From contig NC_015638.1 in NCBI RefSeq assembly GCF_000211855.2, positions 1,488,001-1,552,000 of the forward strand: 64,000 nt of DNA. Direction: 5' to 3'. The notes beneath the pieces are model-generated. The model had not been told where the DNA came from. It saw only the letters and a program-made list of their open reading frames with translations, and did no database searches. Origin of the DNA: Lacinutrix sp. 5H-3-7-4. GTDB lineage: Bacteria; Bacteroidota; Bacteroidia; Flavobacteriales; Flavobacteriaceae. The position numbers were made by a program, and so were the translations under genes. Below, one piece after another: positions 1 through 64,000 of the stretch. The first letter of the stretch is position 1, and each line of letters begins with the position of its first letter.

Positions 1-537
1 TCTGTTAACGCTACATCTATTACTTATAATGCAACTCCAACAAATGATCCTCAATATGAAGACATTTGTAATGCTTATAGAACAGCTTTATTAAATAAAA
101 TCTCATCTTGTGGCGATCCAGGAGGTACTATTCAAGATATGGTTGATGCTTTAGATTGTACAGCAACAACTACTTTAACTACAAGTATAGAAGTAGAGGT
201 AGATGGCACAGACAGAGTTTTTAATGCTAATGAGAGTGTAACATTAATTGGTACAACAAAAACGGTTATAGTTGAAGATGCAGCAAATACAGACTACGTT
301 CAGTTTGATATAGAAGAAGGACAAACAGGAACAGACATTGTAAGTAATTTTGTAATAAATATAAACGGTGTCAACCATGAGCCTATACCGGGAAATATGA
401 CTTTAGGTGAATTTACTACCACAATTACAACAAATTCAAACACGGCTATTCAAGGTACATTTTCAGGCGCTGTTAACGATTATAATGGAGGACAAGATGT
501 AGGATTATCTATGGGAGTTATAGATATTAACTATTAA
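1..537 (+). CDS. hypothetical protein, C-terminal part (5' end outside window)
   Basis: The frame is open from the first base to the TAA at 535-537, giving 178 visible residues; the start lies to the left of the window. The composition is Thr/Asn/Asp rich with alternating hydrophobic residues, as in secreted or surface beta-sandwich proteins of Bacteroidota. Two cysteines occur early (in EDICNAY and SSCGDP) and one at ALDCT. No catalytic motif or T9SS sorting domain is visible at the C-terminus. I do not recognise the family. A hairpin terminator follows 27 bp after the stop, so this is the last gene of its transcript. Confidence 0.6.
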   Translation, partial: SVNATSITYNATPTNDPQYEDICNAYRTALLNKISSCGDPGGTIQDMVDALDCTATTTLTTSIEVEVDGTDRVFNANESVTLIGTTKTVIVEDAANTDYVQFDIEEGQTGTDIVSNFVININGVNHEPIPGNMTLGEFTTTITTNSNTAIQGTFSGAVNDYNGGQDVGLSMGVIDINY

Positions 538-563
538 AATAAGATTTAATACGCAATAATTAG

Positions 564-592
564 AGCGCAGTCGTAAGGTTGCGCTTTTTTTT
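564..592 (+). terminator. rho-independent terminator
   Basis: AGCGCA (564-569) pairs with TGCGCT (580-585) and runs straight into a T tract. It ends the transcript of the truncated gene at the window's left edge. Confidence 0.75.
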
Positions 593-650
593 GGTTTTTG
601 TTAAAGACTCTTAAAAAGGTTGAAATCACTCATAAAGTGTGTTAAACAAC

Positions 651-681
651 TTGACATCGCATCTAATATCTACTATCTTTA
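651..681 (+). promoter_or_regulatory. Bacteroidota-type promoter
   Basis: TTG at 651-653 and TATCTTTA at 674-681 (7 of 8 matches to TAnnTTTG) are separated by 20 bp, within the 17-23 bp range known for Flavobacterium promoters. It drives the DUF2383 gene at 734. Confidence 0.55.
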
Positions 682-733
682 AATTGTTGATGTGAAACAA
701 TACGCATCATAAAAAAAAGTATTGGAATTTAAA

Positions 734-1198
734 ATGATAAAAGATATTATGAAGTATACTGAAGAAATTTCAAACAAATTAAACGAACTACTTGTAAAAA
801 ACTATGATGCCGAAAAAGGATACATAGATGCCTACCAAAATGTAGAAAGTAACGATTTAAAAATGTTCTTTAAACGAAGAGCATCAGAAAGAAGTGAATT
901 TGCAAAAGAATTAAGAACCGAAATCTTACAATACGGACAAATTCCTGAAGATTCTGGAACGTTTAAAGGCACAATGCATAGAAATTGGATGAATTTAAAA
1001 AATACGTTTTCATCTAACAATGAAGAAGCAATTTTAGAAGAAGCAATTAGAGGTGAGGAATCAAGTCTTGAAGAATACAATACTATGATTACAGAAAAAA
1101 ACTTGCCGCCAACAATTGATAACTTGATTGCAAAACATAGAGACGCAATACAGTCTGCAATTAATACAGAAAAAGCCAAATTAGAATTGGTAAGCTAA
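734..1198 (+). CDS. PA2169-family four-helix-bundle protein (DUF2383)
   Basis: A 154-residue, all-helical, acidic protein with the pattern of the DUF2383/PA2169 ferritin-like family: repeated Glu/His-containing helices (EKGYIDAYQNV, RRASERSEFAKEL, EEAILEEAIRGEE, LIAKHRDAIQS). Members are often stress-induced and of unknown biochemical role; a di-metal site is possible but not proven here. Start choice: ATG at 734 is used; an in-frame TTG at 722 and a second ATG at 749 are alternatives, and homologues I recall begin near the 749 Met. It is a single-gene unit with its own promoter (651-681) and strong terminator (1226-1255). Confidence 0.75.
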   Translation: MIKDIMKYTEEISNKLNELLVKNYDAEKGYIDAYQNVESNDLKMFFKRRASERSEFAKELRTEILQYGQIPEDSGTFKGTMHRNWMNLKNTFSSNNEEAILEEAIRGEESSLEEYNTMITEKNLPPTIDNLIAKHRDAIQSAINTEKAKLELVS

Positions 1199-1225
1199 AA
1201 TTTTTTATGAAAAAGAAATTTGCTG

Positions 1226-1255
1226 AAAAAGTCAACTCGAAAGAGTTGACTTTTT
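1226..1255 (+). terminator. strong rho-independent terminator
   Basis: A perfect 13-bp stem, AAAAAGTCAACTC (1226-1238) with its complement (1243-1255), closed by a GAAA tetraloop. The A tract on one side and T tract on the other make it usable in both directions. It separates the DUF2383 gene from dnaE. Confidence 0.9.
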
Positions 1256-1401
1256 GCTGTTTAAAAGCTTTTATTCTCGTAAAAATAGGGTCTTTATAAC
1301 TCTTGATAACTTTAACTTTTTAAACTCTCATTTTTATGTATTTTTATAGGCCAATAATTTCTCACAGCTTTTTTAGCAAAACACCTTAATAACAGCTATT
1401 T

Positions 1402-4400
1402 ATGTATTTAATATTTGATACAGAAACAACCGGTTTACCAAAACGTTGGGATGCACCAATTACAGATACAGATAATTGGCCAAGATGTATCCAGATTGCA
1501 TGGCAGTTACATGATGCTATGGGAAACTGTATTGAGAGTGAAGATTATTTAGTAAAACCAGAAGGTTTTAATATACCTTATGATGCCGAAAAAATTCATG
1601 GTATTTCTACAGAGTTAGCCCAAGAACAAGGAGTTGAGCTAATAGAGGTTTTAGAGAAGTTTAATATAGCTTTAAATAAAACAAAATTTGTTGTAGGTCA
1701 AAATGTAAAGTTCGATCTCAATATAATGGGAGCAGAGTTTGTACGCGAAGACATTGCAAATCAATTACAAGAACTACCGGTTTTAGACACTTGTACAGAG
1801 CACACAGCAAGTTTGTGCCAAATTCCTGGTGGTCGTGGCGGTAGATTTAAGCTACCAACTTTAACAGAGTTACATCAATATTTGTTTAATCAACCATTTG
1901 CTGAAGCGCACAACGCAACTGCCGATGTTGAAGCAACAACACGTTGTTTTTTAGAATTAATAAGAAGGCAACAATACACCAAAGAACAACTTGATGTACA
2001 GCCAGATTATTTCGAGAATTTCTCTGAAGCCAATCCGCAACCTATTCAGTTAATTGGCTTAAAGCACATTAATTTAAAAAAGGAAAGTGCTAAAATTAAT
2101 GCCAGACTACAAAAGGAACAATCAAGCGGTATTTCTTCTGAAGAAATAAAGGAAAATATTGCCGATTTACAAGCTGTAGATTTTGTGCATTTACACAACC
2201 ACTCTCAGTTTTCGGTATTGCAGTCAACAATGAGTGTTGCAGATATTGTAGCTGTTGCAGCAGAGCATAATATGCCTGCAGTAGCACTAACAGATCATGC
2301 AAACATGATGGGAGCATTTCACTTTGTTAATGCAGTAAACAAACATAACAAAGCAGTTGAAGGTAAAACAACAGATGCAAAAAAAATAAAACCAATTGTA
2401 GGATGTGAGTTTTTTGTGTGTGAAAACCATTTAGATAAATCTAGAAAAGATAATGGTTACCAAATTGTATTAATTGCAAAAAATAAAAACGGTTACCATA
2501 ACCTTGCTAAACTTTCGTCGCATGCATTTACAGATGGATTTTATTATGTGCCTAGAATAGATAAAAAACTAATTGAGCAGTATAAAGAAGACTTAATTTG
2601 TTTAACAGGGAACCTTTACGGCGAAGTGCCAAGTAAAGTTTTAAATGTAGGAGAAAATCAAGCCGAAGAAGCTTTAATTTGGTGGAAAGAAACTTTTCAG
2701 GACGACTTGTATGTAGAGCTTATGCGCCACAATCAAGAAGATGAAAATCGTGTAAATCCAACCTTAATAAGTTTAGCAAAAAAGCATGATGTAAAGCTTG
2801 TTGCAACAAATAATACCTATTACGCAAAGCAAGAAGATGCTAATGCGCACGATATTTTATTGTGTGTAAAAGATGGTGAAAAACAAGCAACACCAATAGG
2901 TCGTGGTCGTGGCTATCGTTACGGTTTACCTAACCAAGAATATTATTTCAAGTCGGCAGAAGCCATGAAAAACATCTTTAAAGATGTGCCAGACGCAATT
3001 ATTAATATTCAAGAAGTAGTAGATAAAATTGAAGGATTTCAATTAGCTCGTGATGTATTATTACCAGCCTTCGATATTCCTGAGGAATTTCAGCATAAAG
3101 AAGATTTAGAAGATGGCGGCAAACGTGGAGAAAATGCATTTTTAAGGCATTTAACTTACGAAGGAGCTAAAAAAAGATATGGCGAAGAACTATCAGAAGA
3201 AGTAGTAGAGCGTTTAGATTTTGAGTTAAGCGTTATTGAAAAAACAGGATATCCTGGTTATTTCTTAATTGTAGAAGATTTTATTCGTGAAGCCCGAAAT
3301 ATGGATGTTTCTGTTGGTCCAGGTCGTGGATCTGCAGCAGGTTCTGTAGTGGCTTATTGCCTTTGGATTACCAATATAGACCCAATGAAGTATAATTTAC
3401 TTTTTGAGCGTTTTTTAAATCCAGATCGTGTAAGTATGCCAGATATTGATATTGATTTTGACGATGAAGGTCGAAGTCGTGTCATGGATTATGTAATAGA
3501 AAAATACGGTAGTAATCAAGTAGCGCAAATTATTACTTATGGTACAATGGCAGCAAAATCTTCAATTAGAGATACTGCCAGAGTTTTAGATTTACCGTTA
3601 TTTGATGCCGATAGGATAGCGAAGCTTATTCCAACAATGTCTAAATTAGGTAAGATATTTGGACTATCGGAAAAAGAATTAGGAAGCAAATTTAGAGCTG
3701 AAGATTTAGAGAAAATAAACGAGCTTTTAAATATCTCTGAAGGAGAAGATTTGCAAGCCGAAACCGTAAACATTGCAAGATCACTTGAAGGCTCTGTAAG
3801 AAATACAGGTATTCACGCTTGTGGTGTAATTATTACGCCAGACGATATTACAAAATTCGTTCCTGTTTCTGTTGCTAAAGATTCAGATTTATATGTTACC
3901 CAATTTGATAACTCTGTAGTAGAAGATGCAGGTTTATTAAAAATGGATTTCTTAGGATTAAAAACCTTAACCTTAATTAAAGATACGGTTAAGATTGTAA
4001 AAGCAAAACATGGCATCACGCTTGATCCAGAAAACTTTCCTTTAGATGATGAAGAAACTTATGCTTTATTCCAACGAGGAGAAACTGTTGGTGTATTCCA
4101 GTATGAATCTCCTGGAATGCAAAAACACCTTAAAGACTTAAAACCAACGGTTTTTGACGATTTAATTGCCATGAATGCACTATATCGACCAGGACCAATG
4201 GAATACATTCCAAGTTTTGTTCGTAGAAAACATGGTGATGAAGATATAGAGTACGATTTACCAGCAATGGAAGAGTACTTAAAAGAAACATACGGTATTA
4301 CAGTTTACCAAGAGCAAGTAATGTTGCTTTCACAAAAACTAGCAGATTTTACTAAAGGTGAAGCCGATGTTTTACGTAAAGCAATGGGTAAAAAGCAGAT

Positions 4401-5763
4401 TGCGGTACTAGATAAAATGAAACCAAAATTTATCGAGCAAGCAAGTGCTAAAGGTCACGATGCTAAAAAACTTGAGAAAATTTGGAAGGATTGGGAAGCT
4501 TTTGCAAGTTATGCTTTTAATAAATCGCACTCTACATGCTATGCTTGGATTGCTTACCAAACCGCTTATTTAAAAGCACATTATCCTGCAGAATATATGG
4601 CAGCAGTACTGTCTAATAACATGAACGATATTAAGCAGGTTACATTTTTCATGGAAGAGTGTAAACGTATGAAATTGCCTGTACTTGGTCCAGATGTTAA
4701 CGAGAGTTATTATAAATTCTCTGTAAATAAAGACAATGCAGTGCGTTTTGGAATGGGAGCAATAAAAGGTGTTGGTCATGGTGCGGTAATGACTATTGTA
4801 GATAACCGTAAAAAAGATGGACCATATAAATCTATTTTTGATATTGCAAAACGAATAGATTTGCGTGCAGCCAATAAAAAAGCTTTCGAGAATTTAGCCT
4901 TAGCTGGTGGTTTTGATTGTTTTACAGATACGCATCGTGCACAGTATTTTCATAAAGAAGGTAGCGATTTAACTTTTCTGGAAAAAGCAATTAAATATGG
5001 CGCGAAACATCAAGAAAATGAAAATTCTGCACAAGTAAGTTTATTTGGTGGAGGAAGTGATGTGCAAATAGCCGAACCAGAAGTACCGCCATGTGAAACT
5101 TGGGGAACTATGGAGAAGTTAGCGCAAGAACGAGAGGTTGTTGGTGTTTATATTTCTGGTCACCCATTAGATGATTTTAGAACCGAAATGAAAAACTTCT
5201 GTACGGGAACCATTGCTTATTTTAATGATTTGCATGAACATGTTAATAAAGATATAACCTTTGGAGGTGTTGTTACAGATGTGCAACATCGTGTAAGTAA
5301 ACAAGGTAAAGGTTGGGCATTATTTACTATTGAAGATTATACAGATTCTTTTGAATTTAGAATTTTTGGAGAAGACTATTTAAAACATCGTCCATTTTTA
5401 CTAAAAAACACTTTTGTACACGTAAAAACTTTTGTACGTGAAGGTTGGGTGAATAGAGATACTGGTAAAAAAAGTGACCCACGATTACAATTTAATAGTT
5501 TCCAATTGTTGCATGATGTTATGGATAAATACGTACGTAAATTATCTATACAATTAAATATTAAAGAATTAGAATCAGAAAAAATTCAGAATTTAAAATC
5601 TTTAATTTCCATGCATCCAGGAAGCCATATGCTTGATTTTGTTATTTACGATAATAGGGAGCAAATAAAACTAGAAATGCCTAGTCGAAGACAAAAAGTA
5701 AAAGTTACTCAAGAGTTGTTAAATGCCTTAGAAGAAGACCAAATTTATTATAAGTTGAATTAA
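1402..5763 (+). CDS. dnaE: DNA polymerase III subunit alpha with N-terminal DnaQ-like exonuclease domain
   Basis: The replicative polymerase subunit, 1453 residues. Residues 1-190 form a DEDD exonuclease: ExoI DTETTG (D6, E8), ExoII near GQNVKFDLN, ExoIII near AHNATADVEA. The PHP domain starts near residue 258 with HLHNH (first His at 263). The polymerase palm carries GPGRGSAAGS (about 638-648) and the metal-binding PDIDIDF motif (D681, D683). Tandem helix-hairpin-helix and beta-clamp regions follow, with an OB fold at about 1284-1360. E. coli DnaE lacks the exonuclease domain; the arrangement recalls PolC but the domain order is that of Bacteroidota DnaE, where I expect it to be usual. Single gene, own transcript. 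Confidence 0.95.
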   Translation: MYLIFDTETTGLPKRWDAPITDTDNWPRCIQIAWQLHDAMGNCIESEDYLVKPEGFNIPYDAEKIHGISTELAQEQGVELIEVLEKFNIALNKTKFVVGQNVKFDLNIMGAEFVREDIANQLQELPVLDTCTEHTASLCQIPGGRGGRFKLPTLTELHQYLFNQPFAEAHNATADVEATTRCFLELIRRQQYTKEQLDVQPDYFENFSEANPQPIQLIGLKHINLKKESAKINARLQKEQSSGISSEEIKENIADLQAVDFVHLHNHSQFSVLQSTMSVADIVAVAAEHNMPAVALTDHANMMGAFHFVNAVNKHNKAVEGKTTDAKKIKPIVGCEFFVCENHLDKSRKDNGYQIVLIAKNKNGYHNLAKLSSHAFTDGFYYVPRIDKKLIEQYKEDLICLTGNLYGEVPSKVLNVGENQAEEALIWWKETFQDDLYVELMRHNQEDENRVNPTLISLAKKHDVKLVATNNTYYAKQEDANAHDILLCVKDGEKQATPIGRGRGYRYGLPNQEYYFKSAEAMKNIFKDVPDAIINIQEVVDKIEGFQLARDVLLPAFDIPEEFQHKEDLEDGGKRGENAFLRHLTYEGAKKRYGEELSEEVVERLDFELSVIEKTGYPGYFLIVEDFIREARNMDVSVGPGRGSAAGSVVAYCLWITNIDPMKYNLLFERFLNPDRVSMPDIDIDFDDEGRSRVMDYVIEKYGSNQVAQIITYGTMAAKSSIRDTARVLDLPLFDADRIAKLIPTMSKLGKIFGLSEKELGSKFRAEDLEKINELLNISEGEDLQAETVNIARSLEGSVRNTGIHACGVIITPDDITKFVPVSVAKDSDLYVTQFDNSVVEDAGLLKMDFLGLKTLTLIKDTVKIVKAKHGITLDPENFPLDDEETYALFQRGETVGVFQYESPGMQKHLKDLKPTVFDDLIAMNALYRPGPMEYIPSFVRRKHGDEDIEYDLPAMEEYLKETYGITVYQEQVMLLSQKLADFTKGEADVLRKAMGKKQIAVLDKMKPKFIEQASAKGHDAKKLEKIWKDWEAFASYAFNKSHSTCYAWIAYQTAYLKAHYPAEYMAAVLSNNMNDIKQVTFFMEECKRMKLPVLGPDVNESYYKFSVNKDNAVRFGMGAIKGVGHGAVMTIVDNRKKDGPYKSIFDIAKRIDLRAANKKAFENLALAGGFDCFTDTHRAQYFHKEGSDLTFLEKAIKYGAKHQENENSAQVSLFGGGSDVQIAEPEVPPCETWGTMEKLAQEREVVGVYISGHPLDDFRTEMKNFCTGTIAYFNDLHEHVNKDITFGGVVTDVQHRVSKQGKGWALFTIEDYTDSFEFRIFGEDYLKHRPFLLKNTFVHVKTFVREGWVNRDTGKKSDPRLQFNSFQLLHDVMDKYVRKLSIQLNIKELESEKIQNLKSLISMHPGSHMLDFVIYDNREQIKLEMPSRRQKVKVTQELLNALEEDQIYYKLN

Positions 5764-6225
5764 TATGAAGTTTAAAAATGGTAGGCATAAGATTTTTTAT
5801 GATTTTATAAATTCAAAAGAATTAAGAAAAGGTGTAAAGATGATTGTAGAATCTTCATATCCGATTATTTGTTAGACAGTTTTTTTTAAAATTGAAATAT
5901 GGATTAAGGTTAGATAATATGAATAATAAGTTTTCACAATTTCCTTTTTTCGTGAAGTTGAAATAATACCTCAGAATGACGAGCTATAATTATAATGCAT
6001 ACTAAAATTAAAAATAGAACCGTCATTCAGAGCTTTTTCAATAGAAAAAAAGCGTAGGAATCTTATGTGGCCATCGCGTTGCTCTCACAAAGGATTGATG
6101 CGGCATCCTTTTTTGCCATTAAGAGCAAAAAAGATATAGCGGAAAGCCTGGTCCCGATTTTTATCGGGATGTGCCCAATAAAATAAGCCAAATCGATGCT
6201 GCCATAAGTTAAACAAATTATAAGT
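5764..6225. repeat. 540-bp gap after dnaE with diverged interspersed repeats
   Basis: No convincing gene. An inverted pair of the GTCATTC-type sequence is present: CTCAGAATGACG at 5970-5981 and CGTCATTCAGAGC at 6021-6033. A second element follows from about 6085 with three nested hairpins: AAGGAT/ATCCTT (6090-6095, 6105-6110), TTTTTTGC/GCAAAAAA (6109-6116, 6125-6132), and TCCCGAT-TTTT-ATCGGGA (6152-6169). Similar elements (reading GCGGCATCC... AGCCTGGTCCC) are, as I recall, scattered between genes in many Flavobacteriaceae. A related but diverged copy seems to lie at 53212-53300. A 36-codon open frame at 5765-5875 has no support. Confidence 0.45.
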
Positions 6226-6259
6226 TTGTAAGCTTTGGAGAAAATTTTGACTAAGTTTG
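6226..6259 (+). promoter_or_regulatory. promoter of trxA
   Basis: TAAGTTTG at 6252-6259 matches TAnnTTTG exactly; TTG at 6226-6228 lies 23 bp upstream. The start codon follows 44 bp later. Confidence 0.6.
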
Positions 6260-6303
6260 TATATTAACAAGAAGTAAAATTCATTTAAAAAAAAATAAAT
6301 ATC

Positions 6304-6621
6304 ATGGCATTAGAAATCACAGATGCAAATTTTGAAGAAAAAGTATTAAACAGCGATAAGCCAGTAATGGTAGATTTTTGGGCTGCTTGGTGTGGACCTT
6401 GTAGAATGGTTGGGCCGATTATAGACCAAATTAGCGAAGAGTACGAAGGTAAAGCCGTAGTTGGGAAAGTAGATGTTGATGCTAATCAAGAATTTGCAGC
6501 TAAATATGGTGTAAGAAATATACCTACAGTGTTAGTGTTTCAAAACGGTGAGGTTGTTGGTAGACAAGTAGGAGTTGCACCTAAAAATGCATACTCTGAA
6601 GCTATTGATGCTTTATTATAG
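6304..6621 (+). CDS. trxA: thioredoxin
   Basis: A 105-residue classic cytosolic thioredoxin, a general disulfide reductase recycled by thioredoxin reductase. The redox motif is W29-C30-G31-P32-C33 (AAWCGPCRM), followed by the conserved Asp/Lys strand KAVVGKVDVD and the cis-Pro loop NIPTV. Length and motifs are those of E. coli TrxA, and there is no signal peptide. The gene has its own promoter (6226-6259) and a perfect terminator (6647-6678), so it is transcribed alone although a ClpP-like gene follows within 100 bp. Confidence 0.96.
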   Translation: MALEITDANFEEKVLNSDKPVMVDFWAAWCGPCRMVGPIIDQISEEYEGKAVVGKVDVDANQEFAAKYGVRNIPTVLVFQNGEVVGRQVGVAPKNAYSEAIDALL

Positions 6622-6646
6622 AAATATATTTTCATAAAGAATTGAT

Positions 6647-6678
6647 AAAGGTTTGCTGTAATGGCAAACCTTTTTTTT
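6647..6678 (+). terminator. rho-independent terminator after trxA
   Basis: AAAGGTTTGC (6647-6656) pairs with GCAAACCTTT, closed by a seven-base loop and followed by eight or more T. Confidence 0.9.
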
Positions 6679-6702
6679 ATTTTAGTAAAAAAGTAAATTA
6701 CA

Positions 6703-7248
6703 ATGAGTAAGACAACAAAAGCGCAAGACGCAATAGATAGTAAATTATTAGATGAAAGAAAGGTGTTTCTTTGGGGAATGGTAGACGATAAAAGTGCTAA
6801 GCATGTTATAGATAGGCTTCTTTATTTAGATAGCTTAGAGACTAAAGATATTACATTGTATATTAACAGTCCTGGAGGTTACGTAACATCTGGTTTTGCA
6901 ATGTACGATACTATAAAATCATTAAAAAGTGATGTTTCTACAGTCTGTACCGGTTTAGCTGCTTCTATGGGTTCTATTTTATTATCTGTAGGAACTAAAG
7001 GAAAACGTTTTATACAACCTCATGCACGTGTTATGATACATCAGCCTAGCGGTGGTGCACGTGGTCAAGCTAGTGATATAGAAATTACAGCTCAGGAAAT
7101 TTTAAAAACAAAAGAGCTTAGTGCTAAGATTTTGGCAGAAAACTGTGGTCAGGATTTCGAGAAAGTAATGAAAGATTTTAATCGTGACCATTGGATGGGA
7201 GCAGAAGAGTCTAAAGATTATGGGATTGTGGATGGTATTTTAGATTAA
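6703..7248 (+). CDS. ClpP-family ATP-dependent protease proteolytic subunit (second type)
   Basis: A 181-residue ClpP-like serine protease. The catalytic triad is readable: S88 in GLAASMGS, H113 in VMIHQP, and D162 in NRDHWMGAEE. The handle-helix region (GQASDIEITAQEILKTKELSAKILAENCG) is normal. It is shorter at the N-terminus than the housekeeping ClpP of Bacteroidota (about 220 residues) and no clpX neighbours it, so I read it as a second ClpP paralogue; the main clpP would lie elsewhere. Which ATPase it partners with cannot be told from sequence. It is flanked by terminators on both sides and is probably monocistronic. Confidence 0.88.
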   Translation: MSKTTKAQDAIDSKLLDERKVFLWGMVDDKSAKHVIDRLLYLDSLETKDITLYINSPGGYVTSGFAMYDTIKSLKSDVSTVCTGLAASMGSILLSVGTKGKRFIQPHARVMIHQPSGGARGQASDIEITAQEILKTKELSAKILAENCGQDFEKVMKDFNRDHWMGAEESKDYGIVDGILD

Positions 7249-7262
7249 AAATAATAGTAGAG

Positions 7263-7299
7263 AAAAGAGATTAGAGTTTTAGCTCTATTCTCTTTTTTT
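7263..7299 (+). terminator. rho-independent terminator after the clpP-like gene
   Basis: AAAAGAGATTAGAG pairs with CTCTATTCTCTTTT with one mismatch and continues into a T tract. Confidence 0.8.
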
Positions 7300-7342
7300 A
7301 TGTAAAATATTTAAAAGAAATTCTTGCCTTTACAGGTGCAAA

Positions 7343-8272
7343 ATGAATTTACAAGACGAATTAAATAAAGCTGGCGGATTTAAAAATTTAGAACACTTAG
7401 CAAAACAAGTGGTTGAAGGTTTTATTTCTGGTATGCATAAAAGTCCGTTTCATGGATTTTCGGCAGAGTTTGCCGAACATAAAATTTATAATCCTGGTGA
7501 GAGTACACGACATATAGATTGGAAACTTTTTGCAAAAACCGATAAGCTTTATACTAAGCGTTATGATGACGAAACGAATTTGCGTTGCCACATTATATTA
7601 GATAATAGTAGCTCTATGCATTATCCCGATATGTCTAATTTTGGGATAGATAATTTAAATAAAATTGCATTTTCTGCTTTGGCATCTGCTTCTTTAATAC
7701 ACATTTTAAAAAAACAACGAGATGCTGTGGGATTAAGTATCTATAGTGATGCTTATGATTTTTATGCAAGTGAAAAAGGAAGTGAACGTCATCACCAAAT
7801 GCTTTTAGCGCAATTGAGTAATACGGTTTTAAGTAAGCCTAAAAACAAACAAACGGAAACTTACCAGTATCTGCATCAAATTGCCGAGAAAATTCATAGA
7901 CGTTCGCTAATTTTTGTATTTACAGACATGTTTCAAACGTCTACAGATGAGGTTAAGCTTTTTGAAGCGCTTCGCCATTTAAAACATAATAAACATGAAG
8001 TGGTGTTGTTTCATGTATTTGATAAGAGTAAAGAATTAGCTTTTGATTTTAATAATAAGCCAAAACGATTTGTAGATGTAGAAACTGGAGAACATATTAA
8101 TTTATATAGTGAACAGGTAAAAGATAATTATGAGGCTTTAGTTAGTGATTATTTTAAAGATTTGCGTGTAAAATGTGGTCAAAACCGAATAAAGTACGTT
8201 GAAGCAGATATAAATAATAATTTTGACACGATCCTAACTAGCTATATGTTAGAGCGTCAAAAATTTATTTAA
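7343..8272 (+). CDS. DUF58 domain protein (vWA-like, MoxR-associated family)
   Basis: A 309-residue soluble protein of the DUF58 family. The hallmark block is NPGESTRHIDWKLFAKTDKL (residues 50-69), followed by a von Willebrand A-like strand with a MIDAS-type DxSxS pattern at D87-S89-S91 (LDNSSSMHYP). A Rossmann-like continuation includes IFVFTDMF and VVLFHVFD. DUF58 proteins usually sit beside a MoxR AAA+ ATPase and BatA/BatB vWA membrane proteins, and are thought to help assemble or tether complexes at the envelope. Here no moxR or bat gene is adjacent; the neighbours are a clpP-like gene and tRNA-Asp. Confidence 0.88.
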   Translation: MNLQDELNKAGGFKNLEHLAKQVVEGFISGMHKSPFHGFSAEFAEHKIYNPGESTRHIDWKLFAKTDKLYTKRYDDETNLRCHIILDNSSSMHYPDMSNFGIDNLNKIAFSALASASLIHILKKQRDAVGLSIYSDAYDFYASEKGSERHHQMLLAQLSNTVLSKPKNKQTETYQYLHQIAEKIHRRSLIFVFTDMFQTSTDEVKLFEALRHLKHNKHEVVLFHVFDKSKELAFDFNNKPKRFVDVETGEHINLYSEQVKDNYEALVSDYFKDLRVKCGQNRIKYVEADINNNFDTILTSYMLERQKFI

Positions 8273-8302
8273 AGTTTTTTTGAAAAAAAATAGCAAAAAG
8301 GT

Positions 8303-8332
8303 TTGCAGTATTAAAATAGCGGTGTATATTTG
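8303..8332 (+). promoter_or_regulatory. promoter of tRNA-Asp
   Basis: TTG at 8303-8305, 19 bp, then TATATTTG at 8325-8332: a textbook Bacteroidota promoter. The tRNA 5' end lies 17 bp downstream. Confidence 0.8.
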
Positions 8333-8349
8333 CCCTCGCAATATGCAAC

Positions 8350-8423
8350 GGTCTGGTAGTTCAGTTGGTTAGAATGTCGCCCTGTCACGGCGAAGGTCGC
8401 GGGTTCGAGTCCCGTCCAGACCG
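8350..8423 (+). tRNA. tRNA-Asp (anticodon GTC)
   Basis: A 74-nt cloverleaf. The acceptor stem GGTCTGG (8350-8356) pairs with CCAGACC (8416-8422), and the discriminator is G. The D-arm is AGTTCAGTTGGTTAGAAT, the anticodon loop carries GTC at 8384-8386, and the T-arm is CGCGGGTTCGAGTCCCG. CCA is not encoded. Promoter and terminator directly flank it. Confidence 0.97.
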
Positions 8424-8433
8424 CAAAATTGCT

Positions 8434-8463
8434 AAAAGCTTCAACTTTGTTGAAGCTTTTTTT
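8434..8463 (+). terminator. rho-independent terminator after tRNA-Asp
   Basis: AAAAGCTTCAAC (8434-8445) and GTTGAAGCTTTT form a perfect 12-bp stem with a TTT loop, followed by T residues. Confidence 0.9.
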
Positions 8464-8903
8464 GGCAAAAAATTTAGTTGTGTTGTTTTGATGGGTGTAG
8501 TAGTCCATCAAACTGGTAGAAAGCTAGTTGTATAGCTAAAACCAATGGAAAGCTTTCCTTTTTTCACTTGAATTTTCAAGATAGAAAATTGGGATGCTTT
8601 TTTATTTTAATCTGTATTTTTTAAATTTTAACTTCTTTTTTGGTAAAAATTAACATTAGTTAAGTCGTTTAACTCCCTAAAACCGCATTTCGTCGATTTT
8701 TTTCCGTAAATTGTTATTGTTTCCAATATATTAGCCGCTCTTACTGAGTCCCTTAGCATGTTTATGCTCTTAGTGAGAAAACTCCATTGAATAGACATTC
8801 AGTCTATGAATTATTTTATGTTTTTAGTACTACGAAAGATGGTAGCATTACCTGTATTCGTGATTTTGCATTTAAATTAAAGCAACCCTTATAAACATAA
8901 ATT
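8464..8903 (+). promoter_or_regulatory. 440-bp gap: half-site, weak promoter and multi-hairpin leader of the small-peptide genes
   Basis: No gene is seen. TTTTTTTCCGTAA (8697-8709) resembles one half of the TTACGG/CCGTAA palindromes found at 12241-12283. A weak -7 element, TATATTAG, lies 17 bp further at 8727-8734. The likely leader then folds. A 10-bp stem with two G-T pairs (8739-8748 with 8769-8778) encloses a 5-bp AGCAT/ATGCT hairpin (8755-8768). Next come ATAGAC/GTCTAT (8791-8796, 8802-8807) and CTAC/GTAG near 8829-8845. No T tract follows, so these are not terminators. Confidence 0.35.
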
Positions 8904-9089
8904 ATGAAAACCCTTAAAATTACCTTAGTAGCAATCTTTTCAATAGGATTATTAACAGCAGTATTACCCTCTACAGAAGCAAAACCAAATCTTGTAATAG
9001 AAACACCAAATCACGAAGTCAACAAGCCAATAATAAATGCCACAGTTTTTGGTGATAAAAAGAAAAAAGTAATCCCACAAAACGGATAA
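8904..9089 (+). CDS. small secreted peptide, copy 1 of a tandem pair
   Basis: A 61-residue protein with a clear signal peptide: basic start MKTLK, hydrophobic ITLVAIFSIGLLTAV, and cleavage likely after STEA (residue 26). The mature peptide of about 35 residues starts KPNLVIETPN and ends in the basic GDKKKKVIPQNG. I do not recognise the family. It is nearly identical to the gene 241 bp downstream (181 of 186 bases by eye). It lies directly upstream of a TPR sensor histidine kinase and NarL-type regulator, which suggests a regulatory target or ligand, but this is inference. A structured leader precedes it. Confidence 0.7.
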   Translation: MKTLKITLVAIFSIGLLTAVLPSTEAKPNLVIETPNHEVNKPIINATVFGDKKKKVIPQNG

Positions 9090-9144
9090 ACCTTTACTTA
9101 TAAAATACTTCACATTATAATTATTAATAGCAAAACAACATCTC

Positions 9145-9330
9145 ATGAAATCTCTTAAAATTACTTTAGTAGCAATCTTTTCAATAGGATTATTAACAGC
9201 AGTATTACCTTCTACAGAAGCAAAACCAAATCTTGTAATAGAAACACCAAATCACGAAGTCAACAAGCCAATAATAAATGCCACAGTTTTTGGTGATAAA
9301 AAGAAAAAAGTAATCCCGCAAAACGGATAA
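9145..9330 (+). CDS. small secreted peptide, copy 2 of a tandem pair
   Basis: A 61-residue copy of the preceding gene; the protein differs only at residue 3 (Ser for Thr). Five nucleotide differences are seen, four of the five affected codons' changes being silent or confined to codon 3. The flanking non-coding sequences of the two copies are unrelated, so only the coding unit is conserved. The same signal peptide and 35-residue basic mature part are present. A terminator-like hairpin follows at 9336-9372, before the sensor kinase gene. Confidence 0.7.
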   Translation: MKSLKITLVAIFSIGLLTAVLPSTEAKPNLVIETPNHEVNKPIINATVFGDKKKKVIPQNG

Positions 9331-9335
9331 ATTTT

Positions 9336-9372
9336 AAAAAAAGACTCAAATCCATATTATAATGTCTTTTTT
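9336..9372 (+). terminator. rho-independent terminator after the peptide pair
   Basis: AAAAAAGAC (ending at 9344) pairs with GTCTTTTTT (9364-9372) around a 19-base loop; the right arm is itself the T tract. It separates the peptide genes from the kinase gene. Confidence 0.5.
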
Positions 9373-9433
9373 ATGTGTTGTAAGTGTGTTTTTTTTATTT
9401 TAAATTATACATTTATGAGATAATGATTTTATA

Positions 9434-11455
9434 TTGAAATTTTTAGAAAAACTAACACCACTTTTAATTTTATTTTTTTGCTGTTTTTTACAAGCGCAAA
9501 ATGATAGTTTATATAATAATATTTACAAGTATAGAACGCTTGCTAAAGATCAATCTCTTACATTTCAAGAACGCTACAATTATGCTAGCCAGGCAATAAA
9601 ACTTTCTAAAAAGACACGTCAAGATACTACGCTTTTAGCTAGTAATAGAGTGTTGTCTTATATCTATTTAGTAGAAGGAGAAAGTGATTCGATTTATAAA
9701 ATAAATAAAGAAAATTTAAAGCTATCTAAAAAACTTGATGATACTTTAAAAATGGCTTATGCAGCAAATAATATTGCATATAGTTTTGAGCTTTCTAATA
9801 AACTAGATAGCGCATATTACTACTATTTTCAAGCTGAAAAATACTATAAAAAATCTGATAAAAAATTAAATCAAATAGAAGTTTTGTATGCAATGGCGAG
9901 TATACAGGAAACAGAACGTGATTTTATTGGTTCGGAAATTAATGCTATTGAAGCCATAAGAATTTTAAATGATTTAGATAAAGACGAAGATATTGTTAAC
10001 GAGTGGCAGTGGAATATAAATAATCTACTAGCTATAATTTCAAGTCGTATACAATTGTACGATGAAGCAATTATATATCACAATAAAGCCTTGTCGTATA
10101 CTAAAAACCGAAATGCAAATCCATATAATGCATTGTTTTCAAGAATTAATATAGCAATTCTTCAAAGGCGTAAACAAGATTATGATAAATCTATAGATCT
10201 TTTTGAGTCCCTATTGGCAGATGGTAAGTTAAAAACAGTAGATCCGCTATCTTACGTTACGGTAATTTCAAATATTGCTTATGTGAAGTTTTTAAAAGGA
10301 GAAGAGGATTTTAAAACTATAAAATCTAACTTAAAAGAAGCATTAAATATAGCAAAAAGAGAAGATGATGAAATTGAAATTTCTGGAATAAGTAAATTTC
10401 TTTCCGAAGTATATTTAAAAGAAAACAAAAAGGACTCAGCATTATATTTTGCTAATTTATCCTTAAAAACAGCAAAAACAATAAACGCTAATCAAACAAT
10501 ATTAGACGCATTGTTTTTAAAATCTAAAATTGAAATAGGTGAAAAGTCAAAATCTAATTTATTTAAATATATAAAGTTAAGTGATAGTTTAGTACTAGCA
10601 GAGCGATCAATTAGTAATAAATTTGCCAGAATTTATCATGAAACCGATGTAATAAAAAAAGAAAATGAAGTCGTCTCAAGGCAAAACATGTGGCTTTTAA
10701 TAACATCTGCAGGACTATCTTTATTGGTTTTACTTATTTATATAATAAAAACACAACGCGAAAAAAACAAAGAGCTGCAGTTAGCAAGACAAAGACAACA
10801 AGCTAATGAAGAAATATATAACCTCATGCTTTTACAACAAGACAAAATGGACGAAGCTAGAGCGTTAGAGAAAAAAAGAATATCTCAAGAAATACACGAT
10901 GGTATATTAGGAAGGTTATTTGGTGCTAGATTAAGTTTAGATAGTTTAAATATGCTAAAAACAGACGAAGCAGCAATAAATAGAGAAAGTTATATAAAGG
11001 AGTTAAAAGATATAGAGCAAGATATTAGAAAGGTATCTCACGACTTAAATACAGATTTTATTGCAAACGCAAGTTTTGAAAGTTTAATAACAACCTTAGT
11101 AGAAACGCAATGTTTAGCATATAGTTTAAAATATAATTTAACGTTCGACCATGAATTAAATTGGGATGCTGTAAGCAATAAAACTAAAATACATTTATAT
11201 AGAATAATACAAGAATCACTTCAAAATATATACAAACACGCTAAAGCAAAACAAGTTAAAATCGCTATTAAACAAAAAAAGAAATTTATATCTTTAACAA
11301 TAAATGATAATGGTGTAGGTTTTGATCTAGCCAGAAATAAAGATGGTATAGGTTTAAAAAACATGAAATCTCGTGTTAATGAAATTAACGGTGTGTTTAC
11401 TGTTAATACAGAAAAAAATAAAGGAACTAACATTAAAATAAAAGTCCCAGTTTAA
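9434..11455 (+). CDS. TPR-containing sensor histidine kinase (HisKA_3 type)
   Basis: A 673-residue membrane sensor kinase. A TTG start at 9434 is chosen because it is the only start that gives the signal peptide (MKFLEKLTPLLILFF... ending CFLQAQ); the next Met is about 100 residues later. Periplasmic tetratricopeptide repeats fill about 30-400, one transmembrane helix lies near 415-437 (WLLITSAGLSLLVLLIYII), and a coiled coil follows. The HisKA_3 phosphoacceptor is H488 in SQEIHDGILGRL, and the HATPase has NDNGVGFD and DGIGLKNMKSR. The partner is the NarL-type regulator 19 bp downstream. This architecture is common in Bacteroidota; the stimulus is unknown, with the small secreted peptides upstream as candidates. 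Confidence 0.9.
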   Translation: MKFLEKLTPLLILFFCCFLQAQNDSLYNNIYKYRTLAKDQSLTFQERYNYASQAIKLSKKTRQDTTLLASNRVLSYIYLVEGESDSIYKINKENLKLSKKLDDTLKMAYAANNIAYSFELSNKLDSAYYYYFQAEKYYKKSDKKLNQIEVLYAMASIQETERDFIGSEINAIEAIRILNDLDKDEDIVNEWQWNINNLLAIISSRIQLYDEAIIYHNKALSYTKNRNANPYNALFSRINIAILQRRKQDYDKSIDLFESLLADGKLKTVDPLSYVTVISNIAYVKFLKGEEDFKTIKSNLKEALNIAKREDDEIEISGISKFLSEVYLKENKKDSALYFANLSLKTAKTINANQTILDALFLKSKIEIGEKSKSNLFKYIKLSDSLVLAERSISNKFARIYHETDVIKKENEVVSRQNMWLLITSAGLSLLVLLIYIIKTQREKNKELQLARQRQQANEEIYNLMLLQQDKMDEARALEKKRISQEIHDGILGRLFGARLSLDSLNMLKTDEAAINRESYIKELKDIEQDIRKVSHDLNTDFIANASFESLITTLVETQCLAYSLKYNLTFDHELNWDAVSNKTKIHLYRIIQESLQNIYKHAKAKQVKIAIKQKKKFISLTINDNGVGFDLARNKDGIGLKNMKSRVNEINGVFTVNTEKNKGTNIKIKVPV

Positions 11456-11474
11456 ATAAATAAAAACGTTTTAA

Positions 11475-12155
11475 ATGTTACCAAGAACAATAAGAATTTT
11501 AATGACAGATGATCACCCAATGATTTTAGAAGGGTATCAAATAACTTTAAAAGCCACAAAAAAAGAGAATCAAACTCTAATTATAGATACTGCAAATGAT
11601 TGTGAAGAATCTATTACAGCTATAAAAAAATCTATTGACACAGGAGTACCTTACGATGTTTATTTTTTTGATATAAGCATACCAGCATCTAAAAACGGAA
11701 AATATAAATCTGGTTTAGATTTAGCAAATTATGTCTACCAACATTCGCCAAGCTCCAAAATTATTATTTTAACAATGTTTGATGAATCTTTTAGGATACA
11801 CAAAATTATAAACGAAATAAACCCAGAAGGCTTTTTAATAAAAAGTGATTTAACATCCAGTGAGCTCTCAAGTGCTTTTCAGCGTATTTTAAATCACGAA
11901 GTATTTTATAGTGGTACAGTAAACAGTATACTTAGCAAAACTTTACCAAGCCGGTTAGATATAGATGGAATAAACCACGAAATTTTATATTTACTTTCTA
12001 AGGGCACGAAAACCAAAGACTTAGTAAAACATTTTGATTTGTCTTTAAGTAGTGTAGAAAAGAGAAAAAAAACCTTAAAACGTTTGTTTTTAGTTGAAGA
12101 TTTAAATGATGATGCATTAATAAATGCAGCAAGAGAAAAGGGATTTATTAATTAA
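11475..12155 (+). CDS. NarL/FixJ-type response regulator (receiver plus LuxR HTH)
   Basis: A 226-residue DNA-binding response regulator. The receiver carries D12-D13 (MTDDHP), phosphoacceptor D66 in YFFDISIP, the conserved Thr in IILTMFD and Lys in FLIKSD. The C-terminal helix-turn-helix is about 160-210 (INHEILYLLSKGTKTKDLV...LSLSSVEKRKKTLKRLF), a LuxR-type fold. It is cotranscribed with the kinase gene upstream. The two TTACGG/CCGTAA palindromes at 12241-12283, just beyond the gene, are candidate binding sites, since NarL-type proteins bind short inverted repeats as dimers. This pairing is an inference. Confidence 0.9.
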   Translation: MLPRTIRILMTDDHPMILEGYQITLKATKKENQTLIIDTANDCEESITAIKKSIDTGVPYDVYFFDISIPASKNGKYKSGLDLANYVYQHSPSSKIIILTMFDESFRIHKIINEINPEGFLIKSDLTSSELSSAFQRILNHEVFYSGTVNSILSKTLPSRLDIDGINHEILYLLSKGTKTKDLVKHFDLSLSSVEKRKKTLKRLFLVEDLNDDALINAAREKGFIN

Positions 12156-12240
12156 AAGAAACTAAAAAAAGCTCTAAAATGTTAAATATTAAGAGTTTTT
12201 TATTTTTTTTTGAAAAGATAAACCCTTGTTATGATTGAAA

Positions 12241-12309
12241 ATTACGGTTTTTCCCGTAATTCAATTACGGTTTTTCCCGTAACACACAAAAAGCACTTTG
12301 CTATATTTG
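12241..12309 (+). promoter_or_regulatory. two tandem palindromic operators and an activator-type promoter
   Basis: ATTACGG-N6-CCGTAA(T/C) occurs twice, at 12241-12260 and 12264-12283, 23 bp apart (about two helix turns). TATATTTG, a perfect -7 element, lies at 12302-12309, and no TTG is found at the -33 position. The palindromes occupy the position expected for an activator replacing the -33 contact. Transcription would run right, into a short region that holds no obvious gene. Confidence 0.65.
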
Positions 12310-12315
12310 TTATAT

Positions 12316-12420
12316 CAACAATCATTGACTTGATTCATTTCATTTTATGAAGGAATTTAGTTGGTAATAGCACATTTACACAAACCCTATAGTTGTCATA
12401 TGGCTATAGGGTTTCTTCTT
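12316..12420 (+). ncRNA. candidate small RNA (about 100 nt) next to the kinase/regulator pair
   Basis: The region between the promoter at 12302-12309 and an intrinsic terminator-like hairpin (AAACCCTATAG 12382-12392 with CTATAGGGTTT 12404-12414, then a T-rich run) is too short for a normal gene. It holds a six-codon ATG frame (MKEFSW, 12347-12367), which could be a leader peptide or chance. The facing gene beyond is antisense (DUF456), so the transcript does not simply lead into a coding sequence. Evidence is structural only. Confidence 0.4.
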
Positions 12421-12421
12421 T

Positions 12422-12919
12422 TTAAAAAATTGAAGCTTTATACTCCCAAAATACTTTAATATAAAAGCCAAAATAAATTATAGCAACAACAAACTTTATA
12501 AAAGTTCCTGTAATAAAACCTAAAAACGAACCAAAAGCAGCTTTAATAGCTGTTTTAGAATCTGCTTTATTAATTAATTCTCCAATTAATGCTCCAAAAA
12601 ATGGACCTATAATTATACCAAATGGAATAGGAGAAAATAAACCCACAATTAATCCAATAGTGGTGCCAACCATTCCGGCTTTAGAGCCACCAAATTTTTT
12701 AGTACCAATAGCAGGTATTATATAGTCTAAAGCAAAGACAAAAAGCGCAATTACTAAGGTAATTATTAAAAACTGAGTGTTTGTTGGTACAGCACTGGTT
12801 AAGTACAAAAATAGAAGTCCCAACCAACTCAATGGTGGACCAGGAAGTACAGGTAAAACACTACCAATTAAGCCTAAACATATAAATAATAAGCCTAGAA
12901 ACGTAAGAAAGATATCCAT
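12422..12919 (-). CDS. DUF456 family membrane protein
   Basis: A 165-residue integral membrane protein of the DUF456 family. It starts MDIFLTFLGLLFICLGLIGS, followed by the family signature LPVLPGPPLSWLGLL (about 22-36). Glycine-zipper helices such as IGLIVGLFSPIPFGIIIGPFFGALIGEL (about 88-115) follow, with roughly four to five membrane segments. Function is unknown for the family. It is transcribed away from the BlaI-type repressor gene at 13042; its start lies about 50 bp from the first operator, so the repressor could affect it too. Confidence 0.85.
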   Translation of the reverse strand: MDIFLTFLGLLFICLGLIGSVLPVLPGPPLSWLGLLFLYLTSAVPTNTQFLIITLVIALFVFALDYIIPAIGTKKFGGSKAGMVGTTIGLIVGLFSPIPFGIIIGPFFGALIGELINKADSKTAIKAAFGSFLGFITGTFIKFVVAIIYFGFYIKVFWEYKASIF

Positions 12920-12970
12920 TATTTTTTTATCTATTAGACTCTATTTTATAAATAATGTTACAAGTTTTAA

Positions 12971-13025
12971 ACTAAAAAAATAGTTTAAACTAAAAAAATA
13001 GTTATATTTGAACTAAACATTTAGT
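12971..13025 (+). promoter_or_regulatory. three BlaI-type operators over the promoter of the first blaI/blaR1 pair
   Basis: Three 14-bp sites of form ACTA-N6-TAGT are present: 12971-12984, 12989-13002 and 13012-13025. The first two are within an exact 18-bp tandem repeat. TATATTTG (13003-13010), a perfect -7 element, sits between sites two and three, so bound repressor would block transcription of the repressor gene at 13042. BlaI/MecI/CopY repressors are known to bind ACTA(CA)-spacer-(TG)TAGT-type dyads. Confidence 0.75.
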
Positions 13026-13041
13026 TTTAAAAGATATTGAT

Positions 13042-13407
13042 ATGAAACAACTTACAAAGGCAGAAGAAGATATAATGCAAGTTTTATGGCAATTAGAGAA
13101 AGCCAATGTAAAGCAAATAATTGAGCAGTTACCACAGCCAAAACCAGCATATAACACAGTATCTACAATAGTTAGAATATTAGAAAGCAAAGGCTTTGTA
13201 GATTATGAAAAAAAAGGAAAAGGACATATTTATTTTCCTTTATTAAAAAAACAAGAGTATAGTAACCAGTCACTAAATAAATTGGTAGACAACTATTTTC
13301 AAGGATCGTTTAAAAGTATGGTCTCATTTTTTGTTAAAAAAAATGACATAAATCTAAATGAATTGGAGTCTGTTTTAGAAGAAATTGAAAAACAAAATAA
13401 ACAATAA
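13042..13407 (+). CDS. BlaI/MecI/CopY family transcriptional repressor
   Basis: A 121-residue winged-helix repressor (KQLTKAEEDIMQVLWQLEKANVKQII..., then PKPAYNTVSTIVRILESKGFVDYEK). The family represses its own operon and is inactivated by proteolysis triggered by a BlaR1-type membrane metalloprotease. The partner gene follows 3 bp after the stop. Three ACTA-N6-TAGT operators cover the promoter. In Bacteroidota these pairs are widespread and mostly not linked to beta-lactam resistance; no beta-lactamase gene is present here. Confidence 0.93.
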   Translation: MKQLTKAEEDIMQVLWQLEKANVKQIIEQLPQPKPAYNTVSTIVRILESKGFVDYEKKGKGHIYFPLLKKQEYSNQSLNKLVDNYFQGSFKSMVSFFVKKNDINLNELESVLEEIEKQNKQ

Positions 13408-13410
13408 AAG

Positions 13411-14733
13411 ATGTTGCATTATATTTTACAAACCGTTGTTTTTCAGTTATTATTTTTAATGCTGTATGATGTTTTTTTAAGAAATGAAACATTTTTTAAT
13501 TGTAATAGAATTTACTTATTGTTTACTGCAGTTCTATCGTTAATTTTACCTTTTTTACAAATAAATAGCTTCAATAAAATAATACCGCAAGACTATATTT
13601 TTAAGCTTCCCGAAGTAATAATAGGTCAAAAAGAAATTGTTGCAGAAACTATTACAAAAACAGACTTAACAAAAGTGTCTTCTGGTTTTACATTCCATTG
13701 GGAACATGTAATATATTTAGGTAGTGTAATAACATTAATACTATTTGTTTTTAAGCTATCTAAACTTATAATTCTAGTTTTTAAAAGCCCTAAAACTAAA
13801 TTTAAACAAGCTTTTTTAATTCAGATTATAAATAGTAAAACAGCCTATTCTTTTTTCAATTATATATTTATTGGAGATAAAATTTATCCAGAAGAAAAAC
13901 AAACAATCATAGCGCACGAGCTAGAACATGTAAAAGAAAAACATAGTATAGATTTGTTGTTTTTCGAAATTTTAAAAATCATTTTTTGGTTTAATCCTCT
14001 AATTTATTTGTATCAAAATAGAATAGCCAATTTACATGAATTTATAGCAGATTTTAAAGCTGTTAAGTCAAGTAATAAAACTTTTTATTATCAAAATTTG
14101 CTATCTCAGGTTTTCGATACTAAAAAAGTATCATTTATCAATCCATTTTTTAAACAATCATTAATCAAAAAACGAATCATTATGTTAAGTAAACAAAAAT
14201 CAAAACAAAAAAACGTATTAAAGTATCTTTTATTAGTTCCAGTAATTTTTGGAATGTTATTATATACTTCTTGTGCTAATGAAGAAAAAACTACAAATGA
14301 TGAATTATTAGATTCAAACTCTAAAAATGCTGTAGACGAAATAGTTGAAGAAGAAATTTTAGAAATAGAAGAGGTTGCCTCATTTTATGAAATAGACGAA
14401 GTGCCAAAATATCCAGGATGTGAAACTTTGACTACTAATGACGAATTGAGAAAATGTTTTTCAAATAATTTAAATAAAATTATTGCTAAAAATTTTAACT
14501 CTTCTCTTGGTAAAACACTAGGTCTAGTTGGTTTACAAAAAATAGATGTTTCATTTACAATAAACAAATTAGGCAAAATAGAAAAAGTAAATGTAAAAGC
14601 ACCGCACCCAGAATTAAAAGAAGAAGCAAAGCGTTTAATAGGTTTAATACCAGATGTTATTCCTGGAAAACAAAATGGTAAAGTGGTTAACGTCGCATTC
14701 TTTCTGCCTATACAATTTGTAGTTAAAGAATAA
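13411..14733 (+). CDS. M56 (BlaR1-type) membrane metallopeptidase with TonB-like C-terminal domain
   Basis: A 440-residue protein. N-terminal membrane helices (about 1-50 and 105-125) lead to the zinc site H169-E-L-E-H173 (IIAHELEHVKEKH) and the conserved FWFNPLIYLYQ segment. A further membrane helix lies near 270-290 (LKYLLLVPVIFGMLLYTSCA). The periplasmic C-terminus (about 330-440) begins VPKYPGCE and ends VAFFLPIQFVVKE. It is shaped like a TonB C-terminal domain, as in energy transducers. It probably senses an envelope signal and cuts the BlaI-type repressor encoded just upstream. The small lipoprotein at 14826 repeats the same C-terminal domain. Confidence 0.88.
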   Translation: MLHYILQTVVFQLLFLMLYDVFLRNETFFNCNRIYLLFTAVLSLILPFLQINSFNKIIPQDYIFKLPEVIIGQKEIVAETITKTDLTKVSSGFTFHWEHVIYLGSVITLILFVFKLSKLIILVFKSPKTKFKQAFLIQIINSKTAYSFFNYIFIGDKIYPEEKQTIIAHELEHVKEKHSIDLLFFEILKIIFWFNPLIYLYQNRIANLHEFIADFKAVKSSNKTFYYQNLLSQVFDTKKVSFINPFFKQSLIKKRIIMLSKQKSKQKNVLKYLLLVPVIFGMLLYTSCANEEKTTNDELLDSNSKNAVDEIVEEEILEIEEVASFYEIDEVPKYPGCETLTTNDELRKCFSNNLNKIIAKNFNSSLGKTLGLVGLQKIDVSFTINKLGKIEKVNVKAPHPELKEEAKRLIGLIPDVIPGKQNGKVVNVAFFLPIQFVVKE

Positions 14734-14754
14734 AAAAGATGATTTTTATAATTT

Positions 14755-14787
14755 AAAACCGAAGCATAGTCTTCGGTTTTTATTTTT
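14755..14787 (+). terminator. rho-independent terminator after the M56 gene
   Basis: AAAACCGAAG (14755-14764) pairs with CTTCGGTTTT (14771-14780) around a six-base loop, followed by a T-rich run. Confidence 0.8.
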
Positions 14788-14825
14788 AAAATAATTAATT
14801 GTACTTTTCAACTTTGTTTATAGAT

Positions 14826-15302
14826 ATGCAAAGAGTACTTGTTTTATTATTAATTATTTGCGCCACGTCGTGTGAATATTTCAATGCAAAAAAAATTGCT
14901 TCAGAAGATATTTTAAAAGAAGAACTAAAAACCTTTAATTGGAACGATGTTGATACCTATCCAACTTTTGTTTCATGCGATACTTTAAATACTAAAGACA
15001 CAAAAAAAAACTGTTTTATAAATACACTCTCGCAGCATATTACTTCGAGTTTGCAAGAAGAAACAATTATAGTTTCAAAAGATATAAATGAAACGGTTGT
15101 TTTGGCGTTTCAAATCTCAGAAACTGGCCAATTAAATATAAAAGATATAAGTATAAACGATTCTATTTTAGTGCAAATACCAGAACTGGAAAACATGCTT
15201 TTTAAAAGTTTAAATACTTTACCAAAAATTTATCCAGCAATTAAACGCAATCAACCAGTAAAAACAGAGTTTAAGTTACCAATAATTATAGAAGCTAATT
15301 AA
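14826..15302 (+). CDS. small lipoprotein with TonB-like domain, paralogue of the upstream M56 C-terminus
   Basis: A 158-residue predicted lipoprotein: MQRVLVLLLIICATSC with the lipobox Cys at 16. The ATG at 14826 is chosen because it begins the signal peptide; an in-frame TTG 27 bases upstream adds residues of no signal character. The body parallels the M56 protein's C-terminus: YPTFVSCDTLNT versus YPGCETLTT, and FQISETGQLNIKDIS versus FTINKLGKIEKVNV, both ending in an LP-I-V strand. It probably arose by duplication of the sensor domain. Its stop overlaps the convergent Bax-inhibitor gene by 4 bp. Confidence 0.7.
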   Translation: MQRVLVLLLIICATSCEYFNAKKIASEDILKEELKTFNWNDVDTYPTFVSCDTLNTKDTKKNCFINTLSQHITSSLQEETIIVSKDINETVVLAFQISETGQLNIKDISINDSILVQIPELENMLFKSLNTLPKIYPAIKRNQPVKTEFKLPIIIEAN

Positions 15303-16033
15303 AAACGTATGGCGAGCTTTTTCATTAAACGTAAAATTTCTACATAAAGCCAAATTATAGTTACTAATAAACCATAGCATGCAAGCCATTCTTTATACTT
15401 TGGTGCTTTGTTTTTATAACGTTCTATAAAATCGAAATCTAATAAAAATGATAAAGCAGCAAAGGTTACTGCAACAATATTAAAGCCAATAGCAATCCAG
15501 CTGGTTCCCCAAATAAAAGAACGAATACCAAAAAAACTTAAAATCCATGAGATTAAATACACTAAAAATATTGCCGAACATACTGTAATAATTACGCTTC
15601 TAACCTTTTTTGTTACTACAATTATTCGGGTTTGGTATAAAAATAAAATAGTAAAAAAAGTAATTATAGTAACACCAATAGCTTGATATGGCATTTCGGG
15701 ATAATGTACTTTTACAAAAGCGGTAAAGCCACCAAGAAAAAAACCTTTAGCAACAGCGTATAATGGCACTAAAAAATGTGCCCAATGTTGGCGTACAGAT
15801 AAAACAATACTAATAACAATTGCAGCTATCATGCCACCAGTGCCAAACCATTTTATATTGGTGCCACTAGTATGTAGTTTCCAAACACCTACTACAATAG
15901 TTGTAGTGATAGTTAGCATTAAAAAAGTTTTAATTAAAATGCCAGAAACAGTCATTTTTGCATTGGCCGTTTTGCGGTCGTTCCAAAAATAATTTGAAAA
16001 TATAGGATTAGATGTATTGTTTAATAAACGCAC
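15299..16033 (-). CDS. Bax inhibitor-1/YccA family membrane protein
   Basis: A 244-residue, seven-helix membrane protein of the Bax inhibitor-1 (TMBIM/YccA-like) family: NPIFSNYFWND, then about seven hydrophobic segments, the family motif GGFTAFV near residue 105 and LDFDFIERY near 196, with a basic C-terminus. Members are pH-dependent ion leak channels or protease (FtsH) modulators; the role here is not known. The start is GTG at 16033, overlapping the upstream stop by one base (TAGTG), which implies translational coupling to the outer-membrane protein gene. Confidence 0.9.
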   Translation of the reverse strand: MRLLNNTSNPIFSNYFWNDRKTANAKMTVSGILIKTFLMLTITTTIVVGVWKLHTSGTNIKWFGTGGMIAAIVISIVLSVRQHWAHFLVPLYAVAKGFFLGGFTAFVKVHYPEMPYQAIGVTIITFFTILFLYQTRIIVVTKKVRSVIITVCSAIFLVYLISWILSFFGIRSFIWGTSWIAIGFNIVAVTFAALSFLLDFDFIERYKNKAPKYKEWLACYGLLVTIIWLYVEILRLMKKLAIRF

Positions 16034-16923
16034 TATAAATTAAATTTGTAACCTAAGGCAAAGTCTAAAGGAAATTGGTCTTCATTATCAATAAGTAAAG
16101 CAAATAACGAGTCGTAAACAAAGGTTAAGTAACCGTTTCCTAGCTTAACATCTGTACCAATACCAAATATAAAAGGAACATCAAAAGAGGTTCCAGAATT
16201 TTCAATTATTATAACATTAGAAGCATCATTAGGATCTTGAATTGTACTATTTGTTTTCGAGCTTGTTAAAGTTGCAAATTTTGTTTGTGCATAAATACTA
16301 AACTTAGAGGTGTTTATAATTTTAAATCTATAACCTAAAGCCAATTGAAAAGCAGCATAATCAAAATCATCACTACTAGTACTATAACGCATATTTAAAA
16401 AACCAGAATGTCTTGAAGGTTTGTTAGCTGCAACTTCTAATTCTGCACCAAAAAAGGGAACAGTTTCATTATCTTTATTACTAATAAAGTTTGGGTTTTT
16501 TACAAAAGGATTATTAGTTAAACCACCAAAAACACCTAAACGTAATTTTAGCTTAGCTGCATCATTATTTACAATGTAATTTTCATCTTTAGCAGCGTTA
16601 TATTGGTTTATAAAGTTTTTAAGACTATATGTAGTTAATTTGGTTTTTGAAGCATCCATAAGTGTTAAATCGCTTAATACCTGCTTATATTCCTCTTTGT
16701 ATTTTTTATTATCGCCTTTAGTATTTTTTAGTTCTATAAGCGTATTGTCTTCGGTTTTTACAAAATATCTGTATTTACCGTTAAAAGTATTCCAAAGCAA
16801 ATCTAAAGTACCATTAGCTTCAGTTTTAAGCGTTAGGTTTTCACTTTCAAACATATAGGTTTGTTGAGCAAACGTTATAATGCTAATTAAAAAAAGACTT
16901 AGAAATGAGATTGTTTTTTTCAT
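16033..16923 (-). CDS. outer-membrane beta-barrel protein, signal peptide present
   Basis: A 296-residue protein with signal peptide MKKTISFLSLFLISIITFAQ, an alpha/beta N-terminal part (about 25-110: LTLKTEANGTLDLLWNTFNG...) and a C-terminal region of alternating strands. The end is DFALGYKFNL, a typical outer-membrane beta-barrel finish with terminal hydrophobic residue. No enzymatic motif is seen; the precise family is not recognised. It is coupled to the downstream Bax-inhibitor gene by a one-base overlap and lies 51 bp after the GT2 gene, probably in one operon running from 19067 leftwards. Confidence 0.7.
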   Translation of the reverse strand: MKKTISFLSLFLISIITFAQQTYMFESENLTLKTEANGTLDLLWNTFNGKYRYFVKTEDNTLIELKNTKGDNKKYKEEYKQVLSDLTLMDASKTKLTTYSLKNFINQYNAAKDENYIVNNDAAKLKLRLGVFGGLTNNPFVKNPNFISNKDNETVPFFGAELEVAANKPSRHSGFLNMRYSTSSDDFDYAAFQLALGYRFKIINTSKFSIYAQTKFATLTSSKTNSTIQDPNDASNVIIIENSGTSFDVPFIFGIGTDVKLGNGYLTFVYDSLFALLIDNEDQFPLDFALGYKFNL

Positions 16924-16974
16924 AATGTAGTAGGTTATTCTATGTAAATGTATAAATTTTAAGTGAACTTGTAC

Positions 16975-18099
16975 TTACTTTTTAAAAGTTCTGCCTTTCC
17001 ATTTGTATTTAGAAAACATAGAAATTAAAGCAATGTAAACAGTAAAAAAAGGATAGATAAATGCTGATAATATATAGCCAGATAAATGCTTTTTTTGGCT
17101 GAAAAAATCTGCAGATTTATAAATTAAGAGAAAATCTATAATACTCTTAAGGACGAAAATAAAAATTAATGCTCTTACAAATAACAACTGAAGCATGCTT
17201 AACACGAGGCTAATAACTATAGTAGCATTCATTAGTAAAACAATTAGTCCAACTACTTTACCAAATATAGAATTATAACTCGAGGTTTTTGCAGCCCAAC
17301 GTTTGCGTTGAGAAACTAATGTTGATACTGTTGGTTGCGCTTTGGTTTTTACAATTGCATTTTTAGATTTTAAATAATTAACAGCCGTTTTGTCTTTTTC
17401 AATTGCCTTTTGAAGCAAAAAAATATCATCACCACTTGCAATATTTTCATTTCCACTAAAACCCTTTAAATCTAGAAACCATGATTTTAAATAAGCAAAA
17501 TTAGCACCATTACATAAAAATGGTTTGTTTATACCAAAGCCTCCAATGGTTGCTCCCATTAAACTTAAAAAATCTATTAATTGAAATTGTTGTATAAATG
17601 TGTTTGTATTATGGTAGGCAACTGGAGCAATAACCATTTTGCTTTTTGTTTTTAAAATAAAAGCGTTAAAAGTGTCTAGCCATAAAACAGGTAGTTTGCA
17701 ATCGGCATCTGTAGTAATAATCCAATCGTTTTTTGCATTATTTATGGCAGAAGTTATAGCGTCTTTTTTGGGAGAATTAGAATTCCTGTTGTTTTTAATT
17801 ATTTTAAAATTTATCTCTTGGTTTTTAAAATGCTTAGTTATAATAGTAACAGAATTGTCTGTAGAATCATCATCAACAAAAAGAATCTCAAAGTGTGTTT
17901 TTAAATATTGTAATTTTACGATAGAATCTAATAAAATCTTAAGGTTTTTGGCTTCATTTCTAAACGGGACAATTATAGAAAAAGTGGTTTTATTTTTAGT
18001 TCTTTCAGTATTAAAAATATTAATTCTGTGAAAGCCATAAAGTAACGCACCAATAAAGCACAAGTAAATACTTGTAATAATAATAGCCAGAATTATCAT
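16975..18099 (-). CDS. membrane-bound family 2 glycosyltransferase
   Basis: A 374-residue GT2. An N-terminal membrane helix precedes the nucleotide-sugar core: FSIIVPFRNEAKNLKILLDS (about 42-61), the DDDST loop, the metal-binding DAD in ITTDADCKLP, and the acceptor-side motif QRKRW. Two to three membrane helices follow at the C-terminus, ending FKK. The layout is that of inner-membrane synthases that use lipid or polymer acceptors. Its start overlaps the stop of the flippase-like gene by 4 bp, so the two products probably act together on one glycolipid or glycan. Confidence 0.9.
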   Translation of the reverse strand: MIILAIIITSIYLCFIGALLYGFHRINIFNTERTKNKTTFSIIVPFRNEAKNLKILLDSIVKLQYLKTHFEILFVDDDSTDNSVTIITKHFKNQEINFKIIKNNRNSNSPKKDAITSAINNAKNDWIITTDADCKLPVLWLDTFNAFILKTKSKMVIAPVAYHNTNTFIQQFQLIDFLSLMGATIGGFGINKPFLCNGANFAYLKSWFLDLKGFSGNENIASGDDIFLLQKAIEKDKTAVNYLKSKNAIVKTKAQPTVSTLVSQRKRWAAKTSSYNSIFGKVVGLIVLLMNATIVISLVLSMLQLLFVRALIFIFVLKSIIDFLLIYKSADFFSQKKHLSGYILSAFIYPFFTVYIALISMFSKYKWKGRTFKK

Positions 18100-19067
18100 G
18101 GTTTTAGCTGCTTTTTATAGTTAAAAGTGAGTACAAAATAACAACCTGCCACACTTGGTATCACAAAGTTTAAAATCCACATCGTTGTAATTACAGATAA
18201 TATTGTAAGCGTACTTATGCTAGTAAAAGAAAAAAGGAAAACAGCAACGCTACCTTTAACAACAACATCAAAAATAAAGAGTGTTGGTATAATAGATGTT
18301 AATAAATACATAGTAGTTATTATAATCATAGCATCAAGGTAATGCATATTTACACCAAAAAGTAAGAGTAAATAATAAAATTGAAATGAAAATAATACAT
18401 AACGAAATATTGAAAATACAGTGACTAAAAAACTAACTTTTACAGGAAGATTTTTTAAAAAAATAAAGATCTTATTAAGGGAGAAACCTTTAATAGTATA
18501 TTTAGTTTGCTTAACACCTAAAATAAAAAAAAATATAAAAACAACACCTAAAGTTAATATTCGTAAAATACGATAAACATCTATATTTATTGAGTAAATA
18601 CTTGTAAATAGTAATAAGCCAATAGACCCAAAAACTACTGTAACAACCATTTGTAAAGTATTGCCAACAAGGTTTAAAAGCATGATTTTTTTTCTATAAC
18701 TATTAACAAAATATATAGCCTTTGCACCATATTCTCCTATACGATTTGGTGTAAATAAAGAAGCAGTTAAAGAACCTAAGGTTTGTTTTGTTGCTTCAAA
18801 AAACGATATTTTTTTAATAGTTGAAACTAATTGTTTCCATTTTAAAATTTCTAAAAACCAATTAAATAAACTTAAAACCAACAGAAAAAATAGGTTTTTA
18901 GCCGAAAAAAAAGCGTTTTCGTTTAAAAAAGTGAAGAAAGCATTAAATTTTAAATTCCCATTATTAGTCAATTTGTTATAAATAAAATAGAAAGCACCAA
19001 CTACTATACTCAATTTAATGAGTGCAAAAAAGAATTGCTTAGTTTTGTAGGGTAAAGAGTAATTCAT
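18096..19067 (-). CDS. lysylphosphatidylglycerol synthase TM-like / flippase-like membrane protein (UPF0104)
   Basis: A 323-residue polytopic membrane protein with about eight helices. It has the pattern of the flippase domain found in MprF and in stand-alone UPF0104 proteins: FNWFLEILKWKQLV near residue 65, then SLTASLFTPNRIGEYGAKAIYF (about 93-114), which carries the family's conserved P-R/G-E-Y motif. The family is thought to translocate lipids or lipid-linked sugars. It is first in the leftward operon, translationally coupled to the GT2 gene, so flipping a glycolipid made by that enzyme is a reasonable guess. Confidence 0.85.
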   Translation of the reverse strand: MNYSLPYKTKQFFFALIKLSIVVGAFYFIYNKLTNNGNLKFNAFFTFLNENAFFSAKNLFFLLVLSLFNWFLEILKWKQLVSTIKKISFFEATKQTLGSLTASLFTPNRIGEYGAKAIYFVNSYRKKIMLLNLVGNTLQMVVTVVFGSIGLLLFTSIYSINIDVYRILRILTLGVVFIFFFILGVKQTKYTIKGFSLNKIFIFLKNLPVKVSFLVTVFSIFRYVLFSFQFYYLLLLFGVNMHYLDAMIIITTMYLLTSIIPTLFIFDVVVKGSVAVFLFSFTSISTLTILSVITTMWILNFVIPSVAGCYFVLTFNYKKQLKP

Positions 19068-19146
19068 TTTTTTTCTGAAGTTGATTCAGGATTCTATAGA
19101 ATGAATCTTATTTTTTTAGACTACAAATTAAATCAATTATTACCCA

Positions 19147-19776
19147 ATGAAGACTTCATTTAAATACTATTGTACATTTATAATGTTATTTTGTTTCATT
19201 AACTATGGCTTTTCTCAAAAAGAAACAGCTAAATGGAAAGCCTTAATTGCTTTAGGATTAAACAGTCCGTCACAAGGTGGTTTTGTTGAAGGTTTTGAAG
19301 GTAATACAGTAAACTTCCCGACTATAAATTTGGGAGTACAGCGAATGTTTACTCCAAAATATGGTGTTAAGCTAGATTTAGGCTACAATCGTTTTGGTGT
19401 TGAAAATGAGTTGTTTGAAAATAAAATTAATTACACGCGTGTTAATGCGCAGTTGGTTTACGATACGTCTCAGGTTTTTTATTTTTTACCACAAAACTTA
19501 ACTTTAGTTGGGCATATAGGTCCAGGATATTCTATGGTAAAACCTTTAGGTGATTTTAAAGACAATGAAGTGTCTTATTTAAATGCAATGGCAGGAATAG
19601 AAATACATCATTACGTATCTAGAACTGTAAATGTTTTTGCCGATGTTTCTTATATCTATGGTTTTAGCAGTGATTTTGAAAATGTAGAATCTGGTTTAGG
19701 TTCTTTTAACGGTAATGTTGCAACGCTTACTTTTGGTGTAGCAATATCTTTAAGCGGTTGTGTAACCTGTAATTAA
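19147..19776 (+). CDS. outer-membrane beta-barrel protein (OmpA N-domain-like)
   Basis: A 209-residue protein with a signal peptide (YCTFIMLFCFINYGFSQ) and an eight-strand-like barrel: ALIALGLNSP, LGVQRMFTPKYGVKLDLGYNRF, VGHIGPGYSM, MAGIEIHHYVS, VFADVSYIYGF. The pattern resembles the barrel domain of flavobacterial OmpA-family porins, but there is no peptidoglycan-binding OmpA C-domain. The stop codon is followed immediately by the ruvC ATG (zero spacing), so the two are cotranscribed although functionally unrelated. Confidence 0.72.
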   Translation: MKTSFKYYCTFIMLFCFINYGFSQKETAKWKALIALGLNSPSQGGFVEGFEGNTVNFPTINLGVQRMFTPKYGVKLDLGYNRFGVENELFENKINYTRVNAQLVYDTSQVFYFLPQNLTLVGHIGPGYSMVKPLGDFKDNEVSYLNAMAGIEIHHYVSRTVNVFADVSYIYGFSSDFENVESGLGSFNGNVATLTFGVAISLSGCVTCN

Positions 19777-20331
19777 ATGGCAGAAGAAAAAATTATATTA
19801 GGTATCGATCCTGGAACCACAATTATGGGTTTTGGACTTATAAAAGTAGTAAATAAAAAAATGCATTTTTTACAACTTAATGAGCTAGACTTAAAAAAAT
19901 ACGACGATCATTATTTAAAGCTAAAACTAATTTTTGAACGTACTATAGAATTAATAGATACACATCATCCAGACGAAATTGCTATAGAAGCACCTTTTTT
20001 CGGGAAAAATGTACAAAGTATGCTTAAGCTTGGTCGTGCACAAGGCGTCGCAATGGCTGCCGGTTTGTCTCGGGAAATACCAGTAACAGAATACGCTCCA
20101 AAAAAAATTAAAATGGCAATAACAGGAAATGGAAATGCAAGTAAAGAACAGGTAGCAAAAATGCTACAAGGTATGCTTGGTATAAAAAAACTTCCTAAAA
20201 ACTTGGATGCTATGGATGGTTTAGGAGCTGCTGTTTGTCATTTTTACAACCAAGGACGTGTTGAAATTGGCAAAAGTTATTCTGGTTGGAGTGCTTTTGT
20301 TAAGCAAAATGAAAAGCGCGTGAAAAAGTAA
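19777..20331 (+). CDS. ruvC: Holliday junction endodeoxyribonuclease RuvC
   Basis: A 184-residue Holliday junction resolvase working with RuvAB in recombinational repair. The RNase H-fold carboxylates are all present: D11 (LGIDPGT), E71 (IAIEAPFF), D144 and D147 (NLDAMDGLGAA), matching E. coli D7/E66/D138/D141. The length is slightly above the E. coli protein owing to a short C-terminal basic tail. Second gene of an operon: outer-membrane protein, ruvC, then hemW 6 bp downstream. Confidence 0.96.
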   Translation: MAEEKIILGIDPGTTIMGFGLIKVVNKKMHFLQLNELDLKKYDDHYLKLKLIFERTIELIDTHHPDEIAIEAPFFGKNVQSMLKLGRAQGVAMAAGLSREIPVTEYAPKKIKMAITGNGNASKEQVAKMLQGMLGIKKLPKNLDAMDGLGAAVCHFYNQGRVEIGKSYSGWSAFVKQNEKRVKK

Positions 20332-20337
20332 AAATAA

Positions 20338-21465
20338 ATGTCTGGAATTTACATTCACATACCATTTTGCAAGCAAGCTTGCCACTACTGCGATTTTCAT
20401 TTTTCTACCTCAATGAAGAAGAAAGATGAGCTAATTAATGCTTTAATTAAAGAATTAGAAATAAGAAAAACCGAGTTTAATAATATAACTGTAGAAACCA
20501 TTTATTTTGGAGGTGGAACACCATCGCTTTTATCTACTTTAGAAATTAACAACATTATTGATGCGGTTTATAGTAATTATAAAGTTATACATAATCCTGA
20601 AATAACCTTAGAAGCTAATCCAGACGATTTAAACAACCAGCAAATAATTAAGCTATCACATTCACCAATTAATAGGTTGTCTATAGGTATTCAATCTTTT
20701 CATGAAAAAGATTTAAAACTCATGAATAGAGCTCATAATTCAAGTGAAGCTAAATCCTGTTTAGTAGAAGCGACAAAGTATTTTAATAATATTTCTTTAG
20801 ATTTAATTTACGGTATTCCTGGAACAACAAATGCAGAATGGGAAGAGAATATTGCTATTGCATTAAGTTTTGGAATAAACCATATATCCAGCTATGCTTT
20901 GACTGTAGAACCTAAAACAGCATTAGCATCGTTTATAAAAAAAGGAATAATTGATAATGTAGACGATGCATTAGCCCAAGAGCAATTTCATATTTTAATA
21001 GAAAAATTAGCTCAAAATAACTTTATACACTATGAGCTTTCTAATTTCGGAAAAGAAGGCTTTTTTAGTAAAAACAACTCTGCTTATTGGCAAGGTAAAC
21101 CGTATATTGGTATAGGTCCATCGGCACATTCTTTTAATGGTAAACAACGTGGCTGGAATGTTAGAAATAATACCAAATACATAAAATCTATAGAGAATAA
21201 TACCTTACCAATAGAAATTGAAACGCTAACAATAACAGATCAATATAACGAGTATGTAATGACTGGTTTACGTACTGTTTGGGGAGTTTCAATACAAAAA
21301 ATAGATTCAGATTTTGGTGAACATTTTAAAATTTATTTATTAAAACAAGCTCAAAAATTTATTAAAGAGCAATTACTTTATATTGAAAACAATAAACTTC
21401 TTGTAACCAAAAAAGGAAAGTTTTTAAGTGATGGTATTGCTAGCGATTTATTTATGTTAAATTAA
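20338..21465 (+). CDS. hemW: radical SAM protein HemW (coproporphyrinogen III oxidase-like)
   Basis: A 375-residue radical SAM protein. The iron-sulfur motif is C11-x3-C15-x2-C18 (IPFCKQACHYCDFHF), followed by the SAM-binding YFGGGTPSLL and the strand SIGIQSFHEKDL. A C-terminal HemN-type domain (about 290-375) is present. The lone CxxxCxxC without the upstream HemN N-terminal extension marks it as HemW, a heme chaperone or transferase, rather than the oxidase HemN. Operon with ruvC. Confidence 0.92.
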   Translation: MSGIYIHIPFCKQACHYCDFHFSTSMKKKDELINALIKELEIRKTEFNNITVETIYFGGGTPSLLSTLEINNIIDAVYSNYKVIHNPEITLEANPDDLNNQQIIKLSHSPINRLSIGIQSFHEKDLKLMNRAHNSSEAKSCLVEATKYFNNISLDLIYGIPGTTNAEWEENIAIALSFGINHISSYALTVEPKTALASFIKKGIIDNVDDALAQEQFHILIEKLAQNNFIHYELSNFGKEGFFSKNNSAYWQGKPYIGIGPSAHSFNGKQRGWNVRNNTKYIKSIENNTLPIEIETLTITDQYNEYVMTGLRTVWGVSIQKIDSDFGEHFKIYLLKQAQKFIKEQLLYIENNKLLVTKKGKFLSDGIASDLFMLN

Positions 21466-21581
21466 ATTTCGTATTTTAAAATAGAAACCATCTAGGGATT
21501 TTTAAATTTATAAGCTTGAAAATTTCTTTTTTAATTAATTTAGCAACAACCAAAACGTCTACAAAAAAAGTTTAAAAAACA

Positions 21582-22328
21582 ATGATAGCGACAATACAAA
21601 TAAATTCAAAAAAAATAAAAATAGATTTATCAAAACCACTAGATATTTCTATGCCATTACGCGCTTCAGAAAAAAATGTAAACGCATGGTATGTTAATGC
21701 TCCAAAAATAGAACCGGTTAAAGTAGATGAGTGGATTGCAAGCGTGGCAAAAGGAGCAGATATTAATTTTAATAATATAAGTTTTAATCCTCATGCACAT
21801 GGAACGCACACAGAAAGTGTTGGGCATATTACTAAAGAGGTTTATAACGTAAATAAATGCTTTAAGCGTTTTATGTTTACTGCAGAGTTAATAAGTGTTG
21901 CACCAGAAGTTGTTGGTGAAGATGAAGTGATATCAAAAAAACAAATTCAGTTTTTATTAAAAAGAAAAAAGCCAGAAGCCATCATTATTAGAAGTATGCC
22001 AAATACAAAAGATAAAAAGTCTAGGCAGTATTCGCATACCAATTGGCCGTACTTAACAGAGGAAGCAGCTGTATTTTTAAGAGAAAAAGGAATTAAACAT
22101 TTACTTATAGATTTACCAAGTGTAGACAAAGAAAAGGATAATGGGCAATTACTGGCACATAAAGCTTTTTGGAATGTAAATGGTGAAATAAGAAAAAAAT
22201 CTACCATTACAGAGCTTATTTATGTGCCTAACAAGGTAAAAGATGGTAGTTATATTATAAACTTTCAAATAGCACCTTTTGTAAACGATGCTACACCAAG
22301 TAAACCTATATTATACAAAATAGAATAA
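21582..22328 (+). CDS. cyclase/kynurenine formamidase-like family hydrolase
   Basis: A 248-residue protein of the metal-dependent cyclase family (Pfam Cyclase). The metal site is the HxGTHxE-type run H73-G-T-H76 with H82 (NPHAHGTHTESVGHI). Other family landmarks are LDISMPLRA and LLIDLPSVDKE. In kynurenine formamidases the motif is HxGTHxDxPxH; here Glu replaces the Asp, so the substrate is uncertain. The stop codon overlaps the start of the DUF4230 gene (TAATG). Confidence 0.85.
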   Translation: MIATIQINSKKIKIDLSKPLDISMPLRASEKNVNAWYVNAPKIEPVKVDEWIASVAKGADINFNNISFNPHAHGTHTESVGHITKEVYNVNKCFKRFMFTAELISVAPEVVGEDEVISKKQIQFLLKRKKPEAIIIRSMPNTKDKKSRQYSHTNWPYLTEEAAVFLREKGIKHLLIDLPSVDKEKDNGQLLAHKAFWNVNGEIRKKSTITELIYVPNKVKDGSYIINFQIAPFVNDATPSKPILYKIE

Positions 22329-22942
22329 TGGATATTATTTTTTCAATCATATTTGGAGTTATAGCTGCATTAGGAGTAAACACATATATAAAACACATAC
22401 AAAGCAAAAAACTAGCACAGTCACAATCGGTTATTTTATTAGATAAAATAAAAAAGGTGTGTAAGTTTATAACAGTTGAAGGTGACTTTGCAGAAATTTA
22501 CCATTATGAAGATGTAAAAGAGCGTTTTTTAAAACTTGTTTCAAGTAGAAAAAAAGCCTTAGTAGTTATTGATGCAAAAGCATATGTAGGTTTCGATTTA
22601 TCTAAAATAGATATGGATGCAAATCCAGAAACAAAAAAAGTAACACTTAAACATTTCCCAGAACCAGAGGTATTATCTATAGAAACCAATTTAAAATATT
22701 ACGACAAAAAAGACGGTATTTTTAATAAATTTCAAGCAAACGATTTAACAGCATTACATAACGAAGCAAAGTTGCATATTAGGGATAAAGTTCCAGAAAG
22801 TGGTTTGTTTCAAATAGCAAAAAAAGAAGCTTTAGAATCTGTTTTATTAATAGAAGGTATCGTACAAACTATAGGTTGGAAATTAGACTACTCAGCATTA
22901 GAAATTGAAAATAAAATTGTAAAAGAATTAGATAGTAAATAA
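22328..22942 (+). CDS. DUF4230 domain protein
   Basis: A 204-residue membrane-anchored protein with one N-terminal helix (IIFSIIFGVIAALGVNTYI) and a DUF4230 body: VEGDFAEIYHYED, KALVVIDAKAYVGFDLSKI, LKHFPEPEVLSIETN, ESGLFQIAKKEA. Function is unknown for the family. It is translationally coupled to the cyclase gene by a one-base overlap. No regulatory feature is seen in the 133 bp following, apart from a stray TACATTTG (22984-22991), which matches a -7 element. Confidence 0.85.
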   Translation: MDIIFSIIFGVIAALGVNTYIKHIQSKKLAQSQSVILLDKIKKVCKFITVEGDFAEIYHYEDVKERFLKLVSSRKKALVVIDAKAYVGFDLSKIDMDANPETKKVTLKHFPEPEVLSIETNLKYYDKKDGIFNKFQANDLTALHNEAKLHIRDKVPESGLFQIAKKEALESVLLIEGIVQTIGWKLDYSALEIENKIVKELDSK

Positions 22943-23075
22943 TATAATTCATGAAGCAAATATGCATTTAATCTTATTTTTTGTACATTTGAACGAGTAA
23001 TCCGAATTTCAAGTATGAAAAAAAGAGATTAACTTGTTTATGTTATAGATTTATTGTGTAATCAATTTTGCTGTT

Positions 23076-23210
23076 ATGAAAAGATTTTTAATTTACGTTA
23101 ACGATGTATTAGAGAGTTTAGACATTTATACAAATGTAAACTCAAAACCAAAATCTCCAAAATCACCATCAAAGCCTTTAAATAAAGATAAATTTATAGA
23201 AAACAAATAG
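23076..23210 (+). CDS. possible small protein, 44 residues
   Basis: An ATG frame in a 289-bp gap with an N-terminal helix-like part (MKRFLIYVNDVLESLDIYTN) and a Lys/Pro/Ser tail (SKPKSPKSPSKPLNKDK). A TACATTTG -7-like element lies 85 bp upstream (22984-22991), without a TTG at -33. I do not recognise it. Codon use resembles the neighbouring genes, but the length is too short to be decisive. It may instead be leader sequence of the YjbR gene 21 bp downstream. Confidence 0.35.
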   Translation: MKRFLIYVNDVLESLDIYTNVNSKPKSPKSPSKPLNKDKFIENK

Positions 23211-23231
23211 CTTTTCGCTCCATTTATTTTT

Positions 23232-23597
23232 ATGAATATTGAACAAATTCGAGACTACTGTCTTGAAAAACCTCATACCGAAGAAGCCTTTCCTTTTGAT
23301 AAAAACACCTTAGTATTTAAAGTAGCAGGCAAAATGTTTGCACTAATGCCTTTAGATAAATGGGAGCAAGGTTTAGCATCAATAAATTTAAAAGCAAAAC
23401 CAGAATATTCGGTAGAATTAAGAGAAGAATATAAAAGTATTATTCCAGGTTTCCATATGAATAAAAAACATTGGAATACCATTTATGTGCATGAAAATGA
23501 GTTAGAGTCAAAAATGCTTTTAAGTCTTATAGACCACTCATACAGTATGGTTGTAAGCGGTTTATCAAAAAAAAGAAGGCAAGAATTAAGTTTGTAA
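23232..23597 (+). CDS. MmcQ/YjbR family DNA-binding-fold protein
   Basis: A 121-residue protein with the YjbR double-wing fold: MNIEQIRDYCLEKPHTEEAFPFD, then TLVFKVAGKMFALMPLD and SIIPGFHMNKKHWNTIYV, ending HSYSMVVSGLSKKRRQEL. The family resembles the MotA/CyaY fold; its biological role is unknown. It probably forms its own unit. The next gene starts after a promoter region with weak LytTR-type boxes. Confidence 0.88.
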   Translation: MNIEQIRDYCLEKPHTEEAFPFDKNTLVFKVAGKMFALMPLDKWEQGLASINLKAKPEYSVELREEYKSIIPGFHMNKKHWNTIYVHENELESKMLLSLIDHSYSMVVSGLSKKRRQELSL

Positions 23598-23604
23598 AAA
23601 TTAT

Positions 23605-23691
23605 CTATCGACAGAAAACGGTAATTTATCGATGCAAAAAGTGTAATCATAGAATAGTTTTAAAAACTATGAGACTGTAAGTTTACTTTTG
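23605..23691 (+). promoter_or_regulatory. promoter with weak LytTR-type repeats (gene at 23714)
   Basis: CTATCGAC (23605-23612) and TTATCGAT (about 23626-23633) are 21 bp apart and resemble the CATTCGTC boxes of the neighbouring promoters. A perfect -7 element TACTTTTG lies at 23684-23691. The box-to-promoter distance (79 or 58 bp) does not match the 60-61 bp seen elsewhere, so regulon membership is doubtful. Confidence 0.3.
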
Positions 23692-23713
23692 AGGTAATTA
23701 ATACGCAGAAAAA

Positions 23714-23995
23714 ATGAAATTCCCTCAAATCTCAAATCTATTTAATGGGTTTAAAACATCTAAAGTTTATAAACAAAACCCAGAACCAACTACTACCTTA
23801 TTAAATAAAAATTTTAAAAGTAAAGAAGTTTTACATTCAAGCTTAAAACAACTAGAATTTATAACTTTTTTAGAATTTCACTTAAGTAAAAGAAATTTAG
23901 ATGAATATTCTCTAAAATTTTTAATAGAACTTGATAATCTTAAGATTAAAGCTAAAAAAAATACAATTAAATCTCTGCACTATTATAGAGAATAA
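23714..23995 (+). CDS. hypothetical protein, 93 residues
   Basis: A small, basic, probably cytosolic protein (MKFPQISNLFNGFKTSKVY..., ending KSLHYYRE). A predicted helical second half (LKQLEFITFLEFHLSKRNLDEYSLKFLIELDNLKIKA) contains many Leu/Ile at heptad-like spacing. No signal peptide or known motif is visible and I do not recognise it. It stands just before the NO-sensing cluster, with a perfect -7 element (23684-23691). Confidence 0.6.
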   Translation: MKFPQISNLFNGFKTSKVYKQNPEPTTTLLNKNFKSKEVLHSSLKQLEFITFLEFHLSKRNLDEYSLKFLIELDNLKIKAKKNTIKSLHYYRE

Positions 23996-24008
23996 AACAG
24001 CAAATTTC

Positions 24009-24098
24009 CATTCGTCGACACTTAAACGTTATTCGTCATTGTTATAACAGGTATAAACGAAAACAAAATTTAATATCGCAGAATAATATTAATTTTGA
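24009..24098 (+). promoter_or_regulatory. LytTR-box promoter of the NO-signalling cluster
   Basis: Three direct repeats at 21-bp steps: CATTCGTC (24009-24016), TATTCGTC (24030-24037) and a weaker GTATAAACG (24051-24059). The -7 element TAATTTTG (24091-24098) is a perfect match and lies 61 bp after the start of the second box. No TTG is found at -33. The cluster it drives encodes the LytTR regulator, so autoregulation is implied. Confidence 0.65.
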
Positions 24099-24126
24099 AC
24101 AGAAATAATTTTTAAATACCCTCACA

Positions 24127-24540
24127 ATGTCCAAAAAACTTAAAATTCTTTTAATAGAAGACGATATCATTGAAAAAATGAAATTAAATCGTACGACTTC
24201 AGCTTTAAATTTAGAGCACGATATAATGGAGGCTAATAATGGTGAAGAAGCACTAGAGCTTTTAAAGAATAAAGATAATTTGCCAGACATAATATTATTA
24301 GATTTAAATATGCCAAAAATTAATGGTATAGAATTTTTAGGAATATTAAAAGCAGATCCAGTTTTAAAATATATTCCAACAATAATTTTAACGACATCAA
24401 ATAATCAAAAAGATTTATTAGAGTGTTATAGAATTGGTGTTGCAGGTTATGTTATAAAGCCTTTAAAATATGATGATTATGTTAGCAAAATAGAAAAATT
24501 ATTAGCATATTGGAGTGTTAATGAATTAATCGTAGTCTAA
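24127..24540 (+). CDS. single-domain response regulator (CheY/Rcp1-like receiver)
   Basis: A 137-residue stand-alone receiver. Acidic pocket E11-D12-D13 (LLIEDDIIEKMK), phosphoacceptor D59 in LLDLNMPKINGIEFL, conserved Thr in IILTTSNN, and Lys-Pro in VIKPLKYDDY. The N-terminal EDD and the LNMPxxxG pattern are of the Rcp1 type often found beside phytochrome or hybrid kinases. It has no output domain, so it would act by protein contact or as a phosphate sink. First gene of the cluster, 5 bp before the H-NOX gene. Confidence 0.93.
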   Translation: MSKKLKILLIEDDIIEKMKLNRTTSALNLEHDIMEANNGEEALELLKNKDNLPDIILLDLNMPKINGIEFLGILKADPVLKYIPTIILTTSNNQKDLLECYRIGVAGYVIKPLKYDDYVSKIEKLLAYWSVNELIVV

Positions 24541-24545
24541 ACGTA

Positions 24546-25085
24546 ATGAAAGGAATTGTTTTTACAGAATTTTTAGAACTAGTTGAAGATAAATTTGGTC
24601 TAGAAATGGTAGATAATATTATCTCCAGTTCTAACCTTGAGTCTGGAGGTGCATACACAGCAGTAGGCACTTATAGTTTTTCTGAAATGTTACAGCTTTT
24701 ACAACACCTAAGTAGTAATACCGGTATATCAATAGATAATTTGCTCCTTGTATATGCAGAGCATTTTTTTAGTGTAATAGAACACAGTTATCCAGGTTTA
24801 TTAGCAACGTATAACGATCCTATAGAATTAATTTCTTCTATAGAAAATCACATTCATGTTGAGGTTAGAAAAATCTATCCAGATGCAGAATTACCAACGT
24901 TTTTAATAGAAGAAAAATCAAGTGATTCTTTAAGAATAATTTATAAGTCTAGCAGAGCAATGCACCATTTTGGACTAGGCTTAATGAATAAAACTTTTGA
25001 GCATTTTAATACTACTGCCAAAATAGAATTACAAAAAATAAAAGAAGACGGAACTGAAGTTAGATTTATTATTAATAAAAACTAA
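24546..25085 (+). CDS. H-NOX (heme NO-binding, HNOB) sensor protein
   Basis: A 179-residue soluble heme sensor. It opens MKGIVFTEFLELVEDKFG, the signature start of H-NOX. The proximal heme ligand is predicted as H104 in NHIHVEVRKIYPDAELPTF, and the propionate-binding YxSxR motif is Y133-K-S135-S-R137. Bacterial stand-alone H-NOX proteins bind NO at picomolar-nanomolar levels and inhibit the adjacent histidine kinase. That kinase follows here with its ATG overlapping the H-NOX stop (TAATG), the standard arrangement. Confidence 0.95.
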   Translation: MKGIVFTEFLELVEDKFGLEMVDNIISSSNLESGGAYTAVGTYSFSEMLQLLQHLSSNTGISIDNLLLVYAEHFFSVIEHSYPGLLATYNDPIELISSIENHIHVEVRKIYPDAELPTFLIEEKSSDSLRIIYKSSRAMHHFGLGLMNKTFEHFNTTAKIELQKIKEDGTEVRFIINKN

Positions 25086-26677
25086 TGAGTCAAAATCAAG
25101 TCGAATTACTGCAACGCGCTTTGCAAAGAGAAAAAGCAGCTAGAAAAGCAGCCGAAAGTATACTTGAAGATAAATCAAGAGAACTTTACGAAGCAAACCA
25201 GAAACTAAAAGAAATAAATAGCGACCTAGAAACATCGCTAACTAAAGCAGACTCTCAATTACAAGGCGTTTTTGAGAACATAGTAGATGCTTATGTAATT
25301 ACAGATTTATGGGGGAATATTCTAAAAATGAATGATTCTGCTGTAAATCTTTTAGGTTTTAAAAATGCTAAAGAAGATTTCAATTTACTTGAAATGTTAG
25401 ATGTTAACGAAAAAGATAAAGTTCAATCTTGGTTTAAAAGCTTATTAAGAAGTGGCGCATCAACAGATTTTCATGTAAATATCACAACAAGAACAAATCA
25501 ACAAAAATTAGTACACATTAATTCTAGCTTAATATACGATAACGATGTAGCTGTAGCTGTACAAGGTATTGTTAGAGATGTAACTATACAAAATAAATAC
25601 AAAAAAAGTATAGAAGCCGAACGTTTAAAGTATAGTAATATTATTGCTAATATGAACTTAGGGCTAATAGAAATAAGTAAAGAAGGAGAAATTTTGATGA
25701 TGAATCAAAGTTTTTCAGATATTTCTGGATACAACGAAGCAGAACTTTTAGGAACCGTAGCAAAAGATATTTTTGCGGTAAATGATGCAGGAGCAGAGTT
25801 AATAGACAATGAAAAAAGAAAACGAGTAGAAGGAGAATCTAACTCCTACGAGCTCGAAGTAAAAACAAAAACAGGAGAACATAGGCACTGGCTAGTAAGT
25901 GGTGCTCCAAACTATAATTTAGAAGGAGAACAAGTTGGCTCAATAGCAGTAACTTTAGATATTACAGACTTAAAAAACCTCCAAAATCAAAAAGAAAAAC
26001 TCCTTAGTAAGTTAGAAAAAAGTAATGATGAATTACAAGAATATGCACACATTGTTTCTCACGATTTAAAATCACCATTACGAAGTATAAACGCCTTAGT
26101 AAGCTGGTTAAAAGAAGACAACCAAGGTAAGTTAGACGAAGTAAGCCTTCAAAATATCGCACATATTGAGACTACTCTAGAGAAAATGGAACAACTTATA
26201 ACAGATGTTTTAAATTACTCAAGTGTAGGAGCTCAAGTATCTGCATTGGCAGATGTAAACATACATAATTTAGTATCAGACTTATGTAAAATATTATATG
26301 TTCCAGAACATATAGAAATTAAAATTGTAAATCAATTACCAGTTATAAAAGGCGATAAAACTAAGTTACAACAACTGTTTCAAAACCTAATAAGTAATGC
26401 GGTAAAGTTTATTGATAAAGAAAAAGGCTTAATAGAAATTAAAGTTTTAGAATTATCAACACATTTTGAGTTTTCTGTAAAAGACAACGGAATGGGAATT
26501 GAAAAACAATTCCATGATAAGATTTTTAAAATATTTCATGCCTTAAATAAAAGTAAAGAATCTACAGGAATAGGTTTATCTATTGTTAAAAAAATAGTAG
26601 ACTTACATGAAGGAGAAGTATGGTTAGAAAGTGAGCCAAAAGTAGGAACAACCTTTTACTTTACACTAAAAAAGTAA
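25085..26677 (+). CDS. PAS-domain histidine kinase, probable H-NOX partner
   Basis: A 530-residue soluble hybrid-less kinase. It has an N-terminal coiled coil (about 1-58, ALQREKAARKAAESILEDKS), two PAS domains (about 60-180 and 185-300, the second with ISGYNEAELLG), and HisKA with H326 in YAHIVSHDLKSPLRSIN. The HATPase has LISNAVKF, DNGMGIE and STGIGLSIVKK. There is no membrane helix. Overlap with the H-NOX gene implies direct control by it. The kinase domain is closely similar to that of the kinase at 27814, pointing to duplication. Phosphate probably flows to the Hpt protein and LytTR regulator downstream. Confidence 0.93.
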   Translation: MSQNQVELLQRALQREKAARKAAESILEDKSRELYEANQKLKEINSDLETSLTKADSQLQGVFENIVDAYVITDLWGNILKMNDSAVNLLGFKNAKEDFNLLEMLDVNEKDKVQSWFKSLLRSGASTDFHVNITTRTNQQKLVHINSSLIYDNDVAVAVQGIVRDVTIQNKYKKSIEAERLKYSNIIANMNLGLIEISKEGEILMMNQSFSDISGYNEAELLGTVAKDIFAVNDAGAELIDNEKRKRVEGESNSYELEVKTKTGEHRHWLVSGAPNYNLEGEQVGSIAVTLDITDLKNLQNQKEKLLSKLEKSNDELQEYAHIVSHDLKSPLRSINALVSWLKEDNQGKLDEVSLQNIAHIETTLEKMEQLITDVLNYSSVGAQVSALADVNIHNLVSDLCKILYVPEHIEIKIVNQLPVIKGDKTKLQQLFQNLISNAVKFIDKEKGLIEIKVLELSTHFEFSVKDNGMGIEKQFHDKIFKIFHALNKSKESTGIGLSIVKKIVDLHEGEVWLESEPKVGTTFYFTLKK

Positions 26678-26680
26678 TCC

Positions 26681-27814
26681 ATGAAAACAGTACAATTAGT
26701 AAAGCACAAAAATAAAGACTGGCAATATGTAGTAGAGCATCAAGAACTAAAAGAGCCATTGGTATTAGTATTTGGTAATAGGTTTATGCTAGAAGACAAA
26801 AATATATACCAAGAAGTAAAAGATTTGTTTCCAGATGGACATATAATCTTTGCCTCATCATCTGCAGAGATTTCTTCAAATACAGTAAACCTTGATAGTA
26901 TTACAATTACTGCAATAGAGTTTGAAAAAAGTAGCTTTAAAATTAAAACAAGTAATGTTTTAAATACAGATTTAGATAGTTTTAAAACAGGAGGAGATTT
27001 AATAAATCAATTACCACAAGACGATTTAAAGTACGTTTTAGTAATATCTGAAGGTAGTTTTATAAACGGCAGTCAACTTACTAAAGGAATGAACAATGCA
27101 ACACAAAGCAACCTGTTAATTACAGGTGGATTATGTGGTGATGACGCTCGTTTTGAAAAAACATTGGCATCTTACAATGAAAACCCAAAAGAAGGAGAAC
27201 TTGTAGCTATTGGATTTTATGGAGATAGTTTAGAAATTTCATTTTCAATTCATGGTGGTTGGACTCCATTTGGTCCACAGCGTATAGTAACAAAATCTAA
27301 AGACAACATACTATACGAACTTGATGGTCAACCAGCTTTAGATTTATATAAAAAATATTTAGGAGAAAAAGCAAAAGATCTACCAGGAGCAGCTTTATTA
27401 TATCCATTAAATGTAACATCAGAAGAAGAAAACCAATCTATAGTTAGAACTATTTTAAATATAGACGAAGAAAATAATGCTGTAATTTTAGCAGGAGATA
27501 TAAAAGAAAACTCTAAAGTACAACTCATGATGACAAATGTAGATAACATTGCAAATGCATCAGAAAAAGCAGCAAGCCAAGCTTTAGAAATAAGAAAAAA
27601 TAAACCAGAATTAGCCTTGCTAGTAAGTTGTATAGGAAGAAAATTAGTATTAGACCAACGTGTAGAAGAAGAAATAGAAGAAGTTATTGAAGTTATAGGA
27701 GATGATGTTGTTATTAGTGGTTTCTATTCCTATGGAGAAATAGCACCTTTTCATGGAGAAGTGTCCTGCCAACTACACAATCAAACCATGACCATAACAC
27801 TAATAAGTGAATAA
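26681..27814 (+). CDS. FIST domain sensor protein, NosP-like
   Basis: A 377-residue soluble protein with FIST_N (about 25-210) and FIST_C (about 215-365) domains. Landmarks include LVFGNRFM, IIFASSSAEISSNTVN, GGLCGDDARFEKTLA, GWTPFGPQRIVTKSKDN, LYELDGQPALDLYKKYLG, and the end GFYSYGEIAPFHGEVSCQLHNQTMTI. Some FIST proteins (NosP) bind heme and NO and are encoded next to a histidine kinase (NahK). The next gene is such a kinase, whose ATG overlaps this stop. Heme binding is not provable from sequence; other FIST proteins bind different small ligands. Confidence 0.9.
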   Translation: MKTVQLVKHKNKDWQYVVEHQELKEPLVLVFGNRFMLEDKNIYQEVKDLFPDGHIIFASSSAEISSNTVNLDSITITAIEFEKSSFKIKTSNVLNTDLDSFKTGGDLINQLPQDDLKYVLVISEGSFINGSQLTKGMNNATQSNLLITGGLCGDDARFEKTLASYNENPKEGELVAIGFYGDSLEISFSIHGGWTPFGPQRIVTKSKDNILYELDGQPALDLYKKYLGEKAKDLPGAALLYPLNVTSEEENQSIVRTILNIDEENNAVILAGDIKENSKVQLMMTNVDNIANASEKAASQALEIRKNKPELALLVSCIGRKLVLDQRVEEEIEEVIEVIGDDVVISGFYSYGEIAPFHGEVSCQLHNQTMTITLISE

Positions 27815-28860
27815 TGAATTCACTATTAAAAAGACAAATACGTAAATATCTAAGTGAAGACCTAAAAAACAACGAGGGACTCACTCAGTTTTTTAATGCC
27901 ATAGATAGCTCTTATAATAATTTTGACGAACAATCAATAATGATTCAACGGGCAATGTCTATAAGCTCAGACGAGCTGTACGCTGCCAATCGTAAATTAC
28001 AAGACGAAGCAAAAGAGCAAAACGAAGTTATAGAAAAACTTAAAAGCGTAATTAATACACTTAAGTTTTACAATCTTAAAGCAGATGAAACCAAAGAAGA
28101 TGTTGAGTTAACAGGATCAAATTTGGTAGATTTTATAGATAACCAAACAAAAGAAATTGTAGAAATAAACAAACAAAAACAAGAACTTTTAAACGAGTTA
28201 TCTCACCAAAATCAGGAACTAAGTGACTATGCACATATGGTATCTCATGATTTAAAGTCACCATTAAGAAGTATAAATACATTAGTAACATGGTTAGCAG
28301 AAGATTATAAAGATGCTTTTGATGTTAATGGAAAAAATTCATTAAACCTCATTAAAAGTAATGTGGTTAAAATGGAAAACCTTATTAGTGGTATTTTAGA
28401 ATATTCTACTATAGGAAAAAATAAAATTGAGAATTACGATGTAAACCTAAATAAGTTGTTAGATAGTGTTTTAGAGATAATAGAAATTCCAGAACATATT
28501 AAAATAACCAGAACACATTTACCTGTAATTAAAGGAGATAAATACAGATTGCAGCAATTGTTTCAAAATTTAATAAGCAATGCCATAAAATATAACGATA
28601 AAGAAGAAGGTACTATTGATATAGGTTTTGAAGATAAAAACCAATATTGGCAATTTTATATAGAAGATAATGGAAAAGGTATAAAAGAAGCCTATTTCGA
28701 AAAAATCTTTAAAACCTTCGAGAAGCTTGACAATAATCCAGATTCATCAGGAATAGGGTTGTCAATTGTAAAAAAAATTATCGAGCTTTATGGAGGTAAA
28801 ATATGGTTAGAATCTAAATTAAATATTGGTACAACCTTTTATTTCACTATAAAAAAATAA
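27814..28860 (+). CDS. histidine kinase, probable FIST/NosP partner
   Basis: A 348-residue cytosolic kinase. The N-terminal about 130 residues are helical with a coiled coil (ISSDELYAANRKLQDEAKEQ); no PAS domain is evident. HisKA has H145 in YAHMVSHDLKSPLRSIN. The HATPase has LISNAIKY, EDNGKGI and SSGIGLSIVKK, ending GTTFYFTIKK. The catalytic half closely matches the kinase at 25085. It starts within the stop of the FIST gene and lies 4 bp before the Hpt gene. NahK-type kinases in other bacteria feed an Hpt protein, which agrees with this order. Confidence 0.92.
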   Translation: MNSLLKRQIRKYLSEDLKNNEGLTQFFNAIDSSYNNFDEQSIMIQRAMSISSDELYAANRKLQDEAKEQNEVIEKLKSVINTLKFYNLKADETKEDVELTGSNLVDFIDNQTKEIVEINKQKQELLNELSHQNQELSDYAHMVSHDLKSPLRSINTLVTWLAEDYKDAFDVNGKNSLNLIKSNVVKMENLISGILEYSTIGKNKIENYDVNLNKLLDSVLEIIEIPEHIKITRTHLPVIKGDKYRLQQLFQNLISNAIKYNDKEEGTIDIGFEDKNQYWQFYIEDNGKGIKEAYFEKIFKTFEKLDNNPDSSGIGLSIVKKIIELYGGKIWLESKLNIGTTFYFTIKK

Positions 28861-28864
28861 GCAT

Positions 28865-29182
28865 ATGGAACAGCCAAATCAATCCTATATAGATAGTTTA
28901 TCTGGAGGAGATCAAGCCTTTAAGCAGCAACTAATAGATGTTATAAAACTAGAATATCCACAAGAAAAACAAGAATATCTAGACAATATTAATTCTCAAC
29001 AATTAAAATTAGTAGCAGATAATGTACATAAACTTAAACATAAAATTAGTATTTTAGGGCTTGAAAAGAGTTATGATGTTGCTGTAGACTACGAAAACAA
29101 CTTACTTAAAGGTAATACAGACCAAAGAGAAGCATTTGAAGCTATATTAAACACCATAACAAAATACCTTAAGACGCTTTAA
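28865..29182 (+). CDS. Hpt (histidine phosphotransfer) domain protein
   Basis: A 105-residue, all-helical stand-alone Hpt protein. The phosphorylatable histidine is predicted as H55 in ADNVHKLKHKISILGL, which follows the usual H-x-L-K pattern with a conserved downstream LG. It is preceded by the typical FKQQLIDVIKLEYPQ helix. It would receive phosphate from the two kinases via a receiver (the stand-alone one at 24127 is a candidate) and pass it to the LytTR regulator 9 bp downstream. Confidence 0.88.
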   Translation: MEQPNQSYIDSLSGGDQAFKQQLIDVIKLEYPQEKQEYLDNINSQQLKLVADNVHKLKHKISILGLEKSYDVAVDYENNLLKGNTDQREAFEAILNTITKYLKTL

Positions 29183-29191
29183 ATATTAAAT

Positions 29192-29920
29192 ATGAAATGT
29201 ATTGTTATTGACGATGAGGCAACTGCCAGAATAATTATTGCTCAATTATGTTCAAATGTAGCAAGCCTTAATGTTTTAGAAGAGTTTCCTAATGCAATGC
29301 AAGCAATAAAATACTTAAATCAAAATCAAGTAGATTTAATATTTTTAGATATACATATGCCAGATTTTACAGGTTTCGACTTTATTGAAACCGTAAAAAA
29401 TCCTCCAAAAATTGTTTTAACAACTTCAGATCCTCAATTTGCAATTCAAGCTTTCGAATATGATTGTATTGTAGATTATTTAGTAAAACCAATAACTCAA
29501 GAGCGTTTTAATAAAGCGATAGAAAAAGCTAAAGCAAAGCAAACAACCATCCCTATAGAGCAGTCCGTTTCAACTAGAAAAAACACAGAAAAAGTAGAAA
29601 CATCTTCAGGTAACGATTTATATGTGAATATAGATAGGCGCTTAATCAAAATAGATATTCCAAGTATTTATTTAGTAGAAGCAAAAGGCGATTATATACA
29701 AGTTAAAACCGAAGATAAAAACTATACAGTACATTCTACATTAAAAAAAATTGAAGAAAAATTACCAGACAGTTTATTCTTAAAAGTACATCGTTCTTAT
29801 ATAATTAATATAAAAAAAATTATAGATATAGAAGATAATAGTGTGCTAATTAAAAAAGATGTAATTCCTGTAAGCCGTTCTAACAGGCCAGAGTTAATGA
29901 AGCGTTTAAACCTATTGTAA
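29192..29920 (+). CDS. LytTR-family response regulator
   Basis: A 242-residue receiver plus LytTR DNA-binding domain. Receiver: D7-D8-E (VIDDEAT), phosphoacceptor D53 in LIFLDIHMPDFTG, Thr in IVLTTSD, Lys in VKPITQ. A linker at about 122-142 precedes LytTR (about 145-242), with NIDRRLIKIDIPSIYLVEAKGDYIQVKT, LFLKVHRSYIIN and VIPVSRSNRPELMKRL. LytTR proteins bind paired direct repeats about two helix turns apart; such repeats (CATTCGTC type) precede this operon and five other promoters in the window. I infer it is the regulator of all of them. Confidence 0.95.
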   Translation: MKCIVIDDEATARIIIAQLCSNVASLNVLEEFPNAMQAIKYLNQNQVDLIFLDIHMPDFTGFDFIETVKNPPKIVLTTSDPQFAIQAFEYDCIVDYLVKPITQERFNKAIEKAKAKQTTIPIEQSVSTRKNTEKVETSSGNDLYVNIDRRLIKIDIPSIYLVEAKGDYIQVKTEDKNYTVHSTLKKIEEKLPDSLFLKVHRSYIINIKKIIDIEDNSVLIKKDVIPVSRSNRPELMKRLNLL

Positions 29921-30019
29921 TTTTTTTAAACTTTAAAATAGCAGCTTGTTAAGTCTATTTTTATACAAACCTTCAAATAAAATTATATTTTTAAGTATCG
30001 TTCAACTGTTTTATTTTGC

Positions 30020-30088
30020 CATTCAACTACACTTAAAAATGTGCTAATCGAAAATCTATAGTTTCGACATATATTAATTTTAGTTTTA
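30020..30088 (+). promoter_or_regulatory. LytTR-box promoter of the CAP-domain gene
   Basis: CATTCAAC (30020-30027, then TACAC) and GCTAATCG (ending at 30050) form repeats 22 bp apart. TAGTTTTA (30081-30088, 7 of 8 to TAnnTTTG) starts 61 bp after the first box. Confidence 0.55.
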
Positions 30089-30112
30089 TCATCTAATTAA
30101 CCCAACTTACAG

Positions 30113-30601
30113 ATGAAAAAATTATTATTAATCCCATTAGTACTTTGTGCTTTTCTAATGTCTTGTTCCTCACAAGACGAGTTTGAAACCGAAGACTCTC
30201 ACGACAAAAATTTGAATGTAACCTACAACTCAATAGATTATGAAGTTGTAGAATTAATTAATGCACATAGAATTTCATTAGGTTTAAATACCTTAAATAT
30301 TTTAGATGATGTTTCTGCAGCTGCAATATCACATACTCAATATATGGTTGGTCAAGGTAAAGCCAGTCATGATAACTTTTATTCTAGATCTCAACACTTG
30401 AAAGCTAAAATAAATGCAAAAATAGTATCAGAAAACGTAGCATATGGTTTTACTAATGCAGAAGCATTGGTAAATGCATGGCTAAATAGTGATGATCATA
30501 GAGAAAATATTGAAAATGCCGAATTAACAGAATTAGGTGTAGCCTGTAAGAAAAACAATTCTGGCAAATATTTTTTTACTAATATTTTTGTAAAAATATA
30601 G
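30113..30601 (+). CDS. CAP/SCP domain lipoprotein
   Basis: A 162-residue predicted lipoprotein (MKKLLLIPLVLCAFLMSC, lipobox Cys at 18, then SSQDEFETED). The CAP fold is about 45-160: VELINAHRISLGLNTLNI, AAAISHTQYMVGQGKASHDNF, SENVAYG and AWLNSDDHRENIEN. The paired histidines (SH...H and DDHRENI) match the CAP cavity residues. Bacterial CAP proteins are secreted, of mostly unknown biochemical activity, and often linked to envelope or matrix. Single gene with its own LytTR-box promoter directly after the regulator gene. Confidence 0.9.
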   Translation: MKKLLLIPLVLCAFLMSCSSQDEFETEDSHDKNLNVTYNSIDYEVVELINAHRISLGLNTLNILDDVSAAAISHTQYMVGQGKASHDNFYSRSQHLKAKINAKIVSENVAYGFTNAEALVNAWLNSDDHRENIENAELTELGVACKKNNSGKYFFTNIFVKI

Positions 30602-30631
30602 TAATAAAAAAACTTATCTATAGATAATTAC

Positions 30632-30699
30632 CATTCGTCTACACTAGCAAAGCACTAATCGAAAAATCGAAAAATAAACAACAACCTATTATAAATTTG
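30632..30699 (+). promoter_or_regulatory. LytTR-box promoter of the T9SS-exported protein gene
   Basis: CATTCGTC (30632-30639, followed by TACAC) and CACTAATCGA (about 30653-30662) are direct repeats 21 bp apart. TAAATTTG (30692-30699) is a perfect -7 element, 60 bp after the first box start. No TTG lies at -33. Confidence 0.65.
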
Positions 30700-30722
30700 T
30701 TTTATAATTAAAACCCAATATC

Positions 30723-33323
30723 ATGACAAGAACTTTACCTACTTTTAAACAAAAAATAATAGCATTAGCTATATTGCTTTTAAGTTATTCTGTTTTTGCT
30801 CAAAACATTCCGTTTAACTGTGATTACAGTGCTTACTTATTTCAGTATAACGATGTTTATGCAATTGATTTAGCTTCAGGAAATTCATTTTTAGCAGCTA
30901 CAGATGTTACACCAGGTAATATAAATGCCGCAGCTTATAATCCTGCAGATGGTTTTATTTGGGGTTACTTAAGTTCGCCATCAAAAACAATTGTTAGAAT
31001 AGGTAAAGATTTTCAAACAACATCGTTTACTATTCCAGAATTAACAACAGGAAATAAATACGTTGGAGACATTAGTCCAAATGGCGTTTATTATTTTAAA
31101 GCTGGAGGCGCAACATATTATAAAGTAGATTTAAACCCAAACTCTCCTACTTATACTCAGTACCTATCTACAGAAAATTTATCTCAAAGTTTAAATATTC
31201 ATGATTGGGCATTTAATGCAGTAGATGGTAAATTATATGCAGTAGAAAAGACTACAAATATTTTATATAGAATTGATCCTGAAACAAACGTTGTTCAAAA
31301 TTTAGGTATTGTACCAATATTATCAGGTTTAAATTACACTTATGGCGCAGTTTATTTTGATGCAGATGGACGTTTTTATGTGTCAGCAAATCAAACAGGA
31401 ACCATATACGTAATACAAAGCGTTCAAGATTTAGACGGTATAAACGTTATAAATTCTAACTTATTTGCTTTTGGGCCTTCAAGTGCAAGTAATGATGGTG
31501 CACGTTGTCCAACAGCTCCAGTAGTGCAAGAGATTTGTGATAATGGAATTGATGATGATGGTGATGGACTAAAAGATTGTGATGATCCTTCTTGCTCTGG
31601 ATTTGGAAACTGTGAAGTAATTACGCCGCCAACTTCTGCTAATAATGGAGGTTTAGAAAGTAATGGAAGATTATCTGAAGTTATTAATAAACGTAACTTT
31701 AACCGTGCAAGAAACAGTTATAAATTTGACCAAAGTACAGCGCCGCGAGTAACAGCTAGTAGTATTGCAGCACAAAGAAGCTCTTTTACAGGATTTCAAT
31801 TACAAGATTTCGTACCATTAACAACAATTAATGAAGACTATGCAGTAGACTCAACACCTCAAGATTTATTAAATATTACAAATGCAACAGAAGTATACTC
31901 AGTAGATTATATCCAAAACAATGCATCAATAGCATCAATTTTAGCTTTAAAAACAGAAAATGGTGTATACGAGCACACAAAATATATATGTGATAGATTA
32001 TTAGGAGCAGAGTTAATATCTGTATCAACTATAGATATAAACGGAGAATCATTTATAAAATCTATTATAAAAAATGCTGATGGGAGCTTTGAATATGTAT
32101 TAAGTTTATCTGCAAAAGTAGTAAATAATGATGCTAATTTTAAAGTAGAAAGTCACTGGAATTTAGATTTATATGAAGAAAATGTAACATTTTATAATTT
32201 CCAAATTTGGTCAGACTCAATTGATGATTTATACCTTCTGTCAGAAGAAGTATTAAACTTATTAAATACCGAAAAACCAATTTCTGGATACCAATTATCT
32301 ACACCACCAACAGTATTTGTTAGAAAAGGAAAATATATAAATGGAAATTTAGACCTTGAAATTATAAATACTAACGGAACAGGAAACGTTGGGTTCGATT
32401 CGGGATTTAGAACAACAGAAACTAGTGAATTTAGTTACTCAACAACGTCAATAGATTTAAACCAGAATTATATTACAGAAATAGCAGTACCTACAGGAAA
32501 CCTATTCGATATAGGGTTTAGAATTGGAGACGGCATTAACACACCAGACGATCTATTTATGTCTGATGGTCCTTGGGGAGTTGATGACTCTCAAGCAACA
32601 ACAACGGTGAATAATTACCAAGTAACTCAAAATAATAATACAGTTGAAGAAAATGAGTTTCCTATTGAAAGAAATATACTTTTAAATGCAACTACAAGTA
32701 CATATTTTGCAGCTTATAGAGCATTAACGCCAAGATTTCAAGCGGTAGACTTAACAGATTATAGCTCTTTAGAATTTGACGCTAAAGGCACAGGTAATGT
32801 AGAAGTAACTTTAGTAAAAGGCAGTGTTTCAAATTGGAATGAGCAATACAAAACAACAATAGCATTGACAGATAGTACTCAAAGTTTTGTAATTCCATTC
32901 ACACAATTCTCTTCTACTTTAAATACAAGTTTTGAAGCTAACGATATTGTAACTATAGTTTTTACAATGGTGAGTGAAGATGGTTCTTTGCAAACAAAAG
33001 AAATGAAAATAGAAGATGTGTTATTCTCTAGAGTATCACTATTATCTGTAGACGAATTTGAAGCAGAAGATAACACTATGGTAGCTTATCCAAATCCTAT
33101 GCATGAAACTTCTAGTATTTTATTTAAAGCGAAACATAATGAAACAATGCAGTTAGTAGTTTATAACCAATTAGGAAAAGTTGTTTATAATACAGCAATA
33201 AACGCACAAGTTGGGAAAAATGAAATAACGATTAATAAGCAAAATTTAAGTTCAGGATTATACATCTGTAAATTATCTGGACAACAAACTCATTATAATC
33301 CCTTAAAGTTATTAGTAAAGTAA
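30723..33323 (+). CDS. large secreted protein with T9SS type A C-terminal sorting domain
   Basis: An 866-residue surface or secreted protein. Signal peptide at about 1-26 (LAILLLSYSVFAQ). Residues 28-260 form a beta-propeller-like DUF6923-type domain (DVYAIDLASGN, NPADGFIWGYLSSPS, DGKLYAVEKTTNILYRIDPET). A calcium-binding-like DxDxDG block follows at about 275-295 (NGIDDDGDGLKDCDDPSC). A long beta-rich middle leads to the type IX sorting domain (about 785-866: VAYPNPMHETSSILF..., LGKVVYNT, LSSGLYICKL, LKLLVK). It is exported by the type IX system and possibly attached to lipopolysaccharide. Target of the LytTR-box promoter upstream; no enzymatic motif seen. Confidence 0.85.
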   Translation: MTRTLPTFKQKIIALAILLLSYSVFAQNIPFNCDYSAYLFQYNDVYAIDLASGNSFLAATDVTPGNINAAAYNPADGFIWGYLSSPSKTIVRIGKDFQTTSFTIPELTTGNKYVGDISPNGVYYFKAGGATYYKVDLNPNSPTYTQYLSTENLSQSLNIHDWAFNAVDGKLYAVEKTTNILYRIDPETNVVQNLGIVPILSGLNYTYGAVYFDADGRFYVSANQTGTIYVIQSVQDLDGINVINSNLFAFGPSSASNDGARCPTAPVVQEICDNGIDDDGDGLKDCDDPSCSGFGNCEVITPPTSANNGGLESNGRLSEVINKRNFNRARNSYKFDQSTAPRVTASSIAAQRSSFTGFQLQDFVPLTTINEDYAVDSTPQDLLNITNATEVYSVDYIQNNASIASILALKTENGVYEHTKYICDRLLGAELISVSTIDINGESFIKSIIKNADGSFEYVLSLSAKVVNNDANFKVESHWNLDLYEENVTFYNFQIWSDSIDDLYLLSEEVLNLLNTEKPISGYQLSTPPTVFVRKGKYINGNLDLEIINTNGTGNVGFDSGFRTTETSEFSYSTTSIDLNQNYITEIAVPTGNLFDIGFRIGDGINTPDDLFMSDGPWGVDDSQATTTVNNYQVTQNNNTVEENEFPIERNILLNATTSTYFAAYRALTPRFQAVDLTDYSSLEFDAKGTGNVEVTLVKGSVSNWNEQYKTTIALTDSTQSFVIPFTQFSSTLNTSFEANDIVTIVFTMVSEDGSLQTKEMKIEDVLFSRVSLLSVDEFEAEDNTMVAYPNPMHETSSILFKAKHNETMQLVVYNQLGKVVYNTAINAQVGKNEITINKQNLSSGLYICKLSGQQTHYNPLKLLVK

Positions 33324-33401
33324 TAATTTCATTTAATGTATTATTGATTGATTGATAAGTAGAAACCTAAGACCTAATAGCAAACACAAAGCTGTTTCTA
33401 C

Positions 33402-33434
33402 AAAAGGCAAAAGAGAAATCTTTTGCCTTTTTTA
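33402..33434 (+). terminator. rho-independent terminator after the T9SS protein gene
   Basis: AAAAGGCAAAAGA (33402-33414) pairs with TCTTTTGCCTTTT (33419-33431), GAAA loop, T tract. Just upstream an extra 8-bp inverted repeat GTAGAAAC/GTTTCTAC (33359-33366, 33394-33401) could fold in the 3' untranslated part. Confidence 0.85.
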
Positions 33435-33787
33435 TTTAAAAAAAGTTTTAGAAATTTATTTTATTAGTACTGTATGCTATGTCTAAATTAAAATAAGCCA
33501 ATAGGTAAGTGAAAAAGTTTATTTGTAACCATTTTTAGACAAGGTTAAATACAGCTTGTTTTTGCAGTATATTAGTAAAATATAAGAATGCTAGGCGTTT
33601 AAATAAAATAGGTAACTATAATTTGGTAAATTATATTTAAAGCTATTTAAAACTTTATTATTTACCATTATAGTTAATATAAATTGTAGGCTTACTTTAG
33701 TAGCTTTTATATAGCACTTTTATTAAATTGTAGATGATGATAACTATTAAATAAAGTGTTTACTTTTAAATATGCGATACACTTAAC
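33435..33787. other. 350-bp AT-rich gap between convergent genes
   Basis: No gene, promoter or repeat could be supported here. It separates the T9SS gene from the leftward-transcribed exporter gene. A CCATTTTTAGAC at 33529-33540 is only a poor LytTR-box match. Confidence 0.5.
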
Positions 33788-35854
33788 TTATTTTCTAAAT
33801 ACAGGTTTATCAAATAATAACCATTTAAAACGTATTCCAATTTCGTTAAAAGTAAATCCTGCAGCAGTGGCAGAGGCAATATTACTTCGTGTGCCAAATA
33901 AATTTGCTAAACAGCGGTCTGAAAATTTATAACCTAATTTACCTTGTATTCTGTATGTACTTTGGCTTTCGTCGTCGTTAATAAATTGTAATCCTGTGGC
34001 AGCAGTAAGCTCATAAAACCATTCTTTTGGTTTTGCTATATTTTCATCTTTAATAAGGTTTACAAAAACCTCGGCAGCATTAAAGGTCTCTGGCGAAAAG
34101 TAAATGCTTGGTACTTGGTCTTTAAAAGTAATGTACTGGTAGTTTAAACCTGCTTTAAGCGATGGTTTTGGTAAAATGTTATAATACAAAGAAGTAAACA
34201 ATAAGTTTCTGGCATTATTATCACTTTGTTTAGTATAAAAATATTGTGTAAACCATCCTAAATTAAAATTAGTATTTAAGCTATAATTAGCATAGTAGTT
34301 ATTTTGTACAATTTCACGATCTAGTAGCTCGGCATTAAAACTTTGTACCTCACGTTTATAACCAACGGTTAAATCTTGCAGCTTAAAGGGTTTTATGTTA
34401 AATGAAATATCTGCTAATACTTGAGTGTAATTATTTGTTGTAGCTTTAGCAGAAGTTAATCCAGCAGTGCCTTTTAAGGTTAAATTAGGAAGTAATTGAT
34501 ATGAAACACCAAAGCTAAAGTCATTTGATGTGGCGTCATTATTAGTAACAGGATTAGTTGTACTACGATAATTGTAACTCCCTAAAATTTTAAATTTTGT
34601 TGAAAACGGAAACTCTAAAGTATTATTAAAAGCAAAAGCTTCATTGTCTCCATTATCAAAACTATAAGAAACTTTACCTTCGTAAAAAGGTGTAAATGTT
34701 GTATTTAAATTTTTAATAAAGTTAGTTGCATCTTTTTGGTTATTGTAAAAGGTTAATGTGTTTTCAGCAGATTTGTAAGCATCTTCATATTTCCCTAATG
34801 CTTTTAATGCATTTGCGTTACCTAAGTTTCCATCAAATGATGTGCTGTCATTTACCAAAATTTGATTGTAATCTGTAACACTTTTTTTAAAATCGCTTTT
34901 ATAAATATTAAGTGTTGCCCGTAAAGCTAAAACCCAATTGTCATTAGGTTTAGTTTCAATTAAATTCGTGATAAGCGTATTTGCAGCTTTATATTTTTTA
35001 TTCCAAATTAAGGCTTGTGCATAACGCTCTGTAGTTTGTTGCTTTAGAGTAGCGTTTGTAGTTTTATTTAAAGCTTCATAAGCTTGTGTGCTTAAGTCAA
35101 TCGCATCTTTTTCTTTTCCTTTTAAGTGAGATACTAATGCTAAACCATTTAAAGCTGTTATTTTATTTTCTGGATTTTTAGCTAAAATGGTATAGGTTTC
35201 TTTAGCATCGTCATACCTATTTGCTATTAAATATAAATTGGCTAGGTTTAATAAAGTGTCTTTGTCATTTTTAAAAAGCGCTAAACTTTTTTTAAGTAAT
35301 ATTTCAGCTTCATCATACTGTTGTGCTTGCTGTTTTTGGTAGGCATAACCTAAATACATGTATTTTTTAGACGTTAATGCATTTGGGTTTCCAGGAGAAA
35401 CCTCTAAAGCTTTGTCAACATATTTTAAAGCATTTTCATATTCTTTTAAATTGGAAAGTGTGTTTGCATAACTTAATAATGCAGCAAAACTTTTTGGGTC
35501 TTCATTTATTAAGGTTTTAAAATAGGTTTTAGCTTTAGGAAAATTACTAGTCCATAATAAAGATTCTCCATAATTTAGTTTTACCTCAAAATCATTTGGG
35601 TAATCTGCTAAAAGCTTTGTAAATAAATTGTTGGCTTCATCAGGTTTTCCGTTTAGTCCAATAGCACGACCATAGCAAAGTCTAGCAGTTTTATTGTCTG
35701 GATACTGTTTTAAAATATTCTCAAAAAACTGTTCTGCTTTAGCGTACTTACCAGTTTCTAAATAGGTAAAACCTTCTTGCATATCTTGTGCAAGCCCAAG
35801 AAAAGCTGTAAATAATAAGGTGAGTAGGATTATAAATTTGAGTTTCATCTTCAA
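33788..35854 (-). CDS. TPR protein with C-terminal outer-membrane beta-barrel (PelB/BcsC/PgaA-like exporter)
   Basis: A 688-residue protein: signal peptide (IILLTLLFTAFLGLAQ), about ten tetratricopeptide repeats at 25-385 (TYLETGKYAKAEQFFENIL, KTARLCYGRAIGLNGKPDEA, YENALKYVDKALEVSPGNP...), then a barrel at about 395-688 with many amphipathic strands, ending EIGIRFKWLLFDKPVFRK. TPR followed by a barrel is the architecture of outer-membrane polysaccharide exporters (BcsC, PgaA, PelB, AlgK/AlgE). Its place opposite a flippase/GT operon supports the role. Sequence identity to any one of these families is not obvious to me. Confidence 0.8.
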   Translation of the reverse strand: MKMKLKFIILLTLLFTAFLGLAQDMQEGFTYLETGKYAKAEQFFENILKQYPDNKTARLCYGRAIGLNGKPDEANNLFTKLLADYPNDFEVKLNYGESLLWTSNFPKAKTYFKTLINEDPKSFAALLSYANTLSNLKEYENALKYVDKALEVSPGNPNALTSKKYMYLGYAYQKQQAQQYDEAEILLKKSLALFKNDKDTLLNLANLYLIANRYDDAKETYTILAKNPENKITALNGLALVSHLKGKEKDAIDLSTQAYEALNKTTNATLKQQTTERYAQALIWNKKYKAANTLITNLIETKPNDNWVLALRATLNIYKSDFKKSVTDYNQILVNDSTSFDGNLGNANALKALGKYEDAYKSAENTLTFYNNQKDATNFIKNLNTTFTPFYEGKVSYSFDNGDNEAFAFNNTLEFPFSTKFKILGSYNYRSTTNPVTNNDATSNDFSFGVSYQLLPNLTLKGTAGLTSAKATTNNYTQVLADISFNIKPFKLQDLTVGYKREVQSFNAELLDREIVQNNYYANYSLNTNFNLGWFTQYFYTKQSDNNARNLLFTSLYYNILPKPSLKAGLNYQYITFKDQVPSIYFSPETFNAAEVFVNLIKDENIAKPKEWFYELTAATGLQFINDDESQSTYRIQGKLGYKFSDRCLANLFGTRSNIASATAAGFTFNEIGIRFKWLLFDKPVFRK

Positions 35855-35892
35855 GTTTTAATTCATTTGCAAGTTAAGCATTCATTTCCATT

Positions 35893-35961
35893 CATTCATC
35901 TACAGCAATTGTCTACTCGTCGAAATTCAACTGAATTTGAGATGATTACAATGCATCTTTG
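35893..35961 (+). promoter_or_regulatory. LytTR-box promoter of the STAS/flippase operon
   Basis: CATTCATC (35893-35900, followed by TACAG) and TACTCGTCGA (about 35914-35923) are repeats 21 bp apart. CATCTTTG (35954-35961; 7 of 8 to TAnnTTTG) starts 61 bp after the first box. The site lies between this operon and the divergent exporter gene and might affect both. Confidence 0.55.
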
Positions 35962-35987
35962 TTACTGTAATCAAGAATATAATAATT

Positions 35988-36266
35988 ATGACTTTACAGA
36001 TTTTAGAAAACAACGGTGTATTTTATTTAGAAGGAGATTTAATTGCAAATACAACAAGGTCCTTTATTATTTATTTTGAATATAAAATAAAAACAATGGA
36101 AGCTGTAACAGTTAATATTGAAAAATTAAATCTCATTGATAAAAATGGTGTTGCAGCACTTACAACTTTGCTAGCAAATGCATTAAGAGAAGAAAATAAA
36201 TTTGTTGTTACAGGAATTGGTTGTAAAGATATTTACGAAGATTTTAATTATCAAAATGTAGCTTAA
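35988..36266 (+). CDS. STAS-like domain protein, copy 1
   Basis: A 92-residue protein with the alpha/beta pattern of STAS domains (anti-sigma factor antagonists): N-terminal strands NNGVFYLEGDL, then VTVNIEKLNLIDKNGVAALTTLL, whose loop corresponds to the DSxG phosphorylation loop of SpoIIAA, and KFVVTGIG. The expected Ser is replaced (IDKNG), so phosphorylation there is unlikely. It ends IYEDFNYQNVA. A paralogue follows 24 bp downstream. Role unknown; both precede the flippase gene in one operon. Confidence 0.7.
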   Translation: MTLQILENNGVFYLEGDLIANTTRSFIIYFEYKIKTMEAVTVNIEKLNLIDKNGVAALTTLLANALREENKFVVTGIGCKDIYEDFNYQNVA

Positions 36267-36290
36267 ACAATAACTATTAAAATATATATT

Positions 36291-36569
36291 ATGGCACTTA
36301 CAATTACTCAACAAGATAATACCATTTTTTTAGAAGGTACATTAAATAACTCTACAATTAAAAATTTTAAAACTCATTTTGGTTTTGTTTTAAACGCACA
36401 CGCTGGTGTGACTTTAAATATTGAAAAAGTTACTGAAATTGATAATTCATCAATGATTACTTTAAAAGAAATATATAGAAATGCTGTTTTAAATAATAAT
36501 TTATTTTTTGTAGCAGGACCAAGAAGTGAAGAGATTTATGAAGATTTTCAATTTATGAATATCGCTTAA
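36291..36569 (+). CDS. STAS-like domain protein, copy 2
   Basis: A 92-residue paralogue of the preceding protein, of equal length and with the same end pattern (IYEDFQFMNIA). Its loop reads VTEIDNSSMITLKEI, with Ser present at the position that is phosphorylated in classic STAS antagonists. So one member of the pair may be regulated by phosphorylation and the other not. It lies 27 bp before the flippase gene. Confidence 0.7.
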   Translation: MALTITQQDNTIFLEGTLNNSTIKNFKTHFGFVLNAHAGVTLNIEKVTEIDNSSMITLKEIYRNAVLNNNLFFVAGPRSEEIYEDFQFMNIA

Positions 36570-36596
36570 TCTATAACGCATAACTCTATAATTAAA

Positions 36597-37835
36597 ATGC
36601 AAGCTTTAACCTTAACACGAAAAATATCTCCAGAACAACTATTTATGCTAAGTGTATTAGCTGTAAATGGAGGCAACTATTTGTACAACCTTATTTTAGG
36701 TCGTGTATTAGGGCCAGCGCAATTTGCAGATGCAGCAGTTTTAATAACGTTTTTGTTAGTGCTATCTTTTGTAGCTATGACATTCCAGTTAGTTACTGCA
36801 AAGTTTTCGGTAATTTTTGAAAATGAAACTTTTGCCAATTTTGTGGCAAAAATATATAAACATGCCACAATTGTAGGACTTGGTTTTGGAGCTTTAATAA
36901 TAGTATTTGCAAAACAATTACAAATAGTTTTTAACACCTCTTCTTCAAGTATGTTTACCATATTTGGAATAGGCGTGCCTCTTTATTTTCTAATGAGTGT
37001 TAATAGAGGTGTATTTCAAGGTAAAAAAGAATTTAAGTTTTTATCAATCACTTATCAAGCAGAAATGCTAAGCAGGTTGGTAATTACCTTAGGTTTAATT
37101 TTTTTATTTAACATACAATCATCTGTAGTAATTGCTATAGGTATTTTAATATCATTTGGTTTTGGGTTAATTCCTTTTAAATTTAAAAATATAAAGTTTA
37201 AAAATATATTGGCAATTGATGCAGCTGAATCTAAACAAGTTCGTAGCTTTTTTATAATCACTGCATTTTATGAACTAACACAAATAATAATTAACAATAG
37301 TGATATTCTTTTAGTTAAACATTACTTTGACTCTTATGATGCAGGATTATACGCGTCATTAGCCTTAATTGGTCGTATTGTTTACTTTATAGCCTGGATG
37401 TTTGTTATGTTATTATTACCAACAGTTGTGCAGTTAAAAAAAGAAGGTAAAGCAACAGCACCAATATTGTTTAAGTACGTTGGTTATATAGCAGGAATTG
37501 CAACAGCAATTATTATTGGTTGTGCATTATTTCCAAAAACAGCAATTACCATTTTATTTGGAGACAGTTATTTGGCAATGGCGCCATTGTTATGGAAGTA
37601 CGCCTTGGCAACCGGCTTGTTTGCTATATCAAACATATTTGCATACTACTATTTATCCTTAGACAGGTACATACCTGTTGTAATATCTGGAGTATTTGGA
37701 ATGCTTCAAATGGGTTTAGTAATATTTTTTCATGACAGTTTAGAGCAAGTAGTACACATGCAAATTATAGCCATGTCGTTATTACTTGTAATACAAATTA
37801 GTTTTTTTGCTTTCGACTCAAAGTTGAAACAATAA
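36597..37835 (+). CDS. MOP-superfamily polysaccharide flippase
   Basis: A 412-residue polytopic membrane protein with about 12 helices. The start is typical of Wzx/PelG-like transporters: LSVLAVNGGNYLYNLILGRVLGPAQFADAAVLI, with the conserved Asn/Gly/Arg residues of helix 1 and the LGP turn. It continues with RGVFQGKKEF near 140 and NNSDILLVKHYFDSYDAGLYASLALIGR near 235-262. It should move lipid-linked glycan units, or work with a synthase, in the inner membrane. The operon is STAS-STAS-flippase, ending in a strong terminator (37869-37899). Confidence 0.88.
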   Translation: MQALTLTRKISPEQLFMLSVLAVNGGNYLYNLILGRVLGPAQFADAAVLITFLLVLSFVAMTFQLVTAKFSVIFENETFANFVAKIYKHATIVGLGFGALIIVFAKQLQIVFNTSSSSMFTIFGIGVPLYFLMSVNRGVFQGKKEFKFLSITYQAEMLSRLVITLGLIFLFNIQSSVVIAIGILISFGFGLIPFKFKNIKFKNILAIDAAESKQVRSFFIITAFYELTQIIINNSDILLVKHYFDSYDAGLYASLALIGRIVYFIAWMFVMLLLPTVVQLKKEGKATAPILFKYVGYIAGIATAIIIGCALFPKTAITILFGDSYLAMAPLLWKYALATGLFAISNIFAYYYLSLDRYIPVVISGVFGMLQMGLVIFFHDSLEQVVHMQIIAMSLLLVIQISFFAFDSKLKQ

Positions 37836-37868
37836 AATTGAGTGTTTTTTTAGTTTATTTTGGTTGGA

Positions 37869-37899
37869 GGCTGTAGTTTTTTGCTACAGCCTTTTTTTT
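37869..37899 (+). terminator. rho-independent terminator after the flippase gene
   Basis: GGCTGTAG (37869-37876) pairs with CTACAGCC (37884-37891), followed by eight T. Confidence 0.9.
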
Positions 37900-37948
37900 C
37901 GTGTATTGTGTAAGTGCTTGGTAAATAACTAAATCTACAGTTTTTTAC

Positions 37949-38017
37949 CATTCGTCTATACGAAAATGCATTCCGTCTAAGGCTAATAGAATAACCCTTT
38001 TTTAATGCGCAAATTTG
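37949..38017 (+). promoter_or_regulatory. LytTR-box promoter of the GT4 gene
   Basis: CATTCGTC (37949-37956, then TATAC) and ATTCCGTCTA (about 37970-37979) are repeats 21 bp apart. CAAATTTG (38010-38017; 7 of 8) starts 61 bp after the first box. Confidence 0.6.
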
Positions 38018-38066
38018 TAATGTAATCAAGAAATAAGAAATTAAGAAAACTATAAATTGAGATATT

Positions 38067-39305
38067 ATGAAACTAGCAATTGTAACAGCATATCCACCAA
38101 GTAAAGTCACACTAAACGAGTATGCTTACCATTTGGTAAAGCATTTTAGACAAAAAGAAAATGTAACCGAAATAGTGTTACTTACAGATAAAACTGAAGG
38201 AGAAAAAGATATCGCGTTTACTGAAGCTGGATGTGAAATTACAGTAAAAGAATGTTGGGCGTTTAATAGTTATACTAACATAGTCAACGTTACCAAAGCT
38301 ATTAATGCAACCAAACCAGATGCTGTATTATTTAATTTGCAGTTCATGAAATTTGGTGATAAAAAAATAGCTGCAGCATTAGGTTTAATGTTGCCATTAG
38401 TTTGTAAGTTAAAAAACATACCAAACATAGTTTTATTACATAATATCCTTGAAGAAGTAGATTTAGGATCTGCAGGATTTACAAGTAACAAATTAATGCA
38501 AAAAGTATATGGTTTTATAGGTACTAGCTTAACTAAATTAATTTTACAAGCAGATACAGTTGCAGTAACCATGCAAAAATATGTTGACATTTTAGAGAAA
38601 AAATATAAAGTAAACAATGTAAATTTAATTCCGCATGGAACTTTTGAAGTTACAGAAGTACAACCTGATTATAAATTACCAAAAGGACCTTTACAAGTGA
38701 TGACTTTTGGGAAATTTGGTACTTACAAAAAAGTAGAAGGTATGATTGAAGCTGTAGAAAAAGTGAGAGCATCTACAGGATTAGATTTAGAAGTTGTAAT
38801 AGCAGGAACAGACAACCCAAATGTACCAGGTTATTTAGCAAAAGTACAAGAAGATTATAAACATGTGCCTCAATTACGCTTTACAGGTTATGTAGAAGAA
38901 GTAGAAGTACCAGTATTATTTAATGAAAGTGCAGTGGTAGTATTTCCATACACATCAACTACAGGAAGCTCAGGAGTTTTACACCAAGCAGGTAGCTATG
39001 GTAAAGCAGTAGTAATGCCAGATTTAGGAGATCTTGCTTTGTTGGTTAAAGATGAAGGTTATCAAGGTGAGTTTTTTGAGCCAACATCTATTGATAGTTT
39101 AGCTAAAGCAATTGAAGCTATTGTAACTAATGATGATTATAGAATTGAATTAGGGAAAACAAATTATAAAGCTGCAACTGCTTATCCAATGGAAAAAATT
39201 GCAAGTATGTATTTAAATAGTTTTGATAAAATAATTGAAAATAAAAAACCAGCTAAATCTAGAAAAAATCAAGCAATAGATATACAACCTACAACTATTG
39301 ATTAA
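38067..39305 (+). CDS. family 4 glycosyltransferase
   Basis: A 412-residue GT-B enzyme. The N-terminal acceptor domain opens KLAIVTAYPPSKVTLNEYAYHLV. The C-terminal donor domain has LQVMTFGKFGTYKKVEGMIEAVEKV, RFTGYVEEVEVPVLFNESAVVVFPYTST and the nucleotide-binding GSSGVLHQAGSYGKAVVMPDLGDL. The typical GT4 EX7E pair is modified: the E-rich end is replaced by SSGVLHQA, so the catalytic pattern is not standard. It is transcribed alone from a LytTR-box promoter, between the flippase operon and the convergent hydrolase operon. Confidence 0.9.
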   Translation: MKLAIVTAYPPSKVTLNEYAYHLVKHFRQKENVTEIVLLTDKTEGEKDIAFTEAGCEITVKECWAFNSYTNIVNVTKAINATKPDAVLFNLQFMKFGDKKIAAALGLMLPLVCKLKNIPNIVLLHNILEEVDLGSAGFTSNKLMQKVYGFIGTSLTKLILQADTVAVTMQKYVDILEKKYKVNNVNLIPHGTFEVTEVQPDYKLPKGPLQVMTFGKFGTYKKVEGMIEAVEKVRASTGLDLEVVIAGTDNPNVPGYLAKVQEDYKHVPQLRFTGYVEEVEVPVLFNESAVVVFPYTSTTGSSGVLHQAGSYGKAVVMPDLGDLALLVKDEGYQGEFFEPTSIDSLAKAIEAIVTNDDYRIELGKTNYKAATAYPMEKIASMYLNSFDKIIENKKPAKSRKNQAIDIQPTTID

Positions 39306-39329
39306 TAATGGTTTTTTTGTTCTTGACTG

Positions 39330-40844
39330 TTAGTGCGTAATATATTTAAACGAAGCCTTTTTTGTCCCATTTTTATCAATAAACCCAAAATGTTTTTGAA
39401 CATTTTTACGCCAAGGTAACCTACCTACTACATCATTAGGAACAGAAGTAAAGTCATATAAAGTCCAAGACATAAATTGTAAATTATTTGCTGCAATTTG
39501 TTCTTGGATTTTTTTATGGTAATTAGCTTGATCTTTATCTGAAGATCCAAAAGGTTTCCAAAAACCAGAATAAGAAGACATTCCAAACTCTTGCAAGACT
39601 AAGGGTTTGTTTGGTATTTCTTTTTTCATAGTTGTAATGGCTTCATCTAGTTTTTCTAGATCTTCATAGTAATGAAACGAAATAAAATCTACTTTATCTT
39701 TTAAAATAGTTGCACTTTCTGTATTAGACCAACCTATGGTTACAGGATGCACAGTATCTATTCCTTTTACCAAATCAATCATGTTATCTAACCATGCAAT
39801 AACGTTGTCTTTTCCTCTAGATTCAAAATCTAAATTAGGTTCGTTTTTAATGTCCCAAGCCAATAATGCCTTGTGGTTTTTAACCGCATTTACAATGCCT
39901 TCTGCATGCCTTTGGTTTAAGGTCCAACTCATCACATCATAATCGCCATAAAAATCAAAAAGCGTTAAAACCACTTTTAAATTATTAGTTGCTGCAAGAT
40001 CTAAAGTTTGTTTTAATTTGTCTACTTTTTTATAATCTATAGCAGCTTTACCAAAATCTTCATACTGCACAAATAATCTTACCGAATTTAAACCAGCATC
40101 TTTAATTATTTTAAAATCTTTAGCAATAGTATCTGTAGAAAAAGCATTGCCAAACATGTCCCAAGGATTGGCTTGCGGGTAGTAATTTATACCTTTAATG
40201 TTTAAACTATCAACAGCAATTTGTTTTGGTTGCTGCTTATAAATATCAGTTTCTTCTTTAACCAAATGTCTAATACGCCAAAAACCATCTTCAAGTAAAA
40301 ACACCATTTGGTAAGTTGAGGTTTCGGTAGTTTCTAAAACCAACGCATTGGCTTTAAATACACGCTTATACTCTATAACATTGCGGTCTGTAATGACTGC
40401 CATTTGTCCATCTTCACTAAAAAACTCTAATGTTGGGTTGTGTTTTAAAGTTGTGGCTTCTATAGTAATGTCTTGCTTTTTGTTTAAGTCTATAAATGCA
40501 AATAAATTTTCTCTTGCACTATCTGTATAGTAGTCTTTTATTCCGGCAGTTTTATTGGTTTTATAGGCTATTTGCTTAACATACCAAGCGTCTAAATAAT
40601 CGTTTTGTAAGGCATTTAGGTTTTCGTTATCCATTGGTCGTCCTTCGTTTTGTAAAGGTTCCCAATCTATTCTTGGTAAATATTGTTCTACTTTTTTAAT
40701 TTCGGTATGCAGCATCGTACTTCGGTCTGCTCCTGTATTTAGGTAACTAAATAATGCACTAACTCCAGAAATAATTAAGGCTACAAGCATAATATACGAG
40801 GCTATTAATATGGTGCGCATAATATTTTTATTAATACTTACCAT
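39330..40844 (-). CDS. membrane-anchored GH5-like glycoside hydrolase
   Basis: A 504-residue protein. One N-terminal transmembrane helix (about 10-32) and an NTF2/DUF-like domain (about 60-205) precede a clan A TIM-barrel hydrolase (about 215-500). The acid/base is predicted as E335 in WDIKNEPNLD and the nucleophile as E419 in VLQEFGMSS, 84 residues apart. Also visible are GINYYP, LNSVRLFVQYEDF and FISFHYYED. It probably trims or processes the polymer in the periplasm, as PelA, BcsZ or PslG do in other systems. It overlaps the Ig-like gene by 7 bp and is last in a three-gene operon. Confidence 0.85.
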   Translation of the reverse strand: MVSINKNIMRTILIASYIMLVALIISGVSALFSYLNTGADRSTMLHTEIKKVEQYLPRIDWEPLQNEGRPMDNENLNALQNDYLDAWYVKQIAYKTNKTAGIKDYYTDSARENLFAFIDLNKKQDITIEATTLKHNPTLEFFSEDGQMAVITDRNVIEYKRVFKANALVLETTETSTYQMVFLLEDGFWRIRHLVKEETDIYKQQPKQIAVDSLNIKGINYYPQANPWDMFGNAFSTDTIAKDFKIIKDAGLNSVRLFVQYEDFGKAAIDYKKVDKLKQTLDLAATNNLKVVLTLFDFYGDYDVMSWTLNQRHAEGIVNAVKNHKALLAWDIKNEPNLDFESRGKDNVIAWLDNMIDLVKGIDTVHPVTIGWSNTESATILKDKVDFISFHYYEDLEKLDEAITTMKKEIPNKPLVLQEFGMSSYSGFWKPFGSSDKDQANYHKKIQEQIAANNLQFMSWTLYDFTSVPNDVVGRLPWRKNVQKHFGFIDKNGTKKASFKYITH

Positions 40845-42058
40845 AGTTTGATTGTTTTAAATTGTTTTACTAATCCTGCAGTTTCTACACTAAAATCATA
40901 ATTTCCATGAGTGTAAATAGCAGGTTTTAATGTAAACGTAGCGTAGCCATTAAATGATGTTTTAGTTAATGTTTCTACTAATGTATTGTCTTTATATATT
41001 TTAAGTTTAATGTGTAGTCCATCCGGAATCATTTGTTGCATAAAACTTTGTAAAGGTCCAACGGTAACTAATCGATTCTTTTCAGAAAAAGTAACCTCAA
41101 AATCTTCAATAACTTGTTTGTAGCTTAAGGTAATGTTATTACTTTCAGACATACCATCAACATACGCTTTTATACTCCAAGTATCTGCATAATCTGGATG
41201 AATCATTTTTGATGTTGCAATACCATCAATGGTTGTGCCAGTTGTTTTTAAAACATACTGTTCTTGATTGGTAATAAAAAAGGTTACAAAAGTACCGTCA
41301 CTCACTACATTATTGTGTTCATCTTTTATAATAGAGGTTGTAAATGTAGTAATTTGATTTCCATCGGAATAGTTATGCGGTCTTCTGGCACTTATAGTAA
41401 ATCCAGTAGGAATTGCTGGCATAACATTAATGGTGAATTCTTTAGAATTGATGCCTAAACTTTCTGACGAAACCAACATACGACCACTTTCTTTTTTCGA
41501 ATAAATATTTCTGAAAGCAATAAGTTTATCTGTAAAAATATCATGCGTTTCTTCCTGAGTTAAAAACTGATGCTTCTCGTTTACTAAAGTGTTTTTTGGT
41601 ACAGGATTATCTAGAGAGTCTGTTGGAATAACAACCAACATGGTGTAATCTGTTCCACCAGCTTCAATGCTTGGAGGACCAATATAGGTTTCCATGGTTG
41701 CAACTTCAGCTTTAGGAAGTATGTTTAATGTTCCAGAAAGCGATTTGTTTGCATCTAAAATAGTCCAATTGATGACGCCAATTTTTTTGGTAATGTTTTC
41801 TGGAATGACATATTCTAGTGTATTGTTTTTTATTGTGGAAGTAATTAAAGTAGAACCATAACTATTAGAACAATACAATAGTGGTTTTTCTGCTTCTTGT
41901 GTATTTGAAAATTGTAAAACAGCGGTATTTCCAACTTCAAACTCGGTTTGTTTCGATAATAATTTAATGGCAACTGAAGCTTCGTTTTGTTGCGCAACTG
42001 CAAAGGATGACAATAAAATCAATCCTAAAAAAAACAGATATGTACGTTGTATTTGCAT
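40838..42058 (-). CDS. secreted protein with Ig-like (invasin/Big_1-type) domains
   Basis: A 406-residue protein with signal peptide (YLFFLGLILLSSFAVAQ) and repeated beta-sandwich modules. The one at about 225-310 reads GFTISARRPHNYSDGNQITTFTTSIIKDEHNNVVSDGTFVTFFI and has the Big_1 signature (T-x-V/I-K-D--N-V-DG-V-F). A second is at about 310-406. No catalytic residues are seen. Likely a periplasmic or surface scaffold of the same complex as its operon neighbours; start and stop overlap the upstream gene by one base (TAATG). Confidence 0.72.
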   Translation of the reverse strand: MQIQRTYLFFLGLILLSSFAVAQQNEASVAIKLLSKQTEFEVGNTAVLQFSNTQEAEKPLLYCSNSYGSTLITSTIKNNTLEYVIPENITKKIGVINWTILDANKSLSGTLNILPKAEVATMETYIGPPSIEAGGTDYTMLVVIPTDSLDNPVPKNTLVNEKHQFLTQEETHDIFTDKLIAFRNIYSKKESGRMLVSSESLGINSKEFTINVMPAIPTGFTISARRPHNYSDGNQITTFTTSIIKDEHNNVVSDGTFVTFFITNQEQYVLKTTGTTIDGIATSKMIHPDYADTWSIKAYVDGMSESNNITLSYKQVIEDFEVTFSEKNRLVTVGPLQSFMQQMIPDGLHIKLKIYKDNTLVETLTKTSFNGYATFTLKPAIYTHGNYDFSVETAGLVKQFKTIKLW

Positions 42059-45000
42059 TAATTTGGACTACCTATATACGTGTTAATTTCTATTTTAATA
42101 TAACTAAAATCTTTATGGTTAATTGGTTGTAATTCGCCATTGGTATGATTTAGAATTCGGTTTGGTACTATTTTATCAGAAATGGCCTCGTTTGGTAAGC
42201 CATTTACAAAAATGTTTTTCATACTATCATTAATAATTTCTACATAACCATCTTGTAAAATAGGATACTCAAAATGTTGCTTACGTTGTTGTCTAACTCC
42301 TGCTTTAACAAATAAATGATCTACCCAAACCATGTTTTTGTTAGCATCATAATAGGAAATTAAAAGTTGCGGTATGGTAATTTCTTGAATACCACTATTA
42401 AAAAGGTTTCCGTTTAGTATACTATCTTTAATTTGTACTTCACTTAAAACTACATTTTTATATAAGTCAGATCCTGATACATTTCCAGCAATTTGTAAGT
42501 TGAATTTTGTGGGTTGTTCTTCAAACTCAACAGGTGTAAATTCGTCTGGATTAAACGTGTCAGGAATAGAATCTTGTGTTTTTGACCAGGCAATACCTTC
42601 AAAATTAATTCTAAAACTACTAGATTCTTTAGGCATTAATTTATGCTTGACATGGTATTTAGCGTTGTAGGTTGCCAGTTGTTTGTTATCATCATTATAT
42701 AATGTTCCTTTTAAAATAACATCTGCAGGAACATTATCTATGTTTTGCACTTCTCCAATAATAGCATAGCTACAATCATAATGCACAAGTTTGGCAGAAA
42801 CAACTTCTAAAACGGGTTGTTTTAAAATATCTTCATGATGCGTTGCTTCTGTAGTAATGCGTCGTCTTCCTTGGTTAAAATACTTCGTAACATTGTCTGA
42901 GTATAATTGATCAGGAGGTAAGTCGTTATTTAAATCATCTGGTTGTAAAAACCATTTTCCTTTAATTTTAGATAGTGATTTATAATCTACTTTTTCAATT
43001 TTTTCTAAAGGTGTAATCCATTGGCTAGTTACTTTTGCAGAAACCGTACTATCATTTAGTGCTGTAATTTCGGTTTCAATAGCATCCATTTTTGCATAAC
43101 TGCTTAATAGCCCATCCGTAACTGAAATCTCTAACATATATTGTGCAATTGGAATGTTGCTATTAGGATCAATTAAACTATGTGCTTTTTCAAATTCTTT
43201 AAAATCTAAAGCATCGTAATAGGCGATAATGGCGTTTTCTGGACTAAGTTGCGATTCGTTTTTTAAGTAGAAGAGATAAACTCCATAAGACACAACACCT
43301 GCTAAAACTAGAGACCAAAGGTGTGTGATGCGTAATACATTTCTATTAAATTTATTATAAGCAGTTGGGAACTTTAAAAAATCAGGAAGTGGTTTTTCTT
43401 TGGTTTTTAAAGCAATAACAAATAGCATTTGTATGTTTAAAACAAACGCAATTAAAACGGTTAAAAAAGGCATGATTCCCCAATGAATCTTCAGCCATTT
43501 AGCAACATCTTCTTTAGGTAAAATAGCAGAAACTGGCGGAATGTTTAAGCGTTCCCAAACCATAATACCATTTTCTAATTGCCGTAAACGTTGCCAACCA
43601 CAGAAATAGAGAATTGGGTCGTAAAACTTATCGTTAGAAAAAATATACTTTAGGTTATACTTTTCTGGAGTAGTTAAAAATTGTTGTAAAGAGCCAATAC
43701 CAGCAACACCTTTAAATTTAGAGTTTTCTAAGCGCTCAATAGGTCTTGTGGTTAATTCTGGTAATCTTCTAGCAGAATGGTAATTTCCATCAACAGTCAT
43801 GGCATTCGTTTGTGCACTCAACCAAGCCATTTGGTCTCCAAAACCAAGCGTTAAAAATCGCCATTTATCATGATCATCTTGATTTAAGAAATTCACAATC
43901 GGTAGCATTTTAATTTTTTGTGGTTGTGATGGTCTAAAGTAATTTAAACTCATAGTAAATACTACCATAAAGACAAATAAACCCGCTAAGATTCCACCAA
44001 TAATGCGATGGTAAACAGCGCCAAATTTAGATTGAATTAATGCTTTTAAATCGCCTTGAACAAAGCGATAGGCAAATTCACCCATTAAAGGAATGGATAA
44101 AATAGAAGCCCAAAGTGTAAAACGATCTAAGGTTAAAATATTAAAAGCAGTTTCTCCTAACATTTTTAGTGGTACAGGAGTTGTTCCTCCAGTTCCTAAG
44201 ATGGTACAAATGGTAACCGATAATCCAAAAAACAAGTAACGTTTGCTATAGTATCTATAAAAAATATACGGTAATAATACGAGTAGAATTCCCCAAGGAA
44301 TTAAAAAGAAAACCAATCCTGAAGACGTAATTTCTAAAAAATTATCTCGAGAACCATGTGGAATTGGCACTTGCGTAATTGGGTTGGCTTTTGAGTTTAG
44401 CCAATACGGAAAAATACAACCTACAATTAACACTAAAGACAGCATGCCAAAGCTTACAATACGTTTAAAAAGCTTAAAAAAGCTATTCAAAAATATTTTG
44501 AAAGTAACTTCTTTCATGCTATTTACTTGCTCTCTAGAAACATCCATTAAAACCATACCTATTAAAGGAAAAATAAAGAATACCATTCCAAAAATAGGTG
44601 TTACATGATGTGAGGTAACAGTAACTGCTATAAGCGATAAGCTAGTGGCTAAGTACCATTTCCTACCTGTTTTTAACCATAAATAAATTTCAGGTAAAGC
44701 ATGCATTAAAACCGAAACACCAACAATACTAGGCAATTGTCCAAAAATATGAAGCGTTTCTACAAACGAAGATGAGAAAACCGCCAAAACACAAGCATAA
44801 CCAGCTACGGTTTTATTGGAAGTCATTAACAGTGAAAAACGATACGTACCAGTAACAAATAGCACAATAGCAATAAGTGCAACGCTAAACATACCAAATT
44901 TTAAGCCACCAACTAAAGATAATAATCCAATAGATTGGTGTACTAAAGGTGGATAACTTTGTACTGTAAAACCAGTGTACCACTCGTAGTTCCATGGTTC

Positions 45001-45147
45001 AAACCAACTATTAGCATAGTGATCTGCAAAAAATAAATGGATTAATGCATCATAAGTAGTTTCCAAAGTAAAAAATATGGAACTACCATGAAAAGACAAT
45101 CCTAAAAGGAGCGCAGCAATTAAAAATTTATTTGAGGTTTCTTTCAA
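42058..45147 (-). CDS. large polytopic membrane protein (6-pyruvoyl-tetrahydropterin synthase-related membrane domain, GT-C-like)
   Basis: A 1029-residue protein. The N-terminal about 560 residues hold about 12 helices with the pattern of the membrane family annotated as PTPS-related: LETTYDALIHLFFADHYANSW, WYTGFTVQSYPPLVHQ. It resembles GT-C oligosaccharyl transferases, with an Asp/His-rich first periplasmic loop. A helix pair at about 555-640 is followed by a soluble NTF2-like and beta-sandwich region at about 660-1029. I take it as a candidate polymerase or transferase of the polysaccharide locus; the assignment of activity is inference. First gene of the leftward three-gene operon. Confidence 0.75.
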   Translation of the reverse strand: MKETSNKFLIAALLLGLSFHGSSIFFTLETTYDALIHLFFADHYANSWFEPWNYEWYTGFTVQSYPPLVHQSIGLLSLVGGLKFGMFSVALIAIVLFVTGTYRFSLLMTSNKTVAGYACVLAVFSSSFVETLHIFGQLPSIVGVSVLMHALPEIYLWLKTGRKWYLATSLSLIAVTVTSHHVTPIFGMVFFIFPLIGMVLMDVSREQVNSMKEVTFKIFLNSFFKLFKRIVSFGMLSLVLIVGCIFPYWLNSKANPITQVPIPHGSRDNFLEITSSGLVFFLIPWGILLVLLPYIFYRYYSKRYLFFGLSVTICTILGTGGTTPVPLKMLGETAFNILTLDRFTLWASILSIPLMGEFAYRFVQGDLKALIQSKFGAVYHRIIGGILAGLFVFMVVFTMSLNYFRPSQPQKIKMLPIVNFLNQDDHDKWRFLTLGFGDQMAWLSAQTNAMTVDGNYHSARRLPELTTRPIERLENSKFKGVAGIGSLQQFLTTPEKYNLKYIFSNDKFYDPILYFCGWQRLRQLENGIMVWERLNIPPVSAILPKEDVAKWLKIHWGIMPFLTVLIAFVLNIQMLFVIALKTKEKPLPDFLKFPTAYNKFNRNVLRITHLWSLVLAGVVSYGVYLFYLKNESQLSPENAIIAYYDALDFKEFEKAHSLIDPNSNIPIAQYMLEISVTDGLLSSYAKMDAIETEITALNDSTVSAKVTSQWITPLEKIEKVDYKSLSKIKGKWFLQPDDLNNDLPPDQLYSDNVTKYFNQGRRRITTEATHHEDILKQPVLEVVSAKLVHYDCSYAIIGEVQNIDNVPADVILKGTLYNDDNKQLATYNAKYHVKHKLMPKESSSFRINFEGIAWSKTQDSIPDTFNPDEFTPVEFEEQPTKFNLQIAGNVSGSDLYKNVVLSEVQIKDSILNGNLFNSGIQEITIPQLLISYYDANKNMVWVDHLFVKAGVRQQRKQHFEYPILQDGYVEIINDSMKNIFVNGLPNEAISDKIVPNRILNHTNGELQPINHKDFSYIKIEINTYIGSPN

Positions 45148-45249
45148 TTATTAGGCTTCGTTATTTTTTATTAAATAAAGTTATAACATAATGGTAAAGA
45201 TAAATAAATAAAATACGGCTTCCATTTTTAATTATCTATAGTAATCTAC

Positions 45250-45318
45250 CATTCGTCGACACATAGTTATTGATTAATCTAAATTAGAAATGTAATTGTC
45301 TATTCTACAGTACTTTTG
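45250..45318 (+). promoter_or_regulatory. LytTR-box promoter of the receiver-GT2 / manA operon
   Basis: CATTCGTC (45250-45257, followed by GACAC) and GATTAATC (45272-45279) are repeats 22 bp apart. TACTTTTG (45311-45318) is a perfect -7 element 61 bp after the first box. The site is also 103 bp upstream of the divergent membrane-protein gene and could act on both. Confidence 0.65.
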
Positions 45319-45349
45319 AGGTGTCCCAAAACAAAAAAACCACTTATAT

Positions 45350-46534
45350 ATGAAAGTTTTAGCAATAGATGATCAACAACTAGTTTTATTACCCTTACAA
45401 AAAAGATTAACCGAATTAGGTTATGAAGTTAAAATTGAAACTGATGGAAATAAAGGATTAGAAATTTATGATACTTTTAAACCAGATCTAGTTATTGTAG
45501 ACATAAATATGCCTGGAATGTGTGGGTTAGAAGTCGTAAAACATATAAGAGTTACTAAAAACTCACAAACACCAATAATGGTATTATCTGGAGATAATAA
45601 AGACGAAACAATTACAGCAGGCTTTGATTTAGGTATTAGTGATTACATGAAAAAGCCATTAAGTTTAAATGAAATTAGCGCACGAGTTAAACGATTAATT
45701 GGAGCTCCAGATGTAGAAAATACTATTGCAGCTAGTAATGTTATGATTCAAGAACGTTGTGTTGGTGTAGTAATACCTTGTTATAATGAAGAAGAACGAT
45801 TATTAAGTGAAGAGTTTATAAGTTATATAGATCAACACACAGGTTATCACCTATGTTTTGTAAACGATGGAAGTAAAGATAAAACATTAGAGGTTTTACA
45901 TAATTTACAAAATGGAAGAGAAGATTTTATTACTGTTTACGATTGTGAGAAAAATGGAGGTAAAGCTGAAGCTGTACGCTTAGGTATGTTGCATATGGCT
46001 AAAAAAGATGATTTAGATTATATTGGCTTTCTTGATGCAGATTTATCTACAGATTTAGCAGATTTTGATGATTTGGTAAAAACTATTGAAACTTCAGATT
46101 TTAAAATAGTTAGTGGGTCGCGTATTTCAAGAATGGGTGCAGATATCACCAAAGAATCTGCCAGAAAAATAATAAGTTTAACCATAAACTTTATTATTAG
46201 AAAAATTTTAAAAATGGACTTTAAAGACACGCAATGCGGTGCTAAAATCTTTAGTAAAGATGTTATCCAGATAGCATTTGGTAAAAAGTTTGTGACACAA
46301 TGGATTTTTGATGTTGAAATTTTTAAACGAATGAGTATTCACTTTGGAATAAAAAAAGCAAAAGCAATGCTTTGCGAACAGCCATTAAAAAGATGGATTC
46401 ATGCAGATGGTTCAAAGCTTTCTATGAAAGATTCAGTAAAAATTATTTTTCAATTAGCTCAAATTGCTTGGGTTTATAGAGGTAAAAAAAGTTCTAACAA
46501 AGCAAAATCTACATCAGAATTAAAAGTAGCCTAA
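45350..46534 (+). CDS. response-regulator receiver fused to a DPM1-like GT2 glycosyltransferase
   Basis: A 394-residue fusion. Residues 1-118 are a complete receiver: D7-D8, phosphoacceptor D51 (LVIVDINMPGMCG), S80 and K102. Residues 135-385 are a GT2 of the dolichol-phosphate mannosyltransferase type: GVVIPCYNEEERL, FVNDGSKDKTLEVL, KNGGKAEAVRLGM, the metal-binding DADLSTD, SGSRISRMG, and TQCGAKIF. No membrane helix is seen. The natural reading is a glycosyltransferase switched by phosphorylation, with a polyprenyl-phosphate acceptor. Mannose-6-phosphate isomerase is two genes downstream, in agreement with a GDP-mannose donor. Confidence 0.9.
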   Translation: MKVLAIDDQQLVLLPLQKRLTELGYEVKIETDGNKGLEIYDTFKPDLVIVDINMPGMCGLEVVKHIRVTKNSQTPIMVLSGDNKDETITAGFDLGISDYMKKPLSLNEISARVKRLIGAPDVENTIAASNVMIQERCVGVVIPCYNEEERLLSEEFISYIDQHTGYHLCFVNDGSKDKTLEVLHNLQNGREDFITVYDCEKNGGKAEAVRLGMLHMAKKDDLDYIGFLDADLSTDLADFDDLVKTIETSDFKIVSGSRISRMGADITKESARKIISLTINFIIRKILKMDFKDTQCGAKIFSKDVIQIAFGKKFVTQWIFDVEIFKRMSIHFGIKKAKAMLCEQPLKRWIHADGSKLSMKDSVKIIFQLAQIAWVYRGKKSSNKAKSTSELKVA

Positions 46535-46552
46535 TTTTTAAAATCCCAAATA

Positions 46553-47035
46553 ATGAAAATAGGCGTAATTATAATTTTTCATAATAATGAAGAGCAAATA
46601 GATCCTGCTTTTTTTATACAACAAATAAATCAAGCAAATAACTTAGAGCTGTGTTTAGTTAATAATCACAGTAAAGATAGAACTTACAAACTTTTAAATG
46701 ATATTAAAGAACAATGCAGTAATGTATCTGTAGTTAATATCAAGAAGTTTAAATCTGATGTTTCTGCAGTAAAAGCAGGAGCAAGATTTATGTTTAATCA
46801 ATTTAATCTAGAACATTTAGGTTATGCAACTACTAATTTGTTAAAAACAAAAAGAGAAGGTTTAAATGGTTTAATAAAAGCAATTACAGAAAATCAACAA
46901 GTGATTGTAGAATATAACACACAGCAGTTAGACACTCAAACTATAAAGCTAACCTTGTATCAAAAACTATTTTCGGTTATGGATTATTTAAAAAAATTAC
47001 AAGTCGATAATCAGTTTGTAAAACTTCAATATTAA
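46553..47035 (+). CDS. short GT2-fold protein, probably catalytically degenerate
   Basis: A 160-residue protein that begins like a GT2 (KIGVIIIFHNNEEQIDPAFF, LELCLVNNHSKDRTYKLLNDI, SAVKAGARFMF) but has Asn where the UDP/GDP-binding Asp of the FVNDGSKD motif is expected. It has no DxD motif (the position reads ATTNLLKTKR). The C-terminal acceptor part is short, ending QVDNQFVKLQY. It may be a regulatory or structural partner of the GT2 upstream, from which it is separated by 18 bp. The frame is intact, so it is not a simple pseudogene. Confidence 0.65.
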   Translation: MKIGVIIIFHNNEEQIDPAFFIQQINQANNLELCLVNNHSKDRTYKLLNDIKEQCSNVSVVNIKKFKSDVSAVKAGARFMFNQFNLEHLGYATTNLLKTKREGLNGLIKAITENQQVIVEYNTQQLDTQTIKLTLYQKLFSVMDYLKKLQVDNQFVKLQY

Positions 47036-47049
47036 AAAACCTACTCGTT

Positions 47050-48051
47050 ATGAAAGCATATCCAATAAAATTCAACCCAATTTTAAAAGAAAAAATTTGG
47101 GGAGGAAATAAGCTAGGTCACATTTTAGGAAAACAAACCTCTCAAAATAATATAGGTGAAAGCTGGGAAATATCTGATGTAAACGGAAACATCTCGGTAG
47201 TAAATAATGGCGCTTACAAAGGCACTAACTTGAAAGATTTAATTGCTACTCATAAAGCTGAACTTTTAGGTGCAGAAAATTTCGCTAATTTCGGCTATAA
47301 TTTTCCATTATTAATAAAGTTTTTAGATGCAAAAACAGACTTGTCTGTACAAGTACACCCAGATGATGTTATGGCAAAAAAATATCACAATAGTTTTGGC
47401 AAAACCGAAATGTGGTACATTATGGATAGCGATACTAATGCAGATATTGTTTTAGGATTAAAAGATAAAAACACAAATCCAGAACTACTAAACCACATAA
47501 CAGCTAAAAATGTAGAGGCTATTTTTAATAGAGAGCAAGTAAAAAAAGGCGATAGTTATTTTATTCCAGCAGGAAAAATACACGCTATTGGAGCAGGAGT
47601 ATTAGCTGCTGAAATACAGCAAACATCAGATGTTACTTATCGTGTATACGATTGGGATAGAACAGATGATGCTGGACAAAAAAGAGAATTACATACTAAA
47701 TTAGCCGAGCAAGCTACAAAACATTTTAAATCTAATGGTAAAGCTAATTATAGCTTAAAAGAAAATACAAGCAGCAATCTTGTAAGTTGTGATTTCTTTA
47801 CTACCAATATTTTAGATGTTACTAAAAAACAAATTAAAGATTATTCACAATTAGATTCATTTGTAATTTTTATGTGTGTTGAAGGAGAAACAACTATTAC
47901 AGTTGAAAATAATACAGAAACTATGAGAATGGGAGAAACAGTTTTAGTGCCAGCAAATGCAGGTAAAGTTGTTTTTAAAGCGCAAAATGCTAAAATATTA
48001 GAAGTATTTATTAGCAGTAAAATAAAGCATGTTTTACAACAAGCATCTTAA
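47050..48051 (+). CDS. manA: mannose-6-phosphate isomerase, class I
   Basis: A 333-residue type I phosphomannose isomerase interconverting fructose-6-P and mannose-6-P. Zinc-site landmarks: LSVQVHPDD, GKTEMWYIM, and the later FIPAGKIHAIG; the cupin core and the substrate Arg stretch YRVYDWDRTD are present. It opens with LKEKIWGGNKL, typical of the short bacterial form. Third gene of the receiver-GT2 operon (14 bp gap), it links that operon to mannose supply. Confidence 0.93.
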   Translation: MKAYPIKFNPILKEKIWGGNKLGHILGKQTSQNNIGESWEISDVNGNISVVNNGAYKGTNLKDLIATHKAELLGAENFANFGYNFPLLIKFLDAKTDLSVQVHPDDVMAKKYHNSFGKTEMWYIMDSDTNADIVLGLKDKNTNPELLNHITAKNVEAIFNREQVKKGDSYFIPAGKIHAIGAGVLAAEIQQTSDVTYRVYDWDRTDDAGQKRELHTKLAEQATKHFKSNGKANYSLKENTSSNLVSCDFFTTNILDVTKKQIKDYSQLDSFVIFMCVEGETTITVENNTETMRMGETVLVPANAGKVVFKAQNAKILEVFISSKIKHVLQQAS

Positions 48052-48086
48052 AACAATCTTTTAATAATAAAACGCAAACCAATTAC

Positions 48087-48094
48087 TATATTTG
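48087..48094 (+). promoter_or_regulatory. -7 element of the PhnA gene
   Basis: TATATTTG, a perfect TAnnTTTG, lies 21 bp before the ATG at 48116. Because an alternative in-frame TTG start (48092) falls inside this element, the ATG at 48116 is preferred. No clear TTG at -33. Confidence 0.55.
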
Positions 48095-48115
48095 TGCGCA
48101 TTAAAACAATTTTTT

Positions 48116-48694
48116 ATGAGCGTGCTACAAATGTTACAAAACCGAAGTAATACTACTTGCGAGTTGTGTACATCTACTACAAACCTAAGCCAATATATTA
48201 TTCCGCCATCACTAAACGAAAGTGTAGACACCTGTGTATTAGTGTGTTCAGATTGTCGTGATCAAATAGAAGGAAATATAGAAATGGATCCTAATCACTG
48301 GCGTTGTTTAAACGATAGTATGTGGAGCGAGCATATAGCAGTGCAAATTATGGCTTGGCGTATGTTACAAAGACTGCGTGCAGAAGGTTGGCCAAAAGAT
48401 TTGTTAGATATGATGTATCTTGATGATGATGCATTGGCTTTAGCAAGAGCAACAGGAGAAGATAAAGACGAAAGCGAAAAAATTATACATAGAGATGTAA
48501 ATGGCGTTATATTAGAAAATGGCGACTCGGTTGTTTTAATAAAAGATTTAAAAGTAAAAGGCTCTAGCATGGTTGCAAAACAAGGAACTGCTGTTAGAAA
48601 CATTAGACTTGATCGTGATAATGCAAATTACATAGAGGGAAAAGTAGAAAAACAACAAATAGTTATTATTACAGAGTACGTTAAAAAACTATAA
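48116..48694 (+). CDS. PhnA domain protein
   Basis: A 192-residue protein with an N-terminal zinc ribbon (C-E-L-C at about 17-20 in NTTCELC, paired with VCSDC near 50). It ends in a PhnA domain (about 130-192: DVNGVILENGDSVVLIKDLKVKGSSMVAKQGTAVRNIRL). The family is named for an alkylphosphonate locus but works outside it, role uncertain. The start ATG follows a perfect -7 element by 21 bp. It overlaps the convergent DUF4407 gene by 6 bp at the stops. Confidence 0.88.
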   Translation: MSVLQMLQNRSNTTCELCTSTTNLSQYIIPPSLNESVDTCVLVCSDCRDQIEGNIEMDPNHWRCLNDSMWSEHIAVQIMAWRMLQRLRAEGWPKDLLDMMYLDDDALALARATGEDKDESEKIIHRDVNGVILENGDSVVLIKDLKVKGSSMVAKQGTAVRNIRLDRDNANYIEGKVEKQQIVIITEYVKKL

Positions 48695-49789
48695 TAGCTT
48701 TTTTTGCCCGTTGTAAAAAGCATCAGCTTGTAATTGCATGAGTTCTCTTGCTTTTTTACGTTTATACTCATATAATTCGTCTTCTTCACTAATAGCGCTA
48801 TAAACTTTGTTGTTTATTTCAAAATCTGCCTTTAAAGCCAGTTTCCTTTCATATACTTTTTGCTCTACTAAACTTTTTATTGCTGTTTCTTGGTCTTCTA
48901 ATTTAAAGTCATATTCACCTTTTTGAGCTAATAATTTTGCAAATATTGGAGACGTTTCAATGGCTAAAAACAATAAGAAAATAAAAAACGAAGGTAACCA
49001 TGGTAATGTGTTTAAGGCAGAGACTCGAGCCATTAAGCCATCAAAACCATCAATAATTGGTTGTGTGGTTTCAATTTGTGAATTATAATCTGTTTCAAGC
49101 TTTGCTATAGCAGTTTCTAGTGCTGTAATTTTTTCGTTATTTGTTTCTTTTAGTTGGTTTAAGGCTGTAAGCGCAGCATCATGTTTTTCTCGTTTTTCTT
49201 TGTAAACAGGACCTTTTCCCAAAAGGTTTGTGCCGGCAGTGCCTTCGGCTTCATTTATATAAATATCGTAAAGTGCATTTACTTGAGCTTCTTTTGTAAT
49301 AATCTCGTTTTGTAAAGCAGCTATCTCTTGTTTTAAAGCTTGGGTTTTAGGGTTAAATTGAAGTGCTATTTGGTCTTTATTAGCCAGTGTTAAATCATTT
49401 TTTTGTTCTAGTAAAACTTGATTAATTTCTTTTTCAAAAATCTTCAATTCTAATGGTTTAGAAATAACAACAGCAATAATTACTGCTAAAAGTAATCTTG
49501 GTGAGGCTTGTATTATTTCATCTATAATATTGTCTCTTTTTTTTATTGTAGACACAATAAAACGATCAAGATTAAAAATTAGCAATCCCCAAACAAGTCC
49601 AAAACCAATAGCGGCGTATAAATTATCGAACACAGTATAGAGTGCATAGCTGGAAGCTATAAATGCCATTAATGCTGTAAAAAATACAGTAGCACCAATA
49701 CCTGCATATTTATTTTGTTCGCCTATGGCACTATCTTTAAGAATATCTGTATCTGCGCCAGAGCAGATAATGAAGAATTGTTTTAGCAT
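48689..49789 (-). CDS. DUF4407 domain membrane protein
   Basis: A 366-residue membrane protein of the DUF4407 family. Three N-terminal helices (about 28-50, 55-75, 90-110), a large periplasmic coiled coil rich in Lys/Glu/Gln (about 115-250: EKEINQVLLEQKNDLTLANKDQ...), a fourth helix (about 258-280, FIFLLFLAIETSPIFAKLLA) and a basic C-terminal tail. Helix 3's ISKPLELKIFEKEI is typical. Function is unknown. Convergent overlap with the PhnA gene. Confidence 0.88.
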   Translation of the reverse strand: MLKQFFIICSGADTDILKDSAIGEQNKYAGIGATVFFTALMAFIASSYALYTVFDNLYAAIGFGLVWGLLIFNLDRFIVSTIKKRDNIIDEIIQASPRLLLAVIIAVVISKPLELKIFEKEINQVLLEQKNDLTLANKDQIALQFNPKTQALKQEIAALQNEIITKEAQVNALYDIYINEAEGTAGTNLLGKGPVYKEKREKHDAALTALNQLKETNNEKITALETAIAKLETDYNSQIETTQPIIDGFDGLMARVSALNTLPWLPSFFIFLLFLAIETSPIFAKLLAQKGEYDFKLEDQETAIKSLVEQKVYERKLALKADFEINNKVYSAISEEDELYEYKRKKARELMQLQADAFYNGQKKLL

Positions 49790-49875
49790 GATCTAGTGAT
49801 TAATTTTTTTTGATTTGATTGATGATTAGGTTATTAGAACGCTAAAAGTTGCATTTTGTTACAAAATTTAACAAT

Positions 49876-49906
49876 AAAAAAGCCTCTTACACAAGAGGCT
49901 TTTTTT
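49876..49906 (-). terminator. rho-independent terminator of the second BlaI/BlaR1 operon
   Basis: AAGCCTCTT (49880-49888) pairs with AAGAGGCTT (49893-49901), ACAC loop; read on the minus strand it ends in a T tract just downstream of the M56 stop. Confidence 0.85.
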
Positions 49907-49929
49907 GTAAAACGTTTATTCCTATTTTT

Positions 49930-52743
49930 TTAATTTTCTGTTTTAACCAATTTCCCATTTACTGTTTTAATGCCTTTTTTAGACAGGTGTACAGTAGATT
50001 TGCCATTATTGTTATGCATTGAAACGTTTAGCTTTGGGTTGTCTGTTATAAGTTCTATAGCTTTGGCTTCAGTAATTTTTTCACCCTCATAAAAAAATGC
50101 TCCACCATTAGCTTCCATGCCTTTAAATTGTTGAGCTAATGGTCTTGATTGTCTGGCTTCTCGTGCAGCTAATAATTGTTGTCTTTTTGCAGTAGCTTTT
50201 TGCCTTAAAGCTTTGCGTTTTTCACGCATAGCATTTTTTCTTTCTTCGGTTAATGCTCTTCTTTTTGCAATGGTTTTATCTCTGTTTTTTTGGCTGTCGC
50301 TTATTTTTTTACCATTTACTATTGTTATTGGTTTGGTAGATAAATGCACTGTAGATTCACCATTGTTTGTTTGGGTTGATATGTTAATTTTATTATTGTT
50401 TTCAACAAGTTCTAAAGCTTTTTCTTTTGTAACTGCCTCACCATTATAGAAAAAACTAGCGTCCTTTGAAGCCATATTTTTAATGTGTTCTTTTGGAGAA
50501 ATTGGTTTAGGTGGTTTTGGAGGTTCTGGAACACTAAAATTTTCATCGTCTTTCCAAGTTTTTTTAAATTCGGCAACAATGTTTCCTTTTTGGTATACTT
50601 TAGTTATTTTTTGTCCAGGTATTACTTTGCTTCCATCGACTTGAGATTTAGATAATACTTTACCATTACTATCTACTAAATACCCATTACGGTTATAATA
50701 TTTTATGTCTCCGTTTATGTCTACTTTAAATAACGTAGTACCATTAACATTTACAAAAGCAGTATTTCTTTCAAGTTCTCTACCTATTGGTGGCGCTGGT
50801 GGCGCTGGTGGTGGTAACGTTGAAACTTCTCCTTTTTTTATAATTGGAGAACGAGAATAATTTTTGTCGTTTTTATCTACAAGGGTTATTAAAAATGGTT
50901 TTAATTTAGTTTTATTATTTGTTTTAATATCGAAAATTTGAATTATTGAGCCTAGTGTTTGTTGGTTTAAATAAGAAATGGCTTTAGAGTTTAGCGTATT
51001 TCCTATAATACTTTCGGTTGGTTTGCCTTTAAATTTAATTTTAAATGAAGCTATAGGCTCTTGATTTTTAGTGTCTAATATTATTTGCTCGATACCACTT
51101 TTCGATAGGTTTAGTTGGCATTTATTACACTCTATGCCATTAACTGTTAAAGTTGGATTTTGAGTTTTATTGTCTTCTTGGTTATAAGTTAGCTTTGTTT
51201 CAATTTTCCAAGGAGAGTTTTTTGAATTAGTAACATTGGTTTCAAATTCTTTATAATCTGGATCTGTTGATAATATTATATCATTTTTTTTATTTCTTAG
51301 TACATATCCTTTTTTTGTAATTTGAATAGTACTGTTAGAGTTTTTTGATTTTAACCATTCTTTGTATTTATTTACTTTATTTAGGTAGATTTTTTTATCC
51401 GCTTCATTTAGATTTTCCATTGATATGGTTGGTATATCTGGAGTTGATTTGTCTAAATATTTTTTGTTGTATTCTGTATCTACATTAGAGGTAGAAAAGC
51501 TCCAAATATTATTACTTATTAGTGCTTCACTAATTTTTTGAATTAAAAGTTTGGATGTTTTTTCATGATGAAATATTTTGCCATGCACAAATTTTTGTTT
51601 TTGCTCATCAGTAAGGTTGCTATTGTATTTGTTTATTTCAACTTTTAAATTAGTGAGTTTTACCTGTTTTTCGTTTAATGTGATTTTATCGTTTTTGTCG
51701 ATTACTATTGTTATGTCTTCAGCTATTACGATGTCATTTTGAGAATTGGTATTAATATAATTTATTTTATAATTGCCTAATTTTTGTAATTCTGTTTTTA
51801 CATCTTTTAAAGGTTTGTTTTGTTGGTTTTCTATTTCTTTAGGAAAAACCATAGCAGGAACAACTTCTTTTTCTACTTGTTCTCTTCCGCTAAAGCTAAA
51901 TAGTAATCCAGCTAAAAGCGGAAGTAGTAAAAAACTTCTAAGCCATACAGCTTTTTTTGAGGTTTGTGTTTTCATAATTGTAAATCGTTTTTTGATTAAT
52001 GAATAATTGATGGCATGTGCCAATGGAATTTCGTTTGCAGTAGATGAGAATTGAAGCAGTGTTTCTTGGTAAGTTGATGAGTCTATACCTTGCTTTAAAA
52101 CGGCTTCGTCTGCCAGAAATTCATGATTAAGTTTTATGTCTTTTTTTAATAAATAGAGTAGTGGGTTAAACCAAAATACAACTTGTAATAATTCTATAAA
52201 TAAAATATCTAGAGTGTGTTTTTGCTTGGCATGTGTTTGTTCGTGTAATAATACTTCCTGCGGAATTGCTTTTGCTTCAAACCTTGTTTTGTTTAAAAAA
52301 ATGTAACTAAAAAAGGTGTGTGGCACTATAAAATCGTGTAATAAAACTGAAATGTAATTACCAGATTTTTGCTTTTCGTTTCTTTTAATTTTTGATACAA
52401 TACCAAATAGATTTATGCAAAATTTGGTTAAAAATAATAAAACTCCTAAACCGTAAATACTCCATAAAATAAAAGGTAAGTAGTTAGTAGGTTCTGTAAT
52501 AATTGGTTGCTCTACTGGTAATAAATTAATAGTTGCAGAATGGTCTACTTCAAAGTATGGAACATTAAATTGCGGTTCTATATACTCTATAAAAGTTATA
52601 AAAGGTATTATTATAGAAATTAATACTGCGCCTAATAAGTAGAAGCGTTTAAAGGTGTGTATGTTTAAACGCTCTAAAAATAATTTGTAGAATGCTAATA
52701 AAATAGCCAAACATGCTGTCGATTTTAATATTAGTATTTCCAT
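49930..52743 (-). CDS. large M56 (BlaR1-type) membrane metallopeptidase with repeated C-terminal domain
   Basis: A 937-residue protein. N-terminal helices (about 1-22, 33-53, 88-110) flank the zinc site H167-E-Q-T-H171 (LLHEQTHAKQKH) and the FWFNPLLYLL segment. A helix near 265-285 (WLRSFLLLPLLAGLLFSFSG) leads to a periplasmic region of about 650 residues. This contains a proline-rich stretch (STLPPPAPPAPPIGRE) and two copies of a 59-residue module at about 760-818 and 879-937, split by a basic coiled-coil linker. It presumably senses an envelope state and cleaves the BlaI-type repressor encoded 2 bp upstream. It is about twice the usual BlaR1 length. Confidence 0.85.
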   Translation of the reverse strand: MEILILKSTACLAILLAFYKLFLERLNIHTFKRFYLLGAVLISIIIPFITFIEYIEPQFNVPYFEVDHSATINLLPVEQPIITEPTNYLPFILWSIYGLGVLLFLTKFCINLFGIVSKIKRNEKQKSGNYISVLLHDFIVPHTFFSYIFLNKTRFEAKAIPQEVLLHEQTHAKQKHTLDILFIELLQVVFWFNPLLYLLKKDIKLNHEFLADEAVLKQGIDSSTYQETLLQFSSTANEIPLAHAINYSLIKKRFTIMKTQTSKKAVWLRSFLLLPLLAGLLFSFSGREQVEKEVVPAMVFPKEIENQQNKPLKDVKTELQKLGNYKINYINTNSQNDIVIAEDITIVIDKNDKITLNEKQVKLTNLKVEINKYNSNLTDEQKQKFVHGKIFHHEKTSKLLIQKISEALISNNIWSFSTSNVDTEYNKKYLDKSTPDIPTISMENLNEADKKIYLNKVNKYKEWLKSKNSNSTIQITKKGYVLRNKKNDIILSTDPDYKEFETNVTNSKNSPWKIETKLTYNQEDNKTQNPTLTVNGIECNKCQLNLSKSGIEQIILDTKNQEPIASFKIKFKGKPTESIIGNTLNSKAISYLNQQTLGSIIQIFDIKTNNKTKLKPFLITLVDKNDKNYSRSPIIKKGEVSTLPPPAPPAPPIGRELERNTAFVNVNGTTLFKVDINGDIKYYNRNGYLVDSNGKVLSKSQVDGSKVIPGQKITKVYQKGNIVAEFKKTWKDDENFSVPEPPKPPKPISPKEHIKNMASKDASFFYNGEAVTKEKALELVENNNKINISTQTNNGESTVHLSTKPITIVNGKKISDSQKNRDKTIAKRRALTEERKNAMREKRKALRQKATAKRQQLLAAREARQSRPLAQQFKGMEANGGAFFYEGEKITEAKAIELITDNPKLNVSMHNNNGKSTVHLSKKGIKTVNGKLVKTEN

Positions 52744-52745
52744 GG

Positions 52746-53111
52746 TTACTTATTTTTAATTTCGGTATCGATTATAGCTCGTAATTCTTGTAATTCTTGT
52801 TTGGACAAATTGGTTTCTTTTGTAAAAAAGGAAGCAAACTGAGAACTGCTATCGTTAAAAAAGTTTTTTATTAATCCGTTTACATGTTTAGAGAAATAAT
52901 CTTTTTTCTTTACTAATGGATAGTATTCTCTCGACTTACCAAATAGGTTATATGCTATAAATCCTTTATCTGTCATGCGTTTTAAAAGTGTTGCCACTGT
53001 AGTGTTTGCAGGTTTAGGTTCTGGATAGGCTTCAAGTAAGTCTTTCATAAAAGCTTTTTCAAGTTTCCAGAGGTAATTCATTAAATCTTCTTCGGTTTTT
53101 GTAAGCTGCAT
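52746..53111 (-). CDS. BlaI/MecI/CopY family transcriptional repressor (second copy)
   Basis: A 121-residue winged-helix repressor of the same length as the one at 13042 (MQLTKTEEDLMNYLWKLEKAFMKDLL, PKPANTTVATLLKRMTDKGF). It is cotranscribed with the large M56 gene. Two operators (TCTAC-N4-GTAGA and TCTACA-N2-TGTAGA) lie just upstream. The recognition helices of the two BlaI proteins differ (TVSTIVRILESK versus TVATLLKRMTDK), in line with the different operator half-sites. Confidence 0.93.
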   Translation of the reverse strand: MQLTKTEEDLMNYLWKLEKAFMKDLLEAYPEPKPANTTVATLLKRMTDKGFIAYNLFGKSREYYPLVKKKDYFSKHVNGLIKNFFNDSSSQFASFFTKETNLSKQELQELRAIIDTEIKNK

Positions 53112-53132
53112 GTTCTACATTTTAAATTGTTC

Positions 53133-53174
53133 TCTACAAACGTAGAACAAATATTTTAATTCTACAAATGTAGA
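53133..53174 (-). promoter_or_regulatory. two BlaI-type operators of the second blaI/blaR1 pair
   Basis: TCTACAAACGTAGA (53133-53146) and TCTACAAATGTAGA (53161-53174) are near-identical dyads 28 bp apart (start to start), 22 and 50 bp upstream of the repressor ATG. They fit the known BlaI/MecI form with TACA/TGTA core and differ from the ACTA/TAGT sites of the first pair. Confidence 0.78.
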
Positions 53175-53211
53175 GCAATAATTATTTTTGTAAGTTGTTG
53201 GTTTTAAGTGT

Positions 53212-53300
53212 TAAGGATGGAGGCTTTGTTGGAGCTCCTCGCAGAGAGCGACTGCCGAGAGCCTGACCAAGATGAAGCTTTTTTGCTCATATTGGGAACA
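53212..53300. repeat. possible interspersed intergenic element
   Basis: The stretch AAGGATGGAGG... to AGAGCCTGACC... TTTTTTGCTCA has the word order of the element after dnaE (AAGGATTGATG, AAAGCCTGGTCC, GCAAAAAA), strongly diverged. It also carries CTCCTCGCAGAGAGCGACTG, which I recall from intergenic repeats of other Flavobacteriaceae. It is untranslated and of unknown function. Confidence 0.35.
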
Positions 53301-53305
53301 CCATA

Positions 53306-53341
53306 AAAAAAAATCCGCTCTAATTAAAGAACGGATTTTTT
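53306..53341 (-). terminator. rho-independent terminator of the M20 peptidase gene
   Basis: AAAATCCG (53309-53316) pairs with CGGATTTT (53332-53339); read on the minus strand it follows the peptidase stop directly and ends in T residues. Confidence 0.75.
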
Positions 53342-53345
53342 AAAT

Positions 53346-54734
53346 TTATTTAGATAGTTCTACAAAATGTTTGTAGAATCCTGGTATTGTTTCTATACCT
53401 TTTAGGTAGTTCCAAACACCAAAATGTTCGTTTGGTGAGTGTATGGCGTCGCTATCTAAGCCAAAGCCCATAAGTATGGTTTTGCTTTTTAGTTCTTCTT
53501 CAAATAAAGATACTATTGGTATGCTTCCGCCGCTACGTTGTGGTATTGGTGTTTTTCCAAAAGTGTCTTCATAGGCTTTGCTTGCTGCTTGGTAGCCAAT
53601 ACTGTCTATTGGTGTAACATAACCTTGACCGCCATGGTGTGGGTTTACTTTTACTTTTACGCCTTTTGGTGCAATGCTTTCAAAGTGCTTTTTAAATAAA
53701 TTGGTTATATTTTGCCAATCTTGATTTGGTACTAATCGCATAGAGATTTTAGCATAAGCTTTGCTTGCAATTACTGTTTTTGCGCCTTCGCCTGTATAAC
53801 CTCCCCAAATACCATTAACATCTAAAGTTGGGCGGATAGAGTTACGCTCGTTAGTGGTGTAACCTTCTTCTCCATAAACGGCATCAATATCTAAAGCTTT
53901 TTTATAATTTTCTAAAGAAAATGGAGCTTTTGCCATTTGTGCGCGTTCATCTTTAGATAGTTCTTCTACGTTATCGTAAAAACCAGGTATTGTAATGTGG
54001 TTATTTTCGTCGTGTAAAGAGGCGATCATTTTGGTTAAAATATTAATTGGGTTTGCTACTGCACCTCCATATAAACCAGAATGTAAATCGCGATTTGGTC
54101 CTGTAACTTCTACTTCTACATAACTTAAACCACGAAGTCCTGTTGTAATAGATGGTGTGTCTTTAGCTATCATACCAGTGTCACTAATTAAAATAACATC
54201 GTTGCTAAGTTTTTCTTGATTTTCTTTTACGTATTTAGATAGGTTTACACTACCTACTTCTTCTTCACCTTCTATCATGAATTTAACATTACATGGTAGT
54301 TGGTCTTGAGTTGTCATAAATTCCATTGCCTTTACATGTATATACATTTGGCCTTTGTCGTCGCAAGCACCACGTGCAAAAATGGCACCTTCTGGATGTA
54401 GTTCTGTTGGTTTTATAACAGGCTCAAATGGAGGAGAATCCCAAAGCTCAACAGGATCTGGTGGTTGCACATCGTAGTGACCGTATACTAATACTGTTGG
54501 TAAATTTTTATCTATAATTTTTTCGGCATAAATAATAGGGTAGCCATCAGTTTCGCATAACTCTACTGTGTCGCAACCCGCTTTTTTTAAGCTAGACATT
54601 ACAACTTCTGCAGTTTTAATGGTGTCTTTTTTATAAGCAGAGTCTGCACTAATTGACGGGATTTTTAGTAAATCTATCAATTCGGATAGGAATCTATCTT
54701 TGTTATTTTCAATGTAAGATTGAATGTTTTGCAT
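53346..54734 (-). CDS. M20 family dipeptidase/carboxypeptidase
   Basis: A 462-residue di-zinc peptidase of the M20 family (CNDP/PepV-like dipeptidase branch). Metal ligands: His and Asp in VYGHYDVQPPDP, Asp in FARGACDDKGQMY, Glu-Glu in MIEGEEEVGS, Asp in LISDTGM, and the final His in DAIHSPNEHFG. The dimerisation lid domain is about 195-350. It has no signal peptide, so it is cytosolic and cleaves short peptides. Single gene with its own terminator. Confidence 0.92.
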   Translation of the reverse strand: MQNIQSYIENNKDRFLSELIDLLKIPSISADSAYKKDTIKTAEVVMSSLKKAGCDTVELCETDGYPIIYAEKIIDKNLPTVLVYGHYDVQPPDPVELWDSPPFEPVIKPTELHPEGAIFARGACDDKGQMYIHVKAMEFMTTQDQLPCNVKFMIEGEEEVGSVNLSKYVKENQEKLSNDVILISDTGMIAKDTPSITTGLRGLSYVEVEVTGPNRDLHSGLYGGAVANPINILTKMIASLHDENNHITIPGFYDNVEELSKDERAQMAKAPFSLENYKKALDIDAVYGEEGYTTNERNSIRPTLDVNGIWGGYTGEGAKTVIASKAYAKISMRLVPNQDWQNITNLFKKHFESIAPKGVKVKVNPHHGGQGYVTPIDSIGYQAASKAYEDTFGKTPIPQRSGGSIPIVSLFEEELKSKTILMGFGLDSDAIHSPNEHFGVWNYLKGIETIPGFYKHFVELSK

Positions 54735-54797
54735 AGTATTTTATTGAATTTTAGTAAAAGTACAAAAAGAGATAAACATTTTATGCAAAAGTTTTGT

Positions 54798-54825
54798 TTG
54801 AATATTGAAACTATTTGTATATTTG
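54798..54825 (+). promoter_or_regulatory. promoter of tRNA-Leu
   Basis: TTG (54798-54800; another at 54794-54796) and TATATTTG (54818-54825) are 17 (or 21) bp apart; the tRNA starts 11 bp further on. Confidence 0.75.
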
Positions 54826-54836
54826 CACTCACTTTT

Positions 54837-54918
54837 GCGGGCGTGGTGGAATTGGTAGACACGCTAGACTTAGGATCTAGTGCCGCGAGGTGTGAGAGTT
54901 CGAGTCTCTCCGCCCGTA
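54837..54918 (+). tRNA. tRNA-Leu (anticodon TAG)
   Basis: An 82-nt class II tRNA. Acceptor GCGGGCG (54837-54843) pairs with CGCCCGT (54911-54917, one G-T), discriminator A. The anticodon stem CTAGA/TCTAG encloses loop CTTAGGA with TAG at 54871-54873. A long variable arm (TGCCGCGAGGTGTG) precedes the T-arm AGAGTTCGAGTCTCT. CCA is not encoded. Confidence 0.96.
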
Positions 54919-54932
54919 CTAAACAAAAGTAT

Positions 54933-54967
54933 AAACCTCTAACATTTAATTTGTTAGAGGTTTTTTT
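54933..54967 (+). terminator. rho-independent terminator after tRNA-Leu
   Basis: AAACCTCTAACA (54933-54944) pairs with TGTTAGAGGTTT (54952-54963), a perfect 12-bp stem with T tract. Confidence 0.9.
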
Positions 54968-55015
54968 GTGTCTTAATATTTGTGGTGAAATTAAAATTTA
55001 AGAGTAAAAAAGCTT

Positions 55016-55840
55016 TTAAATTTTAAAAGTGATTACTGGTCTTTTAGCATGATTAACAAGGTCTTCACTCAGGCTTCCGTTTAAAAAGTGCGCTATACCT
55101 TGGCGTCCATGTGTGCTAATTCCTATTAAATCGGCATTAATTATATGAGAAAAATTTAAAATACCTTTCTCAGCTGTTTCATCATTATAAATGTTAATAG
55201 TATAATTCGAAAAAGTGGTTCCTTTTATAAAATCTTGAATTTTTACTTTTGCAGAAGCTGTTGTTTTAAAGTTAGAAACAGTATTTACCATTAGCAAATG
55301 TATTTTAGCATTAAACATTTTGGCTAGTTTTACAGCTTGCTTGAATGTTTCCTTGTTATCGTTTTCAAAATCTGATGCAAAAACAAACTCTTCAATATTA
55401 AAGTTTTCATGTTCGTTTTTAATTACCAATACAGGTATATCGCTTGTTCTAACAAGCTTTTCGGCATTACTACCAATAAACATTTCTTTTAAACCGGTAG
55501 CGCCATGAGATCCCATAATTATTAAATCTATATCATGCTCTTTACTAACTTCTTTAATTCCAGTGTTTATATCATGAAAATCAACCATTTCTGTTACAGT
55601 AACATTTTGTAAAAACGGTTGATTCATAATTTCTTCAAACTGTTTGTGAGCTAATTTCATAAAATAAAGCGCTTCAGGTAAATCTGCAGGAGAACTGCCT
55701 GCATTTAACTGTACAAGAGGTAAATCAAGCATGTGTAAAAGAATAAGTTCACAACTATGTTTTTCGGCTAATTGAGCAGCAACTTTTATTGCGTTTTCGG
55801 CTTCTTTTGAAAAGTCTGTTGGTACAAGAATTTTTTTCAT
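55016..55840 (-). CDS. universal stress protein, tandem UspA domains
   Basis: A 274-residue protein of two UspA folds. Domain 1 (1-142) starts KKILVPTDFSKEAENAIKVA and ends in the ATP-binding motif GSHGATGLKEMFIGSNAEKLVRTSDIPVLVI (G-2x-G-9x-G-S/N). Domain 2 (about 148-274) keeps the strands (EFVFASDF, GISTHGRQGIAHFLNGSLSEDLVNHAKRPVI). It is cytosolic, generally induced by starvation or redox stress. Divergent from rimP with about 150 bp between. Confidence 0.92.
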   Translation of the reverse strand: MKKILVPTDFSKEAENAIKVAAQLAEKHSCELILLHMLDLPLVQLNAGSSPADLPEALYFMKLAHKQFEEIMNQPFLQNVTVTEMVDFHDINTGIKEVSKEHDIDLIIMGSHGATGLKEMFIGSNAEKLVRTSDIPVLVIKNEHENFNIEEFVFASDFENDNKETFKQAVKLAKMFNAKIHLLMVNTVSNFKTTASAKVKIQDFIKGTTFSNYTINIYNDETAEKGILNFSHIINADLIGISTHGRQGIAHFLNGSLSEDLVNHAKRPVITFKI

Positions 55841-55919
55841 TATGAGTTAAATTTAAGAGTACTATAAATTTAACTAAAAAATTGGACTTTATAAAATTAT
55901 GAAAATCAATAAAATTGTG

Positions 55920-55927
55920 TATATTTG
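55920..55927 (+). promoter_or_regulatory. -7 element of the rimP-nusA-infB operon
   Basis: TATATTTG (perfect match). No TTG is found at the matching -33 spacing. The first codon of rimP lies 64 bp further, behind the leader hairpin. Confidence 0.6.
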
Positions 55928-55955
55928 CAGCGTTGTAAGAATACAATAAAAATGT

Positions 55956-55981
55956 GAGCGGACGAAAAGTCCGCTCTTTTT
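55956..55981 (+). terminator. terminator-like hairpin in the rimP leader (candidate attenuator)
   Basis: GAGCGGAC (55956-55963) pairs with GTCCGCTC (55969-55976), GAAAA loop, then TTTTT. It sits between the operon promoter (55920-55927) and the rimP ATG (55992), so read-through must be controlled for the operon to be expressed. In E. coli the same operon is controlled by NusA at leader terminators. Confidence 0.65.
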
Positions 55982-55991
55982 ATACTTAAAA

Positions 55992-56453
55992 ATGTTTAAC
56001 ACTACAGTAAAAAACCTCATTAACGAGGCACTTGAAGAAAGAGCCGATTTGTTTTTAATAGATTTAACAATTGGCGGCGATAATGCCATAAATGTAATTA
56101 TTGATGGTGATAATGGCGTAACTGTAGAAGATTGTATTTTAATTAGCCGTGCTGTAGAGCATAACTTAGATAGAGAAGAACAAGATTTTTCTATAGAAGT
56201 TGCCTCGGCAGGAGCAGCAGCTTCTTTAACGCTACCAAGACAATTTAAAAAAAATATTGGTAGAACATTAGAGGTTAAAACACAAACAGAAACTTTTGAA
56301 GCTAATTTAGTAAGTGCAGATGAGAACGGTATAAGCCTCGAGTGGAAAGCTAGAGAGCCAAAACCTGTAGGAAAAGGTAAAGTTACTGTACAAAAACAAA
56401 CTAATATTGCTTACAACGATATTGTAGAAGCAAAAGTGAAGATAAAATTTTAA
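55992..56453 (+). CDS. rimP: ribosome maturation factor RimP
   Basis: A 153-residue RimP, needed for 30S subunit maturation. The N-domain has LFLIDLTIGGDNAINVIIDGDNGVTVEDCILISRAVEHNLD and the SIEVASAGAAASLTLPRQFKKNIGR segment typical of the family (the usual SPG is ASAG here). The C-terminal SH3-like domain is about 85-153. First gene of rimP-nusA-infB, a conserved bacterial order. Confidence 0.95.
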   Translation: MFNTTVKNLINEALEERADLFLIDLTIGGDNAINVIIDGDNGVTVEDCILISRAVEHNLDREEQDFSIEVASAGAAASLTLPRQFKKNIGRTLEVKTQTETFEANLVSADENGISLEWKAREPKPVGKGKVTVQKQTNIAYNDIVEAKVKIKF

Positions 56454-56465
56454 TTCAATAGAGTT

Positions 56466-57698
56466 ATGGAAAATTTAGCCTTAATAGATTCTTTCTCAGA
56501 ATTTAAAGACGACAAGTTAATTGATCGTGTTACATTAATGGCCATATTAGAAGATGTATTTAGAAGTGCATTAAAAAAGAAGTTTGGAGATGATGATAAC
56601 TTCGATATTATCATTAACCCAGATAAAGGCGATTTAGAAATTTGGAGAAATAGAATTGTTGTGGCAGATGGTGAGGTTGAAGAGCCAAACCAAGAAATTT
56701 CTTTAACTGCAGCTCGAAAAATTGAGCCAGATTTTGAAGTAGGAGAAGATGTTTCTGAAGAAGTAAAACTTATAGATTTAGGTCGTCGTGCTATTTTAGC
56801 CTTACGCCAAAACCTTATTTCTAAAATTCATGAGCATGATAATACTAATATCTTTAAGCAATTTAAAGAATTAGAAGGTGATTTATATACTGCTGAAGTG
56901 CACCATATTCGTCACAGAGCAGTTATTTTATTAGATGATGAAGGAAACGAAATTATCTTACCAAAAGACAAACAGATACCCTCAGATTTTTTCCGTAAAG
57001 GTGATAATGTTAGAGGTATTATAGATAGCGTAGAATTAAAAGGAAACAAACCGGCAATTATAATGTCTAGAACGTCTCCTAAATTTTTAGAAAAACTATT
57101 TGAATCTGAAATTCCAGAAGTATTTGATGGCTTAATCACCATTAAAAATGTAGTGAGAATTCCAGGAGAAAAAGCAAAAGTAGCAGTAGATTCTTATGAT
57201 GATAGAATTGATCCTGTTGGAGCTTGTGTAGGTATGAAAGGATCTCGTATTCATGGCATAGTTCGTGAGTTAGGAAACGAAAATATAGATGTAATTAATT
57301 ACACAAACAACCTACAATTATACATAACAAGAGCTTTAAGTCCTGCGCGTGTAACATCAATTAAAATTGATGAAGAAAACAAAAGAGCAGAAGCAATATT
57401 AAAGCCAGAAGAAGTAAGTAAAGCAATTGGTCGTGGAGGTCATAATATACGCTTAGCAGGCCAATTAACAGGTTATGATATAGACGTATTTAGAGAAGGA
57501 GCAGAAGAAGATGTTGAGTTAAGAGAATTCTCTGATGAAATCGAAGATTGGATTATTGCAGAATTTAGCAAAGCAGGATTAGATACTGCGAAAAGTATTC
57601 TTGAACAAGATGTTGAAGATTTAGTAAAAAGAACAGACCTAGAAGAGGAAACAATTCTAGATGTTATTAGAATTCTTAAAGAAGAATTCGAAGATTAA
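56466..57698 (+). CDS. nusA: transcription termination/antitermination factor NusA
   Basis: A 410-residue NusA. It has the N-terminal RNA polymerase-binding domain (about 1-125), the S1 domain (about 130-205: LEGDLYTAEVHHIRHRAVILL), KH1 (about 225-290: KVAVDSYDDRIDPVGACVGMKGSRI) and KH2 (about 300-365: EVSKAIGRGGHNIRLAGQLTGYDID). A short acidic end is present; the C-terminal AR repeats of E. coli are absent, as in most Bacteroidota. Second in the operon; product may control the leader terminator at 55956-55981. Confidence 0.96.
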   Translation: MENLALIDSFSEFKDDKLIDRVTLMAILEDVFRSALKKKFGDDDNFDIIINPDKGDLEIWRNRIVVADGEVEEPNQEISLTAARKIEPDFEVGEDVSEEVKLIDLGRRAILALRQNLISKIHEHDNTNIFKQFKELEGDLYTAEVHHIRHRAVILLDDEGNEIILPKDKQIPSDFFRKGDNVRGIIDSVELKGNKPAIIMSRTSPKFLEKLFESEIPEVFDGLITIKNVVRIPGEKAKVAVDSYDDRIDPVGACVGMKGSRIHGIVRELGNENIDVINYTNNLQLYITRALSPARVTSIKIDEENKRAEAILKPEEVSKAIGRGGHNIRLAGQLTGYDIDVFREGAEEDVELREFSDEIEDWIIAEFSKAGLDTAKSILEQDVEDLVKRTDLEEETILDVIRILKEEFED

Positions 57699-57737
57699 TA
57701 TATATTTGAAGTAAATTAAAAGAGTAAGGCAACATTT

Positions 57738-60515
57738 ATGGCTGAAACTATTAGATTAAATAAAGTACTACGTGAGCTTAATATCTCTCTAGATCGTGCT
57801 GTAGAATTCTTGGATTCTAAAGGTGTCGAAATAGAGAAGCGCCCGACTACAAAAATTTCTGAAGCAACCTATAAGATTCTTTCAGATGAGTTTGAGACGG
57901 ATGCTAGTAAGAAAATGAAATCACAAGCAGTAAGTGAAGCCAAGCTCAAAGAAAAAGAAGACTTGCGTCTTCAGCGTGAAAAAGAGATAGAAGAAAAGCA
58001 AAAAGCCGAAGAAGCTAAAGCTGCTGCAATAGCTAAAGAAAAAGAATTAGCTAGAGAAAAGGAGCTAGAAAAAGCAAAAGAAAAAGAAAAAGAAGCAGTT
58101 GTTAAAGCAACTAAAACTTTAGCTGGGCCAAAGCAAGTAGGTAAAATTGATTTAGAAGATAAAAGAAAGTCTTCAAAGCCAAAGCCAGTAAAAAAGGAAG
58201 AGGTGAAAAAATCACAACCAACGACTTCTAAAAAAGAAGAGCCTAAAAAAGAAGATAAAAAACCACTGCAAACAAAAAAGCCAGAAGCTAAACCGGTTAA
58301 AAAAGAAGCTGATAAACCAGCAGAAAAAGCTAAACCAGAAGCTAATGAGCCAGGGACTGTAGAAACCCAATATCAAAAACTATCAGGGCCAAAAATTGCA
58401 GGAGAAAAAATTGATTTATCTCAATTTAATAAACCTAAAAAGAAAAAAGAAGACCCTAAAAAGTCAGACGATAACAATAAAAGAAAACGTCGTCGTATCT
58501 CTAAACCAGGAGATAATAAATCTAATTCTGGAGGAAACAATAGAGGAGGAAACGATAGACACCGTGGTAAAAAAGGTGGCGGACGTAGAAATATTGTAAA
58601 AGAAGAGCCTAGTGAAGAAGATGTAAAAAAACAAGTAAGAGAAACGCTTGAAAAATTACAAGGTAAATCTAACAAAGGAAAAGGCGCTAAATATAGAAGA
58701 GATAAAAGAGATCAACACAGAGAACAAACTGAAATTGATCAACAAATTGAAGCAGCAGAAAGTAAAATACTTAAAGTGACAGAGTTTGTTACAGCAAGTG
58801 AAGTTGCAACCATGATGGATGTTAGTGTAACGCAAATTATCTCAGCATGTATGTCTTTAGGTATGATGGTTACAATGAACCAGCGTTTAGATGCCGAAAC
58901 ACTTTCTATAGTTGCTGAAGAGTTTGGTTATAAAGTAGAGTTTGTTACTGCAGATATTGAAGAGTCAATAACAGAAGTTGAAGATAATCCAGAAGATTTA
59001 ATTGAACGTGCTCCTATTGTTACAGTAATGGGTCACGTAGATCACGGTAAAACATCTTTACTAGATTATATACGTAAAGAAAATGTAATTGCAGGAGAAT
59101 CTGGAGGTATAACACAGCATATTGGTGCTTATGGAGTACAATTAGATAACGGACAAAAAATTGCATTTTTAGATACACCAGGTCACGAAGCCTTTACAGC
59201 CATGCGTGCACGTGGTGCTCAAGTAACAGATATAGCAATTATTGTTGCAGCAGCAGATGATGATATCATGCCGCAAACAAAAGAAGCAATTTCTCACGCA
59301 CAAGCTGCAGGAGTACCAATTGTTTTTGCTATAAATAAAATAGATAAGCCAGATGCTAACCCAGAAAAAATAAAAGAAGGATTAGCAAACATGAACTTAT
59401 TAGTTGAAGATTGGGGTGGTAAAATACAATCGCACGATATATCAGCAAAAATGGGAACTGGTGTAAAAGATTTATTAGAGAAAGTATTGCTTGAAGCAGA
59501 ATTATTAGAACTTAAAGCAAACCCTAATAAACCAGCTGTTGGTACAGTAGTAGAAGCATTCTTAGATAAAGGTCGTGGATATGTCTCTACAATATTAGTA
59601 CAAGCAGGAACATTAAAAATAGGAGATTACGTACTCGCAGGAAAAAATAGTGGTAAAATTAAAGCCATGCATGATGAACGTGGAAACGATGTAGCCGAAG
59701 CAGGACCATCAACACCAGTTTCAATATTAGGTTTAGATGGCGCGCCACAAGCAGGAGATAAATTTAATGTCTTTGCAGATGAGCGTGAAGCCAAGCAAAT
59801 TGCAACTAAAAGAGCACAATTACAACGTGAGCAATCTGTTAGAACACAACGTCATATTACATTAGATGAAATTGGTCGTCGTATTGCATTAGGAGATTTC
59901 CAAGAGCTTAATATTATATTAAAAGGTGATGTTGATGGTTCGGTAGAAGCGTTAACAGACTCTTTCCAAAAATTATCTACTGAAGAAATTCATGTAAATA
60001 TTATTCATAAAGGCGTTGGAGCAATTACAGAAAGTGATGTATTGTTAGCAACAGCATCAGATGCTATTATTATAGGATTTAATGTACGTCCAGTTGGAAA
60101 CGCGAGACAAGTTGCAGATACCGAAGAAATCGATATCAGAACATACTCTATAATCTACGATGCTATTAACGATCTTAAAGACGCTATGGAAGGTATGTTA
60201 TCTCCAGAAGTTAAAGAAGAAGTTACTGGGACAGCAGAGATTAGAGAAATGTTTAAAGTCTCTAAGGTTGGTACAATTGCTGGTTGTATGGTAATGAATG
60301 GTAAAATTTACCGTAACTCTAAAATACGCTTAATACGTGATGGTGTGGTAGTTTATACTGGAGAATTAGCATCATTAAAACGTTTTAAAGATGATGTTAA
60401 AGAAGTTGGTAAAGGTTACGATTGTGGTATGCAAATTAAAAACTATAACGACATTAAGGAAGGTGATGTTATAGAAGCATTCCATGAAGTAGAAGTAAAA
60501 AAGAAGTTAAAATAA
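57738..60515 (+). CDS. infB: translation initiation factor IF-2
   Basis: A 925-residue IF-2 delivering fMet-tRNA to the 30S subunit. A long Lys/Glu-rich low-complexity N-terminal region (about 70-330) includes a Gly/Arg/Asn-rich patch near 255-285. The IF2 N-domain 2 is about 345-410. The G domain has GHVDHGKTS (about 430), DTPGHEAF, and NKIDKPDAN. Beta-barrel domains and the C-terminal fMet-binding domain ([25 protein letters not shown]) complete it. Last gene of the operon; a strong terminator follows. Confidence 0.97.
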
Positions 60516-60552
60516 AGTGATTAAAATATAGTTTTAAAAACTTATTAATATA

Positions 60553-60589
60553 AAAAAGCCGTTTTCAAATCAATTGAAAACGGCTTTTT
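60553..60589 (+). terminator. bidirectional terminator between infB and the SPOR gene
   Basis: AAAAAGCCGTTTTCAA (60553-60568) pairs perfectly with 60574-60589; A and T tracts flank both sides, so it can serve infB and the convergent SPOR gene. Confidence 0.92.
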
Positions 60590-60611
60590 AATTTTAATTT
60601 TTTGTTCTAAA

Positions 60612-61010
60612 TTAATCCTTCTTTTTAGGTTTAAATATAAAAGAACCAGTAGGGAATTTCTTTTTAATTTTCATTAAAGCACGATCTGCTTCTAAGCGTG
60701 TTCTAAAATTTCCAACCCATACTTTATAATTAGGTGTTTCATAAACCAAACTTGATGGCCAAGAGTTAAAAGAGCTGTCAAAACTGTTTTCCATGCTTTC
60801 AGCACGTTCTCGACTGCCAGAAAATATTTGAATTTTATAACGGTTTGTATCGTTATCTTCTGTGTTTATTTCCTTTTTTAATTTTAATAAATTAGAAATT
60901 TCTTCATCTTGAGAAATGTCTAAAGAGCCATTTTGCGCGTTGCTAACAGAATAAATGCCAGCAGTTAAAAGTAAAAACAAGCTAATTTTTTTAGTCGAAA
61001 TAATCTTCAT
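60612..61010 (-). CDS. SPOR domain protein
   Basis: A 132-residue periplasmic protein. The start at 61010 is chosen because MKIISTKKISLFLLLTAGIY... NAQ is a clean signal peptide; an in-frame upstream start adds 16 residues of no signal character. The SPOR domain is about 55-128: NRYKIQIFSGSRERAESMENSF, YETPNYKVWVGNFRTRLEADRALMKIKKKFP. SPOR domains bind denuded peptidoglycan at division sites. Monocistronic. Confidence 0.88.
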   Translation of the reverse strand: MKIISTKKISLFLLLTAGIYSVSNAQNGSLDISQDEEISNLLKLKKEINTEDNDTNRYKIQIFSGSRERAESMENSFDSSFNSWPSSLVYETPNYKVWVGNFRTRLEADRALMKIKKKFPTGSFIFKPKKKD

Positions 61011-61135
61011 TTTTTTAGTTCTATTTATTACAAATGTAAAAGTTATAAACGAAATCAAATACTTTTTCTTATTTAGAATTTCTCTAAATTAGGAATTAAG
61101 ACTTCTTTAAGATTTCTAAAATGGACTTTAAGTAT

Positions 61136-61143
61136 TACTTTTG
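61136..61143 (+). promoter_or_regulatory. -7 element of the alternative complex III operon
   Basis: TACTTTTG, a perfect TAnnTTTG, 35 bp before the actA ATG at 61179. No clear TTG at -33. Confidence 0.5.
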
Positions 61144-61178
61144 CCTAAGTTTTTTATAACTGTATTTTTAAAGTATAG

Positions 61179-62519
61179 ATGAAAAAATCATACCAAAGTT
61201 TAGAAGTAAATTCAATCAACAATATGAAACAGGTGATTCACCGCAAATTAGGCGTTAATATTCTTCAGTTAAGCTTAATTTTTATACTAGCGTTTTCTAC
61301 TTCCCTTTCAGCTCAAGATGGCGATGCTGCTGCTGGAAAGGCGTTATTTAATGCAAATTGTGCTTCATGCCACAAATTAGATAAGAAAATGACAGGTCCT
61401 GCATTAAGAAATGTAGAGGCTCGATTAGAAGAAGAGCAAGGTTTAGATAGAGCATGGCTTTATGCTTGGATAAAAAACAGTGCAGGAATGATTAAGTCTG
61501 GTGATGCTTATGCTAACAAGATTTATAAAGAGTACAACGGTACTGCAATGACTGCTTTTCCTCAATTATCAGATTCAGATATTGACAATATATTAGCTTA
61601 CACAGCTGAAGAAAAAGCGGCTCCGGCGGTTACACCTGGTGTAGTTGGAGGTGTTGACTCAAACCCTTCAAACGATGGTGCTTCAAATACTTTAATTTTA
61701 GGTGCTTTAGCATTATTGTTCGCTTTATTAGCAATAGCGTTAGTTTTAGTTAATAAAACGTTACGCCGTTTTGCAAATGAAAAAGGTGTGGAGTTGGAAA
61801 CTAAGTCTTCAAGAAAACCACTTTGGAAAGCTTTTGTTGAAAATCAATTTTTGGTTTTAGTTACAGCGATTTTCTTTTTGTTAGCTGCAGGTTATTTTGT
61901 GTATGGTTACTTTATGCAGGTTGGTGTAAATCAAGGTTACGAGCCAGTACAAGAAATACACTATTCGCATAGAATTCACGCAGGTGATAATGGTATCGAT
62001 TGTAAATACTGTCACTCATCGGCTAGAGTTAGTAAAACTTCAGGGATTCCGTCTTTAAATGTTTGTATGAACTGTCATAAGTCTATTTATGAAGTCGCTG
62101 AATCTACAGCTACAGAAGAGTATAGCAAAGCGTTTTATGATGGCGAAATCAAAAAATTATATGCGGCAGTTGGTTGGGATGATGCAAATCAAAAATATAC
62201 AGGTGAAACCAAACCGGTAAAATGGACGAGAATTCACAATTTGCCAGATTTCGCATATTTTAATCACTCACAACACGTTTCTGTAGCAGGCGTTGAATGT
62301 CAAACATGTCACGGTCCAGTTGAAGAAATGGAAATTATGTACCAATATGCTCCATTAACAATGGGTTGGTGTATTAATTGTCACAGAGAAACAAACGTAA
62401 AAGTTAAAGATAACGAGTACTATACTAAAATTCACGAGCAATTATCTAAAAAATACGGTGTTGAAGAATTAACAGCAGCGCAAATGGGTGGTTTAGAATG
62501 TGGAAAATGTCATTATTAA
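61179..62519 (+). CDS. actA: alternative complex III cytochrome subunit ActA (monoheme plus pentaheme)
   Basis: A 446-residue multiheme c-type cytochrome of the quinol oxidase complex that replaces bc1 in Bacteroidota. Six CXXCH motifs are seen: CASCH (C61) in an N-terminal monoheme domain, then CKYCH, CMNCH, CQTCH, CINCH and CGKCH in the C-terminal pentaheme part. Two membrane helices lie between (about 168-190, 218-242). A signal-like helix is at about 28-46 (ILQLSLIFILAFSTSLSAQ). An internal Met at residue 16 (61224) is an alternative start. ActB follows 129 bp downstream. Confidence 0.9.
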   Translation: MKKSYQSLEVNSINNMKQVIHRKLGVNILQLSLIFILAFSTSLSAQDGDAAAGKALFNANCASCHKLDKKMTGPALRNVEARLEEEQGLDRAWLYAWIKNSAGMIKSGDAYANKIYKEYNGTAMTAFPQLSDSDIDNILAYTAEEKAAPAVTPGVVGGVDSNPSNDGASNTLILGALALLFALLAIALVLVNKTLRRFANEKGVELETKSSRKPLWKAFVENQFLVLVTAIFFLLAAGYFVYGYFMQVGVNQGYEPVQEIHYSHRIHAGDNGIDCKYCHSSARVSKTSGIPSLNVCMNCHKSIYEVAESTATEEYSKAFYDGEIKKLYAAVGWDDANQKYTGETKPVKWTRIHNLPDFAYFNHSQHVSVAGVECQTCHGPVEEMEIMYQYAPLTMGWCINCHRETNVKVKDNEYYTKIHEQLSKKYGVEELTAAQMGGLECGKCHY

Positions 62520-62520
62520 A

Positions 62521-62648
62521 AGCATAGTATTTTAATAATTCCTATAACACTGGGACTCTCGATTAAGAGAGAATAGATGTTACACATAGCGAAGCAATGT
62601 GTTTAAACGAAATAAGAAATAAATTAAGAAGTAATTCAATTATATAAT
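62521..62648 (+). promoter_or_regulatory. actA-actB gap with two small hairpins
   Basis: CTCTC-GATTAA-GAGAG (62556-62571) and ACACAT-N9-ATGTGT (62582-62602) can fold; neither is followed by a T tract, so they look like mRNA structure between operon genes and not terminators. Confidence 0.3.
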
Positions 62649-64000
62649 ATGTCATCAAACAAGAAATACTGGAAAAGTGTTGAGGAGCTAAAAGATAGCT
62701 CTATTGTTGAGACGCTAAAACAAAACGAATTTGTAAATGAAATTCCTACTGATGAGTTTCTTGGAGACAAGGAAACATTAGAGTCTTCATCTACAACGCG
62801 TCGTGATTTCTTAAAATATGTTGGTTTTAGTACAGCTGCAGCTTCTTTAGCTGCTTGTGAAGGACCAGTAATTAAATCAATCCCTTATGTAGTACAGCCA
62901 GACTCTATAATCCCTGGTGTTGCTAATTATTATGCAACTACAATTGCAGATGGTTTTGATTTTGCAAGTGTTTTAGTTAAAACTCGAGAAGGTCGTCCAA
63001 TTAAAATTGAAAACAATAATCTTGGAGCTACAGATGGTGGCGCAAATGCAAGAGTTAATGCATCAGTTTTAGGATTGTATGATAGTTTAAGAGTAAAGAA
63101 CCCTATGAAAGGCGATGCAGCTATTTCTTGGTCTACTTTTACTTCTGAAACAACTCAAAAATTAAACGCTTTAAGAGATAGTGGAAAACAAATAGTATTA
63201 TTAACACAAACTTTTGCAAGTCCATCAACGTCTAAGTTGATTTCTGAATTTAAAGAAAAATATGGAAATGTAAATCATGTGATTTATGATGCAGTTTCAG
63301 AATCTGCTGCTTTAGATGCGTTTCAAGCAAAATATAATGAAAGAGGCTTAGCTGATTATGATTTTTCTTTAGCATCAACAATTGTTGGTTTTGGAGCAGA
63401 TTTCCTAGGAGATTGGCAAGGTGGAGGTTTTGATACAGGATACTCTCAAGGACGTGTTCCTAAAAAAGGAAAAATGTCTCGTCATATTCAGTTCGAATCT
63501 AACATGTCTCTTGCAGGAGCAAACGCAGATAAGCGTATTCCTTTAACACCAAATCAACAAAAACTTGCTTTAGCTAAATTACATAGCTTAATAGTTTCAG
63601 GTAGTACTTTTTCAGGAAGTTTACCTGCTCATATTGAAAAAGCAGTTGTAAATGCAGCAAATGAATTAAGAGTTGCAGAGAGTGCTGGTGTTGTTATTAC
63701 TGGATTACAGGATATAAACGCACAAACAGTAGTTTTAGAGATTAACGAAGCTCTTAGTAGTAAGGCTTTTAATCCTAAAAAACCAATTAAAACAAGACAA
63801 GGAAATGATAAAGAAGTAATGACTTTAGTTGCCAATATGAAAGCAGGTAAAGTAGGAGCTATTATCATGAGTGGTGTAAACCCATTATATACATTACCAA
63901 ACGCTTCAGATTTTGCTAAAGGATTGAAAAATACAGAGCTATCTGTTGCCTTTTCAATGAAAGCAGATGAGACAGCTTTAGTGTCACAATATATCGCTGC
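62649..64000 (+). CDS. actB: alternative complex III subunit ActB (molybdopterin oxidoreductase-like), 3' end outside window
   Basis: The first 450 residues of the large ActB subunit; the gene runs off the right edge. The ATG at 62649 is followed by a cytoplasmic lead, then a twin-arginine signal with lipobox-like Cys: STTRRDFLKYVGFSTAAASL ending AAC. The following domain (SIPYVVQPDSIIPGVANYYATTI, VKTREGRPIKIENN) resembles molybdopterin oxidoreductases, but the enzyme family lacks the cofactor. The iron-sulfur part should lie beyond the window. Cotranscribed with actA. Confidence 0.9.
   Translation, partial: MSSNKKYWKSVEELKDSSIVETLKQNEFVNEIPTDEFLGDKETLESSSTTRRDFLKYVGFSTAAASLAACEGPVIKSIPYVVQPDSIIPGVANYYATTIADGFDFASVLVKTREGRPIKIENNNLGATDGGANARVNASVLGLYDSLRVKNPMKGDAAISWSTFTSETTQKLNALRDSGKQIVLLTQTFASPSTSKLISEFKEKYGNVNHVIYDAVSESAALDAFQAKYNERGLADYDFSLASTIVGFGADFLGDWQGGGFDTGYSQGRVPKKGKMSRHIQFESNMSLAGANADKRIPLTPNQQKLALAKLHSLIVSGSTFSGSLPAHIEKAVVNAANELRVAESAGVVITGLQDINAQTVVLEINEALSSKAFNPKKPIKTRQGNDKEVMTLVANMKAGKVGAIIMSGVNPLYTLPNASDFAKGLKNTELSVAFSMKADETALVSQYIA

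What the first reader, a model, noticed from the sequence alone, without database searches (positions are those of the whole stretch)
24009..45318. Shared LytTR-box promoter architecture marks a regulon in the window
Six promoters (24009, 30020, 30632, 35893, 37949, 45250) carry CATTCGTC-type boxes as direct repeats 21-22 bp apart. The start of the proximal pair lies 60-61 bp before a TAnnTTTG-like -7 element in all six, with no -33 TTG. CATTCGTC resembles the AlgR box CCGTTCGTC, and LytTR proteins bind such paired repeats. The genes are the NO cluster itself, CAP lipoprotein, T9SS protein, STAS/flippase operon, GT4 and receiver-GT2/manA. Fixed spacing is strong evidence of one activator. The regulator is likely the LytTR protein at 29192.
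Basis: partly seen in the sequence, partly recalled or inferred. Interest (0 to 1): 0.85.

Follow-up and report, generated by a model that had tools for sequence, protein, structure and literature searches.

The report
Local gas-sensor regulon with shared promoters
A marine bacterium carries six look-alike promoters, all within one 22-kb stretch, that appear to let a single switch protein beside a nitric-oxide sensor turn on genes for a surface polysaccharide, and the same arrangement recurs in dozens of related species.

Summary
The bare octamer is not enriched, but the longer box ACCATTCGTC[GT]ACAC is: the genome's four matches with at most one mismatch all lie in this window. A matrix of 84 sites from relatives ranks the six sites first (17.5-28.4; next 10.6). 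Boxes repeat at 21/22 bp; a -7 element can be placed 60/61 bp from the proximal pair in all six. In 80 named Flavobacteriaceae loci, 265 intergenic hits lie on the LytTR strand, 2 on the other. The motif follows the LytTR orthologue: 32 genomes with it hold 88 hits (control 13), 87 without hold 23 (control 32). Best reading: an autoregulated LytTR response regulator, fed by an H-NOX phosphorelay, activates an adjacent exopolysaccharide locus with a BcsC/PgaA/PelB-like porin, in genomes without GGDEF proteins over cut-off (0 of 32). Corrections: the second box is degenerate, the autoregulatory promoter has three boxes, the regulon is local. DNA binding, NO input and its sign are untested.

The parts
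24009..24021 (+). distal (third) box of the autoregulatory promoter, CATTCGTCGACAC
   Evidence: 0 mismatches to the 15-mer; PWM 27.6
24030..24063 (+). proximal box pair (TATTCGTCATTGT at 24030; GTATAAACGAAAA at 24051, spacing 21)
   Evidence: read; a -7 at 81/82 bp from the first box is common at this promoter in relatives
24090..24097 (+). -7 element TAATTTTG, 60 bp after 24030 (81 after 24009)
24127..24540 (+). stand-alone receiver, first gene of the sensor operon
   Evidence: PF00072 1.4e-20
24546..25085 (+). H-NOX (HNOB); H102 and Y133-x-S135-x-R137 near-invariant in 27 homologues
   Evidence: PF07700 4.8e-39
25085..26677 (+). PAS-PAS histidine kinase
26681..27814 (+). FIST protein, NosP-like (NCBIfam NosP 56.5 bits, below its cut-off of 450)
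27814..28860 (+). second histidine kinase
28865..29182 (+). histidine phosphotransfer protein (sub-threshold Hpt match; conserved HKxKH)
29192..29920 (+). REC-LytTR response regulator, proposed box-binding activator
   Evidence: PF04397 1e-21, PF00072 6.2e-18; orthologues (>=59% identity) in 32 of 119 genomes, own included
30020..30088 (+). box pair (22 bp) and -7 TAGTTTTA at 30081; weakest site
   Evidence: PWM 17.5
30113..30601 (+). CAP-domain protein
   Evidence: PF00188
30632..30699 (+). box pair (21 bp) and -7 TAAATTTG at 30692
   Evidence: 0 mismatches, PWM 27.8
30723..33323 (+). DUF6923 protein with T9SS sorting tail
33788..35854 (-). TPR superhelix + 16 C-terminal strands, predicted export porin; no box of its own found
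   Evidence: model pLDDT 90.3; BcsC, 4y25 secretin and PelBC among the first 27 PDB matches
35893..35961 (+). box pair (21 bp) and -7 CATCTTTG at 35954
   Evidence: PWM 18.4
35988..37835 (+). two STAS-like proteins and a polysaccharide flippase
   Evidence: STAS matches below the curated cut-off
37949..38017 (+). box pair (21 bp) and -7 CAAATTTG at 38010
   Evidence: 1 mismatch, PWM 23.3
38067..39305 (+). GT4-type glycosyltransferase
   Evidence: PF00534
39330..45147 (-). GH5-like, Ig-like and large membrane protein genes, recurrent in the locus, no box of their own found in the window
45250..45318 (+). box pair (22 bp) and -7 TACTTTTG at 45311
   Evidence: 0 mismatches, PWM 28.4
45350..48051 (+). 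receiver-GT2 fusion, GT2, mannose-6-phosphate isomerase

Best explanation
The six promoters are the local regulon of the REC-LytTR protein at 29192. Phosphorylated LytTR, probably as a dimer, binds a strong upstream box (ACCATTCGTC[GT]ACAC) and a weaker box 21-22 bp downstream on the same face of the helix. The pair is centred near -56 relative to the predicted start, and it recruits RNA polymerase to promoters that have a -7 element but no -33 TTG. It autoactivates its own sensor operon through a three-box promoter and activates a CAP protein, a T9SS-secreted protein, and STAS/flippase, GT4 and receiver-GT2/manA genes of an exopolysaccharide locus. The input is most likely NO (H-NOX, and here also the NosP-like FIST protein) controlling the two kinases, with the Hpt protein passing phosphate to LytTR. 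By analogy with known H-NOX kinases, NO should lower LytTR phosphorylation and so lower exopolysaccharide expression. Shown by computation: motif, spacing, conservation, co-inheritance with LytTR, locality. Inferred: binding, activation, phosphorelay wiring, NO as signal and its sign, polysaccharide as product.
For: A matrix of 84 sites from relatives, own genome excluded, ranks exactly the six sites first in 64 kb. 32 genomes with the orthologue: 88 hits at <=1 mismatch against 13 control; 87 without: 23 against 32; 67 of the 88 lie within 35 kb of the LytTR gene, in 27 of 32 genomes, and all 67 are on its strand. 80 named loci: 265 + intergenic, 3 + in-gene, 2 - hits, one mononucleotide shuffle 4; 77 of 80 loci have a hit. 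-7: 79 of 83 exact matches at 60/61/81/82 among 231 sites; <=1 mismatch at these positions in 170 of 231, with TTG in 0-3.5% at each of 14 offsets where a -33 would lie. Box + -7 pattern in the 32 whole genomes: 78 against 8 control. The 36 genomes with only LytTR paralogues: 13 against 18 control. In G023 the H-NOX/EPS cluster sits on another contig without sites, while two sites sit beside LytTR. H-NOX can be missing (G017, G059) while LytTR and sites stay. Of 20 proteins scanned between 24127 and 48051, Pfam gives a DNA-binding domain to 29192 alone.
Against: No binding or expression data. The matrix was seeded by a pattern taken from this window, so the held-out test is not blind, and orthologous promoters are not independent. 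Five of 32 orthologue genomes have no near site at <=1 mismatch, two (G021, G069) none at <=2. 61 of 231 sites have no -7 at the rule positions. Of 64 sites with the -7 at 81/82, the middle box resembles the first (score >=5) in 27 only. G008 and G061 keep sites without LytTR, although both are internal deletions across the locus. The divergent export-porin and membrane-protein genes have no clear box of their own in the window. Three of 32 LytTR genomes lack any H-NOX (G060 is 82% complete), and a FIST gene is seen in 14 of 32 neighbourhoods only, so NO need not be the ancestral or only signal. In G014 the separated EPS locus has no site scoring 9 or more, so the EPS target is not obligatory.
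Confidence: 0.82

Rival explanations
1. Another regulator (not the LytTR protein) binds the boxes and is merely co-inherited with the locus.
For: Co-inheritance alone cannot tell neighbours apart; REC, kinase and Hpt genes travel with LytTR in most of the 32 neighbourhoods. One protein of the block (the 1028-aa membrane protein) has no Pfam family at all.
Against: Pfam finds no other DNA-binding domain in the 20 proteins scanned. Sites stay with LytTR when H-NOX is missing (G017, G059) or when the H-NOX/EPS cluster lies elsewhere (G023). The box is 8 of 9 identical to the AlgR box CCGTTCGTC and has the LytTR direct-repeat period.
Confidence: 0.1
2. LytTR binds the boxes but the signal is not NO (for example redox, O2, or PAS-sensed signals), and H-NOX/FIST are modulators or redox sensors.
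For: Three of 32 LytTR genomes lack any H-NOX and FIST is seen in 14 of 32 neighbourhoods; the PAS kinase is a possible independent sensor; the own genome has no NirK over the cut-off. Oxidation of H-NOX is reported to inhibit its kinase (passage of PMC8738867).
Against: H-NOX lies in this locus in 28 of the 30 H-NOX-bearing genomes among 72 family genomes and has the conserved heme-binding residues.
Confidence: 0.3
3. The protein acts as a repressor on these promoters, as CoxC does.
For: Some LytTR proteins repress (CoxC, PMC11347149 passages).
Against: CoxC repeats overlap the -35 box, while most LytTR proteins bind upstream of it and activate (same passages). Here the boxes would end about 40 bp upstream of the predicted start and the promoters lack a -33 TTG; AgrA repeats are centred near -60.
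Confidence: 0.1
4. Chance: short AT-rich boxes picked by eye.
For: The octamer alone is not enriched.
Confidence: 0.01

Closest known systems
H-NOX / histidine kinase / phosphotransfer circuits of Vibrio and Shewanella (HahK-SypF-syp of V. fischeri; the hno regulon with HnoC of S. oneidensis)
   Same: H-NOX beside a kinase, an Hpt step, exopolysaccharide or biofilm output; HnoC gives a transcriptional feedback loop (PMC8738867, passages).
   Different: Output here is a LytTR regulator with its own boxes; no GGDEF protein over cut-off in any of 32 genomes, so no c-di-GMP branch is in sight; in the window H-NOX and a FIST protein share one gene row with two kinases and one Hpt protein.
AgrA-type LytTR activators
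   Same: Two direct repeats, proximal pair centred near -60, suboptimal promoter (PMC4227749, passages); positive autoregulation (PMC6769237, passages).
   Different: Different box sequence and Bacteroidota -7 promoter; gas-sensor input instead of a peptide.
AlgR of Pseudomonas aeruginosa
   Same: Half-site CCGTTCGTC against CCATTCGTC here, 8 of 9 bases (PMC4064291, passages); AlgR also acts on exopolysaccharide genes (algD).
   [quoted passage not shown] different signal; orthology not tested.
RcoM1 and CoxC (LytTR one-component regulators of CO oxidation genes)
   Same: Gas-related sensing coupled to LytTR and triplets of direct repeats (PMC11347149, passages; CO sensing by RcoM1 itself is recalled).
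   Different: There the sensor is fused to LytTR; here sensing would run through a multi-protein phosphorelay.
BcsC / PgaA / PelB exopolysaccharide export porins
   Same: Periplasmic TPR superhelix plus C-terminal barrel in the gene at 33788.
   Different: Low sequence identity (9-13%), query TM-scores of 0.35-0.36, many plain TPR proteins rank as high, and no family cut-off reached.

Membership tests
LytTR response regulator | LytTR DNA-binding domain and receiver domain | tested here: met
   PF04397 77.4 bits (cut-off 22.6), PF00072 65.4 bits (cut-off 30.2)
LytTR response regulator | binding to ~9-bp direct repeats 10-13 bp apart | tested here: inconclusive
   Repeats with 21/22-bp period are present and conserved; binding itself not testable here. 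The rule is from PMC11347149.
AlgR regulon | box CCGTTCGTC | tested here: inconclusive
   8 of 9 bases match; AlgR orthology not examined.
H-NOX NO sensor | HNOB domain with proximal His and YxSxR | tested here: met
   PF07700 134.3 bits (cut-off 25.5); H102, Y133, S135, R137 present in at least 93% of 27 homologues. YxSxR as a heme motif and which His is proximal are recalled; that a proximal His binds heme is in PMC8738867.
NosP | NCBIfam equivalog NosP over cut-off | tested here: not met
   56.5 bits against 450; FIST N and C domains are over their cut-offs, so FIST family and NosP-like only.
H-NOX to c-di-GMP pathway | GGDEF output enzymes in the genome | tested here: not met
   0 of 32 genomes over the cut-off, one sub-threshold match in G063; 8 of 14 control genomes ring. 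EAL domains not searched.
exopolysaccharide export porin (BcsC/PgaA/PelB-like) | TPR superhelix followed by an outer-membrane beta-barrel | tested here: met
   Model with pLDDT 90.3, helical repeats then 16 strands; matches 9b8a BcsC 3.5e-12, 4y25 polysaccharide outer membrane secretin 1.5e-8 (PgaA; name recalled), 9h80 PelBC 2.3e-8. Fold only; secretion not tested.

The most novel reading that the evidence does not exclude
In Flavobacteriaceae the H-NOX NO sensor is hard-wired to a transcriptional, c-di-GMP-free output. One dedicated LytTR activator, with a two- or three-box promoter code phased 60/61 bp from a -7-only promoter, controls its own sensor operon and the adjacent exopolysaccharide locus. 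This would be a complete NO-to-matrix circuit in genomes that have no detectable c-di-GMP synthases.
Probability: 0.55. Interest if true: 0.82.

Novelty: new variant of a known kind. Interest (0 to 1): 0.74.

Why it matters
It gives a sequence-level promoter code for a response regulator in Flavobacteriaceae, names its likely target genes, and ties 28 of the 30 H-NOX genes found in 72 sampled family genomes to one locus. It suggests how bacteria without GGDEF proteins could turn an NO signal into matrix production, and makes that directly testable with one deletion, one gel shift and one NO donor. In the listings of my ten paper searches and the passages read from six papers I saw no description of this circuit. 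The library holds open-licence papers only, and the octamer search returned 667 papers of which 20 were listed, so absence from print is not established.

Tried and rejected
Rejected: the octamer CATTCGTC alone as evidence (24 against 20.35 expected). Rejected: a genome-wide regulon; at <=2 mismatches the genome shows 7 hits against 10 in control, and the relaxed box + -7 pattern finds 8, five of them in this window, against 7 in control. The 32 orthologue genomes hold 21 matches away from the locus, to be set against 13 control hits anywhere in them. I fetched stretches round eleven far places: four sites lie inside genes, two places show no site of score 15, and two sit 67 and 107 bp before a gene (G020, G026) and may be real extra targets; the other three are not convincing. 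Rejected: reading the sites in G035, G047, G015, G001, G092, G025 and G095 as regulatory; all seven lie inside reading frames. Led nowhere: the structure of the 1028-aa membrane protein (pLDDT 51.0) was not interpreted; a PDB search by sequence with the LytTR protein gave receiver-domain matches in the 60 of 108 rows shown. H-NOX + LytTR paper search: two papers; in the one opened the LytTR passage concerns S-nitrosylation of AgrA, the other I saw only in the listing. Papers: passages only of PMC4227749, PMC11347149, PMC8738867, PMC9723704, PMC4064291 and PMC6769237; none read whole; all others seen in listings only.
Full report
WHAT WAS CHECKED. The window is G000:C1:1488001-1552000 of a 3,296,168-bp single-contig genome.

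THE SITES. The six sites and their downstream genes are present as stated. The octamer on its own is not enriched (24 hits, 20.35 expected). Read as a longer box, WCCATTCGTCKACAC, it is: 10 hits in the window at <=3 mismatches against 1.74 expected, and at <=1 mismatch 4 hits in the whole genome, all four in this window, with 0 for the reversed pattern. At <=2 mismatches the genome is at control level (7 against 10). The pattern box + 50/51 bp + NANNTTTR finds 8 places genome-wide, five of them the sites at 30020, 30632, 35893, 37949 and 45250, with 7 in control; the sixth (24009) is missed because its -7 is placed from the second box.

ANATOMY. Reading the letters: first box to second box is 21 bp (24009, 30632, 35893, 37949) or 22 bp (30020, 45250); a -7-like octamer begins 60 or 61 bp after the first box of the proximal pair in all six, exact in three and with one mismatch in three. 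At 24009 there are three boxes (24009, 24030, 24051) and the -7 is 60 bp after the middle one. In the named loci, 64 of the 170 sites with a -7 at a rule position have it at 81/82 instead of 60/61 bp, 37 of them before the receiver gene and 23 before the T9SS gene; in 27 of the 64 the middle box scores 5 or more against the first-box matrix, against 11 of 106 at the 60/61 sites. The second box is degenerate and ends in CGAAA. In Flavobacterium psychrophilum TAnnTTTG lies at -12 to -5 (PMC9723704, passages); if so here, the box pair spans about -73 to -40 and is centred near -56, close to the value near -60 given for AgrA (PMC4227749, passages). A -33 TTG is missing: TTG in 0-3.5% of 170 promoters at each of 14 offsets.

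CONSERVATION. I searched 119 genomes including the own one for the box and for the LytTR protein. Taking an orthologue as >=59% identity, 32 genomes have one. They hold 88 hits at <=1 mismatch (13 control hits); the 87 others hold 23 (32 control). Of the 88, 67 lie within 35 kb of the LytTR gene, in 27 of 32 genomes, all 67 on its strand; the five without are G021, G023, G030, G063 and G069. At <=2 mismatches the fetched neighbourhoods (9 to 64 kb) hold 106 hits, 99 on the LytTR strand in 30 of 32 genomes and 7 on the other; G021 and G069 have none. The 36 genomes with only LytTR paralogues (E <= 1e-40) have 13 hits against 18 control. A matrix of 84 sites from relatives, own genome left out, puts exactly the six reported sites at the top of the 64-kb window, 17.5-28.4, the next being 10.6. 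The matrix was seeded by a pattern from this window and related promoters are not independent, so this is strong but not a blind test. Of the exceptions, two Kordia loci have a shifted variant scoring 13.5 at the same place, L216 has its sensor operon start off the contig (it has two strong sites after LytTR), and L213 has only a weak site, 6.5. Among 231 sites with at least 100 bp of sequence, 79 of 83 exact TANNTTTG lie at 60, 61, 81 or 82 bp; at <=1 mismatch, neighbouring-offset pairs count 107 (60/61) and 64 (81/82) against a mean of 3.6 and a maximum of 24 elsewhere, and 61 of 231 sites have none at a rule position. In the 32 whole genomes the box + -7 rule gives 78 hits against 8 control, in 27 of 32 genomes.

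WHICH PROTEIN. Of 20 proteins scanned between 24127 and 48051, Pfam gives a DNA-binding domain to 29192 alone; one, the 1028-aa membrane protein, matches no family. Natural experiments agree. G017 and G059 have no H-NOX gene but keep LytTR and sites, three in G017 and one in G059 on the LytTR strand. In G023 the H-NOX operon and the polysaccharide genes lie on another contig, more than 100 kb from its ends, and have no site of score 9 or more at their promoters, while two sites lie beside the LytTR gene; that this 61% copy is the displaced orthologue and not a second paralogue is an assumption. In G014 the polysaccharide genes lie on another contig without a site of score 9 or more (a degenerate pair scores 2.6), while LytTR keeps its sites. 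Two genomes seem to contradict: G008 and G061 have sites but no LytTR orthologue. Both are internal deletions: in G008 the receiver gene runs into a remnant of the large membrane-protein gene, in G061 the FIST gene is cut and fused to an unrelated gene and H-NOX has an in-frame stop; a real deletion and an assembly fault cannot be told apart here.

WHAT IT CONTROLS. The recurrent block is receiver, H-NOX, PAS kinase, (FIST, second kinase), Hpt, LytTR, (CAP), T9SS protein, TPR protein, STAS-like, flippase, GT4, GH5-like, Ig-like, large membrane protein, receiver-GT2, GT2, manA; not all genomes have all parts, and FIST is seen in 14 of 32 neighbourhoods. The TPR protein is predicted with high confidence (pLDDT 90.3) as helical repeats plus 16 strands. 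Among the first 27 PDB matches are BcsC (ranks 1-2), 4y25, a polysaccharide outer membrane secretin (rank 23, target TM 0.79), and PelBC (rank 27); the others of the 50 rows shown are mostly plain TPR or helical-repeat proteins. The membrane-protein gene occurs in 27 of 72 family genomes, 26 of them with the LytTR orthologue and the last being G008. No GGDEF domain reaches the cut-off in any of 32 genomes, while 8 of 14 control genomes ring. NirK reaches its cut-off in 9 of 32 genomes and not in the own one, so NO would come mainly from outside or from other enzymes; this is inference.

MECHANISM. Shown by sequence: a conserved two- or three-box code with fixed phase to a -7-only promoter, local to and co-inherited with one LytTR gene. 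Inferred: activation; autoactivation through the receiver promoter; phosphate flow kinase to Hpt to LytTR; NO as input. In Vibrio fischeri, HahK promotes syp exopolysaccharide, likely through the Hpt domain of SypF, and H-NOX inhibits this in an NO-dependent manner (PMC8738867, passages). By analogy NO should lower expression here.

VERDICT. LytTR regulons and H-NOX circuits are known kinds; their union in one locally acting, promoter-phased circuit in genomes without detectable GGDEF proteins is a new variant.

Noticed in passing
45350-46534: A receiver domain fused to a GT2 glycosyltransferase, beside a stand-alone receiver at 24127: the phosphorelay might also control polysaccharide synthesis directly. 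In G071 the corresponding protein starts at the GT2 part without the receiver.
   Followed up: partly
L092 (G008) and L093 (G061): Internal deletions through the locus that removed LytTR; the box sites remain. G061 H-NOX has an in-frame TAG.
   Followed up: partly
35988-36569: Two tandem STAS-like 92-aa proteins head the flippase operon; function unclear.
   Followed up: no
G017 and G031 loci (L096+L120, L075+L116), upstream of the large membrane-protein gene: A second, oppositely oriented box lies 33 bp from the receiver-GT2 site, pointing at the divergent membrane-protein gene; not seen in the window.
   Followed up: no
L228 (G026) 7897; L232 (G020) 7316: Possible distant regulon members: a 763-aa protein (site 107 bp before it) and a 356-aa protein (67 bp before it).
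   Followed up: partly
42058-45147: 1028-aa protein without a Pfam family, strongly conserved within the locus; structure prediction failed (pLDDT 51.0).
   Followed up: partly
L203, L211 (Kordia): Box variant GCATTTCGTCTACAC at the same promoter positions, one base longer in the left arm.
   Followed up: partly
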